Below the pieces are notes generated by a model. It was not told the DNA's origin and did no database searches. It saw nothing but the letters and a program-made list of their open reading frames with translations. The position numbers were made by a program, and so were the translations under genes. Source: an uncultured Bacteroidales bacterium (GTDB lineage: Bacteria > Bacteroidota > Bacteroidia > Bacteroidales > FEN-979). Taken from it: DNA of 41,993 nt. This document shows positions 1 through 41,993 of the stretch, piece by piece. The stretch spans positions 1 through 41,993 of the forward strand of contig CAIMWF010000042.1 of assembly GCA_903845055.1 (NCBI GenBank), given 5' to 3'. The stretch's first letter is position 1. Every line of letters starts with the position of its first letter.

Positions 1-165
1 ACCGACGCTCCCTGGCTTACCCCGGTTCCCCACCGCGGAAAAAGAAACGAGCCCTCCTACATCCCGCTCATCGCCCAAAAGATTGCCGATATCAAGGGGA
101 TCACTCTTGCGGAGGTGGCCGAAACGACTACCGCCAATGCCGCCCGGCTGTTCGGCCCTGCTTAA
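1..165 (+). CDS. TatD family metal-dependent hydrolase, C-terminal fragment
   Basis: The window opens inside a reading frame of 54 codons ending in TAA at 163-165. It encodes TDAPWLTPVPHRGKRNEPSY near the start. A metal-binding Asp in a T/S-D-x-P-W/Y-L-x-P context followed by RGKRNEP is the signature of the last part of TatD/YcfH-family deoxyribonucleases, TIM-barrel enzymes that hydrolyse DNA with bound divalent metals. The rest (ITLAEVAETTTANAARLFG) matches the usual C-terminal helix, in which the barrel ends with N-A-x-R-L-F. The N-terminal part and start lie outside the window. It is followed by type I asparaginase on the same strand after about 70 bases holding a short repeat array, so the two may be co-transcribed. 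Confidence 0.85.
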   Translation, partial: TDAPWLTPVPHRGKRNEPSYIPLIAQKIADIKGITLAEVAETTTANAARLFGPA

Positions 166-205
166 ACCATGCCGGTAATTTGACCCTGACGCTTTTTAAT
201 CGTAC

Positions 206-233
206 TTTTGAGTTTTGAACTTTGAACTTTGCA
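206..233. repeat. Four-unit 7-bp tandem array (YTTTGAR) before asparaginase
   Basis: Four consecutive heptamers read TTTTGAG, TTTTGAA, CTTTGAA and CTTTGCA. They end three bases before the asparaginase ATG at 236. TGA occurs at 209, 216 and 223, so on the plus strand all three frames are closed just before the start codon. The TGA at 209 is in the asparaginase frame, which limits how far upstream that gene can begin. It belongs to the class of short-period intergenic arrays seen across this window. Confidence 0.75.
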
Positions 234-235
234 TT

Positions 236-1264
236 ATGATCAACCAGACCAGCATCCTTGTCATTTATACCGGTGGTACCATCGGCATGGTCCAGGACCC
301 GAAGACCATGACCCTGAGCCCGCTTACCTTCGACATCCTGTACAAATACCTCCCGGTACTTGAAAATTTCAACTGCAGGATCGACTTTTACACCTTCGAG
401 CCGTTGCTCGACTCCTCCAACATGAATCCCTCCTTCTGGATCCACCTGGCCACGGTGATCGAGGAGAAATACGAGGATTACGACGGGTTCGTGGTGCTCC
501 ACGGCTCCGATACCATGGCCTACACTGCCTCGGCCCTGAGTTTCATGCTCGAAAACCTGAACAAGCCGGTCATCTTCACCGGTTCGCAGCTTCCCATCGG
601 GATGGTCCGCACCGACGGACGTGAAAATTTCATCAACTCCATCGAGATCGCTGCGGCAAAGGATGTGGATACCCCGGTTGTGCCCGAAGTGGCCATCTGT
701 TTTGAAAACAAGCTGTACCGCGGAAACCGCACCAGCAAGCTAAACGCCGAGAATTTCAAGGCCTTTGTTTCGGGCAATTACCCGCTGCTCGGCGAGGTGG
801 GGGTTCACATCAGGTATTATCACAACATGATCATGAAGCCCAACTTCAAAAAGCTGCGGGTGCTGAAGGACCTGGACGAAAACATTGCCATCCTGAAGCT
901 TTTCCCGGGGATCTCGCCGAACGCGGTGGAGGCGATCCTCAACACCCGCGGGCTGAAGGCGGTGATCCTCGAAACCTTCGGTGCCGGCAACGCCCCCACC
1001 ATCCCCTGGTTCCTCGACGAGCTGCAGGGTGCCGTGGCGCGCGGGATCGTGGTTTTCAACGTCACGCAGTGCAAGGGCGGGGCGGTCGACATGGGAAAAT
1101 ACGAAACCAGCGCAGGGTTAAGCAAGATCGGCGTGGTGGGCGGCTACGACATCACCACCGAATCGGCTGTGACCAAGCTGATGTACCTGCTGGGCTGTGG
1201 TTATTCGGCCGAAAGTGTAAAACAACTGCTGCAAACCTCGCTTCGTGGCGAAATGACTGTTTGA
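236..1264 (+). CDS. ansA: Type I (cytoplasmic) L-asparaginase
   Basis: The 342-residue product is expected to hydrolyse L-asparagine to aspartate and ammonia in the cytoplasm. The N-terminal ILVIYTGGTIGM box carries the catalytic Thr of the asparaginase/glutaminase family. The second signature, VVLHGSDTMAYTASAL, holds the other active-site Thr-Asp pair at about residues 88-105. A small C-terminal domain follows after about residue 210 (AVILETFGAGNAP). There is no signal peptide, and the length fits the AnsA type rather than the periplasmic type II enzyme. An in-frame TTG at 215 lies within the heptamer array, so I prefer the ATG at 236, which leads straight into the first strand. A tRNA-Ser gene follows, and the likely -33 element of its promoter overlaps the asparaginase stop codon. 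Confidence 0.93.
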   Translation: MINQTSILVIYTGGTIGMVQDPKTMTLSPLTFDILYKYLPVLENFNCRIDFYTFEPLLDSSNMNPSFWIHLATVIEEKYEDYDGFVVLHGSDTMAYTASALSFMLENLNKPVIFTGSQLPIGMVRTDGRENFINSIEIAAAKDVDTPVVPEVAICFENKLYRGNRTSKLNAENFKAFVSGNYPLLGEVGVHIRYYHNMIMKPNFKKLRVLKDLDENIAILKLFPGISPNAVEAILNTRGLKAVILETFGAGNAPTIPWFLDELQGAVARGIVVFNVTQCKGGAVDMGKYETSAGLSKIGVVGGYDITTESAVTKLMYLLGCGYSAESVKQLLQTSLRGEMTV

Positions 1265-1289
1265 AATCTCAATAATCTTACTACCTTTG
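1260..1289 (+). promoter_or_regulatory. Bacteroidetes-type promoter for tRNA-Ser
   Basis: TTTG at 1260-1263, an 18-base spacer and TACCTTTG at 1282-1289 match the Bacteroidetes sigma-ABfr consensus TTTG-N19-21-TAnnTTTG apart from a slightly short spacer. It overlaps the asparaginase stop and lies about 85 bases before the tRNA. The precursor would therefore carry the 8-bp repeat array in its 5' leader. Confidence 0.6.
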
Positions 1290-1335
1290 CAACCCGAAAT
1301 TCCGGTTAGCGTCCCGAAACAAGAATTTTTTTATT

Positions 1336-1367
1336 TCGCTACCTCGCTACCTCGCTATTTCGCTTTT
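1336..1367. repeat. Four-unit 8-bp tandem array (TCGCTACC) in tRNA-Ser leader
   Basis: The units are TCGCTACC, TCGCTACC, TCGCTATT and TCGCTTTT, in phase, six bases before the mature tRNA. On the minus strand three of the units contain TAG, and the 8-bp period spreads these over the three frames. No protein gene ends here. Confidence 0.75.
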
Positions 1368-1373
1368 TAAAAG

Positions 1374-1461
1374 GGAGAGGTGTCCGAGTGGTCGAAGGAG
1401 CACGCCTGGAAAGTGTGTGTACGCCAAAAGTGTACCCTGGGTTCGAATCCCAGTCTCTCCG
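1374..1461 (+). tRNA. tRNA-Ser (anticodon GGA)
   Basis: The 88-nt gene folds as a class II tRNA with a long variable arm. The acceptor stem pairs GGAGAGG with TCTCTCC and the discriminator base is G. The anticodon stem pairs CACGC with GTGTG around loop CTGGAAA, giving anticodon GGA at 1408-1410, which reads the serine codons UCC and UCU. The T arm contains GGTTCGAATCC. CCA is not encoded. It is followed within 13 bases by a strong terminator, so it is probably a single-gene transcript from the promoter at 1260-1289. Confidence 0.95.
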
Positions 1462-1473
1462 CTTCCAACTTCC

Positions 1474-1518
1474 AAAACAGGCCGCAAACATTTTGTTTGC
1501 GGCCTGTTTTATTTTTAT
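1474..1518 (+). terminator. Rho-independent terminator of tRNA-Ser
   Basis: A perfect 17-bp inverted repeat (1474-1490 with 1494-1510) closes a three-base T loop and is followed by an AT-rich run, TTTTATTTTTATT. The stem centre is CAGGCCGCAAACA. Because the stem begins with AAAA, it could work in both directions. It is the strongest hairpin in the window. Confidence 0.85.
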
Positions 1519-1636
1519 TACATCCGGAGTTACATCCACTTTTTAGGTGGATATGAAAGCTTATGATCCTTAGCAATGATCTTACTGGATAAAGGCCAGC
1601 CTGCTAGCACCGCCAGCATTGTCAGCAGATGGATCA

Positions 1637-2362
1637 TTAACGGCCGGCTCGTTTGTCCTGTTTAATGTATTTAATATCCAGTTTCCCAATCTTTAGTATT
1701 TGTTTGGTCCTTGACTTTTCTTCATTGATCCTGCCTGTTTCCAGTTGTTTTCCATAACTTTCTTCCCATTCTTTTTTGGACATGGGTTTTAAATTTTCCC
1801 TCCCGAAAACACTGATCAGGCCGTCAAAGTTTTCCTTAAAATCAGGATCTTCCCAGTCCTTTGGAATGAAGCCAGCACAATGGTTCGAAAAACAGAGTTT
1901 TCCCACGGCATAGTCTCCGCTCATTTTTATCTCTTTTTCATCATCGTGCTGACCTGGTTCAAAATTGTAAAACGATTCAATCACATCATATTTTAATTCT
2001 TTCCCCTTTTTTTGCCACTTAGTCATTGGGATTACCCGGAACCAGAATCCTTTGTACACTCCTTCAAAGAATAAATCCTGGTGAAGGATGAAATGATGGT
2101 CATCCAGGAATGAATATTTCACTGAGTTTAATTCCCGGATTCTTTTCTTTCTCTTATAGTATTCCTCGCTTGTAAACCCGATACCAATAAACAGGATAAA
2201 AATTGCAATCCAGGCGAACAATCCGTGTAACAACGAGGTAATGATACTGTTGTTAATCAAAGCGGCAAGAAAAACCATGATCCCGATAACCATACCACCA
2301 CCAAATCCGTTTGAGCAGTAGTCCTTTATGCTTCCTTTTCTTATAATTGGGACTGTATTCAT
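1637..2362 (-). CDS. Hypothetical membrane protein
   Basis: I do not recognise the family of this 241-residue protein. A Gly-rich segment runs into two hydrophobic helices, about residues 22-40 (MVIGIMVFLAALI) and 43-63 (LLHGLFAWIAIFILFIGIGF). A soluble, charged C-terminal domain of about 175 residues, rich in aromatic residues and lysine, follows. The topology suggests a hairpin anchor with a cytoplasmic domain. Base composition is clearly more AT-rich than the asparaginase or FIST regions. The next gene upstream on the same strand ends 43 bases away, so the two may form one transcript. The location next to a tRNA gene and the AT-rich content are compatible with acquired DNA, but I see no integrase. 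Confidence 0.6.
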   Translation of the reverse strand: MNTVPIIRKGSIKDYCSNGFGGGMVIGIMVFLAALINNSIITSLLHGLFAWIAIFILFIGIGFTSEEYYKRKKRIRELNSVKYSFLDDHHFILHQDLFFEGVYKGFWFRVIPMTKWQKKGKELKYDVIESFYNFEPGQHDDEKEIKMSGDYAVGKLCFSNHCAGFIPKDWEDPDFKENFDGLISVFGRENLKPMSKKEWEESYGKQLETGRINEEKSRTKQILKIGKLDIKYIKQDKRAGR

Positions 2363-2405
2363 GAGTCCGTATTATTCGTAGTTTGTGCCCTTCGTAAGTT
2401 TGCCG

Positions 2406-3002
2406 CTAGCGGTTTATCCTGGGTTGAAGTTTTTCTCCCAGCCGGAATTGCACCAGTGAAAAAATAATGGAATTCATTACCATGATATAGACAATAAACC
2501 CGCAGTTGGCAAAGGTAAAGGCCGGTATGGCAAGCAGCGTTAAAATGATCCCGAAAATGGTTGCGAGCCACGGCCAGGAAATTTCAGTATCCGGGAATCT
2601 ATAGGCTTTCACGATGGTTGGAACAGCAGCAAGACCATCGGCAACGATGTTGAAAAAGATCGCCACATTCCCCACTTTTGTGACCATCCATAAAAGCAGT
2701 CCCGCCAGGGAAAGCACGCCGCATACCAGGTCAAACCGGGTAACTTTCCATACCGATCGCCTGTTTGCAAAGGATGCAATGAATACCGTCAAGGGCAGGA
2801 AACCGGTGCTGAAGGTCATTAAAGCTTCAAGTCCCACCCCCTGGTTGATTTGCGCAAAAAATGCGATCAGCGGGATGATGGACCACAATAAAAAGGTAAC
2901 CCGGTTGGGCTTGACCCTTCCCCTGACGGTTTCAACAAGGTAGGCGGCAGAACCCGCAGCGCCTGCCAGCGTTCCGATGATTATGAAATATCCGGGGAGC
3001 AT
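2406..3002 (-). CDS. PQ-loop/SWEET-like multi-pass membrane protein
   Basis: The 198-residue protein is almost entirely hydrophobic, with about six to seven predicted membrane helices. It has an internal duplication. Residues about 8-40 (GTLAGAAGSAAYLVETVRGR, then NRVTFLLW) and about 117-150 (ADGLAAVPTIVKAYRFPD, then WPWLATIF) share a small-residue helix, a P/V-T-x-x-x-A/R turn and a following Trp helix. This layout resembles three-helix PQ-loop or SemiSWEET bundles, though the canonical PQ dipeptide is missing. A transport role is therefore only suggested. It starts with ATG at 3000-3002 and lies 43 bases upstream of the neighbouring hypothetical membrane gene. Confidence 0.6.
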   Translation of the reverse strand: MLPGYFIIIGTLAGAAGSAAYLVETVRGRVKPNRVTFLLWSIIPLIAFFAQINQGVGLEALMTFSTGFLPLTVFIASFANRRSVWKVTRFDLVCGVLSLAGLLLWMVTKVGNVAIFFNIVADGLAAVPTIVKAYRFPDTEISWPWLATIFGIILTLLAIPAFTFANCGFIVYIMVMNSIIFSLVQFRLGEKLQPRINR

Positions 3003-3061
3003 AAGACGATCATAAATGTATTTGAGGTCAGATTAATGATAAACCACGCAGGAGGGTCCGT

Positions 3062-3643
3062 TTACCGGTCGTTCAACCCCTTCCCGCCGAGGATCTGCTG
3101 CATGCATTTCTCAACCCTCGACACCCGGGTTTCAGGTGTTTTGGGTTCGGAAAAATAGAGGTTGTAGGCACGTTGCCGGCCCGGCGTCAGGGCTTCGAAA
3201 GCGGTTTTCAGGGCAGGGTTTTCATCCAGTATTTTTTGAAATTCCTGAGGGAAGATGAGTTCCGTATTCTTTTTAAAATCCACCTTCAGCCCTGCTTTTT
3301 CCACATCAATGGCTTCCCGGATATAGTCTTTCAGAACGGGCTCCAGTTCAACGATTTCCCTGGCATTTGTGAACCGCACCTGGCGCCCCGCCTGTACATT
3401 CTCCGTTTGCTGCACAAGAATGCCGTAGTCATCCTTCAGCAGGGCCCCCTTGATAAAAAGGATCGCGCAGTATTCCTTGAACCCGTGGATTAAAGCAATA
3501 TTGCTTTTCTCAAACGTATAACAGGGAACGCCCCACTTCAACTCCTCGGTCAGATGGCAGTCGAGGAGGATCATTCTCAGTTTCTCAAATTCTTCGTGCC
3601 ACTTTTTGGCTTTGCTTATAAACAGGTCAACTTTTGGATTCAT
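3062..3643 (-). CDS. YdeI/OmpD-associated family protein (DUF1801 plus OmdA-like)
   Basis: This 193-residue cytoplasmic protein has an N-terminal DUF1801-like domain (about residues 1-115) with the LTEELKWGVPCYTFEKSNIA and CAILFIKGALLKD segments typical of YdhG/YdeI proteins. A C-terminal OmdA-type helical region (about 135-190) follows, with the PGRQRAYNLYFSEPKTPETR segment. Family members are linked to bacteriocin protection and stress in some species, but the biochemical role is not known. The match rests on the paired motifs and the length. No operon partner is obvious; the flanking genes on the same strand are separated by about 60 bases on each side. Confidence 0.8.
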   Translation of the reverse strand: MNPKVDLFISKAKKWHEEFEKLRMILLDCHLTEELKWGVPCYTFEKSNIALIHGFKEYCAILFIKGALLKDDYGILVQQTENVQAGRQVRFTNAREIVELEPVLKDYIREAIDVEKAGLKVDFKKNTELIFPQEFQKILDENPALKTAFEALTPGRQRAYNLYFSEPKTPETRVSRVEKCMQQILGGKGLNDR

Positions 3644-3701
3644 ATCATTAAGGTTTGGAGGTTTCTATAAACGATGAATTTATCTGGCAATTGTTCATCC
3701 A

Positions 3702-4103
3702 TCATTGCGAATGATGGATAACAATGTTTGTGTTTCCACTCACCAGCCGGATGTGACAACCATCCTGTGTGATTACGTAATGCTCTACCACAACGACTGC
3801 AGAACCTTTTTTCCCGATAAAATTTACATCAGTTTCTACGTTTTCGGCAATTATGTCTTTCTGAGAATCGGTGATCAACAGGTATATCCCCTTTGTTTTC
3901 TCCAGGCTGTCTGCCGGTTCAATTATTTTTTTCTTTGAATTGACAATCTCTGTATAATTCGAATCAAGTACTACTGCTTTCCCAGCACTGTCGGAAACTG
4001 TAACATATACCATGCGATATTCCATTGTACACAATTTGTTCCTTTTACATGATGACGTCAGGATTATAAGGAGCAAAAATACCGCAAGAAAGCCTTTTCT
4101 CAT
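3702..4103 (-). CDS. Small hypothetical lipoprotein
   Basis: From the ATG at 4103 this encodes 133 residues starting MRKGFLAVFLLLIILTSSC, a lipoprotein signal peptide with Cys19 as the lipidated residue. The mature part is predicted to be mostly beta strand and ends in HHSQ. It contains three cysteines counting the lipid-modified one and a second soon after it. A TTG seven codons upstream would also be in frame but would spoil the short n-region, so I chose ATG. I do not recognise the family. It is probably a periplasmic or surface lipoprotein, and it is AT-rich like its neighbours. Confidence 0.65.
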   Translation of the reverse strand: MRKGFLAVFLLLIILTSSCKRNKLCTMEYRMVYVTVSDSAGKAVVLDSNYTEIVNSKKKIIEPADSLEKTKGIYLLITDSQKDIIAENVETDVNFIGKKGSAVVVVEHYVITQDGCHIRLVSGNTNIVIHHSQ

Positions 4104-4370
4104 GTCAGGTGATTTATTCTGCAAAACTGTTTAATTATAGCGCTTATTGGTCCATTGTGCCGCGCTCCGGGTTGTATATCCATGGAACGTTTGCGCTGTC
4201 TTCTCCCGGCTGTTCAGCCGTTACCCGGGCAGGTTGGCGGTCAGCGAACCAAAAAGGAGCAGCCGGAGGTAACGTTGCTTCAGAAATGGAATCTCAGCCA
4301 TAAAATTAAGCGGTTTTACCGGGCCCCGCCTGAAATTTCTTTTGCATTCCTGAAAATATATGGAAAATTG
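4104..4370. other. Intergenic region between divergent lipoprotein and FIST genes
   Basis: About 270 bases separate the divergent start regions. I see no convincing open frame, tRNA or structured RNA. The right end, near 4340-4370, becomes AT-rich and leads into the FIST-gene promoter. Confidence 0.5.
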
Positions 4371-4378
4371 TATCTTTG
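4371..4378 (+). promoter_or_regulatory. -7 element before FIST gene and mini-ORF
   Basis: TATCTTTG matches the Bacteroidetes -7 consensus TAnnTTTG exactly, but no well-spaced -33 TTG is visible. ATG codons at 4380 and 4386 open a tiny frame (MEMKLLNPGK). Its TGA at 4410-4412 overlaps the ATG of the FIST gene at 4409-4411. Confidence 0.5.
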
Positions 4379-4408
4379 AATGGAAATGAAACTTTTAAAT
4401 CCTGGAAA

Positions 4409-5539
4409 ATGAATTTCAAAACCATACATGCCGATACGATCAAAGGATTTCACCAGAAATATGCCGTCGCCACCGGGGATGGTTTCCGCCCCAATGTCGC
4501 CATGATTTTCGCATCGGTCGATCTTGCCCTGCAGGAGATCATTTCACCGCTCGCTGAAAACGGGGTTGAGGTTTTCGGGTGCAGTTCGTGCGGCGAATTC
4601 GTGTATGACGCCAAAAACCAGGTTATCTCCGAAGGTGCCCTGGTGTGCCTGCTGATGGATCTTGCCCCGGGTACATTCGGTACCAGGCTGTTCAACAGGG
4701 AGGCATACAATTCTTTCGAGCTTGGTTCGGCCATCGGGAAGTGGTCGGCTTCCGCCGTTGACTCCCCCGGGCTCTTTGTCCTTGCAAGTGGTCTCGACAC
4801 CGACGGCGAGCAGATGGTGCGCGGCATCCAGCATGCTGCAGGCGAGCAGGTCTCCATGTTCGGCGGGCTGGCGGGCGACGACGCCCGGTTCACCGAAACA
4901 TTTGTCTTTTCGAACAACAAACTCGATAACAACGGGGCTGTCGTCATGGTGCTGGACCTCGGCCGTTACCGGATGGATGGCATCGCATCGAGCGGCTGGG
5001 TCGGGATAGGCGCCGACAAGATCGTTACCCGTTCGGAGGGAAACGTGGTTTATACCATCGACGGGATGCCCGCCCTCGACGTCTACAAGGATTACCTGAA
5101 TGTGCGCGACGAGGATCTGCCTGAAATCGGGATCGAATACCCTTTGATGATCAAAAAGGCGGGGAAACAGGATGTTTTGCGGGCCGTGCTCAACGTCGAC
5201 CGCGAAACCCGCTCCCTGATCTTCGCGGGGTCGGTCCCCAACGGTTCCGTGGTCTCCTTTTCCAGTTCCCCCGGGTTCGAGGTCATCGAGTTTACCCGGC
5301 AGAAGGTGGATGAATTCTACCGGAGAAACCCCGCCGCGGATGTACTGATCCTATTCTCCTGCATGGCCCGCCACAGTGCGCTTGGCCCGGCCATTTCGGA
5401 GGAGATCGACGATGCATGGGCCAAATGGAAAGTGCCGCTCATCGGTTTCTTCACATACGGGGAGATCGGGAACAATTACTCGTCTGCGTGCGACTTTTAT
5501 AACCAGACCTTCACCCTTGTTGCGCTAAAGGAAAAATAG
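4409..5539 (+). CDS. FIST domain signal-sensing protein
   Basis: The 376-residue protein matches FIST_N plus FIST_C proteins, predicted intracellular sensors of small ligands, possibly amino acids. Visible landmarks are the N-terminal VEVFGCSSCGEF segment, the FGGLAGDDARFTETFVF motif (about residues 150-170) and the C-terminal LILFSCMARHSALGP segment with its conserved Cys, followed by PLIGFFTYGEIG. There is no signal peptide or membrane helix, so it acts in the cytoplasm. I chose the ATG at 4409 because the in-frame TTG at 4376 lies inside the -7 promoter element. The stop codon is one base before the ATG of a soluble hybrid histidine kinase, so the two are almost certainly co-translated and likely work together as ligand sensor and signalling kinase. 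Confidence 0.88.
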   Translation: MNFKTIHADTIKGFHQKYAVATGDGFRPNVAMIFASVDLALQEIISPLAENGVEVFGCSSCGEFVYDAKNQVISEGALVCLLMDLAPGTFGTRLFNREAYNSFELGSAIGKWSASAVDSPGLFVLASGLDTDGEQMVRGIQHAAGEQVSMFGGLAGDDARFTETFVFSNNKLDNNGAVVMVLDLGRYRMDGIASSGWVGIGADKIVTRSEGNVVYTIDGMPALDVYKDYLNVRDEDLPEIGIEYPLMIKKAGKQDVLRAVLNVDRETRSLIFAGSVPNGSVVSFSSSPGFEVIEFTRQKVDEFYRRNPAADVLILFSCMARHSALGPAISEEIDDAWAKWKVPLIGFFTYGEIGNNYSSACDFYNQTFTLVALKEK

Positions 5540-5540
5540 C

Positions 5541-7292
5541 ATGATCCAGAAAATTGAATTCCTGTCTGAACTGATCCGGAATTTAAAAACGGATGCTGAC
5601 CTGGCGCGCGACCGTGAAATGATTTTGGATGAACTGGAAAAAGTAAACGGTGAAATTGCAAAGCTCAATTTCAAGGTCCAGCGCTCCACCAAGGAAAAAA
5701 ACATCCTCTCCTCGCTGCTGACCCGTACCACTTTCGACCTTAAACAGATATCGAACAGCCTGAGCGTTAGGGCGGAGGAGTTGTCGACCCTGCTCACCAC
5801 CATCCCGGCCTTCGTTTTTTTCAAGGACATTCATCTCAACTACCTGCTCGTCAACCAGGCCTTTGCCGACCTGGTAGGGGCTTCGGCGCGGGAGGTCACT
5901 GGGAAAAATTCCTCTGCGTTTTTCGGCATCCAGCACCATAGCGATTACGTTGAAAAGGAAAACCAGGTGATCCGTTACGGGATCGCATTTTACGATATCG
6001 AAGAGCATGTTACCGGCCGCGACCGGGAGTTCTGGGTCAACACGAACATCGCGCCGATCAGGAATGCCGAAAACGAGATCGTAGGGTTGATCGGCATTTC
6101 ATGGGACATCACCGAACGGAAGCAGCATGAAGAGGAGCTCCGCATGGCCAAGGAACTGGCCGAAGCGGGCACCATGGCCAAGAATGAATTCATCGCCAGT
6201 GTTTCGCACGAATTCCGAACCCCCATGAACGGCATCCTGGGGCTGTCGGAGATCCTTAAAAATACCAGTCTCAGCAACGAACAGCTCGACCTGCTGAAAG
6301 GAATCGTTTCATCGGCCGAAAATCTGCTGGTGCTGCTCAACGATGTGCTTGATTTATCGGCCATGGAGGCCGGGAAGATGAAACTCGACTTCCAGCCCTT
6401 CATGCTCGACCGCGTGCTCGAGGATATCTCCCTGGTGATGGCCATGAAGGCAAAGGAAAAGCTGCTTGGCTTCACCATCACCGTCAAAAAGGAGGTTCCC
6501 AATGCTGTCATCGGTGATGCCCAGCGGGTACGGCAAATCCTGCTGAACCTCGCAAATAATGCCGTGAAATTTACCGAGATGGGAAGTGTGGACATTGAGG
6601 TAGGCCTGGTCGAAAAAACAGACCGTAAAGCCGTTTTAAAATTCGAGGTGGCCGACACGGGCATCGGCATCCCCGCGGAGGCGATGGAATCGCTGTTCAA
6701 GGTGTTCTCCAGACTGAAACAGGATAAATCGAAACTCATCGCGGGCACCGGGCTTGGACTTTCCATCTGCCGCAAGCTGACCGAAATGATGGATGGGGAG
6801 ATCGGGGTTGAAAGCGCCCCAGGCGAGGGTTCGCGGTTCTGGTTCACGCTTCCGTTCACCCTTTCGACCACTGCATCAAAGAAAGCCGGCAACCTCGCAG
6901 CCGCCCGGTCGCAGCCCTACGCCGGGTTGCGTGTGCTGGTAGCCGAAGACAACCCCATTAACCTGCGCATCGTCGATTTCCAGCTGCGAAAAATGGGGTT
7001 CGAAGTCGTTCCCGTTGTGAACGGGCAGGAGGCACTGGATAAATACCTCGGGGGGAAATTCGACCTGGTCATTCTTGATATCCAGATGCCGATCCTCGAC
7101 GGGTACCAGGTTGCAAAACAGATCAGGGAAACCGAATCGGCCGCTGGGGGGCATATTCCCATCATCGCGCTCACTGCCAATGCCATGAAGGGTGACCGGG
7201 AGCAGTACCTGGGCGCCGGCATGGATGAATACGTGAGCAAACCCTTCACGCATGAAACGCTGCTGAAGGCGATTGGCAATCTTTTAACTTAG
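5541..7292 (+). CDS. Soluble PAS-containing hybrid sensor histidine kinase
   Basis: This 583-residue protein phosphorylates itself and passes the phosphate to its own receiver. In order it has a charged coiled-coil N-terminus (about 1-80), a PAS domain with PAC tail (about 85-195, ending DITERKQHEEEL), HisKA with phosphoacceptor His223 in SVSHEFRTPMNGILG, HATPase_c with N box LNLANNAVKF and G boxes DTGIGIP and GTGLGLS, and a receiver domain (about 460-583) with VAEDNP and phosphoacceptor Asp513 in VILDIQMP. No membrane segment is visible, so its input is cytoplasmic, probably the FIST protein encoded one base upstream. There is no DNA-binding output domain, so a phosphotransfer partner elsewhere is expected. 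The TAG stop is the first triplet of a TAGGCAA repeat array. Confidence 0.93.
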   Translation: MIQKIEFLSELIRNLKTDADLARDREMILDELEKVNGEIAKLNFKVQRSTKEKNILSSLLTRTTFDLKQISNSLSVRAEELSTLLTTIPAFVFFKDIHLNYLLVNQAFADLVGASAREVTGKNSSAFFGIQHHSDYVEKENQVIRYGIAFYDIEEHVTGRDREFWVNTNIAPIRNAENEIVGLIGISWDITERKQHEEELRMAKELAEAGTMAKNEFIASVSHEFRTPMNGILGLSEILKNTSLSNEQLDLLKGIVSSAENLLVLLNDVLDLSAMEAGKMKLDFQPFMLDRVLEDISLVMAMKAKEKLLGFTITVKKEVPNAVIGDAQRVRQILLNLANNAVKFTEMGSVDIEVGLVEKTDRKAVLKFEVADTGIGIPAEAMESLFKVFSRLKQDKSKLIAGTGLGLSICRKLTEMMDGEIGVESAPGEGSRFWFTLPFTLSTTASKKAGNLAAARSQPYAGLRVLVAEDNPINLRIVDFQLRKMGFEVVPVVNGQEALDKYLGGKFDLVILDIQMPILDGYQVAKQIRETESAAGGHIPIIALTANAMKGDREQYLGAGMDEYVSKPFTHETLLKAIGNLLT

Positions 7293-7317
7293 GCAACAGG
7301 CAATAGGCAATAGCCAC
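7290..7317. repeat. 7-bp tandem array (TAGGCAA family) at kinase stop codon
   Basis: Four exact-length heptamers read TAGGCAA, CAGGCAA, TAGGCAA and TAGCCAC. The first TAG (7290-7292) is the stop codon of the hybrid kinase. The same unit family recurs at 14064-14112 and 35983-36017. It lies between the kinase end and the desaturase gene, which ends at 7321 on the other strand. Confidence 0.8.
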
Positions 7318-7320
7318 CTG

Positions 7321-8346
7321 CTACCAGTTGCCGATCTGGCGTCGGCGCATGGAGCGGATGCTGACCAGTTCGGCTGTTTTTTCGTCAAACAAACGCAGGG
7401 CCAGGGTTCTGAAACTCTGCCTGACGGTGAGGGGCCGTATGTTGCGGAACAGGTCGTTCTCGCGGTGGCACCGTGCCAGGTTGTAATTGGGGATCATCGG
7501 GCTGAGGTGATGGATGTGGTGGAACCCGATGTTCCCTGAGAAATATTGAAGAATCCGCGGGAGTTTGTAATAGGAGCTTCCCTCCAGCGCAACCTTTCGG
7601 TATTCCCAGTTTTCGCTCCGCGCCCAGTAGGTCGGGTTGAACTGGTGCTGCACGTAGAACAGCCAGAAACCGAAGATCCCGGCGAAGGAGATGACCGGAA
7701 GCTGGATCATGACGACGGCCTTTACCCCGATCACGAGGCTTAACAGTCCGAAGACGACCAGCAGGCCTGCGTTGGTCAGATAGACGCTCAGCCGGCTCTT
7801 CACACCCATCCCCTTTTTGGTGAACCGGTTCCCGATGATAAAAACGAAAGGCGCCCCCACGCAGAACATGGTGACGGGGTTACGGTAAAAACGGTAGACG
7901 ATCTTCTGCCAGCGCGTGCTTGCCTGGTATTCGGCAACCGTCATCGTCCATACGTCGCCGATGCCTCGTTTATCAAGGTTCCCGGCGGTGTCGTGGTGGA
8001 TTTCATGGTTTTTCGACCAGTGAAAATAGGGGGTAAAGGTCAGGATGCCAATGAAAAGACCGACGATGTTGCTCACCTTTTCCGACCTGAAATAGGAGCC
8101 GTGGCTGCAGTCGTGGTAGATGATGAACAGCCGCACCAGCATCCCGGCCGAGGGGATCGATAATCCGAGGGTGATCCAGTAAGAATATTTCAGGCTTACG
8201 ATCATCAGGATCCAGGAGGTGATGTAAAAAAGGAGGTTCAGGGATAACTGTCCCCAGCTTTTTAACAGGTCGGGGTGGTTGTATTGCCTGACGATCTTCA
8301 CCCAGGAGGTGTCAGGGGGCGTATTGTGTGATATCGGGGAGTTCAT
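7321..8346 (-). CDS. Membrane fatty acid desaturase
   Basis: The 341-residue integral membrane protein belongs to the FA_desaturase family of di-iron enzymes that introduce double bonds into acyl chains, controlling membrane fluidity. All three His boxes are present: HDCSH (about residue 75), NHEIHHD (about 110) and GFHHIHH (about 275). Hydrophobic segments surround them (about 35-75, 88-105, 155-230). The final segment SPMIPNYNLARCHRE is typical of bacterial omega-6 or delta-12-like members. The electron donor and regiospecificity cannot be read from sequence. An upstream TACCTTTG sits 21 bases before the ATG. The OsmC gene lies further upstream on the same strand but seems to have its own promoter. 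Confidence 0.9.
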   Translation of the reverse strand: MNSPISHNTPPDTSWVKIVRQYNHPDLLKSWGQLSLNLLFYITSWILMIVSLKYSYWITLGLSIPSAGMLVRLFIIYHDCSHGSYFRSEKVSNIVGLFIGILTFTPYFHWSKNHEIHHDTAGNLDKRGIGDVWTMTVAEYQASTRWQKIVYRFYRNPVTMFCVGAPFVFIIGNRFTKKGMGVKSRLSVYLTNAGLLVVFGLLSLVIGVKAVVMIQLPVISFAGIFGFWLFYVQHQFNPTYWARSENWEYRKVALEGSSYYKLPRILQYFSGNIGFHHIHHLSPMIPNYNLARCHRENDLFRNIRPLTVRQSFRTLALRLFDEKTAELVSIRSMRRRQIGNW

Positions 8347-8367
8347 GTTGTACCTTGTAATTTATTG

Positions 8368-8375
8368 CAAAGGTA
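8368..8375 (-). promoter_or_regulatory. -7 element for desaturase gene
   Basis: On the minus strand TACCTTTG matches TAnnTTTG exactly, 21 bases upstream of the desaturase ATG. No TTG is found at the usual 19-21 base spacing, so this is a partial promoter match. Confidence 0.45.
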
Positions 8376-8429
8376 CGACATATCGGGGGGCACGGGATAA
8401 AAATCACGCAGGATGGTTTGAAAAGCAGG

Positions 8430-8855
8430 TTATTGGGCCATTGGGAGCACCACGATTTCCCAGGTCACCTCCATGGCTTTCTGGTATACGTAAGATACGC
8501 CACAGTATCGTTCCTGTGAAAGCTGCACCGCTTTTTCCAGTTTGGCCATATCGGGGTTTTCACCCGTGAATTCATAGACCACATGCATTTTGTCATAATG
8601 TTTCGGGTGCTCTTCCGTCACATTCGCCGACACGCGGATGTTGAGCCCGGTAAAGGGCACCTGCATCTTCTTCAGGATGGAAACTACGTCCATCCCCGAA
8701 CAGCCCGCCAAAGAAGCCAGCATCAGCTCCTTCGGGCGCGATCCCTTGTCTTCTCCTCCAACTGCCGGGTGTGCATCCATGATGACATGATGGCCGCTTA
8801 CATTCGCGTCGAACATCATATTTCCTTTCCAGGAAGTCTCTACAGTATGTTGCAT
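8430..8855 (-). CDS. OsmC/YhfA-like family protein
   Basis: The 141-residue protein has the OsmC fold, a thiol-dependent hydroperoxidase family. The two conserved Cys are present, one in the central helix LASLAGCSGMDVVSIL (about residue 53) and one in ERYCGVSYVY (about residue 122). Family enzymes reduce organic hydroperoxides using this pair. The GGEDKGSRPKELMLASL lead-in is typical of the YhfA-like branch, whose substrate is less certain than that of Ohr. The protein is cytoplasmic. It sits between a desaturase and a methyltransferase, and a link to lipid peroxide defence is only suggested by this neighbourhood. Confidence 0.88.
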   Translation of the reverse strand: MQHTVETSWKGNMMFDANVSGHHVIMDAHPAVGGEDKGSRPKELMLASLAGCSGMDVVSILKKMQVPFTGLNIRVSANVTEEHPKHYDKMHVVYEFTGENPDMAKLEKAVQLSQERYCGVSYVYQKAMEVTWEIVVLPMAQ

Positions 8856-8879
8856 GATCAGGTTGGTTTAGTCATATGA

Positions 8880-8911
8880 CAAAAATACGATATTCCGGGG
8901 AGAAACACCAA
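8880..8911 (-). promoter_or_regulatory. Putative promoter for OsmC gene
   Basis: On the minus strand TTG (8911-8909), a 21-base spacer and TATTTTTG (8887-8880) fit the Bacteroidetes consensus. The -7 box lies 24 bases upstream of the OsmC ATG. Confidence 0.5.
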
Positions 8912-8951
8912 GCGTGGCGGTGAAATATAAGTGCCGGAAGGATGCGTGGTG

Positions 8952-9572
8952 TTATTCTTTTACAGCCGTCAGTAGAAAAACCGGGTATTCCCGGGTGCCG
9001 GCCGCAGCCTCTTTACGGATCACGAAACAGGTTGAACACTGTATGCCCGTAAACCCGGTTTCTTCAAGCAGTGACGACAGGGCGGCAGGGTCGAAACCAT
9101 GGTGTACATCGGTGCTGCCATCATGAAAAGAACCGTCTTCGGCATGGAGGTCGGCTATGGCGATCACCCCGCCCGGGGCGGTCATCTCATAGAATTTTCC
9201 CACGATGGCCGGTACATCTTTCATGTGGTGCATTACCATCTGGGTGAAAATGATGTCGAAAGGATCGCCGGCATAGTCCTCCTTCTCGAGGTCGAATAGC
9301 AGGGTATTGATCTTCCCCTGGTCGTCGCTTGCAAGCTTTTCCCGGGCTATTCCGAGCATGCCGGCAGAAGTGTCCATCAACGTGATCCGGTCAAACCGGT
9401 CTTTGAGGATGAAACTCAGCAGCCCCGTACCGGCACCGAATTCCAGGGCACGCATTCCCGGGGTAAACCGGAGCCGTTGCACCATTTCACCGGCCACAGC
9501 GGCAGTACGGTCGAGGTTCGACGGGTTCTTGTCCCACTGCCCGGCCTTCTGATCGAAATCGTTCATAAACAT
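8952..9572 (-). CDS. Class I SAM-dependent methyltransferase
   Basis: This 206-residue protein has the Rossmann-like methyltransferase fold. Motif I, ALEFGAGTGLLSF, is at about residues 43-55, followed by the acidic strand ITLMDTSAGML, then FDIIFTQMVMHHMKDV (motif IV region) and APGGVIAIADLHAEDGSFH. The substrate is not evident. The FTGIQCSTCFVIRKE tail with nearby cysteines resembles small-molecule methyltransferases of the UbiE/ArsM-like type, but this is not diagnostic. Two close in-frame ATG codons (9570-9572 and 9564-9566) compete as starts; neither has a clear ribosome binding site. A terminator belonging to the upstream heme-motif protein gene separates it from that gene. Confidence 0.85.
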   Translation of the reverse strand: MFMNDFDQKAGQWDKNPSNLDRTAAVAGEMVQRLRFTPGMRALEFGAGTGLLSFILKDRFDRITLMDTSAGMLGIAREKLASDDQGKINTLLFDLEKEDYAGDPFDIIFTQMVMHHMKDVPAIVGKFYEMTAPGGVIAIADLHAEDGSFHDGSTDVHHGFDPAALSSLLEETGFTGIQCSTCFVIRKEAAAGTREYPVFLLTAVKE

Positions 9573-9621
9573 TCTTTATTTGCAAAAGAACGGAAAAAAA
9601 CCGGGCGATTGTTTACCTTCT

Positions 9622-9654
9622 AAAAGAAAAAGGCTGTACCGCATTGGCACAGCC
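9622..9654 (-). terminator. Terminator of first choice-of-anchor V gene
   Basis: On the minus strand GGCTGTGCC pairs with GGTACAGCC (one G-T pair) around a short loop and is followed by TTTTTCTTTT. It lies 75 bases after the end of the 9729-11534 gene and matches the terminators of its two paralogues in position. Confidence 0.75.
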
Positions 9655-9728
9655 TCTTTTCAGGTCCGTGATCGCACCCCCGGTAACGTTTTGTTTGTTA
9701 AACCGTCGCCGGCGACAGATCCATGTAA

Positions 9729-11534
9729 TTATTCAATTACCAGTTTCCCTGATACCGTTTCCCCTGCGGTCACGATACAGATAAGGTAAAGCCCTTTCGG
9801 GGAACCGGTCATGCCGATCATTTCGGGGGTACCCGGGATGACGGTCCACGAATGGCGGAGGACGATCCTGCCCGCCATGCTGGTGATCACCATCGAGGCC
9901 TCTCCGGCAATGACTTTACCCAGGGTGACGGTAAAAATCCCGGTGGAGGGATTCGGTGAAACCACCAGGCAATTTTCGTTTTGCAGGTTTGCAATACCCG
10001 ATGGACCGTCGAAATGGATGTGACGGGCGCTGACTGCCGGGGTCGCGCAGGGCGACTCGGGCGAGGCGGTGAGGGTGAGGGTGACGTTACCACCTGTTTT
10101 GTCGGCAGTGCTGGGGTAATAGAATCCCGTGAGAGAAGCAGCGGCGCTGAAGGTCCCCGTACCGGAGGTGGTCCAGAGGACGGTCGTGTAATGTGCCGCA
10201 CTGCCGTTGAGGGGTACCTGGGTGGTGACGAACGCGCAGGTGGTGTCATTGCCGGCAGCGGCGGTGGCTGGTTCGTTGACCGCAACATTGGTGCTGGCAT
10301 CAGCGGTAAGGGTCCCGTCGATGACATGAACAATGTATTGGGTTGCCACCACAGGTGAAACGACCGGGTTTTGCTGGGCCGAAGTAAAGCCCGCCGGTAC
10401 CGAGGTCCACGAATAGGTGTAGCTCCCTGTTCCTCCTGCCGGGAAAGCATTGAGCTGTGAGGTCTGGCCTGCGCAGATCACCGAGGGGATGGCCGAGGCC
10501 GTAACGGATAACGGCAGCATCGTTACCGTGACCGTGACTGAATCTTTCTTGGTTTGCGATCCGTCGTTGACATTCACAAGGTACTTGGTGGTGACCGTAG
10601 GTTGAACGGTCGGGTTTTGCGAGGTCGATGTAAAACCTGCGGGCTGGGAGGTCCAGTTGTAGGTGTAGGATCCTGTACCGCCCGTGGCAATGGCATTGAG
10701 TTGTGACGACTGGCCGCTGTTGATTGCAGATGGGGTTGCGGTTGCAACCACGGCCAGCGGGGCCGGGATGTTGACGGTAACGGTCACATTGCCCTGGGCT
10801 GTTCCGCCGCCGTCGTTTACTGTAACATTGTATTGCGTGGTAACCGAAGGCGTCACCATCGGGTTCTGCTGGGTTGAGGTGAAACCGGCAGGTACCGAGG
10901 TCCACGAATAGGTGTAGGTGCCCGATCCGCCCGAAGGGGTGGCGCTCAGTTGCGACGATCCGCCCAGTATAATGGTGGAGGGGTTGGCCGAGGTAACCAC
11001 CGCCAGCGGAACCAGTGCATTTTCGGCGATGACAATGTTTTCAAGTTTGGTGTTGGGTTCGCCTACGGTGATGGCGGCATAGAGGGTTACATTACCCGTG
11101 CCGGCAGCGGGGGCCGTCCAGGTGAAAGACCATGTTCCGGTGCTGCCCGAGGCAACCGCCGAGCTGTGGGTCACATATTTTGTCCCGCCGACGAGCTTGC
11201 TGCCCGATCCTGCGGCCAGAACGCCCAGCTGGGTGCCCGAGGCGTTTTGCGGCGACAGTTCAAACCCCTTTTTGCCGGTGCCCGTGGCGGTCACCGTGAT
11301 GGTGTATGAATTTCCACCAATATAGCCCGAGGGCGGGATGTTGGATGTGATCCAGCCGCTGACCGTGACGGCGGAACCGCCGTGGCAGCTCGTGCAGTTA
11401 TGGCCGTCGCCGGGTGATCCGGTATAACCTGAGGGTGCCCCGCTCGAATGCGCATAAAGGGGGGATCCTGTTGTGACGGACAGGAAAAAGGTCACGATCA
11501 CGAAGGTGATAAGTTGTAAAAATTCTTTCTTCAT
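9729..11534 (-). CDS. T9SS-secreted choice-of-anchor V protein with CxxCH motif (paralogue 1)
   Basis: This is a 601-residue secreted protein. A signal peptide (1-28, cleavage after LYA) leaves a mature N-terminus beginning HSSGAPSGYTGSPGDG. Next comes NCTSCHGG with a CxxCH heme c attachment motif at Cys47-His51, then a beta-rich choice-of-anchor V-like domain to about residue 170. Three Ig/PKD-like repeats of about 80 residues (each with GGxGxYTYxWTSxPAGFTS) follow, then one unrelated beta domain, then a T9SS type A sorting tail (SPNPSTGIFTVTL to KLVIE). The sorting tail directs export through the outer membrane by type IX secretion. It is one of three tandem paralogues, each with its own terminator. 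The function is unknown; surface electron transfer or adhesion are possibilities. Confidence 0.85.
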   Translation of the reverse strand: MKKEFLQLITFVIVTFFLSVTTGSPLYAHSSGAPSGYTGSPGDGHNCTSCHGGSAVTVSGWITSNIPPSGYIGGNSYTITVTATGTGKKGFELSPQNASGTQLGVLAAGSGSKLVGGTKYVTHSSAVASGSTGTWSFTWTAPAAGTGNVTLYAAITVGEPNTKLENIVIAENALVPLAVVTSANPSTIILGGSSQLSATPSGGSGTYTYSWTSVPAGFTSTQQNPMVTPSVTTQYNVTVNDGGGTAQGNVTVTVNIPAPLAVVATATPSAINSGQSSQLNAIATGGTGSYTYNWTSQPAGFTSTSQNPTVQPTVTTKYLVNVNDGSQTKKDSVTVTVTMLPLSVTASAIPSVICAGQTSQLNAFPAGGTGSYTYSWTSVPAGFTSAQQNPVVSPVVATQYIVHVIDGTLTADASTNVAVNEPATAAAGNDTTCAFVTTQVPLNGSAAHYTTVLWTTSGTGTFSAAASLTGFYYPSTADKTGGNVTLTLTASPESPCATPAVSARHIHFDGPSGIANLQNENCLVVSPNPSTGIFTVTLGKVIAGEASMVITSMAGRIVLRHSWTVIPGTPEMIGMTGSPKGLYLICIVTAGETVSGKLVIE

Positions 11535-11820
11535 AAAAATCCGGGGTTGGTTAATCTTTTGGTTGATTTGATTGTGAATTTAATCACAAAATTATCAGAA
11601 TGTTTTTAATAAACAACACCTACCCGGGTATCAATCATGCAAATATATAATACATATGTTGTACATGTCATATTTCATATGCCTTCCCCGATGTTGCCTG
11701 GAATGTATCTAAATATTGGCTGCGGCAGGATTCCCCGGTTTGGCCCCGCTAAAATTGACCAATGGAAAGTTGACCTGTTATAAATTGAACAGGAAAATCA
11801 GCTTCGGTTGGGGCAAAAAA
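11535..11820. other. Intergenic region upstream of paralogue 1
   Basis: This AT-rich spacer holds the promoter at 11587-11616 and a cluster of short palindromes near 11650-11690, including ACATATGT, ACATGT and CATATG-containing stretches. These could be operator-like sites. I see no gene. The right end contains the terminator of paralogue 2. Confidence 0.4.
11587..11616 (-). promoter_or_regulatory. Promoter of paralogue 1
   Basis: On the minus strand TTG at 11616-11614, a 19-base spacer and TAATTTTG at 11594-11587 match the Bacteroidetes promoter consensus fully. It lies 52 bases before the ATG of the 601-residue heme-motif protein. Confidence 0.6.
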
Positions 11821-11851
11821 AAGGCTGTCGCCCCATCGGGGCAACAGCCTT
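11815..11851 (-). terminator. Terminator of paralogue 2
   Basis: On the minus strand a 14-bp stem, AAGGCTGTTGCCCC with GGGGCGACAGCCTT (one G-T pair), closes a three-base loop and is followed by a run of T. It starts 21 bases after the stop codon. Confidence 0.85.
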
Positions 11852-11872
11852 GGAAAGGGAGTTGAGAAGGGG

Positions 11873-13678
11873 TTATTCGATCACCAGTTTATGTACGCAT
11901 GATCCCGCATCTGTTGTGGCATTCAGGAGGTAAAGTCCTTTCGGGAATGCCGACAGGTCAATTTTTTCAGGTTGCAGGAGGGATGGGAAATAATTTTGTC
12001 TGAACACCATCCTTCCCTGCAGGTCACTGATGACCAGGTGAACCTCTTTGCTCCCGGCTCCGTTGATCCGGAGCGAGAAGATGCCCTTGGAAGGATTTGG
12101 TGAAATCATCACGTTTGGTCCGTTTTGCTGATCCGCAATGCCGGTGGGGCCGTCAAAATGGATATGACGGAGACTGGTTGCCGGGGATGCGCAGGGCGAT
12201 TGCGGCGTGGCGGTGAGCGTGAGGGTGACGTTACCCCCTGTTTTGTCGGCGATGCTGGGGTAGTAGAATCCTGTAAGCGATCCGGCGGCGCTGAAGGTCC
12301 CGGTACCCGAAGTGGTCCAGGTTACCGCAGTATAGTGTGAAGCGGAACCGTTCAGGGGGACCTGGGTGGTGACGAACGCGCAGGTGGTGTCATTGCCGGC
12401 AGCGGCGGTGGCCGGCTCGTTGACCGCGACATTGGTGCTGGCATCGGCGGTAAGGGTGCCGTCGGTAACATGCACATTGTATTGGGTTGCCACCACAGGT
12501 GAAACAACCGGATTCTGCTGCGTGGATGTGAAACCGGCAGGAACCGAGGTCCATGAATAGGTGTAGCTGCCTGTTCCTCCGGCCGGGAAGGCGTTGAGCT
12601 GTGAGGTCTGGCCTGCACAGATCACCGATGGGATGGCCGAGGCTGTAACTGAAAGCGGCAGCATCGTTACCGTTACCGTGACCGAATCTTTCTTGGTTTG
12701 CGACCCGTCGTTGACATTCACCAGGTACTTGGTGGTGACCGTGGGTTGAACGGTCGGGTTTTGCGAGGTCGATGTAAAACCTGCGGGCTGGGAGGTCCAG
12801 TTGTAGGTGTATGATCCGGAGCCACCCGTAGCGATTGCATTGAGCTGCGACGACTGGCCGCTGTTGATTGCAGATGGGGTTGCGGTGGCAACCACGGCCA
12901 GGGGGGCCGGGATGTTGACGGTAACGGTCACGTTGGCCTGCGCGGTTCCTCCTCCGTCACTGACCGTGACAAAGTATTGCGTGGTGACCGTAGGTGAAAC
13001 CACCGGGCTTTTCTGGGTTGAGGTGAAACCTGCCGGGATGGAGGTCCAGGAATAGGTGTAAGTGCCCGACCCGCCGGTCGGTGATGCATTCAGCTGGGAT
13101 GAGGCTCCAAGCAAGATGGTCGGGGGTGTGGCGGTGGCCACCACTGCCAGGGGCAGCACCAGGTTTTCATTGATCACATCAACCTCCAGCTTGGTGTTGG
13201 GTTCGCCAACCACGATCGCCGAATAGAGGTTGACAGGTCCGGTGCCGGCCACTGGCGCCGTCCATGTGATTACCCATGTCCCCGTGCTTCCTGAGGCAAC
13301 GGCGGAACTGTGGGTCACGTATTTCGTGCCTCCTACTAATTTACTGCCTGAACCGGCAGCTAAAACGCCCAGTTGAGTCCCGGTTACGCTCTGGGGGGAG
13401 ACTTCAAACCCCTTTTTACCGGTGCCGGTGGCGGTAACCGTGATGGTATAGGAATTACCGCCGACATAGCCTGTGGGCGGGATGTTGGTTATTACCCAGC
13501 CACTCACCGTGACGGCGGAACCTCCATGGCAACTCGTGCAATTGTGGCCGTCGCCGGGGGAGCCGGTATAGCCTGCGGGTGCCCCGCTCGAGTGGGCATA
13601 TACATGCGATGAAAAGGAAACGGAAATCAGCAATGCCAGTGCAAAAAGGGCAAAAAATGGGAAAAATGCTTTTTTCAT
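11873..13678 (-). CDS. T9SS-secreted choice-of-anchor V protein with CxxCH motif (paralogue 2)
   Basis: Also 601 residues, with exactly the same domain order as paralogue 1: signal peptide 1-28 (cleavage after VYA), mature HSSGAPAGYTGSPGDG, CxxCH at Cys47-His51, choice-of-anchor V-like domain, three Ig-like repeats, a beta domain and a type A sorting tail (SPNPSKGIFSLRI to KLVIE). The second and third repeats and the following domain (about residues 260-480) are nearly identical to paralogue 1, in DNA as well as protein, while the first repeat and both ends have diverged more. That pattern suggests recent gene conversion in the middle of the gene. The protein is predicted to be exported across both membranes. 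Confidence 0.85.
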   Translation of the reverse strand: MKKAFFPFFALFALALLISVSFSSHVYAHSSGAPAGYTGSPGDGHNCTSCHGGSAVTVSGWVITNIPPTGYVGGNSYTITVTATGTGKKGFEVSPQSVTGTQLGVLAAGSGSKLVGGTKYVTHSSAVASGSTGTWVITWTAPVAGTGPVNLYSAIVVGEPNTKLEVDVINENLVLPLAVVATATPPTILLGASSQLNASPTGGSGTYTYSWTSIPAGFTSTQKSPVVSPTVTTQYFVTVSDGGGTAQANVTVTVNIPAPLAVVATATPSAINSGQSSQLNAIATGGSGSYTYNWTSQPAGFTSTSQNPTVQPTVTTKYLVNVNDGSQTKKDSVTVTVTMLPLSVTASAIPSVICAGQTSQLNAFPAGGTGSYTYSWTSVPAGFTSTQQNPVVSPVVATQYNVHVTDGTLTADASTNVAVNEPATAAAGNDTTCAFVTTQVPLNGSASHYTAVTWTTSGTGTFSAAGSLTGFYYPSIADKTGGNVTLTLTATPQSPCASPATSLRHIHFDGPTGIADQQNGPNVMISPNPSKGIFSLRINGAGSKEVHLVISDLQGRMVFRQNYFPSLLQPEKIDLSAFPKGLYLLNATTDAGSCVHKLVIE

Positions 13679-14160
13679 GGGATCAAGGTTAAGTTTGACT
13701 TTTATTTGACGTGCCGGTTTGGGAATCGCAAAAATATGTGAATTTAGGACATATGTTATGTTATTAAATTAACAATCAGCAAAATACACATGAAATATGC
13801 TGCAGGTTACATATCTGTACTGCGAATGGCGATGTTTCGTAGATTATTTCTAAATTTTAGCAACGGTAATTTCGTGGCAAAGGCGGGTCTGCATGAGGTG
13901 GTGTTTTATGGGGCAGGACAGCTACAGCGCCTGTTATAAAAGGTGTTGCTGCCATATGAGGGAGTGCGGAAGCCTATTGTGAAAGTTGAAACAGGTTCCC
14001 TTATCAATTAAAAATTATAAACTAAAAATTACTTTTTGATTGTGAGCCGGCCTGCTAACACGCTATTGCCTGCTGCCTAATGCCTCTTGCCTCTCTTTCA
14101 TTGCCTTAGGCAAACCTTCAACCTTCACATTTCGTTGATCGAATGTTCGATTGTTCAAAA
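13679..14160. other. Intergenic region between paralogues 3 and 2
   Basis: This spacer of about 480 bases has no convincing gene. A minus-strand TATTTTTG (13736-13729), matching the -7 consensus, lies about 50 bases before paralogue 2. Two blocks, TAACAATCA followed by AAAATAC (13769-13787) and GATTATTTCTAAATTTTAG (13842-13860), recur in the same order and at nearly the same distance upstream of paralogue 3. They are therefore duplicated upstream sequence and may be regulatory. The left part carries a 7-bp repeat array. Confidence 0.5.
14064..14112. repeat. 7-bp tandem array (TAGGCAA family, inverted)
   Basis: Seven in-phase heptamers on the plus strand include TATTGCC, TGCTGCC, TAATGCC, TCTTGCC, one degenerate unit, CATTGCC and TTAGGCA. 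Read on the minus strand this is the same GGCAATA/TAGGCAA family as at 7290 and 35983. Here it lies about 50 bases beyond the terminator of paralogue 3 instead of at a stop codon. Confidence 0.75.
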
Positions 14161-14194
14161 AAAAGGTTGTCTCATTTTTTGAGACAACCTTTTT
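14161..14194 (-). terminator. Terminator of paralogue 3
   Basis: AGGTTGTCTC at 14164-14173 pairs perfectly with GAGACAACCT at 14181-14190, flanked by A and T runs on both sides. On the minus strand it ends in a T run and begins about 20 bases after the stop of paralogue 3. Confidence 0.8.
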
Positions 14195-14213
14195 CACAGG
14201 TCCTTCCAGGTGA

Positions 14214-15767
14214 CTATTCGATCACCAGTTTCCGGGTGGCTGATACATTCCCGGTAAGGATGTGGAGGATATACATGCCTTTGGGATAGCCTGACAGGTC
14301 AAGCTTTTCGGTCTGTGCAGACAGGGGAGTCCAGCTGTGCTGAATCACATTTTTGCCCTGCATGTCGCTAACGGTTATCGTGGCATCCCCGGTTATGGAG
14401 GAGTTCACGCCGATTGCAAAAAGCCCTGTGGAGGGATTCGGCGAAATGGATATATCAAGGGGCCGGATTGCTTCGATCCCCGAGGGACCATCAAAATGGA
14501 CATGGCGAACGCTGATGGCGGCGGTGGCGCAGGGAGACTGCGGAGTAACCGTCAGGGTGAGTGTGATGTTGCCGCTGGTTTTATCAGCCGTGCTCGGGTA
14601 GTAGAGTCCTGCCAGTGAGGTTGCAGCGCTGAAGGTTCCCGTGCCGGAAGTTGTCCACAGCACCGAGGCGTAATTGGTGGCCGAGCCGTGTAACGGAACC
14701 TGGGTGGTTGCATAGGGACAGGTGGTGTCGTTCCCGGCGGCCGATGTGGCGGGCTGGTTGACAGTCACATTGGTGGATGCATCAAAGGAACCTGAACCAT
14801 CGGAGACATGGGCGATGTACTGGGTGGCAACCGTCGGCGAAACTACCGGGTTTTGCTGGGTCGAGGTAAACCCGGCCGGCAAAGAGGTCCACGAATAGGT
14901 ATAGGTGCCGCTTCCTCCAACTGGTATGACATTCAGCTGGGAGGTCTGGCCCAGGCATATCAACGAGGGATTGGCCGAGGCCGTTGCGGTAAGCGGAACC
15001 GCGGTAACGGTTACGGTAACTGAATCTTTTTTGGTCTGGGAACCGTCGTTGACATTCACCAGGTATTTGGTGGTGACGTTGGGCTGAACCACCGGGCTTT
15101 GTGAAGCGGAGGTAAACCCTGCCGGTACCGAGGTCCATGCATAGGTGTAGGTGCCCGATCCCCCGGAGGCTGCTGCATTCAGCTGCGATGAACAGCCCTG
15201 GATGATGGTCGGGGGAGTTGCCGTGGCCACCACGGCCAGTGGCACCAGTACATATTCGCCGACGGTTGTTGTGGTTATTTTGACATTGGGCTGTCCAACC
15301 ACCATCGCGCCATAAAGAGTGACAGAACCGGTACCTGCGGCCGGGGCGGTCCAGGTGAAATTCCAGATGGCAGTCCCTGAATAACTTCCCGGTGAGGTAT
15401 GCGTAACGTATTTTGTTCCGCCGACCAGTTTGCTGCCAGTTCCGGCAGCTAAAACGCCCAACTGGGTGCCGGTTGCATTCTGTGGTGATACTTCAAACCC
15501 TTTATTCCCGGTACCGGTTACAGTTACGGTGATCGTGTAGGAGTTACCAGCCGTGTAACCCTGTGCAGGTATATTGGTGGTGATCCACCCGGTAACGGGT
15601 ACAGCGGTACCCCCGTGGCAACTGGTGCAGTTGTGCCCGTCGCCCGGTGACCCGGTATACCCTGCCGGGGCCCCGTTGGAATGCGCTGAAACATGCATGG
15701 AAAAAACAAATGCCAGGAAAAATGACACGACCATCATTGAAATAAGGCGAAAAAAGTTTCTCTTCAT
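14214..15767 (-). CDS. T9SS-secreted choice-of-anchor V protein with CxxCH motif (paralogue 3, shorter)
   Basis: From the ATG at 15767 the product is 517 residues. It has a signal peptide (1-28, cleavage after VSA), mature HSNGAPAGYTGSPGDG and the same CxxCH at Cys47-His51. It differs from its paralogues in having only two Ig-like repeats. The first repeat is a chimera: its first half resembles repeat 1 of the others (ATPPTI, GGSGTYTY) and its second half matches repeat 2 (TTKYLVNVNDGSQTKKDSV). The protein ends with a type A sorting tail (SPNPSTGLFAIGV to KLVIE). An upstream frame extension of 11 codons lacks signal-peptide logic and was left out. Export by type IX secretion is expected; the function is unknown. 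Confidence 0.85.
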   Translation of the reverse strand: MKRNFFRLISMMVVSFFLAFVFSMHVSAHSNGAPAGYTGSPGDGHNCTSCHGGTAVPVTGWITTNIPAQGYTAGNSYTITVTVTGTGNKGFEVSPQNATGTQLGVLAAGTGSKLVGGTKYVTHTSPGSYSGTAIWNFTWTAPAAGTGSVTLYGAMVVGQPNVKITTTTVGEYVLVPLAVVATATPPTIIQGCSSQLNAAASGGSGTYTYAWTSVPAGFTSASQSPVVQPNVTTKYLVNVNDGSQTKKDSVTVTVTAVPLTATASANPSLICLGQTSQLNVIPVGGSGTYTYSWTSLPAGFTSTQQNPVVSPTVATQYIAHVSDGSGSFDASTNVTVNQPATSAAGNDTTCPYATTQVPLHGSATNYASVLWTTSGTGTFSAATSLAGLYYPSTADKTSGNITLTLTVTPQSPCATAAISVRHVHFDGPSGIEAIRPLDISISPNPSTGLFAIGVNSSITGDATITVSDMQGKNVIQHSWTPLSAQTEKLDLSGYPKGMYILHILTGNVSATRKLVIE

Positions 15768-15824
15768 GGTTTGATGAGGGTTAGATGAATAATTAAACAA
15801 TTAAAGTACTGTTATGTCAGATTG

Positions 15825-15832
15825 CAAAAGTA
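15825..15832 (-). promoter_or_regulatory. -7 element for paralogue 3
   Basis: On the minus strand TACTTTTG matches TAnnTTTG, 57 bases upstream of the ATG. No TTG at the expected spacing. Upstream blocks at 15868-15885 and 15938-15955 are shared with paralogue 2. Confidence 0.4.
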
Positions 15833-15986
15833 ATGGAAACGTTGCCTCCGGCGGATGTTATTTGGTTAACAATCAATAAAATACGACTCATAGACTTCCG
15901 GAAAAGCCTGTCGGTCAGGGTTTCTGATAGGATATTTAGATCATTTCTAAATTTTAAGCCCGGGAAAAAAAATGCGTTGGAAGCGG

Positions 15987-15994
15987 TAATTTTG
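15987..15994 (+). promoter_or_regulatory. -7 element for ArsF-like gene
   Basis: TAATTTTG fits TAnnTTTG on the plus strand, 65 bases before the ATG at 16060. No well-placed -33 element is visible. Confidence 0.4.
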
Positions 15995-16059
15995 CAAGTT
16001 GTCACACCCGGGAGTATCAAGTTTTCGCTGTGAATGTCCTGGTAAATTTCGATTGGTAT

Positions 16060-16452
16060 ATGATAAAAAAGAGTCTGGTTGTTTTAGTGGCCATGTTTAT
16101 GGTGCTGTCGGCTGCCCGGGCCATCCCGGTGCCGAAAGTCGCGATCTATTTCTTCCACAGGGGACCCCTCTCCAAGACGGGGGCCGATGTGGAAAAGGTC
16201 ACCCGGAATGCCATGTTGACCCTTTACCCTTTGAATGTCAAGCGGGGGGAGATCTTTTTCCAGTGCCTCGACCTCAATGAAAAAGAGGGTGCCGCCATTG
16301 CCGCCAAATACCATATCAGCGGGCAGAAGTTGGTGGTGATCTTCAGGGAAAACCGGGCCGACCTCACAAAAAAAGCCTTTAAATATGCCACGGATCATCC
16401 TGAAAAACTCTCGGAAGAACTCAAAAAAGCCGTTGAAAATGTTGGGAAATAG
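16060..16452 (+). CDS. ArsF-like thioredoxin-fold protein lacking the CxxC pair
   Basis: The 130-residue protein starts MIKKSLVVLVAMFMVLSAARA, a cleavable signal peptide, so it is periplasmic. The mature part resembles the nitrophenyl-nitroreductase-subunit ArsF family: VAIYFFHRG, VEKVTRNAMLTLYP, GEIFFQCLDLNEKE, AAKYHISGQKLVVIF and DLTKKAFKYATDHPEKL follow its usual order. As I recall the family, FH is followed a few residues later by a C-x-x-C redox pair. Here the equivalent residues are S-K-T-G, so the redox centre is missing and disulfide chemistry seems impossible. The GTG at 16030 is also in frame, but the ATG begins the signal peptide. A -7 box lies upstream. The real function of this variant is unknown. 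Confidence 0.7.
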   Translation: MIKKSLVVLVAMFMVLSAARAIPVPKVAIYFFHRGPLSKTGADVEKVTRNAMLTLYPLNVKRGEIFFQCLDLNEKEGAAIAAKYHISGQKLVVIFRENRADLTKKAFKYATDHPEKLSEELKKAVENVGK

Positions 16453-16484
16453 GGGGTCCAGCAGCGACAGGATTGAAAAAAGTG

Positions 16485-16492
16485 TAACTTTG
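16485..16492 (+). promoter_or_regulatory. -7 element for HD hydrolase gene
   Basis: TAACTTTG matches the -7 consensus exactly and lies 22 bases before the ATG at 16515. No TTG at the right spacing. Confidence 0.45.
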
Positions 16493-16514
16493 TAATTCAT
16501 CAACCCGCTTCTGG

Positions 16515-17057
16515 ATGGACGATCTCGACACCTTGCGCAATCTGGTGCTTGCACCTTATATTTTAAAGGCAACCGCCCTGATCGGCGTAAAGCGGAAAGT
16601 CGGCGGCAATCAGTTCAGGCATGTTTTTGCCACCCTTGGGATCCTGCTCGACTACAAATACTTTTATGATGCGGTCCTGCTGAAGGCCTCGCTGATGCAT
16701 GACTTCCTGGAAGACATGCCGGCGGCCCAGGTCGAAGAGATCCGCTGCATCGACCACGACGGGCAAAAAGTAGTGGACCTTGTTCTGGAAGTGACCCAGC
16801 GCAGCGGCGAATCCAAGCCCGATTACCTGAAACGCGTCCTTGAAACAGGGTCGGTCAGTGCCAAGATACTCAAATGTGCCGACCGGATCAGCAACCTCAC
16901 CGATCTTCATCTTGATACGCATACCAGCGGCAAGATCTCAGAATACCTCGACCAGACGGAAAAATACCTGCTCCCCATGGCCATGGAGGTTGACCGGAAC
17001 ATGGTCATTGAACTCTCCGACCTTGTCGTTAAACGCAGGGTTTTGTGCAGCGCCTGA
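16515..17057 (+). CDS. Stand-alone RelA/SpoT-type HD domain hydrolase
   Basis: This 180-residue cytoplasmic protein consists of one HD-type phosphohydrolase domain. Putative metal ligands are His36 (FRHVFATLGILL), His62-Asp63 (LMHDFLED) and Asp123 (KCADRISNLTDL). The LMHDFLED and K-x-A-D-x-I-x-N-L motifs match the hydrolase half of RelA/SpoT and MESH1-like small alarmone hydrolases. No synthetase or TGS domain is present. It may therefore degrade (p)ppGpp or a related nucleotide, but substrate identity is inferred from the fold only. A -7 promoter element lies 22 bases upstream. The 3' end overlaps the next gene by 13 bases if that gene starts at its GTG. Confidence 0.75.
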   Translation: MDDLDTLRNLVLAPYILKATALIGVKRKVGGNQFRHVFATLGILLDYKYFYDAVLLKASLMHDFLEDMPAAQVEEIRCIDHDGQKVVDLVLEVTQRSGESKPDYLKRVLETGSVSAKILKCADRISNLTDLHLDTHTSGKISEYLDQTEKYLLPMAMEVDRNMVIELSDLVVKRRVLCSA

Positions 17058-17785
17058 GCCCTGCAACCAACCACAGATTCCCGTCTTCATTGGAAACATT
17101 CGCAGAAAAGATCATCAGGTTCAACGAAAACCTTGAATTCCACGGTGCCCTGCCCGATGGCATCAGCATCATGAACCCTTTCAGGGAAAATCCCGACATC
17201 CTCCCCATTTCATCAGCTTTTTACAGGAAGTATTACAGCGATAACAACGCGCGCCACCTGATCCTTGGGATCAACCCGGGCCGCTTCGGCGCTGGGCTTA
17301 CAGGAATACCCTTCACCGATCCCAAGCGACTGACCGAAAAGTGCGGTTTGCCTTTCCTCGGCGACATGAAACATGAACCCTCTTCGGTATTCGTTTATGA
17401 AATGATCGATGCTTTCGGAGGCGCGGTGGCGTTTTACAACAGGTTTTACATCAATTCGGTCTGCCCGCTGGGGTTTACAGCCGTGGGGAAAACCGGGAGG
17501 GAGGTCAACTATAACTATTACGACAGCCATGCGCTCGCGCAAATGGTCACACCCTATATCGTGGAAAATATCCAAAAGCAGATCACCCTGGGGGTGGAAA
17601 CGGATACCTGCTTCTGCTTTGGTACCGGGAAAAACGAAAAATTCCTGAACCGGCTGAACGCAGAACATGGTTTCTTCGGTAAAATAACGGCACTGGAACA
17701 TCCCCGTTTCATCATGCAGTACAAGGCCCGTTCAAAGCAGGGTTACATCGGCAAGTACCTTGCAGCCTTCGCACAGGTCGTCTGA
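17045..17785 (+). CDS. SMUG2-type uracil-DNA glycosylase family protein
   Basis: The 246-residue protein matches the SMUG2/DUF4918 branch of the uracil-DNA glycosylase superfamily, which removes damaged or deaminated bases from DNA. Evidence is the LILGINPGRFGAGLTGIPF motif (about residues 72-90, with the NPG loop that binds the base), FYNRFYINSVCPLGF, and a C-terminal HPRFIMQYK motif with the conserved His in the leucine-loop region. The start is uncertain: GTG at 17045 overlaps the HD gene, and a TTG at 17090 is a good alternative (LETFAEKIIRF). The gene probably shares a transcript with the HD hydrolase. Confidence 0.85.
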   Translation: MQRLSPATNHRFPSSLETFAEKIIRFNENLEFHGALPDGISIMNPFRENPDILPISSAFYRKYYSDNNARHLILGINPGRFGAGLTGIPFTDPKRLTEKCGLPFLGDMKHEPSSVFVYEMIDAFGGAVAFYNRFYINSVCPLGFTAVGKTGREVNYNYYDSHALAQMVTPYIVENIQKQITLGVETDTCFCFGTGKNEKFLNRLNAEHGFFGKITALEHPRFIMQYKARSKQGYIGKYLAAFAQVV

Positions 17786-17815
17786 CACCCGCCGGGATTT
17801 CCTGCAATCCTTTCT

Positions 17816-18490
17816 CTATAGTAATGGTAACTGGTCAACGGCGGGTTCGAGGATTTCCGGCCCGTCATTCTTTGGTGAATTGACCCGTGATGATACCGGG
17901 TATGCCTCCATTTCCGAGGCAGGGTAGGGCTGCAGCAGGGCTGAAAGAGAAGGGCCGGGTCCCCGTGCGATCCAGCGTTGTTCCTCCTCCCTGCGGAGGA
18001 TTACCGGCATGCGGTCGTGGATTTCTGCCATCAGTTCATTCGGCGAGGTGGTGATGATGGTAAAGGTACGGATGATCTCCCCGTCGCCGCTGGTCCACTG
18101 ATCCCACAAACCTGCGAAACAAAAAGGATCACCGCTTTTTAACCTGATGTTGTATGGGGTTTTGTGCGCGTTCCGCTTCCATTCGAAAAAACCGGTGGCA
18201 GGCACCAGGCAACGGCGCGAACGGAATGCATTTTTAAAGGAGGGTTTCTCCGCGATGGTTTCAGCCCGGGCATTGATGAGTTTGCTCCCGATGGCCGGAT
18301 CTTTTGCCCAGGATGGAATGAGTCCCCAACGCATTAACCGGAATTCGCCGGGCGTTTCGCATGAAATCACCGCGAGGTCCTGCGCAGGGGCGCAGTTATA
18401 GCGCGCCTTGTAAATGGCGGTGTGCACCCGCAGCCCGAACCGTTCGAGGATCAGCGCATCTTCAACCACAAAAGAATACCTTCCGCACAT
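17816..18490 (-). CDS. SRAP/HMCES family protein
   Basis: The 224-residue protein belongs to the SOS response-associated peptidase (SRAP, YedK/HMCES) family, which covalently caps abasic sites in single-stranded DNA. Cys2 (MCGRYS) is the residue that forms the DNA crosslink after Met removal. Other family landmarks are CAPAQDLAVI, LMRWGLIPSWA, INARAETIAEKPSF, CLVPATGFFEWK (catalytic Glu) and IHDRMPVIL with the conserved His. Its ATG is preceded by the 7-bp repeat array after rsmI. With a SMUG2-type glycosylase encoded convergently next door, this corner has two genes for base-lesion handling. Confidence 0.93.
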   Translation of the reverse strand: MCGRYSFVVEDALILERFGLRVHTAIYKARYNCAPAQDLAVISCETPGEFRLMRWGLIPSWAKDPAIGSKLINARAETIAEKPSFKNAFRSRRCLVPATGFFEWKRNAHKTPYNIRLKSGDPFCFAGLWDQWTSGDGEIIRTFTIITTSPNELMAEIHDRMPVILRREEEQRWIARGPGPSLSALLQPYPASEMEAYPVSSRVNSPKNDGPEILEPAVDQLPLL

Positions 18491-18492
18491 AA

Positions 18493-18527
18493 TTCGTCAT
18501 TCGTCATTTTTCATTCGTCCCTCGTCA
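18493..18527. repeat. 7-bp tandem array (TGACGAR family) at rsmI stop codon
   Basis: On the minus strand five exact-length heptamers read TGACGAG, GGACGAA, TGAAAAA, TGACGAA and TGACGAA. The first TGA (18527-18525) is the stop codon of rsmI, and the later ones fall in the other frames, so all three frames are closed. The array fills the whole gap up to the SRAP start codon. Confidence 0.85.
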
Positions 18528-19211
18528 TTTCCCCATGGCTCCCGCCACCACGATCACGATCTCCCCCTTCACCGTTTTGGCACCGAAATGGGCGGCAAGC
18601 TCCTTTAAGGAACCCCTGGCATTTTCCTCGAACAACTTGCTGAGTTCCCGTGAAACGCTCGCGTACCGTTCCTCTCCGAAATACTCTGCAAACTGTGACA
18701 GTGTTTTGACCAGCCGGTGCGGGGATTCATAAAAAACCATGGTTTTTTCTTCGGTCGAAAGGAGTGTAAGACGGGTATGCCTCCCTTTTTTATGGGGCAG
18801 GAATCCTTCGAAGATAAAATGGTCGGAGGCGATTCCCGAATTAACGAGGGCGGGAACAAAGGCGGTCGGACCCGGAAGGCACTCCACTGTGATGCCGGCC
18901 TGGATGCAGGCCCGCACCAGCAGGTACCCCGGGTCGGAGATGGCGGGAGTACCGGCATCGCTCACCAGCGCGCAAACGGCGCCCTCTTTCAGCCGGTCGA
19001 CAATGCCTTCGATGGTTTTGTGTTCGTTGAAGAGGTGGTGCGGAACCAGTTTATTTTCAATGCCGTAATGCTTGAGCAGGTTCCCCGAGGTGCGGGTGTC
19101 CTCGGCAAGGATGAAGTCGACCTCCTTCAGCACCCGCAGGGCACGGAGGGTGATGTCCTCGAGATTCCCGATCGGGGTTGGAACGACATACAACTGTGTT
19201 GGAGGCCTCAT
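18525..19211 (-). CDS. rsmI: 16S rRNA (cytidine1402-2'-O)-methyltransferase
   Basis: The 228-residue enzyme uses S-adenosylmethionine to 2'-O-methylate C1402 in the ribosomal decoding centre. Family motifs are clear: LYVVPTPIGNLEDITLRALRVL at the start, ILAEDTRTSGNLLKHYGI, LVSDAGTPAISDPGYLLV (about residues 80-98), CLPGPTAFVPALVNSGI and FYESPHRLVKTL, ending GEIVIVVAG. It is shorter than the E. coli protein because the C-terminal extension is missing, as usual in Bacteroidetes. It lies 14 bases after rprY and may share its transcript. The stop codon is part of a tandem repeat. Confidence 0.95.
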   Translation of the reverse strand: MRPPTQLYVVPTPIGNLEDITLRALRVLKEVDFILAEDTRTSGNLLKHYGIENKLVPHHLFNEHKTIEGIVDRLKEGAVCALVSDAGTPAISDPGYLLVRACIQAGITVECLPGPTAFVPALVNSGIASDHFIFEGFLPHKKGRHTRLTLLSTEEKTMVFYESPHRLVKTLSQFAEYFGEERYASVSRELSKLFEENARGSLKELAAHFGAKTVKGEIVIVVAGAMGK

Positions 19212-19225
19212 ACCGGAATACCTTT

Positions 19226-19927
19226 TTATAAGTTCATCACAAGCTTGAAACCCACGCCGTGCACGTTGAGCAACTCCACGCGCGGATCATCCTTCAGGTA
19301 TTTGCGCAGCTTCACAATGTACACATCCATGCTGCGGGCGTTGAAGTAACTGTCGTCGTTCCAGATCTCGTTGAGCGCCGTGGGGCGGTCGAGCACCTCG
19401 TTGGCGTGGGTGCATAAAAGCCGCAGGAGCCCCGCCTCCTTGGAGGTCAGTTTCTGTTCCTTGCTTTTGCTGATCAGGGTCTGGCGGTGGTAATCGAAGG
19501 TGTAGCTACCGATGGTGTATATGTTTTCGGTGCCGGGCGCTTTGGTGTTTTCGTCGGTGCGGCGAAGGATGGCATGCATCCTCAGCAGGAGCTCTTCCAT
19601 GCTGAAGGGCTTGGTGATGTAATCGTCGGCACCGATCTCGAACCCCCGGAGCTTGTCATCCTGCAGTGTTTTTGCCGTGAGGAAGAGGATGGGTATCTTT
19701 TTGTTGACGGCCCTGATCTCGGTGGCTACGGCAAACCCGTCCTTCACGGGCATCATGATATCAAGGATACAGAAATCAAATTCCTTCCGTGCAAAAGTGT
19801 CTGTCGCCTCCTGTCCATTGACACACAGCGTTGTGGCATATCCTTTGGCTTCCAGGTAGTTCTTCAGGATGCTTCCCAGGTTGCGGTCATCTTCTGCCAG
19901 GAGCAAACGGGTTGGTTGTTTGTCCAT
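19226..19927 (-). CDS. RprY-like OmpR-family response regulator
   Basis: This 233-residue transcription factor has an N-terminal receiver domain (about 8-122) with acidic pocket LAEDD, phosphoacceptor Asp56 in FCILDIMMP and conserved Lys in DDYITKPFS. A winged-helix OmpR/PhoB DNA-binding domain (about 140-230) follows, with LTSKEAGLLRLLCTHANEVL and the recognition region NARSMDVYIVKLRKYLK. It lies 34 bases after the sensor kinase gene, so they form a cognate pair. The layout resembles RprXY of Bacteroides fragilis; that orthology is inferred from memory of the family, not tested. Confidence 0.9.
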   Translation of the reverse strand: MDKQPTRLLLAEDDRNLGSILKNYLEAKGYATTLCVNGQEATDTFARKEFDFCILDIMMPVKDGFAVATEIRAVNKKIPILFLTAKTLQDDKLRGFEIGADDYITKPFSMEELLLRMHAILRRTDENTKAPGTENIYTIGSYTFDYHRQTLISKSKEQKLTSKEAGLLRLLCTHANEVLDRPTALNEIWNDDSYFNARSMDVYIVKLRKYLKDDPRVELLNVHGVGFKLVMNL

Positions 19928-19961
19928 CTGTTTTTCTTTAAATAACGGGAAAGGTAGTGAT

Positions 19962-21248
19962 TTATTCTTTGATCACAAAAGGCAAAAACACCCTGAATTT
20001 CGTTCCGCGGTTCACTTCGCTTTCAAGGCTGATCCTGCCGTGATGTTCCTCCACGATGGCCTTTACATAACTCAGTCCCAGGCCGAAACCCCGCACTTCA
20101 TGAATATTCCCGGTAGGCACGCGGTATAATTTGTCGAAGATCTTCTTCTGTTCGTTCTTCCCGATGCCGATGCCGCGATCTTCAATGATCATCACGATCC
20201 CGGTGCCGGCGTTCTCGGTGCTGATCCTGATCTGCGGCTTGCGCGGCGAATACTTGTTGGCATTGTCGAGCAGGTTGTATACGAGATTGGTCACATGCAC
20301 TTTGTCACCTTCGATCTGCGACCGCGTGGCACGGAACTTCCGGATGATCTCCCCGTCCTTGATTTCCACCTGTATCCGGAGGTTCTTGATCACATCGGTG
20401 ATGATCTCGTGCAGGTCGATCTTTTCCTTGTTCATTTTTAGCTGTCCCTTGTCGATCACCGCGGTTTGCAGGATTTTTTCGGCCATTCCCGCCAGCCGCT
20501 TGTTCTCCTCCTGGATCATCGAAAGGTAGCTGTCGAGGATGTCGCCCGACGCCCGCAGGTCATGGTCGCTCAGCGCCTCGCAGGCCAGCGAGATGGTGGA
20601 TATCGGGGTTTTAAACTCGTGGGTCATGTTGTTGATAAAGTCGTTCTTCATCTCCGAAAGGCGCTTCTGCCGGAAGATCGTGGTGATGGTGTAAGTAAAT
20701 GAATAGACGATGACGATGATCAGGATGATCGAGATGAGCAGCATGCCCCACAGTTCGGTGAGCAGGAACTGTTTCTCATGCGGGAAGTAGATGAGCAGGT
20801 ATTCGGGGCTTGTGTAGATATCAGCCTGGAACAGGATGAAGGCGGTTCCCTTTTCGATCAGCTCCTTGCGGTAGTTTGACGACCGTTCCATCAGGAACTC
20901 CTGCCGTTCGGGCTTGTAGATGCAGAATTCAAAACGGGTGTCCACGCCGCGCATGTTCAGCTGGAGGGCGATCAGCGAATCCATCTCCTCCTTGGTGATA
21001 AAACTTTCGTAAGGAAGGTGGCGGTTGAAGTTCAGCATGCTTTCGTATTGGTTCGAAACCATGGCCCTGTTTTTTTCCAGCCGTTCGACCTTCTGGATCA
21101 CCTTCACCATCGATTCGTTGACACTTCGCCTGAAATTGGCCTCCTTTATGGCCGATGCGCTCTGGATCCAATAAATCTGGATGCCCAGCAGCCCGATGAG
21201 CGCGATGGTCATGGCAATGATCGTTAATATGATGATGCGCCGGTTCAT
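19962..21248 (-). CDS. RprX-like membrane sensor histidine kinase
   Basis: The 428-residue protein has a first membrane helix (about 5-26), a periplasmic sensor region (about 27-165), a second helix (about 168-190), then HisKA with phosphoacceptor His210 in NNMTHEFKTPISTI and an HATPase_c domain with YNLLDNANKYS, EDRGIGIGKNEQ and GFGLGLSYVKAIV motifs. It would phosphorylate the response regulator encoded directly downstream. A -7 element TACCTTTG lies only five bases before the ATG, so the mRNA may be almost leaderless. The N-terminus with IYWIQSA after helix 1 is typical for Bacteroidetes kinases of the RprX type. Confidence 0.92.
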   Translation of the reverse strand: MNRRIIILTIIAMTIALIGLLGIQIYWIQSASAIKEANFRRSVNESMVKVIQKVERLEKNRAMVSNQYESMLNFNRHLPYESFITKEEMDSLIALQLNMRGVDTRFEFCIYKPERQEFLMERSSNYRKELIEKGTAFILFQADIYTSPEYLLIYFPHEKQFLLTELWGMLLISIILIIVIVYSFTYTITTIFRQKRLSEMKNDFINNMTHEFKTPISTISLACEALSDHDLRASGDILDSYLSMIQEENKRLAGMAEKILQTAVIDKGQLKMNKEKIDLHEIITDVIKNLRIQVEIKDGEIIRKFRATRSQIEGDKVHVTNLVYNLLDNANKYSPRKPQIRISTENAGTGIVMIIEDRGIGIGKNEQKKIFDKLYRVPTGNIHEVRGFGLGLSYVKAIVEEHHGRISLESEVNRGTKFRVFLPFVIKE

Positions 21249-21253
21249 AATTG

Positions 21254-21261
21254 CAAAGGTA
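21254..21261 (-). promoter_or_regulatory. -7 element of sensor kinase operon, possibly leaderless
   Basis: TACCTTTG on the minus strand ends five bases before the ATG of the kinase gene. With a transcription start 4-7 bases after the element, the message would begin at or next to the start codon. Confidence 0.5.
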
Positions 21262-21339
21262 TTTAAATTGAGACGGATTGTTTTAACAATTTTTAACGTA
21301 TATTAATATTCCTTAACAGTTAGCGCGCAAGGATTGCCG

Positions 21340-21347
21340 TACATTTG
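21340..21347 (+). promoter_or_regulatory. -7 element for candidate small RNA
   Basis: TACATTTG fits TAnnTTTG exactly on the plus strand. No good -33 TTG is present at 19-21 bases. It lies about 95 bases upstream of a strong terminator. Confidence 0.4.
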
Positions 21348-21351
21348 CAAT

Positions 21352-21478
21352 GCAAGTTTATCGTAAAAACATTTGATGGCTTTTGTTTTCAGAAGACAAC
21401 CATCGCCATCTTTCAAGGTCTGACATTGTTTATTGATTTTAAAGTGTGTTCCCGGCAAGTGAGCACACTTTTTTTTTA
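21352..21478 (+). ncRNA. Candidate small RNA or leader upstream of pgi
   Basis: A promoter-like element and a strong terminator bracket about 125 bases of intergenic sequence. Within it GATGGC (21375-21380) can pair with GCCATC (21405-21410), and an inner stem can form around AGAA. A 15-codon frame (21376-21423, MAFVFRRQPSPSFKV) also fits here, so the product could be a leader peptide with attenuator, a stand-alone small RNA, or neither. It does not match any RNA family I can recall. The boundaries are estimates. Confidence 0.35.
21441..21478 (+). terminator. Strong terminator upstream of pgi
   Basis: An 11-bp stem (21441-21451 with 21461-21471, one T-G pair) with a nine-base loop is followed by a continuous T run. 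It points in the plus direction but no annotated gene ends before it; the sensor kinase gene runs the other way. It therefore ends a short transcript started in the intergenic region, or attenuates pgi. Confidence 0.75.
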
Positions 21479-21528
21479 GCTATTCCGTTCTTTTGGAAAA
21501 CCGTTATTATCATCTTACCGACTTACGC

Positions 21529-22875
21529 ATGAAGCAACTTACGATCGACATCAGCAAACTGGCGCCCTTTACCGATGCTGCAGCCATGACCGACATACAG
21601 GAAGAACTTACGAACAGCCACCGGATGCTGACCGGCCGCACGGGCCGCGGCAATGATTTCCTGGGCTGGATGGACCTTCCCGTCACGACAGACGAAGCAA
21701 TCCTCACCCGCATCATTGCCGATGCCGCCCGCATCAGGGAGATGGCGGAGGTTTTCGTGGTGATCGGCATCGGGGGATCCTACCTGGGCTCCAGGGCCGT
21801 TATCGAGGCACTGACCAACCCGTTCCAGTCGCTGTTGCCGGAACCGGGCAACCCGCAGGTTGTATTTGCCGGTGAAAATCTGAGCGAGGATTATCATGCA
21901 CGGTTGCTGGAAATGCTTGGTAAAAGAGAGTATGCCGTGGCCGTCATCTCAAAATCGGGCACCACCACTGAGCCGGCTGTCGCTTTCAGACTCATACGGC
22001 AGCATATCGAGAATAAATACGGGAAGGAAGAGGCACGCAGGCGCATCATCGCCATCACCGATGCCTCCCGCGGGGCCCTCAAGACACTCGCCGATGCCGA
22101 AGGTTATTCCACCTATGTCATTCCCGATGATGTCGGCGGGCGGTTCTCCGTTCTGACACCTGTTGCCCTGCTTCCCATTGCGGTGGCTGGTTTTGACATC
22201 CGGGCGCTGATGACCGGTGCGGCGCAGATGCGCGAAACGGCGCTCCGTTCGTCCATGCTCGCTCAAAACCCCTGTGCAATGTATGCAGCGGTGCGCAACA
22301 TCCTTTACCGGCAGGGCCGGTCAACGGAAATTCTGGTCGCGTTTGAGCCGGTGCTGCTCTATACCATCGAATGGTGGAAACAGCTTTACGGCGAGAGCGA
22401 GGGTAAGGAACACAAGGGCATCTTCCCGGCCGGGGTGACCTTCACGAGCGACCTCCATTCGATGGGACAATACATCCAGGAGGGACGGCGGAACCTGTTT
22501 GAAACGGTCATTTCCATTGAAAAACCTTCGCAGGAGCTGGAGGTACCGGCCGACTCTCACAATCTTGACGGGCTGAATTTCGTGGCCGGTAAACGGCTGA
22601 CGGAGATCAACAGGCAGGCCGAGCTGGGAACCATGCTTGCCCATATCGACGGGGATGTTCCGAACATCAGGATCGTTCTGCCCGCACTCAGCGAATACTA
22701 TGCCGGGCAGCTGCTCTATTTCTTTGAATTTGCCTGTGCCCTGAGCGGCTATACCCTGGGGGTGAACCCCTTCGACCAGCCCGGCGTGGAGGCTTACAAG
22801 AAAAACATGTTCGCACTGCTCGGAAAGCCCGGGTTTGAAAAAGAAACCGCCGAACTCCGTAAAAGGCTGGCGTAA
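21529..22875 (+). CDS. pgi: Glucose-6-phosphate isomerase
   Basis: The 448-residue cytoplasmic enzyme interconverts glucose-6-phosphate and fructose-6-phosphate in glycolysis and gluconeogenesis. Recognisable parts are the VVIGIGGSYLGSRAVIEAL sugar-phosphate isomerase (SIS) motif, VISKSGTTTEPAVAFR, DVGGRFSVLTPVALLPIAV (PGI signature 1), the ESEGKEHKGIFPAG segment, and GVNPFDQPGVEAYKKNMFAL near the C-terminus with the catalytic Lys. The length fits the shorter bacterial Pgi form. The in-frame TTG at 21493 is rejected in favour of ATG at 21529 (MKQLTIDIS). The gene is convergent with purN, with the repeat array in between. Confidence 0.95.
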   Translation: MKQLTIDISKLAPFTDAAAMTDIQEELTNSHRMLTGRTGRGNDFLGWMDLPVTTDEAILTRIIADAARIREMAEVFVVIGIGGSYLGSRAVIEALTNPFQSLLPEPGNPQVVFAGENLSEDYHARLLEMLGKREYAVAVISKSGTTTEPAVAFRLIRQHIENKYGKEEARRRIIAITDASRGALKTLADAEGYSTYVIPDDVGGRFSVLTPVALLPIAVAGFDIRALMTGAAQMRETALRSSMLAQNPCAMYAAVRNILYRQGRSTEILVAFEPVLLYTIEWWKQLYGESEGKEHKGIFPAGVTFTSDLHSMGQYIQEGRRNLFETVISIEKPSQELEVPADSHNLDGLNFVAGKRLTEINRQAELGTMLAHIDGDVPNIRIVLPALSEYYAGQLLYFFEFACALSGYTLGVNPFDQPGVEAYKKNMFALLGKPGFEKETAELRKRLA

Positions 22876-22881
22876 TCAAAA

Positions 22882-22909
22882 CCCGTCACTCGTCATTCGT
22901 CACTCGTCA
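22882..22909. repeat. 7-bp tandem array (TGACGAR family) at purN stop codon
   Basis: On the minus strand the units are TGACGAG, TGACGAA, TGACGAG and TGACGGG. The first two are read as the last residues of PurN in another frame, and the TGA of the third unit (22895-22893) is its stop codon. The array lies between the convergent pgi and purN. Confidence 0.85.
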
Positions 22910-23465
22910 CTATTTTCTCCACCACCTCCGCAAAATACCTGTACTCCAGCTGGTGTATCTTTTCCGCCAGTGTTTCGGGGGTGTCGGCCGGCGAAACCGG
23001 GCACCGGGCCTGGAAAATGATCTTCCCTTCATCGTAGCATTCATCGACATGATGGATGGTGATCCCCGATTCAGGCTCGCCTGCTGCGATCACCGCTTCG
23101 TGGACCCGCATGCCGTACATCCCCTTACCCCCGTATTTGGGCAGCAGGGCGGGGTGGATGTTGATGATCCTGCCGGGGAAGGCCGCGAGGATACCGGGCG
23201 GGATGAGCCATAGAAATCCTGCCAGGATGATGAAATCGATCCCGTTTTCCCTGAGCAGGGCGGGTATGCGACCGGTATCATAAAAGGTGTTCCTGCTGAA
23301 AACCTCCGATGGGATGCCGAGGGCGGCGGCCCGTTTCAAAACGAAGGCGGCGGGGTTGTTGCTGAGGATCAGCCGGATTGAAACGGAAGGATGACCTTCG
23401 AAATACTCGGCAATGCGTTGCGCGTTGGAGCCGTTCCCGGAGGCAAAAATGGCAAGTCGGGGCAT
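22893..23465 (-). CDS. purN: Phosphoribosylglycinamide formyltransferase (GART)
   Basis: The 190-residue enzyme transfers a formyl group from 10-formyl-THF to GAR in step three of purine synthesis. Motifs are LAIFASGNGSNAQRI at the start, VLKRAAALGIPSEVF, FIILAGFLWLIPPGIL, RIINIHPALLPKYGGKGMYG (catalytic His in NIHPALLP) and ITIHHVDECYDEGKIIFQ with the catalytic Asp. A 24-codon in-frame extension upstream (from 23537) has no homology logic and overlaps the promoter box at 23487-23494, so ATG 23463-23465 is chosen. The last residues, VTSDE, are encoded by a tandem repeat that also provides the stop codon. Confidence 0.94.
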   Translation of the reverse strand: MPRLAIFASGNGSNAQRIAEYFEGHPSVSIRLILSNNPAAFVLKRAAALGIPSEVFSRNTFYDTGRIPALLRENGIDFIILAGFLWLIPPGILAAFPGRIINIHPALLPKYGGKGMYGMRVHEAVIAAGEPESGITIHHVDECYDEGKIIFQARCPVSPADTPETLAEKIHQLEYRYFAEVVEKIVTSDE

Positions 23466-23486
23466 GAATTTATGGCTGGTGGGAGA

Positions 23487-23494
23487 CAAAGGTA
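23487..23494 (-). promoter_or_regulatory. -7 element for purN
   Basis: TACCTTTG on the minus strand lies 21 bases before the purN ATG; a TTG lies 22 bases further upstream, slightly beyond the usual spacing. Confidence 0.5.
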
Positions 23495-23659
23495 CAAAAC
23501 CGGCCGGAAATGGATTCAACCTAACCGGGAAAAGCACTGATTTGCTGGTTGAAAAGAAATCTTTCCAGTATTATGTTAAACTTCCGCCATAACAGATTTT
23601 ATATGTATCACAATATCAGAATCATATTTTTTTAAACTGTTAAAAAATCATAAAATATA

Positions 23660-23690
23660 TTGGAGGGTAGAAAGAATATTCTTTTCTTTG
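23660..23690 (+). promoter_or_regulatory. Promoter of acpP operon
   Basis: TTG at 23660-23662, a 20-base spacer and TTTCTTTG at 23683-23690 match the Bacteroidetes promoter with one mismatch in the -7 element. It is 28 bases upstream of the acpP ATG. Confidence 0.5.
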
Positions 23691-23718
23691 CAGTCGTTTA
23701 ACCAAAAAAGAAATTAAC

Positions 23719-23955
23719 ATGTCTGACATTGCAACAAAAGTAAAAGCTATCATCGTTGATAAGCTTGGTGTTGATGAAAGTGAAGTTACCATTGAAGCTA
23801 GCTTTACCAATGATCTTGGTGCTGACTCTCTTGACACGGTAGAATTGATCATGGAATTCGAAAAGGAATTCGATATCGCGATTCCCGATGATCAGGCCGA
23901 AAAAATCAGCACCGTAGGTGAAGCCATAGCTTACATTGAGAATAACACCAAATAG
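23719..23955 (+). CDS. acpP: Acyl carrier protein
   Basis: This 78-residue acidic four-helix protein carries growing fatty acyl chains on a phosphopantetheine arm. The attachment Ser37 lies in the DSL motif ([15 protein letters not shown]). The N-terminal [17 protein letters not shown] and the C-terminal [20 protein letters not shown] match AcpP closely. It is the first gene of an operon with fabF and rnc, the standard order in many bacteria. Its start ATG is preceded by an A-rich stretch instead of a Shine-Dalgarno sequence. A hairpin follows the gene, which may allow more acpP transcript than downstream message, as expected for such an abundant protein. Confidence 0.97.
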
Positions 23956-24019
23956 TTTCGCTTTTCCAATGGCGAAGCCTGTTTTGGGTGTTTTTCCCTG
24001 ATTGATCTTGATAAAATTT

Positions 24020-24040
24020 AACCCCGCACTCAGCGGGGTT
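24020..24040 (+). terminator. GC hairpin between acpP and fabF (partial terminator?)
   Basis: AACCCCGC (24020-24027) pairs perfectly with GCGGGGTT (24033-24040) around a five-base loop. No T run follows (ATCCATT), so it may be a leaky terminator or a transcript-stabilising 3' structure for acpP mRNA. Confidence 0.5.
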
Positions 24041-24073
24041 ATCCATTAACGAATGAACCTAAAATTGTAAAAA

Positions 24074-25324
24074 GTGGAATTAAGACGAGTTGTAGTAACT
24101 GGTCTTGGCGCACTTACACCAATTGGAAATTCCGTATCAGAGTATTGGAATAATCTGGTTGACGGCGTAAGTGGCGCAGGACCAATCACCCGCTTCGATG
24201 CTTCCAAGTTCAAAACCCAGTTTGCCTGTGAACTGAAGAACTTCAATCCTGAAGATTACTTCGATCGCAAGGAGGCCAGGAAATTTGACCGTTGTTCCCA
24301 GTTCGGGGTTGTATGTGCCGACCAGGCTGTTCTCGATGCCGGGTTCGACATGGCTGTGCTCGACCTTGACCGGGTTGGGGTCATCTGGGCTTCGGGCATT
24401 GGCGGACTGGAGACCTTTGCTGCTGAAGTTACGGCTTTTGCACTGGGCGACGGGACCCCGCGTTTCAACCCCTTTTTCATCCCCAAGATGATCTCCGACA
24501 TCACGGCGGGTCATATTTCGATGAAATACGGCTTCCACGGACCCAATTTTGCCACGGTTTCAGCCTGTGCCTCCTCGGCCAACGCGCTGGTGGACGCCTT
24601 CAATTATATCCGTCTCGGTAAAGCCGACGTTTTCGTCGCCGGCGGATCCGAAGCAGCCATTACCACCGTTGGTGTCGGAGGGTTCAATGGCCTTCATGCC
24701 CTGTCGACCCGCAACGAGGATCCCGCTACCGCTTCCCGTCCGTTTGACAAGGACCGCGACGGTTTCGTCATGGGGGAAGGGGCAGGCGCGCTCATTTTCG
24801 AAGAACTTGGCCATGCCCTTGCCCGTGGAGCAAAGATTTACGGTGAAATCGTCGGCGGGGGATTATCCGCGGATGCCTATCACATGACCGCTCCCCATCC
24901 CGAGGGGCTTGGAGCCATCCTTGCCATGCGTACCGCCCTGGCCGATGCCGGGATCGGGATTACCGACATCGATCACATCAATACCCACGGAACCTCTACT
25001 CCTGCCGGCGATATTGCCGAACCCAAGGCCATTGTCAGCCTGTTCGGCGAACATGCCTATAAGGTGAATATCAATTCAACCAAGTCGATGACCGGTCACC
25101 TCCTGGGTGCCGCCGGGGCCGTTGAATCGATCGCAACGCTCCTTGCCGTAATGAACGACCTCATCCCGCCGACCATCAATCATTTTACCGACGATCCTGA
25201 AATCGCTCCCCTGAACTTTACCTTCGGGAAGGCGCAGCACAGGGTAGTGAATTATGCCCTGAGCAACACCTTTGGTTTTGGCGGTCACAATGCCACCGTT
25301 ATCTTCACGAAATATAAGGCATAA
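24074..25324 (+). CDS. fabF: 3-oxoacyl-ACP synthase II
   Basis: The 416-residue condensing enzyme elongates acyl-ACP with malonyl-ACP in fatty acid synthesis. The catalytic triad is visible: Cys165 in TVSACASSAN, His305 in NTHGTSTPAGD and His342 in KSMTGHLLGAAG (with Lys337). It starts RRVVVTGLGALTPIGNSV and ends FGFGGHNATVIF, both diagnostic. The start is a GTG at 24074; there is no ATG near it and the protein begins at the usual place. The distance from acpP is 118 bases, containing the hairpin. rnc follows after six bases, implying co-transcription. Confidence 0.97.
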   Translation: MELRRVVVTGLGALTPIGNSVSEYWNNLVDGVSGAGPITRFDASKFKTQFACELKNFNPEDYFDRKEARKFDRCSQFGVVCADQAVLDAGFDMAVLDLDRVGVIWASGIGGLETFAAEVTAFALGDGTPRFNPFFIPKMISDITAGHISMKYGFHGPNFATVSACASSANALVDAFNYIRLGKADVFVAGGSEAAITTVGVGGFNGLHALSTRNEDPATASRPFDKDRDGFVMGEGAGALIFEELGHALARGAKIYGEIVGGGLSADAYHMTAPHPEGLGAILAMRTALADAGIGITDIDHINTHGTSTPAGDIAEPKAIVSLFGEHAYKVNINSTKSMTGHLLGAAGAVESIATLLAVMNDLIPPTINHFTDDPEIAPLNFTFGKAQHRVVNYALSNTFGFGGHNATVIFTKYKA

Positions 25325-25330
25325 AGCACC

Positions 25331-26086
25331 TTGAGGTTCAGTTTCTTTAAAACGGCCCGAGCTGAGTTTTCTTCTGACAAGCACCTGAAACAAGCCATAA
25401 AAAGTATTCTTGGGTACACCCCCGGGAATATTTTTTTATACCACCTTGCTTTCCTGCACAGGTCGGTTGCCCAGTTCACCCACAACGGCATCAAGGTCAA
25501 CAACGAACGGCTGGAGTTCCTGGGTGATGCCATCCTTGACGCCATCACGGCCGATTACCTGTTCAAAACATTCCCGACGAAAGATGAAGGATTCCTCACC
25601 GAAATGCGGTCGAAAATCGTCAGCCGGGTCACCCTGAACAAACTTTCGCAGAAAATGGGCATCGACCAGCTCATCCAGCTTGACGGCGCATCCTCCGGGG
25701 CCTTCCGTTCATTCAAGGGCGATGCGTTCGAGGCGCTCATCGGCGCGATGTACCTTGACAAGGGTTACAAATTCACGAGGAAGATCATCGTGGAAAGGAT
25801 CATCAAGGTCTATTTCAACATGGATGAACTGGTAACCCAGGAGGTAAATTTTAAAAGCAAGATCATCGAATGGGCCCAGCGCGAACGGAAACAGGTTCAG
25901 TTCAGCGTGTGCGACGAAGTTGGTTCCGGGTATAAAAAGCAGTACATCGTTGAACTTTCCCTCGATGGCAGCGCGATCGCCCGCGGCCAGGATTACTCGA
26001 TCAAAGGCGCCGAACAAAATGCCGCTGAGAAATCGTGGCAAAAAATAAATGGAGAAACCATTGACCTGAAGCCCGAGATTGGTTAA
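25331..26086 (+). CDS. rnc: Ribonuclease III
   Basis: The 251-residue endonuclease cuts double-stranded RNA in rRNA and mRNA processing. The signature NERLEFLGDAILD (about residues 58-70), with the catalytic Glu and Asp, is complete. The second acidic cluster is GDAFEALIGAMYLDKG (about 130-145). The C-terminal dsRNA-binding domain (about 170-247) includes QYIVELSLDGSAIARGQDYS and a KGAEQNAAEKSWQKI helix. The N-terminal extension of about 25 residues before the RNase III fold is usual for Bacteroidetes. The start appears to be TTG at 25331, six bases after the fabF stop; no better start is available without truncating the fold. Confidence 0.95.
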   Translation: MRFSFFKTARAEFSSDKHLKQAIKSILGYTPGNIFLYHLAFLHRSVAQFTHNGIKVNNERLEFLGDAILDAITADYLFKTFPTKDEGFLTEMRSKIVSRVTLNKLSQKMGIDQLIQLDGASSGAFRSFKGDAFEALIGAMYLDKGYKFTRKIIVERIIKVYFNMDELVTQEVNFKSKIIEWAQRERKQVQFSVCDEVGSGYKKQYIVELSLDGSAIARGQDYSIKGAEQNAAEKSWQKINGETIDLKPEIG

Positions 26087-26114
26087 CTTTGTTTAAAAGT
26101 ACAAAGCGCCCGGC

Positions 26115-26576
26115 ATGGCAAGGAAATTCCAGATCGAAACAAGGTCAGAACCCGTCAGGTTTACCCTGGCCGGTATTTCATGTCATCTCAGGGATTACCA
26201 CCTCACCTTCCTGCTTAATGAGAAACTTGAACTGGATTTTACCAAGGAGGAGGACCTCCAGGGGTACCCCCTCTATTTCTGCCGCGACGAAAATTGCTTC
26301 AATACCTACTACCTGCTGGGGAACCGGGGTGAGAACTCGCTGCTAATCCCCGAAATGAAGCAGACCGATTACCTGCTGCTCGTTGAGGGCCCTTTTACCA
26401 AAGTCCGCGAAGAGAAACTGCTGAAAAAAATAAGGCAGATCAGCAAGGTGCTGATGGCCTACGACATCAATCCTGAAATCTTAAAAAACATTGATACCCT
26501 GCTGAATGACCTGGAAATGCATTTCCTGAACATTCATAAGGAATTGAAAACCAAATATTCACCAACTAAACATTAG
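26115..26576 (+). CDS. IPExxxVDY family protein
   Basis: This 153-residue protein belongs to a Bacteroidetes-specific family named after its IPExxxVDY motif. Here the motif is IPEMKQTDY (about residues 92-100), with Thr in place of Val. It follows a region of short strands (RDYHLTFLLN, LDFTKEEDL, YFCRDENCFNTYYLLGNRG) and precedes a C-terminal helix. No function is known for the family. The protein is cytoplasmic, and the gene follows rnc by 28 bases in the same operon, a placement I believe is common. It ends just before a strong ribosome binding site for the next gene. Confidence 0.85.
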   Translation: MARKFQIETRSEPVRFTLAGISCHLRDYHLTFLLNEKLELDFTKEEDLQGYPLYFCRDENCFNTYYLLGNRGENSLLIPEMKQTDYLLLVEGPFTKVREEKLLKKIRQISKVLMAYDINPEILKNIDTLLNDLEMHFLNIHKELKTKYSPTKH

Positions 26577-26580
26577 GAGG
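26574..26580 (+). promoter_or_regulatory. Strong Shine-Dalgarno sequence (unusual for this window)
   Basis: TTAGGAGGGTTCGCTATG places AGGAGGG seven bases before the ATG at 26588. Most genes in this window lack such a motif, as is typical for Bacteroidetes, so this message may be translated unusually well. The TAG of the upstream gene is part of the motif. Confidence 0.6.
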
Positions 26581-26587
26581 GTTCGCT

Positions 26588-26944
26588 ATGTTTGAAGATC
26601 TGAAGAAATCAATCGACAAGGGTCTCGATTATGCATTCATGAATGCAGAAAAACTCGCCCAGGCAGCCAAAGACATGGCCAAGGAAAATAAGCTGACCAA
26701 GGAGGAGGCCAAAAAACTGTATGATCACCTCGTGGCAAAGTCGGATGAAGCCCGGAAGTCAGTGGAAGCCGAACTCCAGGTACTGGTTAAGGCTACGATG
26801 AAAAAGATGAACATCCCATCGCAGGAGGATATTAAAAAACTGGAAGACCGGATTAAAAATCTGGAAGCCGGGAAAAAGGCTCCTGCAAAGGCCAAAACTG
26901 CGCCGGTTGCGGCAAAAGGTCCGAAGGTCAAGGCAAAAAAATAA
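26588..26944 (+). CDS. Phasin-like coiled-coil protein with basic tail
   Basis: The 118-residue protein begins with an amphipathic helix (MFEDLKKSIDKGLDYAFMNAE) and a coiled-coil region to about residue 90 (AKDMAKENKLTKEEAKKLYD, then DIKKLEDRIKNLEAGK). It ends in an Ala-Lys-Pro-rich tail (about 91-118). This resembles PhaF/PhaI-like phasin proteins and similar small helical proteins often found next to ABC1/UbiB kinases. In PHA producers phasins coat granules, but no PHA synthase is seen here. The tail resembles histone-like DNA-binding tails, so nucleic acid binding is another option. It has the strongest ribosome binding site in the window. Confidence 0.7.
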   Translation: MFEDLKKSIDKGLDYAFMNAEKLAQAAKDMAKENKLTKEEAKKLYDHLVAKSDEARKSVEAELQVLVKATMKKMNIPSQEDIKKLEDRIKNLEAGKKAPAKAKTAPVAAKGPKVKAKK

Positions 26945-27007
26945 CCCGGCCGGGGCTCCGGTTAAACACCTTTTTTGCCGGGACAGCCCGGAAAATACTT
27001 CAGCGAC

Positions 27008-28657
27008 GTGAAAATTTCAAAGATCGGACTGGCGGTTCATGAAATCGGCCGCGCCCGCGAAATCATTGGCATTATCGTCAAATATGGCCTGAGCGAGTGG
27101 GTGACGACTTCGGGACTGGGGAAGCTGTTTGTTTCGAAGAAGCGGCTTGCCCGCATTGAACGGTTCAACCAGTGGGAGCGGATCCGCATGGCGGTCGAAG
27201 AGTTGGGACCCACCTTCATCAAGTTCGGCCAGATCCTGGCCGACCGTCCCGACATCGTCCCCGAAGGGCTCCGCGCAGAGCTGAAGAAATTGCAGGATGA
27301 GGCGCAGCCCATGCCTGACGAGATGGCACGGCAGGAAATAGAAAAGGAGCTGGGCAGACCGGTAGGGGAAATGTTCAGGGAATTCGATGCCGGCAGGCTG
27401 GGCTCCGCCTCCATGGCGCAGACTTACCGGGCCGTTTTGCTTAACGGCGAAGAGGTGTGCGTGAAAATCCAGCGGCCGGAGATCGAAAAAAAGATCGAGC
27501 TTGACCTGCACCTGATGAACTTTTATGCCGCCCGGATCCAGCGGAACAACCCCGACATGGAGGCGATCAACCTGACCGGGGTGGTGCGGGAATTCGGGAA
27601 AACGATCAAACGGGAGCTCGATTTCCACCACGAAGCTGCCAGTATTGTCAGGTTCGGCCATTGTTTTGCCGGCGATCCCGATATCAGGGTGCCGAAGGTT
27701 TACAGGCAGTATACCACGCGGAGGATTCTCATCGAAGAGTTCATCAGGGGTACCAAGGTGAGCGACATGGAACTGCTTATGCAGACGGGCAACGATCCGA
27801 AGGTCATCGCCAGGCATGCCCTGCGGCTAGTTTTCGACCAGATATTCACCCATGGTTATTTTCACGCCGATCCGCATCCCGGGAACCTGTTCGTGCTTGA
27901 GAACAACGTGATCTCCTTCATCGATTTCGGCATGATGGGCTCGCTGCAGACCGAACACCTCCAGTTCCTCGGAAAATATGTGCTCGGATACCTCGCGCGT
28001 GATGCTCACGCCATGACCGAGGCGCTGCTGCAGGTTTCGGGAAAGAGGAACATCGCACGGTACAAGGACCTTGAATTCCAGGTGGGAGAGATGCTGGCCC
28101 ATAATAAATATCTTACCATCGATGAGATGGATTTTGGCAAGGTAATGAATGAATCGGTGGACATCCTCGTAAGGTTCGGGCTTCGCATCCCCCCGAGCAT
28201 CTACCTCCTGGTCAAGGCCCTGATGGCCATTGAGCGCGTTGCCGTGGAGCTTGATCCGGAGATCGATTTCGCCAGGGAGATGCAGCCCTATGCCACGCAA
28301 CTCATCGCAAGGCAGTTCAGCCCCAAACAGATCGCCTTCGAGGTTTTCGAGGCCATCAGGGAGTATTACAAACTGGTGAGGGAGCTTCCCGGCGACCTGA
28401 ACGACATACTGTACAAGATCAAGGATGGAAAGTTCAGGACGCAGATCGAGGTAAAGGGTCTTGAGCCGTTGGTCGAACATATTGACTCGGCCAGTTCGCG
28501 GGTATCGATTGCCATCGTTCTTGCCGCGCTGATCGTGGGTGCCTCCATCATTTCACAATGGGAACAGACCCGGTGGATCGGGGAGATCGTTTTCTGCCTT
28601 GCGGGCCTTTTCGGGTTCTGGTTATTGGTGAAACTGTTCCGCCGCAACAAATTTTAA
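27008..28657 (+). CDS. UbiB/ABC1/AarF-family atypical kinase
   Basis: The 549-residue protein (from GTG at 27008) belongs to the ABC1/UbiB atypical protein kinase-like family. Family motifs are KxGQ (FIKFGQILADRPDIVPEGL, about residues 77-95), the Ala-rich nucleotide loop GSASMAQTYRAVL, the conserved lysine in VCVKIQRP, ILIEEFIRGTKV, HGYFHADPHPGNLFV (catalytic HxDxHPGN) and FIDFGMMG (DFG equivalent). Two C-terminal membrane helices (about residues 498-520 and 525-545) anchor it. The family supports isoprenoid quinone or lipid metabolism; the substrate is not visible. An in-frame TTG at 26975 is an alternative start. The gene ends four bases into the convergent pheS. Confidence 0.9.
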   Translation: MKISKIGLAVHEIGRAREIIGIIVKYGLSEWVTTSGLGKLFVSKKRLARIERFNQWERIRMAVEELGPTFIKFGQILADRPDIVPEGLRAELKKLQDEAQPMPDEMARQEIEKELGRPVGEMFREFDAGRLGSASMAQTYRAVLLNGEEVCVKIQRPEIEKKIELDLHLMNFYAARIQRNNPDMEAINLTGVVREFGKTIKRELDFHHEAASIVRFGHCFAGDPDIRVPKVYRQYTTRRILIEEFIRGTKVSDMELLMQTGNDPKVIARHALRLVFDQIFTHGYFHADPHPGNLFVLENNVISFIDFGMMGSLQTEHLQFLGKYVLGYLARDAHAMTEALLQVSGKRNIARYKDLEFQVGEMLAHNKYLTIDEMDFGKVMNESVDILVRFGLRIPPSIYLLVKALMAIERVAVELDPEIDFAREMQPYATQLIARQFSPKQIAFEVFEAIREYYKLVRELPGDLNDILYKIKDGKFRTQIEVKGLEPLVEHIDSASSRVSIAIVLAALIVGASIISQWEQTRWIGEIVFCLAGLFGFWLLVKLFRRNKF

Positions 28658-29676
28658 AAGGACCCCGTAAACTGTTTCAGGAACCGGGTGTCATTCTCAA
28701 AGAAAAGGCGAAGGTCTTTGATCTGGTATTTCAGCATCGTGATGCGTTCGATGCCCATCCCGAAGGCGAATCCCGTATATTTATTACTGTCTATCCCGCA
28801 ATTATCCAGCACGTTCGGGTCAACCATGCCGCAGCCGAGGATCTCGACCCAACCGGTATATTTGCAGATATTGCAACCCGACCCGCCGCAGATCAGGCAA
28901 CTTACATCCATCTCGCCCGAGGGTTCGGTGAAGGGGAAATAGGAGGGGCGAAGCCTGATTTGTGTCTTTTCGCCGAACATCTCCTTGGCAAAATACATCA
29001 GTGTCTGTTTCAGGTCGGCGAAAGAAACGTTTTCGTCGATATACAGACCTTCCACCTGGTGAAAAATGCAATGCGCCCGCGCCGAGATGGCTTCGTTGCG
29101 GAACACCCGGCCGGGGAAGATCATCCTGATCGGGGGTTGTGTCGTTTCCATCTTGCGGATCTGCACCGACGAAGTATGGGTCCGTAGGAGGATGTCGGGA
29201 TCCTGTGCGATGAAAAAGGTATCCTGCATATCCCGTGCCGGGTGATCGGGGGTGAAGTTCAGGGCTGAAAAATTGTGCCAGTCATCTTCAATTTCCGGAC
29301 CATCGGCAACCGTATAGCCGATGCGGCCGAAAATTTCGATGATGCGGTTCCGAACGATCGAAAGCGGGTGGCGGGTTCCGGGTTCCATGTGATCGGCAGG
29401 CCTGGTGAGGTCCTGCATCACCACAGCCGCATCAGCATGCAGGTCGAATTGTGATTTCAGGTCATCAATGGCCTGCTGGGTTTTGTTTTTCAGTTCGTTC
29501 AGGAGCTGGCCGACCTCCCTTTTCTTCTCTGCGGGGACACCCTTGAAATCGTCGAACAAAGCCGAAACCAACCCCTTTTTGCTGAGGTACTTCAGGCGCA
29601 GTTGCTCCACCTCTTCAAGGCTGGCCGCCCTGATGGTGTTTATCTCGGCGAAAAGCTGGTCGATACGGTCTTTCAT
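28654..29676 (-). CDS. pheS: Phenylalanine-tRNA ligase alpha subunit
   Basis: The 340-residue subunit forms the catalytic half of the heterotetramer that charges tRNA-Phe. It has an N-terminal coiled-coil (about 1-85, LRLKYLSKKGLVSALF), then the class II catalytic domain with motif 2 (RMIFPGRVFRNEAISARAHCIFHQVEG), the GEMDVSCLICGGSGCNICKYTGWVE segment with a cysteine cluster that may bind a metal, and motif 3 (FAFGMGIERITMLKYQIKDLR). pheT is not in this window. The gene is convergent with the UbiB kinase, the two stop codons overlapping. Confidence 0.97.
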   Translation of the reverse strand: MKDRIDQLFAEINTIRAASLEEVEQLRLKYLSKKGLVSALFDDFKGVPAEKKREVGQLLNELKNKTQQAIDDLKSQFDLHADAAVVMQDLTRPADHMEPGTRHPLSIVRNRIIEIFGRIGYTVADGPEIEDDWHNFSALNFTPDHPARDMQDTFFIAQDPDILLRTHTSSVQIRKMETTQPPIRMIFPGRVFRNEAISARAHCIFHQVEGLYIDENVSFADLKQTLMYFAKEMFGEKTQIRLRPSYFPFTEPSGEMDVSCLICGGSGCNICKYTGWVEILGCGMVDPNVLDNCGIDSNKYTGFAFGMGIERITMLKYQIKDLRLFFENDTRFLKQFTGSF

Positions 29677-29705
29677 GGTCCCGGGGTGTCAGAATTTCAT
29701 AAAAA

Positions 29706-29784
29706 TGACGAGTGACAGGTGATGAATGACGGGTTTCATTCATTCGTCATTCGTCACTCGTCACTTGTCATTTGTTATTGGTCA
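29706..29784. repeat. Head-to-head 7-bp arrays (TGACGAR family) forming an inverted repeat
   Basis: The plus strand carries four heptamers (TGACGAG, TGACAGG, TGATGAA, TGACGGG; 29706-29733). The minus strand carries six (TGACCAA, TAACAAA, TGACAAG, TGACGAG, TGACGAA, TGACGAA; 29784-29743). The two arms can pair, including GACGAGTGAC (29707-29716) with its complement at 29753-29762. The minus array begins eight bases after the cyclophilin stop and has stop codons in every frame. A terminator-like function is possible. Confidence 0.8.
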
Positions 29785-29791
29785 TTTAAAA

Positions 29792-30367
29792 CTATTCAAC
29801 AATCTTAACGGTCATCTTCACATCCTTCACAGGGCGGTCGGAGGGGTCTTTCTGAACGGAGGCGATCTTGGTGATCACATCAAATCCTTCGGTGATCTCG
29901 CCGAAAACGGTATAGTTGTTATCGAGAAAATGGGCGCCTTTTTCAGGTTCCACGATGTAAAACTGCGATCCGGAAGAGGCCTTTGCGGGGTTCTCGGTAC
30001 GGGCAGCGGCAAGGGCGCCTCTTTTGTGCGTAAAAGCCTTGTTGAATTCGGCGGGGATGGTATAACCGGGATCGCCCATGCCGAGCTGCTGGCCGGGCTT
30101 TGCGGTCTTCGACATGGGGTCGCCGCCCTGGATCATGAACCCGAGAATCACACGGTGAAACAGTGTTCCATCATAGAAACCTGATTTTGATAATTTTACG
30201 AAATTGTCGCGATGCTGCGGGGTTTCATTGTAGAGGATCCCCTTCATATCGCCATAGTCGGTATGGATTACGAATTTTACCACTTTTTGTTGGGTTTTGG
30301 TTTGAGACATTACTGAAAGATTGAACAGGAAAACAGTTGCCAGGATGGCCAAAGCGATTTTTTTCAT
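29792..30367 (-). CDS. Secreted cyclophilin-type peptidyl-prolyl isomerase
   Basis: The 191-residue protein has a signal peptide (1-22, MKKIALAILATVFLFNLSVM then SQ) and a cyclophilin domain from about residue 29. Catalytic and binding residues are in FHRVILGFMIQGGDP (Arg of the FHR motif) and SSGSQFYIV, with the last part at NYTVFGEITEGFDVI. It catalyses cis-trans isomerisation of proline peptide bonds in the periplasm, helping fold exported proteins. The short form is usual for Bacteroidetes. A -7 promoter element (30389-30396) lies upstream. It is followed downstream by the pairing 7-bp repeat arms. Confidence 0.95.
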   Translation of the reverse strand: MKKIALAILATVFLFNLSVMSQTKTQQKVVKFVIHTDYGDMKGILYNETPQHRDNFVKLSKSGFYDGTLFHRVILGFMIQGGDPMSKTAKPGQQLGMGDPGYTIPAEFNKAFTHKRGALAAARTENPAKASSGSQFYIVEPEKGAHFLDNNYTVFGEITEGFDVITKIASVQKDPSDRPVKDVKMTVKIVE

Positions 30368-30388
30368 GGTTTTTTGATTTTAGTGGGG

Positions 30389-30396
30389 CAAAAGTA
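30389..30396 (-). promoter_or_regulatory. -7 element for cyclophilin gene
   Basis: TACTTTTG on the minus strand lies 21 bases before the ATG and fits the -7 consensus. A -33 element would fall in the repeat array and is not clear. Confidence 0.45.
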
Positions 30397-30404
30397 CAAA
30401 AAAA

Positions 30405-30628
30405 GATTTGAAAATTTGGGAATGTGGAGATTTGGGAATTTGAGGATGTGAAGATTTGGGAATTTGGAAATGTGAAGATTTGGGAATTTGAGGATGTGAA
30501 GATTTGGGAATTTGGAAATGTGAAGATTTGGGAATTTAAGAATGTGGGAATCTTCACATCCTCAAATCTTCACATCCTCAAATCTTCACATCCTCAAATC
30601 TTCACATCCTCAAATCTTCACATCCTCA
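30405..30628. repeat. Large array of 24-bp and 16-bp repeats, inverted halves, at tdk stop codon
   Basis: Positions about 30405-30547 hold a 24-bp unit made of two 12-bp halves (GAAGATTTGGGA and a variable AATTTGGAAATGT or AATTTGAGGATGT). Positions 30549-30628 hold five identical 16-bp units, AATCTTCACATCCTCA. The second half is roughly the reverse complement of the first, so both could pair as a long hairpin. Read on the minus strand, the last unit begins with TGA, which is the stop codon of tdk. No spacers are present, so it is not CRISPR. Confidence 0.9.
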
Positions 30629-31204
30629 AATTAATTTTGTTTTTTCCAGGTAGCAACGCCGGCAGAGGGGTTCGTAGGAGTCCATTTCTCCCAGCATCAC
30701 CAGGTGGTTGTCGTTCACTTTGCGGTAGGTAAACTGGGCGAGGTCGCCACAGTTCATGCACACGGCATGCACCTTGGTGACATCCTCGGCGATGGCGATC
30801 AGGGCGGGCATGGGGCCGAAGGGTTTGCCGAGGTAGTCCATGTCGAGGCCGGCCACGATGACCCGGATGCCGCTGCTAGCAAGCTGGTTGCAGACAGCCG
30901 GCAGTTCGTCATCGAAAAACTGAGCTTCGTCGATGCCCACAACGTTCACATCATTGGTAAGGAGGAGGATCTCCGATGCCGACTGCACGGGGGTCGACTG
31001 GATGGCATGCTCATCGTGCGATACCACGTTAACATCATCATAGCGCTTGTCGATCGCCGGCTTGAAGATCTCGACCTTCTGCCGGGCGATCCTGGCCCGC
31101 TTTAACCTCCTGATCAGCTCTTCGGTCTTCCCCGAAAACATGGAACCGCAGATCACCTCTATCCACCCCAGGCGGTTTACCGGATTATTTTTTTCGATCT
31201 GCAT
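30626..31204 (-). CDS. tdk: Thymidine kinase
   Basis: The 192-residue enzyme phosphorylates thymidine to dTMP in nucleotide salvage. The P-loop is [16 protein letters not shown] (about residues 19-35). The Walker B-like DEAQFF and the lid-region tyrosine follow. The C-terminal half has two zinc-binding Cys pairs, [10 protein letters not shown] (about 146) and [11 protein letters not shown] (about 184), making a complete type II thymidine kinase. The C-terminus ends KLI followed by TGA that belongs to the 16-bp repeat array. A TATTTTTG box lies about 80 bases upstream (31290-31283). Confidence 0.96.
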
Positions 31205-31407
31205 TTGATGAGGTTAATATTGTTGTATTTTTATACCAGGATAAGTGATCCTGCTGACTTCCTTGTCTGCCTTCCCGGTTTACAAAAATAGGAATTTCCG
31301 TTGACCGGGAAAAGAATATGCCATGAAATGCCCCATGATCCGCGCCGGCAAAATGCAGGGGATTGCAGGGCATTGCTGGTGACCTGTTTATAGAAAAAAT
31401 TGTCCGG

Positions 31408-32106
31408 ATGAATAGAGAGATCATCAAAGACGAGATAAAATGGCTCCTCGACGCCATCAATGAACAATACGGGACCATCAGCCTTCACGGGGACAGGATT
31501 CCGCAGATTGAATTTGACATCCTGATGGATAACCTGCGGAAAATGTATGAAAACCTGCACATGCTCAAGCGGCTTGATGATCCGCATTTTTCGTATGAAA
31601 AAAAGACCCCCGCGAGGGAACCCTCCTCGACGGTGAAATCACCTCCCCCCGATGTGAAGTTACATAAGCCTGCCGAAACCGCACCGCGTCCATCTCCGCC
31701 GGCCGCACCGTCAAGGCCCCCGGCCGTTCCGGCAAACAAGCCCGAACCGGCAGGATATGCGAGGAAACCGGCAGCTGCCGATGAGATCACCCTTTTCGGA
31801 AGCGAGGAGCCCGCCCTGAACACCCGCCTGAAGGAGGCCCGCGAACGAACCTTCAGCCCGAGGATTCCCTCCGTCAGGATCGACAACCTGAAGACCGCCA
31901 TCAGCATCAACGACAAGTTCATGTTCATCAACGAGCTTTTCGAGGGAAACCTTCGTGAATACAACGAGACCATCGATGCACTGAACGGTTTTTCAACCTT
32001 TGAACAGGCGGCAGATTATCTTGATCTCCTGCGGAAGAAAAACTTCTGGAATACGGGATCCGTTCCCTTTAAAAAGTTAAAGGAGCTGGTGGAAAGACGG
32101 TTCTGA
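31408..32106 (+). CDS. Hypothetical protein with conserved C-terminal helical domain
   Basis: I do not recognise a named function for this 232-residue protein. The N-terminal part (1-60, starting MNREIIKDEIKWLLDAINEQ) is helical and acidic. A Pro-Ala-rich linker (about 65-140) leads to a short FGSEEPAL segment and a compact C-terminal domain (about 165-232, INDKFMFINELFEGNLREYN) that resembles a module widespread in Bacteroidetes. The low-complexity linker suggests a tether between two domains. An in-frame frame extension upstream to 31363 lacks a good start; ATG at 31408 is used. It is separated from tdk by about 200 bases and is convergent with nothing. Confidence 0.6.
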   Translation: MNREIIKDEIKWLLDAINEQYGTISLHGDRIPQIEFDILMDNLRKMYENLHMLKRLDDPHFSYEKKTPAREPSSTVKSPPPDVKLHKPAETAPRPSPPAAPSRPPAVPANKPEPAGYARKPAAADEITLFGSEEPALNTRLKEARERTFSPRIPSVRIDNLKTAISINDKFMFINELFEGNLREYNETIDALNGFSTFEQAADYLDLLRKKNFWNTGSVPFKKLKELVERRF

Positions 32107-32203
32107 CCTCCCCGGTGACCCGGCATGCAGTGATGAAAAGCCTTTAACCCTCCGGCAGGATGAATGCTCCCTGCCTGGTTGTTTTGCGAAAAAAAACGTA
32201 ACA

Positions 32204-32234
32204 TTTGCTGTAATCACCACAATTATTATATTTG
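32204..32234 (+). promoter_or_regulatory. Canonical Bacteroidetes promoter for aquaporin
   Basis: TTTG at 32204-32207, a spacer of exactly 19 bases and TATATTTG at 32227-32234 match the consensus completely. It is 84 bases upstream of the aquaporin ATG, leaving a leader of about 75 bases. Confidence 0.75.
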
Positions 32235-32317
32235 TTGCAGCAGATCAAGGTGATTCATCTTCCTGCCGTTCAATTCAAACCAGGATCGGATTATTTCTAA
32301 AAATTAAACCAAAAACC

Positions 32318-33013
32318 ATGAAAAAATACATCGCAGAATGCATCGGCACGTTCAGTCTCGTGCTTTTCGGTTGCGGCGCCGCAGTCATTGCGGGGGTATC
32401 CGGCACCGGTCCCAGCGGCATCGGCCTGCTCGGCATTTCAATCGCTTTCGGCTTTGCCGTGGTTGCCATGGCCTACGCCATAGGCGGCATTTCGGGCTGC
32501 CATATCAATCCTGCCGTCACCATTGGCGTGCTTGCTGCCGGTAAAATGGAGGTGAAGGACGCCCTTGGATATATTGCGGCACAGATTCTCGGAGCGATTC
32601 TCGGGGCAGCGGTACTTTATCTCATCCGTTCCGGTCAGTCCGGCTTTACCATGGGTGAATGGGCACTTGGCTCAAACGGCTGGGGCGAAGGATACCTCGG
32701 AGGGTACAACACCCTGAGCGCTTTTGTCATCGAAATGGTCATGACCTTCCTCTTCCTGTTCGTCATCCTCGCAACCACCTCCAAATTCGGCAATAGCGCC
32801 ATGGCAGGTCTTGCCATCGGTGTAACCCTCATGCTGATCCACCTGGTGACCATCCCCGTCACGGGAACATCGGTCAACCCGGCACGGAGCATTGGTCCGG
32901 CCATTTTCGCCGGCGGAAAGGCACTCGCACAGCTCTGGCTCTTCATCGTGGCCCCCATCGTTGGCGCCCTGCTCGCAGCTGTTGTCTGGAAATTCGGATT
33001 TGAAAAGGAATAA
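32318..33013 (+). CDS. aqpZ: Aquaporin Z-type water channel
   Basis: The 231-residue MIP-family protein has six membrane helices and two NPA half-helices: HINPAVTIG (Asn64-Ala66) and SVNPARSIGPA (Asn187-Ala189, then Arg190). A His at about 175 (LMLIHLVTIP) and Arg190 fit the narrow aromatic/arginine filter of water-selective channels rather than glycerol facilitators. It acts in the inner membrane to equilibrate water under osmotic change. A well-formed promoter lies upstream, and a complex inverted repeat follows. Confidence 0.94.
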   Translation: MKKYIAECIGTFSLVLFGCGAAVIAGVSGTGPSGIGLLGISIAFGFAVVAMAYAIGGISGCHINPAVTIGVLAAGKMEVKDALGYIAAQILGAILGAAVLYLIRSGQSGFTMGEWALGSNGWGEGYLGGYNTLSAFVIEMVMTFLFLFVILATTSKFGNSAMAGLAIGVTLMLIHLVTIPVTGTSVNPARSIGPAIFAGGKALAQLWLFIVAPIVGALLAAVVWKFGFEKE

Positions 33014-33028
33014 CCGGTAGTTTGCAAT

Positions 33029-33098
33029 CCCCCTTTCCTTTTCCCACAAGGGAAGGGGGTAACTCCCGCTGCAGTGCGGAGGGTACGTCGTGGGAAAA
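33029..33098. repeat. Nested inverted repeat between aqpZ and the AsmA-like gene
   Basis: An outer arm TTTTCCCAC (33039-33047) pairs with GTGGGAAAA (33090-33098). A second, overlapping pairing joins CCCCCTTTCC (about 33029-33038) with GGAAGGGGG (33051-33059). An inner CTCCCGC/GCGGAGG pair is also present. These pairings compete, so only some can form at once. It may serve as the aqpZ terminator or be a small palindromic repetitive element. Confidence 0.5.
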
Positions 33099-33111
33099 AT
33101 AACATTCTGCA

Positions 33112-35985
33112 ATGAAAAAATTCCTGATAATTTCCGGGGGCATCGTTCTGGCCCTTTTCATGATGCTATTACTGGCCCCTCTTCTTTTCCGGGACAGAAT
33201 CAAGCAGGAGGTGAAAAATCTTGCAAACAGCAAGCTGAAAAGCGAGGTGAATTTTACCGACATGAATGTCTCGTTTTTCAGCCATTTCCCGAACCTCACC
33301 CTCACCCTCACCGGTTTTTCCCTGAAATCGTCCGCCCCCTTCAACAGTGACACCCTGGTCAGTGCCAGGGAGATCGCCTTCGGTGTCGATGTGAACAGCC
33401 TGTTCGGGAAGACCATCCGGATCACCAGGATCTATTTCAGCAAGGCCAGGGTCAACATCCTTTACAACGAACGCGGGGCCGCCAATTTCGATGTCTATAA
33501 ATCATCGGATACAGCCGCAGCTGCCGTAAAAAAGGACACTGCCCGCTCCGGCGGGGCGGAACTGAACATCGAGCATATTGTTTTCAGCGACTGCCAGGTC
33601 ATCTATGCCGATGCCTCCATGCCGGTCAGGGTGGTTGCGCACGGCCTCAACTATTCCGGGACAAGCAAAATCACCAGCGATTTCTTCGACCTGGTTTCCC
33701 GTGTCAGCATCGATGCCCTCGACGTGGAGTACAACCATGTAAAATACCTCGACGGGAAACCTGTCACTGCCAGGCTTGCGACAAAGGTCAACAACCGCGA
33801 CCTTTCGGTCAATTTTGAAAAAAACGACCTCAAAATCAAAGATATCCCGCTCCAGTTTACCGGGAAATTCTTTTTTGAAAAAGATGGCTACCAGGTGAAC
33901 CTCAATTTCCTGTCGGTGCTTGAAAAGGAATTCCTCAGTGCAAGATTCCAGGTCAGGCAGACCAAAGTGCCCTGGATCTCCGCGAAGGTCAATGCCAGTG
34001 TCGATCTCGGAAAATGGGCAAAAGCGCTGGATGTCAAAACAATCGACATCAAGGGCTTTTATGAGCTCAACCTTACCGCCGAGGGAAGTTACTTCACCGG
34101 CCCTGATACGAGCCGCATGCGGAAAGATACCGTCATCCTGTGCATCCCGAAATTCAGCCTGATGACAAAGCTCACGGGAGGGTATCTTAAATATCATGCC
34201 CTGCCGCAGGCCATCACCAACATGAACATGGTATTGAATGTGGCCTGTCCCGACAACGACTACAGGAACATCAACCTGCACATGAAGGATCTGCAGTTTG
34301 CCTTCCTGAAGAACAGGATCAGCGGATCCCTCGATATCAGCAACCTGCGCGATATGCCGGTGGACGCCGACCTCCGGGGCAGCTTCAACCTGGCTGAGCT
34401 GAAACAGGTCGTTCCGCTCGACAGCCTCAGCCTCTCGGGGATGCTTGACTTCGACGTAAAGGTGAAAGGGAATTATGCGCCGCGGAAAAGGATGTTCCCG
34501 CTGACCACCGCCACCCTCAACCTGGAGAATGGCCAGGTACAGACAAAATATTACCCCCATCCCATCGAAAAGATCGGCGTTCATGCTGTCATTACCAACC
34601 AGACCGGAACCATGAAGGATGTGAACATCCTGCTAAAGCCACTGACTTTTGGTTTCGAGGGAAAGACCTTCACCCTGAATGCGAACTGCAAAAACCTCGA
34701 CGACCTTGATTATGATATCCAGGCAAATGGGGTGATCGACCTGGGCAGGATATACAAGGTGTTTTCAAGGAAAGGAATGGCCCTCGATGGTTTTGTAGAA
34801 GCCGGACTGGCCCTGAAGGGCCGCCAAAGCGATGCGACCGCGGGAAGGTATGAGCGACTGAAGAATTCGGGAAGCCTGTCTTTGCGCAACATCTCGTTTG
34901 CGTCGGATCTCTTCCCGAAACCTTTCATCATCCGTTCGGGGAATTTCAGATTCGACCAGGACAAGATTTGGTTCGACCGGTTCATGGCTGGCTATGGCCG
35001 GTCCGATTTCAAACTGAAGGGATCGCTGAGCAACATCCTGAATTACACCCTTGCGAAGGGAGGAACCCTGAAGGGAGACTTTGAACTCAACTCCGACCTG
35101 CTCAGCGTGGATGAATTCATGGCCTATGCCCCCGACACCACCACCGTGTCGACCGCTGCGGCGGGTGTGGTCATTATCCCTGCCGATCTTGACATCGGGT
35201 TCAGTGCCGACATAAAAAACACGGAGTTCAAAGGATTGAAGATTCAGGATCTTCATGGAAAAATGGAGCTCAACAAGGGAATCCTGGTGCTGAAGGAATC
35301 GGATTTCAGCCTGATCGGCTGCAAGGTTAAAATGGATGCGACCTACGGGAGCATTACCCCGCAAAAGGCATTTTTTGATTTTCATGTTAAGGCAGAGGAT
35401 TTCGACATTAAGCGGGGATACAACGAAATAGCAATGATCAGGGAACTTGCCACATCGGCCGGCAAGGCCGAGGGTTTGGTCTCCATGGATTACGCCCTCA
35501 AAGGGCGCCTCGATGCGACCATGTTCCCGGTCCTGCCATCCCTGGAGGGCGGAGGCACGGTATCAGTCAAAAAAATAAAATTTTATGGCCTGAAGTTGTT
35601 CAACGACATCAGCAAGGGAACGCAGAAGGAGGGACTGAAAAATCCCGACCTGTCGAAGGTGGAGGTAAAGTCCACCATCAAAAACAACACCATCACCATG
35701 GAACAGTTCAAGTTCAAGGTAAAGGGAATCCGCGTGAGGATATCCGGATCAACCACCTTAGACAGCAAACTGGACCTGAAAATCAGGCTTGGCATGGGCC
35801 CCCTCGGCATCATCGGGATCCCGATGAAGGTTACCGGGACCTCCGAGAACATCAAGATCAAGTATGGTAAAGGCAAAGATTCGGATGAACTCAAAGAATC
35901 CGATTATTCCGATGAACTGCCGAAAGAGATGCTCGACCGCATCAAAAGCGTGAAGGAAGAGCCGGATGAAACGCCGGAAAAGTAG
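33112..35985 (+). CDS. AsmA-like envelope protein
   Basis: The 957-residue protein starts with a membrane anchor (about residues 4-26, FLIISGGIVLALFMMLLLAP) followed by a long beta-rich periplasmic region. It looks like the AsmA/TamB family: the N-terminal RIKQEVKNLANSKLKSEVNF and FSHFPNLTLTLTGFSLKSS segments match the AsmA N-terminal domain, and the C-terminal IRLGMGPLGIIGIPMKVTGT matches the AsmA_2 domain. Such proteins form elongated grooves linking inner and outer membrane and may help move lipids. The charged tail after residue 925 is Asp/Glu/Lys-rich. The TAG stop codon begins a TAGGCAT repeat array. It probably has its own transcript. Confidence 0.85.
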   Translation: MKKFLIISGGIVLALFMMLLLAPLLFRDRIKQEVKNLANSKLKSEVNFTDMNVSFFSHFPNLTLTLTGFSLKSSAPFNSDTLVSAREIAFGVDVNSLFGKTIRITRIYFSKARVNILYNERGAANFDVYKSSDTAAAAVKKDTARSGGAELNIEHIVFSDCQVIYADASMPVRVVAHGLNYSGTSKITSDFFDLVSRVSIDALDVEYNHVKYLDGKPVTARLATKVNNRDLSVNFEKNDLKIKDIPLQFTGKFFFEKDGYQVNLNFLSVLEKEFLSARFQVRQTKVPWISAKVNASVDLGKWAKALDVKTIDIKGFYELNLTAEGSYFTGPDTSRMRKDTVILCIPKFSLMTKLTGGYLKYHALPQAITNMNMVLNVACPDNDYRNINLHMKDLQFAFLKNRISGSLDISNLRDMPVDADLRGSFNLAELKQVVPLDSLSLSGMLDFDVKVKGNYAPRKRMFPLTTATLNLENGQVQTKYYPHPIEKIGVHAVITNQTGTMKDVNILLKPLTFGFEGKTFTLNANCKNLDDLDYDIQANGVIDLGRIYKVFSRKGMALDGFVEAGLALKGRQSDATAGRYERLKNSGSLSLRNISFASDLFPKPFIIRSGNFRFDQDKIWFDRFMAGYGRSDFKLKGSLSNILNYTLAKGGTLKGDFELNSDLLSVDEFMAYAPDTTTVSTAAAGVVIIPADLDIGFSADIKNTEFKGLKIQDLHGKMELNKGILVLKESDFSLIGCKVKMDATYGSITPQKAFFDFHVKAEDFDIKRGYNEIAMIRELATSAGKAEGLVSMDYALKGRLDATMFPVLPSLEGGGTVSVKKIKFYGLKLFNDISKGTQKEGLKNPDLSKVEVKSTIKNNTITMEQFKFKVKGIRVRISGSTTLDSKLDLKIRLGMGPLGIIGIPMKVTGTSENIKIKYGKGKDSDELKESDYSDELPKEMLDRIKSVKEEPDETPEK

Positions 35986-36017
35986 GCATCAGGCATTAGG
36001 CAACAGGCAATAGTTAG
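35983..36017. repeat. 7-bp tandem array (TAGGCAA family) at AsmA-like stop codon
   Basis: Five exact-length heptamers read TAGGCAT, CAGGCAT, TAGGCAA, CAGGCAA and TAGTTAG. The first TAG is the stop codon of the AsmA-like gene. TAG recurs at 35997 and 36011, so all three frames are closed. Confidence 0.85.
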
Positions 36018-36024
36018 TGCATAG

Positions 36025-37068
36025 CTAGATTTCACCGGGATTTATTGTAGTGTTCTCATTCCCTGCATTCCCTGCATTATCTTCATTGCCTGCATTGTGA
36101 CTTTGTTCAATGTTTTCCAGGATCCGAAAAACTTCCTCCGTGGAAGCCGCGGTGACGATCCTGGTTCGCCAGGTCCTGAAATTGGGAATTCCCCTGAAAT
36201 AGCCGCTGTAGAGTTTCCTGATCTCATAAAGTGTTGCACGTTCGCCCTTGTAGGGAATGGAGGTAAGCAGGTGACGGCGTACCACCCCGACCCGTTCGGC
36301 GACCGATGGTGGCGGGGGTAGGGTGTGACCGGCCAGCCATGACTTTATCTCCCTGAATATCCATGGATTTCCCGTGGCGGCGCGGCCGATGAGGATGCCG
36401 TCGATCCCATACCTGTTTTTCATCTCCTCGGCCTTCGGACCCGAATCGATGTCGCCGTTGCCAAAAACAGGGATCTTCATAAAGGGATTGTTTTTCACCT
36501 CCCCGATGAGCGTCCAGTCGGCTTCGCCGCCGTAAAGTTGGGCACGGGTCCGGCCATGGATGGCGATGCCGCTGATGCCGGCATCCTGCAGCCGTTCGGC
36601 GATGTCAACAATGTCGCGGTGCGCGTCGTCCCATCCCAGTCGGGTTTTCACCGTGACCGGCAGCCGGGTTGATTTCACGACTGCTTCGGTCATGCGTATC
36701 ATTTTCGGGACGTCGCGCAGCAGCGCCGCGCCGCCGCCCTTCATCACGATCTTGCGCACGGGGCAGCCGAAGTTGATATCGATGAAATCGGGACAAGCTG
36801 CTTCAGCCACCGCGGCGGCCTTCATCATCGAGTCGACATTGTCGCCGAAGATCTGGATGCCGAGGGGCCGTTCGCCGGGTTCGAAACGCATCTTGTTGCT
36901 GCTCTTTACGGCATCGCGGATCAATCCCTCAGCCGCAATGAATTCGGTCACCAGCACGTCCGCGCCGTAGTCCTTGCAGATCTGCCGGTAGGGCGAATCG
37001 GTTACATCTTCCATGGGGGCCAGGAAAAGCGGGAAACTCCCGAGTTCAATATTTCCGATCTTTGGCAA
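36025..37068 (-). CDS. dusB: tRNA-dihydrouridine synthase (Dus family)
   Basis: The 347-residue FMN enzyme reduces uridines in tRNA D-loops. The TIM-barrel start LFLAPMEDVTDSPYRQI and the active-site FGCPVRKIVMKGGGAALL with Cys102 are diagnostic, as are VKTRLGW, IAIHGRTRAQLYGGEADW, VFGNGDI and GILIGRAATGNPWIF. A helical C-terminal RNA-binding domain (about 245-320) follows. The start is TTG at 37066-37068; no ATG is suitable. The last part (residues 325-339) is unusual: the NAG/NED/NEN tripeptides come from an in-frame 9-bp repeat array. The DusB symbol is by general similarity; the subgroup is not proven. Confidence 0.92.
   Translation of the reverse strand: MPKIGNIELGSFPLFLAPMEDVTDSPYRQICKDYGADVLVTEFIAAEGLIRDAVKSSNKMRFEPGERPLGIQIFGDNVDSMMKAAAVAEAACPDFIDINFGCPVRKIVMKGGGAALLRDVPKMIRMTEAVVKSTRLPVTVKTRLGWDDAHRDIVDIAERLQDAGISGIAIHGRTRAQLYGGEADWTLIGEVKNNPFMKIPVFGNGDIDSGPKAEEMKNRYGIDGILIGRAATGNPWIFREIKSWLAGHTLPPPPSVAERVGVVRRHLLTSIPYKGERATLYEIRKLYSGYFRGIPNFRTWRTRIVTAASTEEVFRILENIEQSHNAGNEDNAGNAGNENTTINPGEI
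36052..36096. repeat. 9-bp tandem array encoding an Asn-rich C-terminal tail
   Basis: On the minus strand five in-phase units read AATGCAGGC, AATGAAGAT, AATGCAGGG, AATGCAGGG and AATGAGAAC. They lie in the Dus frame and are translated NAG-NED-NAG-NAG-NEN. A 9-bp unit keeps the frame open, unlike the 7-bp arrays. Confidence 0.85.
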
Positions 37069-37086
37069 ATTATACTAATTTAGCGG

Positions 37087-37094
37087 CAAAAATA
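37087..37094 (-). promoter_or_regulatory. -7 element for Dus gene
   Basis: TATTTTTG on the minus strand lies 18 bases upstream of the TTG start and fits the -7 consensus. The divergent CPBP gene starts at 37105, so the shared promoter region is very short. Confidence 0.45.
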
Positions 37095-37104
37095 GCCAAA
37101 ATAG

Positions 37105-38040
37105 GTGTCCCTCCGTCAGCCTCCCATCCTCGACAACCTTACCCCCTTCACCCGGATCCTCTTCTCGGTCCTGCTGATCCTTTCGTGTTTCGGCATCCTG
37201 TTTTTTGCCGGGCTGCTCCTGGCCGGCCCGCTGTTTGGGGTCAAGGTGGCCGACATCATGACGGCCCTTGGCGACTACAGCGATCCGAAAACGCTGCGAC
37301 TGCTGCAATACCTGCAGGTGTTGCAGTCGTTCGGGCTCTTCATCATTCCTCCCATGCTGGCAGGTTATTTCTTTGAACGAAGCAGTACCAGGTACCTGCA
37401 ACTGGACCGTTATTTCCGCTGGCAGGTTTTTTTGGTCACCCTCCTGCTGATGTTCCTGGCGCTGCCCTTCGTCAACTGGATGGTGACGGTGAATGAGATG
37501 ATGAAGATGCCGCCGTTCCTCAGCGGGATGGAACATTGGATGAAATCGGCTGAAAATGAGGCGGCGAAACTCACAGATGCCTTTATGAAGATGCCCACCT
37601 TTGGCGGGTTCCTGTTCAACCTGGTGATGATCGCGCTGCTGCCGGCCATCGGGGAGGAATTTCTTTTCCGCGGGCTGCTGCAGCGGTTGCTGAAGGAATG
37701 GCTGAAAAACATTCACCTGGCAATTTTCATCTCAGCCTTCTTGTTCTCGGCGATGCACATGCAATTTTACGGTTTCCTGCCACGGATGATGCTGGGCGTT
37801 TTGTTCGGGTACCTTTTTTACTGGAGCGGGTCACTCTGGGTGCCTGTGTGGGGTCATTTCATCAACAACGGCGCTGTGGTCATCTTGGCTTACCTCACCC
37901 AGCGCGGCGTACTCAGCGGCAATTACGAAAATTTCGGTTCCTCCGACAGTTTCCTCCTGATTACGGCAAGTATCCTGCTCACGGCGGGATGCCTGTGGCT
38001 CGTTTACAGGATGCAGCCAGCGAAACGGGATGCCGGGTAA
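37105..38040 (+). CDS. CPBP-family intramembrane metalloprotease
   Basis: The 311-residue protein has about eight membrane helices. The glutamate protease motif EEFLFR (Glu184-Glu185, Arg189) is followed by the His motifs HMQFYGF (His218) and VWGHFINN (His251), which together form the CAAX protease and bacteriocin-processing (Abi, CPBP) active site. Bacterial members are linked to processing of prenylated or membrane peptides and to bacteriocin self-immunity, but the substrate here is unknown. The start is GTG at 37105; the divergent Dus gene starts 36 bases away. It is followed by the outer membrane protein gene after about 65 bases. Confidence 0.9.
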   Translation: MSLRQPPILDNLTPFTRILFSVLLILSCFGILFFAGLLLAGPLFGVKVADIMTALGDYSDPKTLRLLQYLQVLQSFGLFIIPPMLAGYFFERSSTRYLQLDRYFRWQVFLVTLLLMFLALPFVNWMVTVNEMMKMPPFLSGMEHWMKSAENEAAKLTDAFMKMPTFGGFLFNLVMIALLPAIGEEFLFRGLLQRLLKEWLKNIHLAIFISAFLFSAMHMQFYGFLPRMMLGVLFGYLFYWSGSLWVPVWGHFINNGAVVILAYLTQRGVLSGNYENFGSSDSFLLITASILLTAGCLWLVYRMQPAKRDAG

Positions 38041-38106
38041 AAGTAGCCGGAGCCGATACATTTACAAATTTTTGTGAAACCTTGTCAAAAGGTGTTAAGT
38101 TTAACC

Positions 38107-39456
38107 ATGCGGAAACCCATTCTCTTTTTATTCATCCTGGTCCTCATTTTGCATGCGAAAGTTATGGCGCAGTCCGATTCGACAGGGATGCGCGTGAAGG
38201 AGAAGGTGAAAAAGGGCTGGACCTGGGCTGCCCTTCCCGTGGTGGCATACGATGCCGACATGGGGTTGCAGCTCGGGGCCCTGGGACAGGTATTTTATTA
38301 TGGCGACGGTACCACCTATCCCGAGTACAAACATACCATTTATGCCGAATGTTCCTGGTTTACAAAGGGAAGCGCTGTATACCAGCTTTTCTATGATTCC
38401 AAATACCTGATCCCCGGTGGTATACGCATAACCGCCGACCTCGACTACCTCCCCGAAAGGGCCCTCGATTTTTACGGGTTCAACGGGTACGAAAGCAATT
38501 ACCAGGCCAGCCTCACCAACCAGAATTCTGCCGACTACATGTCGCGGGTCTTTTACAAAATTGACCGCAGGTTATACAGGGTTATGGCCGATTTCCAGGG
38601 ACCCATCCTCGGGCAGAAGCTGCGCTGGCTGGCCGGCATCAACATCCTGGGCATTCAAACGGGTACGGTGGACATCAGCCGCATCAACAAGGGTAAAAAG
38701 GCCGGCGACAAGCTTCCCGACACCTCCCTGCTCTATGACCAGTATGTAAAGTACGGACTGATCCGCCCGGATGAGAAAAGCGGGGGGACAACCATCTACC
38801 TTAAAACCGGCCTGATTTACGATACCCGCGACAATGAAGGCGCACCCAACAGGGGCATCTGGTCGGAGATCATGCTGCTGAGCGCCCCGACATTCCTTGG
38901 CAACGCTCCCTATGCCTTTGTGAAACTTGCTGTTACACACCGCCAGTATCTCCCGCTGGTGAAGAAGAAACTGGTGGCCGCTTACCAGGTGGGTTACCAG
39001 GGTACCATCGGCGGGACAACCCCATGGTACATCATGTCATACATGTACAGCTCCTTCAGCCTGAGCACAAAGCCCGACGGGCTGGGTGGGGCGAGGACCA
39101 TCAGGGGGGTGCTCCGCGACCGCATTACCGGCGACGGTGTTGCATTCGGCAATGCCGAACTCAGGTGGAAGTTCTTCAAGTCGGTGGTGATGAAACAAAA
39201 CCTTTACCTGGGTCTGACCGCCTTTATGGATGGCGGGATGGTGGTACAGGATCACAAAATAACGCCCAACACCGTCCCGGAAGATATGAAGGCTTTTTAC
39301 TTCAACCAGTCATCAGACAGGCTTCACCTGTCGGCCGGGCTCGGGCTGCGCATTGCCATCAACGACAACTTCATCATCTCGGCCGACTACGGGTTTGCCC
39401 TCGACAAACAGGACGGCACCAACGGACTGTACCTGGGGATCGGCAATATCTTTTAG
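38107..39456 (+). CDS. Omp85/BamA-like outer membrane beta-barrel protein
   Basis: From the ATG at 38107 this encodes 449 residues with a signal peptide (MRKPILFLFILVLILHAKVM then AQ). The remainder alternates short strands with aromatic ends and ends in a terminal strand with aromatic Phe, as outer membrane barrels do. Segments such as GLIYDTRDNEGAPNRGIWSE and LGGARTIRGVLRDRITGDG (the RGF-like Omp85 motif here RGVLRDR) point to the surface-antigen D15/BamA-TamA barrel. There is no room for POTRA domains, so it is a barrel-only member with unknown cargo. The next gene starts about 35 bases downstream. Confidence 0.85.
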   Translation: MRKPILFLFILVLILHAKVMAQSDSTGMRVKEKVKKGWTWAALPVVAYDADMGLQLGALGQVFYYGDGTTYPEYKHTIYAECSWFTKGSAVYQLFYDSKYLIPGGIRITADLDYLPERALDFYGFNGYESNYQASLTNQNSADYMSRVFYKIDRRLYRVMADFQGPILGQKLRWLAGINILGIQTGTVDISRINKGKKAGDKLPDTSLLYDQYVKYGLIRPDEKSGGTTIYLKTGLIYDTRDNEGAPNRGIWSEIMLLSAPTFLGNAPYAFVKLAVTHRQYLPLVKKKLVAAYQVGYQGTIGGTTPWYIMSYMYSSFSLSTKPDGLGGARTIRGVLRDRITGDGVAFGNAELRWKFFKSVVMKQNLYLGLTAFMDGGMVVQDHKITPNTVPEDMKAFYFNQSSDRLHLSAGLGLRIAINDNFIISADYGFALDKQDGTNGLYLGIGNIF

Positions 39457-39491
39457 CGCCGGAAATTCTTTGTAATTTTACCAAAAACATT

Positions 39492-41465
39492 TTGCGAACC
39501 TTTCTCTTGATAAAATGGGGTAACACCACCCGGCTGCGGCTGATCCTCAGGTATCTGCTGATGGTTATCGCAGGTGCTGTTTTCCTGGTGTTTCTCTTCA
39601 GGACCCCGGTGACCTCCTGGTACCTCCACCGGCGAATCGACAGGTTCAACAGGGAGAACCAGGCCTGCCTTACCGTTGCCGGGGTGAAGGTGAAGGGGCT
39701 GGCCTCGATCCTCGTTACCGGTATCACCTTGAAGCCTGAACATGGAGACACGCTCCTGAAGGTTGATTCGGCCTATGCCACCTTCTCCATCCTGAAGTTG
39801 CTGGCCGGGCGGATTGCCCTGCATCACATGCAGTTGATCAATACCGGCTTTTTCCCCGAAAGCCACGATAGCCTCAGCAATTTCGGTTTCCTGCTGCATG
39901 GCGGTAAAAAACCGGCCGGTTCAGACCTCCTCCCGGTCAATTATGCAGAGGCTGCCGATCGATTTATGCGGTTCGTTTTCGACAAGATACCTCTTTCACT
40001 CGAAATCCGGAATTTCAGCCTGACCGGGATTGCCGGGGAGCACAAGGTTGTTTTTCATCTTGACCGGTTTGCCCTTTTGGATCACTATTTCAGGTCGGTG
40101 GCAGAAATTACGGAGGATTCCGCACAGGCGAAATGGGTGATGGCCGGGAAAATAGACAATGGCAACCGCCTGGCTGAATTCCGTCTCTACCCGGCCGGTA
40201 CGGCAAAACTGGTCATCCCTTATCTCCGTTACCGGTGGAACGCCCTGGTGGGATTTGACACCCTTGCCTTCAGCATCGCCGGCCGCAGGGTTGGGGAGGA
40301 GTTGTCGCAGTTGAGCGGGTTTGTCCGGGTGAGCGGGTTAAGAATCGACCACCGGAAAATTGCTGCCGGTGAGATTGGTTTTGACAAGGCAGCCATCAGC
40401 TACCAGCTGAACATCGGGAAGGACTATGCGGAACTCGACAGTACCACCCGGGTGAACTTCAACAGGATTGATTTTCATCCCTACATGAAGGTGCGCCTGC
40501 TCCCGCGAAAGCAGGTCACCCTGAAGATCAGCAAGCCGCAGTTCCCGGCGCAGGACCTGTTCTCCTCCTTTCCGAAGGGATTGTTTATCAACCTCGACGG
40601 CATCCGCGTAAAGGGAAACCTTTCGTGGTACCTGGATTTCTTCGTCGATCTCACCGCCCCGGATTCGCTGCGTTTCGAAACCTCTCTCGACCGGCACCAG
40701 TTCGCCGTTTTATCCTATGGCAACGCCAATCTGACGAAGATCAACGACACCTTTTCCTACACAGCATACGACAACGATAGGGTAGTGCGTACCTTCATGG
40801 TCGGACCGGGCAATCCCAATTTCCGCACGCTCGACCATATCTCGCCATACCTGCAGTACGCCGTGCTCACCTCCGAAGACGGCAGTTTTTACCAGCACCG
40901 TGGCTTCCTGCCCGATGCCTTCAGGGAATCGATTGCCACAAACATCAGGGAGCACCGGTTTGCCCGGGGGGGCAGCACCATCAGCATGCAGCTGGTCAAA
41001 AACGTATTCCTGAGCCGAAACAAGACCGTTGGCCGCAAACTTGAGGAGGCGCTCATCGTCTGGCTCATTGAAAACCAGGGGCTCAGCACCAAGGAGAGGA
41101 TGTATGAAGTTTATCTCAATCTCATCGAATGGGGGCCGCTTGTTTATGGCGCCAACGAAGGAGCGCGGTTTTACTTCGGCAAGGATGCCTCCCGGCTTAC
41201 GCTGGCCGAAGCGATCTTCATGGCTTCGGTTATCCCCCGCCCCAGGTGGTTCAAATATTCTTTCAATCCCGACGGTCATCTCCGTGAATCAAATGCTGGC
41301 TTTTTCAGGCTGGTTTCCGAAAAAATGGTGAACAAGGGATGGATCACCCCCCTGGAAGCCGGGCAACTGGTGCCTGATGTCGAACTGAAAGGTCCGGCCC
41401 GGCTGATGCTGAAACAACGGGATTCGATCCCTCCCGATACACTGGATCTCCAGAACCCGGATTAA
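39492..41465 (+). CDS. Peptidoglycan glycosyltransferase (GT51) with long N-terminal domain
   Basis: This is about 657 residues from TTG 39492; the exact start is uncertain because no ATG lies near, and the open frame extends back into the preceding gene in another phase. A membrane helix (about residues 20-38, LLMVIAGAVFLVFLF) is followed by about 400 residues of beta-rich sequence resembling AsmA-type periplasmic domains. A GT51 transglycosylase domain (about 450-640) then follows with TSEDGSFYQHRG (catalytic Glu462), RGGSTISMQLVKNVFL, RKLEEALIVWLIE and EVYLNLIEWG. No transpeptidase domain is present. It polymerises lipid II glycan strands. The long N-terminal domain is uncommon for monofunctional transglycosylases. 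Confidence 0.85.
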   Translation: MRTFLLIKWGNTTRLRLILRYLLMVIAGAVFLVFLFRTPVTSWYLHRRIDRFNRENQACLTVAGVKVKGLASILVTGITLKPEHGDTLLKVDSAYATFSILKLLAGRIALHHMQLINTGFFPESHDSLSNFGFLLHGGKKPAGSDLLPVNYAEAADRFMRFVFDKIPLSLEIRNFSLTGIAGEHKVVFHLDRFALLDHYFRSVAEITEDSAQAKWVMAGKIDNGNRLAEFRLYPAGTAKLVIPYLRYRWNALVGFDTLAFSIAGRRVGEELSQLSGFVRVSGLRIDHRKIAAGEIGFDKAAISYQLNIGKDYAELDSTTRVNFNRIDFHPYMKVRLLPRKQVTLKISKPQFPAQDLFSSFPKGLFINLDGIRVKGNLSWYLDFFVDLTAPDSLRFETSLDRHQFAVLSYGNANLTKINDTFSYTAYDNDRVVRTFMVGPGNPNFRTLDHISPYLQYAVLTSEDGSFYQHRGFLPDAFRESIATNIREHRFARGGSTISMQLVKNVFLSRNKTVGRKLEEALIVWLIENQGLSTKERMYEVYLNLIEWGPLVYGANEGARFYFGKDASRLTLAEAIFMASVIPRPRWFKYSFNPDGHLRESNAGFFRLVSEKMVNKGWITPLEAGQLVPDVELKGPARLMLKQRDSIPPDTLDLQNPD

Positions 41466-41481
41466 GAAGATTTAATAAATT

Positions 41482-41554
41482 CCGTGTCCTCTGCTTTTTC
41501 TCCGCGTACTCTGTGTTAGATTTTTTTTAACACAAAGAATCAGAGGCGACACGG
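41482..41554. terminator. Inverted-repeat terminator between convergent genes
   Basis: The inner stem TGTGTTA (41512-41518) pairs with TAACACA (41528-41534) around a T-rich loop. The outer arms CCGTGTC (41482-41488) and GACACGG (41548-41554) pair, as do CCTCTG and CAGAGG. The sequence has the CTCTGTGT-like flavour of short intergenic repeats. It lies between the ends of the convergent GT51 and ACR3 genes and could end both transcripts. Confidence 0.6.
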
Positions 41555-41570
41555 AGCCCCCTGAGAAAGT

Positions 41571-41993
41571 CTACCGGGGCGCGAAGGTCCACCGTTTTTT
41601 AAACCATAGTGCCAGGTTGACGAGTGCGATCATTACAGGCACCTCAACGAGCGGGCCGATCACGGCGGTGAAGGCCTCCCCCGAATTGATTCCGAATACC
41701 GCAATGGCTACGGCGATGGCAAGTTCGAAGTTGTTGCTTGCGGCGGTGAAGGACAATGTGGCCGACTGTTCGTAGGTTGCCCCCGACTTCCTGCTCATAT
41801 GGAAAGAGAGCATGAACATGACCAGGAAGTAGATGCAGAGCGGGATGGCGATGCGGATCACATCGAAAGGAATCTTCACGATGTATTCGCCCTTGAGCGA
41901 GAACATCACCAGGATGGTGAACAGCAGTGCAAACAGTGTAAGCGGGCTGATCCGGGGCACGAATTTCGTGTGGTACCAGGTTTTGTCCTTTAC
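41571..41993 (-). CDS. ACR3-family arsenite efflux transporter, C-terminal part
   Basis: The frame runs off the right edge; 140 codons plus stop are visible. They show at least four membrane helices. The [20 protein letters not shown] and [12 protein letters not shown] segments match the ACR3 arsenite exporter, with the conserved Glu in NNFELA. The end [20 protein letters not shown] and [11 protein letters not shown] is also typical. The protein expels As(III) at the inner membrane using the proton gradient. The visible GTG at the edge of the frame is internal. Other ars genes may lie beyond the window; only the ArsF-like protein 25 kb away is seen here. Confidence 0.88.

Follow-up and report, generated by a model that had tools for sequence, protein, structure and literature searches.

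Five genes in a 41,993-nucleotide stretch of DNA from an uncultured Bacteroidales bacterium (the window; contig C42 of the 3.95-Mb genome G000) end in or beside a short tandem repeat whose units run on past the stop codon. The initial annotation took the stop triplet in all five to be the first three bases of a repeat unit and offered a fail-safe against readthrough, a transcription or ribosome-release signal, and slippage tolerated only outside coding sequence as possible reasons. The question raised by this locus is whether such repeats are tied to stop codons beyond these five genes and how they came to lie there.

Tandem arrays in the window and in its genome

All five arrays were recovered by TRF and confirmed by direct reading of the sequence, and Pfam agreed with the gene names (HisKA/HATPase_c/Response_reg for the kinase, TP_methylase for rsmI, Formyl_trans_N for purN, thymidine kinase for tdk, and AsmA for the AsmA-like gene). 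At a TRF score of at least 36, the window held 12 non-coding arrays, of which five touched a stop codon, one started 5 nt after a stop, and six were located elsewhere. The five arrays and three of the others were as follows.

7290-7313, plus strand: TAGGCAA array of 3.4 units at the hybrid histidine kinase gene (5541-7292); its first three bases are the stop TAG
18492-18529, minus strand: TGACGAR array of 5.4 units at rsmI (18525-19211); stop TGA at 18527-18525
22884-22911, minus strand: TGACGAR array of 4 units at purN; stop TGA at 22895-22893, within the third unit
30549-30631, minus strand: 5.2 identical copies of the 16-mer TGAGGATGTGAAGATT at tdk; onset 3 nt before the stop TGA (30628-30626)
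35983-36013, plus strand: TAGGCAN array at the AsmA-like gene (33112-35985), TRF period 14 (2 x 7); its first three bases are the stop TAG
29740-29786, minus strand: TGACGAR array with onset 5 nt past the intact TAG of gene 29792-30367; the stop is not overlapped
30403-30546, minus strand: intergenic array of period 24/48, a multiple of three, downstream of the tdk array
1336-1357, minus strand: octamer array TCGCTACC (= GGTAGCGA), the main 8-bp family of the genome, 71 nt past a stop

Four of the five arrays (kinase, rsmI, tdk, and AsmA-like) began at the stop codon or within 3 nt of it, in agreement with the initial annotation. At purN, however, the onset lay 16 nt inside the gene, and the last residues of the protein, VTSDE, were read from the repeat. 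The rsmI array occupied the whole 34-nt gap before the next gene (17816-18490). Closure of all three reading frames, as claimed for AsmA-like, rsmI, and tdk, was confirmed and also found at purN, with two frames closed at the kinase. The 144-bp array at 30403-30546 adjoined the tdk array and consisted of similar words, ATTTGAG and GGATGTG; higher-order units seem to form from octamers here. A 9-bp array, CATTCCCTG, with 4.4 units at 36057-36096, lay within gene 36025-37014 (minus strand), in its C-terminal coding part, its period being a multiple of three as is usual for coding arrays in G000.

Since the five arrays were a selection out of 12, a larger sample was needed. TRF was applied, with the same score threshold for statistics, to 14 contigs of G000 (1.157 Mb, 29% of the genome), in which 895 genes were called with an in-house codon model without curated annotation. 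The resulting 382 arrays consisted of 210 intergenic arrays, 39 straddling a gene edge, and 133 coding arrays. Periods of 7 (n = 104) and 8 (n = 44) were the commonest and together accounted for 148 of the 249 non-coding arrays. The claim that periods are 7 or 16 and never a multiple of three was true of the five arrays but not of the sample, where 7 and 8 prevailed and the period was a multiple of three in 35 of the 249 non-coding arrays (30 of the 210 intergenic ones) versus 93 of the 133 coding arrays. The arrays covered 6.2% of intergenic bases, and the main unit families were TGACGAR, TAGCGARR, TAAATCG, TAAAAAT, and TAGGCAA, with a TTTGAGGA-like family also dispersed in the genome. Order-1 resampled intergenic sequence of equal length yielded 10 arrays in one resample, none with a period of 7 or 8. 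Roughly dinucleotide-preserving shuffling of the 3' flanks left 0 arrays near stops in 20 rounds, versus 59 observed.

Position, orientation, and register at stop codons

Position and orientation statistics were based on the 242 of the 249 non-coding arrays lying between two called genes. In convergent gene pairs only the nearer stop was counted, and orientation was defined by the strand with more stop triplets, excluding ties. Non-coding arrays overlapped a stop codon in 49 cases and a start codon in five. Among 190 wholly intergenic arrays, 46 began within 8 nt of a stop, compared to 21.8 (S.D. 3.8) expected from random placement within the same gaps, and 46 was never reached in 2000 rounds. 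No enrichment was found near starts (21 arrays within 8 nt versus 18.0 expected). The association put forward by the initial annotation therefore survived on 29% of the genome, with arrays in excess at stops and an uneven spread of periods.

The stop-bearing strand was the gene strand in 41 of the arrays overlapping a stop and the opposite strand in six, a bias that is partly forced because a stop inside an array requires the stop-bearing strand. At a gap of 0-8 nt, where the bias is not forced, the ratio was 28 to 13 toward the gene strand. No significant orientation bias was detected further out in G000, with ratios of 9 to 8 at 9-20 nt, 17 to 12 at 21-60 nt, and 23 to 27 beyond 60 nt. The bias at 0-8 nt came from tandem gene pairs (21 to 6), with convergent pairs at 7 to 7. 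Arrays located 21-60 nt before a start in tandem pairs leaned forward (27 to 12), which is unexplained. Samples of 0.4 Mb each from two congeners, G013 and G008, were analyzed likewise. Orientation in G013 was 10 to 0 for overlapping arrays and 11 to 0 at 0-8 nt, and 13 arrays were near stops versus 5.1 expected; its arrays beyond 60 nt leaned in reverse (17 to 5), again unexplained. The ratios in G008 (7 to 3 overlapping, 5 to 1 at 0-8 nt) were not significant, and no clustering at stops was observed (6 intergenic arrays versus 6.0 expected); the position excess is therefore absent in one of the three species.

If arrays merely abutted stops, a phase match with the native stop would be expected in one case in 7 or 8. 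Among the 43 testable arrays of G000, 14 were in phase with the native stop (5.7 expected), and 11 were in register with the same triplet (1.7 expected). An alternative filter for arrays reaching into codons gave 12 of 41 in register, nine of them with the same stop. At least one of the 11 same-stop cases (C48:21004) reached into the gene, and in two the stop was separated from the array by 2 or 4 non-repeat bases. Same-stop register was also seen in 6 of 11 arrays in G013 (0.6 expected) and 3 of 9 in G008 (0.4 expected), leading to 20 of 63 versus approximately 2.7 expected over the three species. The excess of stops that form the first triplet of a unit is real, yet it concerns a minority of the arrays near stops.

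Arrays that overlapped a stop began at least 7 nt before it in 17 of 49 cases, and common protein ends were apparent. TSDE was C-terminal in three of its five occurrences among the 895 proteins (0.013 expected), KIKN in three of six, and EVAR in two of seven (0.013 to 0.018 expected across the three motifs). Fifteen proteins ended in TSDE, KIKN, EVAR, or a close variant; an array spanned the stop in 12 of these, and BLASTP at E 0.01 found no similar pair among the 15.

Gene ends and repeat families across species

Sixteen genes were queried in congeners, and three (C40:83188, C40:37620, and C134:4269), with 0 or 1 locus each, were excluded. The names scoA, coxA, hutH, lacZ, and aldehyde dehydrogenase were assigned by us, with Pfam matches to CoA_trans, COX1, Lyase_aromatic, beta-galactosidase domains, and Aldedh respectively; the product of C33:9618 matched ACP_syn_III. 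Congener protein alignments supported the ends of purN, rsmI, tdk, coxA, hutH, and others.

Six in-register genes were compared for their stop codons. Most copies of rsmI in 18 congeners ended within a few codons of the same place, with TGA in 11 of 18, and the next gene followed a few bases on in several, at the gap that the array fills in G000. The tdk stop was TGA in 13 of 18 loci, and at this stop array-free G008 carried AATTTGAG, matching the first unit in G000. The coxA stop was TAG in 9 of 14 loci; G009 shared the octamer that follows it in G000, G013 had a relative of that octamer, and G014 and G005 lacked an octamer there. G018 and G012 carried other octamers, for example CGGACAGG and TGGACAAG, behind the coxA stop, where G000 has TAGCGAGG. 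Different repeat families thus occupy one gene end in different congeners. TGA was found in only one of 14 loci of scoA and TAG in none of 10 loci of C33:9618, and the stop was therefore probably replaced there. At the aldehyde dehydrogenase stop, TGAC arrays were present in G001, G003, and G018 and absent in G008, G005, and G012, with TGA in one of six array-free congeners. The commonest congener stop was retained in rsmI, tdk, and coxA, and not in scoA, C33:9618, and aldehyde dehydrogenase. With three genes on each side, neither joining at the stop nor takeover of the stop dominates, and pure seeding at native stops was rejected on this mixed result.

Two further genes illustrated turnover at a fixed gene end. 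Inspection by eye showed TGACNNR units continuing across the purN stop at 6 of 17 congener loci, the choice of NNR being particular to each genome (an automatic score gave a lower count, 4 of 18 loci, own included), and additional congeners ended in V-T-x-D. The hutH stop codon was in the same position in 10 of 11 loci, as TAG in G000 and as TAA followed directly by TGACAAA units in G017. In G014 that triplet was AAA, and the gene ended at the directly following TGA of the array. Of the genes compared, hutH in G014 is the clearest instance of array takeover after loss of the native stop.

Units of this kind were dispersed and variable. Genome-wide, 16-mer matches with up to one mismatch numbered 120 for the GGCAAYA type and 49 for the ATTCGTC type, with 0 in the reversed control. 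The variants were TGACGAG/GAA in G000, TGACCAA/GAA in G008, and TGACAGG/GCG in G013. Over 19 genomes of the genus, TGACNNR matches ranged from 0 to 969 (reversed controls 0 to 32) and TAGGCAA-type matches from 0 to 170. Of 296 genomes in a phylum-wide pattern scan, 51 (G000 among them) had TGACNNR arrays, which indicates patchy heptamers instead of a conserved TGAC core, since the query fixed the core and the reversed control was frequent in other genomes. A GGCAATA scan of named genomes in several phyla returned at least 118 stretches, and 80 loci, several from the same genomes, were analyzed. Among the matches listed for these loci, arrays overlapping a stop were in the stop-bearing orientation 9 to 1, and those 0-20 nt after a stop 8 to 1, as judged with a crude longest-ORF caller that assigned no nearby gene end to 43 of 86 arrays and left 24 'CDS' or 'START' rows unused, probably ORFs read into the open strand.

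Mobile repeats of the REP/RAYT type were rejected: no match to the Y1 transposase (PF01797) was found in the draft genome, and the five window arrays, when folded as RNA, did not exceed shuffled sequences (z from +1.45 to -1.08). An intrinsic terminator or folded RNA was rejected on the same folding result.

Explanations and relation to known repeats

Of the three readings in the initial annotation, tolerance outside coding sequence fitted best, and the fail-safe and the folded signal were disfavored; dispersal of repeats between sites and takeover of stops have to be added to it. We consider it probable, if well short of certain, that fast-turnover arrays of 7-8 bp units are tolerated at gene ends if stops lie on their coding strand, and that the role of the stop then passes to them. 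Several dispersed families, located mostly in intergenic DNA, would change rapidly from one species to the next. Roughly three copies of a stop-bearing unit of 7 or 8 bp suffice to close all frames, so that an array whose stop-bearing strand is the coding strand can come to lie on the 3' end of a gene, or expand into it, with only a bounded extension of the protein. Two routes may follow. An existing TGA or TAG may serve as the point at which an array is attached in register, with microhomology between unit and stop as the simplest way, or the native stop may be lost and a stop of the array take over, a route supported by the comparison at hutH in G014. The outcome would be a repeat-supplied stop, with a short repeat-encoded tail when the array reaches into the gene. 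The repeats at gene ends are most likely harmless there, and not a designed safety device.

Tolerance and in-register joining explain most of the observations. The orientation bias at 0-8 nt past an intact stop, seen in G000 and G013, is not required by simple tolerance and has only a partial explanation. Arrays joined in the vicinity of a stop may be unstable, with the stop-bearing orientation alone surviving loss of the native stop. If arrays behave in this way, non-coding tandem repeats are able to take over basic gene punctuation, and such loci provide natural experiments in which stop codons are lost, proteins acquire common tails, and short repeats disperse in bacteria. They are also a warning for annotation, in that gene ends can be repeat-made and recent.

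Joining could instead be targeted, with recombination or template switching attaching arrays preferentially to the TGA or TAG at gene ends and the stop seeding the array. The same-stop register in three species, the shared AATTTGAG at the tdk stop of array-free G008, and the agreement of the G000 stop with the commonest congener stop at tdk, coxA, and rsmI all point this way. However, scoA, C33:9618, and aldehyde dehydrogenase do not carry the commonest congener stop, 29 of 41 stop-bearing arrays near stops were out of register, two of the 11 same-stop cases had non-repeat bases in between, and stop-preserving cases could be kept by selection alone. We regard targeted joining as unlikely, though with a real chance of being correct. 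A bolder version, in which stop codons are landing sites and stop-directed joining copies species-specific repeat 'dialects' in register with TGA or TAG, giving unrelated proteins a common C-terminal tag (TSDE, EVAR, or KIKN), is doubtful; if it were true, the tags could affect the turnover of those proteins.

A fail-safe, in which selection favors arrays because they guard against translational readthrough with additional stops in every frame after the primary one, would agree with the closure of all frames at four of the five window arrays and with the lean toward the stop-bearing orientation just after an intact stop in all three species (28 to 13 in G000, 11 to 0 in G013, and 5 to 1 in G008). 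Distances of 9-20 and 21-60 nt would be equally useful, but no significant bias was present there in G000 and the lean was confined to approximately 8 nt. Nor was TGA, the leakiest stop (Ho and Hurst 2019, PMC6764699), favored in front of the arrays: native stops before out-of-register arrays in G000 were TGA in 3 of 29 and TAA in 18 of 29 cases versus TGA in 289 of all 895 genes, a deficit that is partly biased because genes ending in TGA are counted in the other class when their array is in register. Before arrays without coding-strand stops, TGA was found in 6 of 15 cases. No compelling evidence that selection favors additional stops in bacteria is reported in PMC6764699. That work also concerns extra stops behind the primary one, as in G000 arrays, but as in-frame codons under selection, whereas the G000 stops come with the arrays. 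Selection for a fail-safe is accordingly improbable.

An RNA-level signal would have a purine-rich array on the mRNA act in termination, mRNA stability, or ribosome release. In the G000 sample, arrays at a gap of 0-8 nt were purine-rich on the mRNA strand 37 to 10, and those beyond 60 nt were pyrimidine-rich 43 to 16. The five arrays, however, showed no unusual folding, and the same gene end in congeners bore other repeat families or none, which makes such a signal very improbable. That reverse-strand open arrays and overlapping ORFs produced the pattern by chance or gene calling, as a simple in-house codon model without curated annotation might allow, is largely refuted and has next to no chance of being correct, given that shuffled flanks yielded no arrays, random placement lacked the excess, and congener protein alignments back the gene ends.

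With head-to-tail units of 7-8 bp at many unlinked, mainly intergenic sites, the G000 arrays are akin in kind to LSSR, STRR, and TAACTGA repeats. TAACTGA heptamer direct repeats are described in Beggiatoaceae, cyanobacteria, and a few Bacteroidetes, with a patchy distribution across phyla (MacGregor 2015, PMC4679880). As forward TAACTGA repeats leave no frame open, they can extend no more than 18 nt into a gene end; the stop of the upstream gene is overlapped by 13 sets. One Bacteroidetes set immediately follows a stop in reverse orientation, and residues encoded by repeats are noted (PMC4679880). Shared with G000 are stop-bearing 7-bp units dispersed mostly in intergenic DNA. In the main TAACTGA genome, however, arrays are located mainly upstream of starts, most often by 1 nt, and have been proposed to act in translation (PMC4679880). 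G000 instead has several 7- and 8-bp families with species-specific units that differ from TAACTGA, clustered at stops and often in register; start codons as the preferred site were rejected, given the 21 arrays versus 18.0 expected. Heptanucleotides are the most abundant LSSR in most genomes, units that are a multiple of three are the most likely to occur in coding sequence, and slippage is proposed (Mrazek and co-workers 2007, as summarized in PMC4679880). Neither register with stop codons nor orientation nor families of units particular to a species are part of that summary. Heptamer-derived arrays dispersed in some genomes are also known among prokaryote satellites, for example (GATAGRA)n of Chloroflexus (PMC6749651); their units differ from those of G000, and 'stop codon' is absent as a term from that article.

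Heptamers that overlap stops and close all frames are thus already known (MacGregor 2015, PMC4679880). New are the concentration of arrays at stops and not at starts, the register, the common tails, and the capture of stops between species. Our search of the open-licence literature returned no other paper on stop-codon heptamer arrays, with subscription papers outside its scope.

The heptameric quadruplex repeat of Xanthomonas and Nostoc reportedly forms dispersed heptamer-derived arrays too, with a unit that differs from the G000 units. Cyanobacterial STRR heptamers are 7-bp tandem repeats dispersed between genes. Among the matches listed, the identical GGCAATA heptamer array was present in Nostoc, Microcystis, and Roseofilum, as well as in Chitinophagaceae, Rhizobium, and other distant groups. 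This spread agrees with the occurrence across phyla described for TAACTGA.
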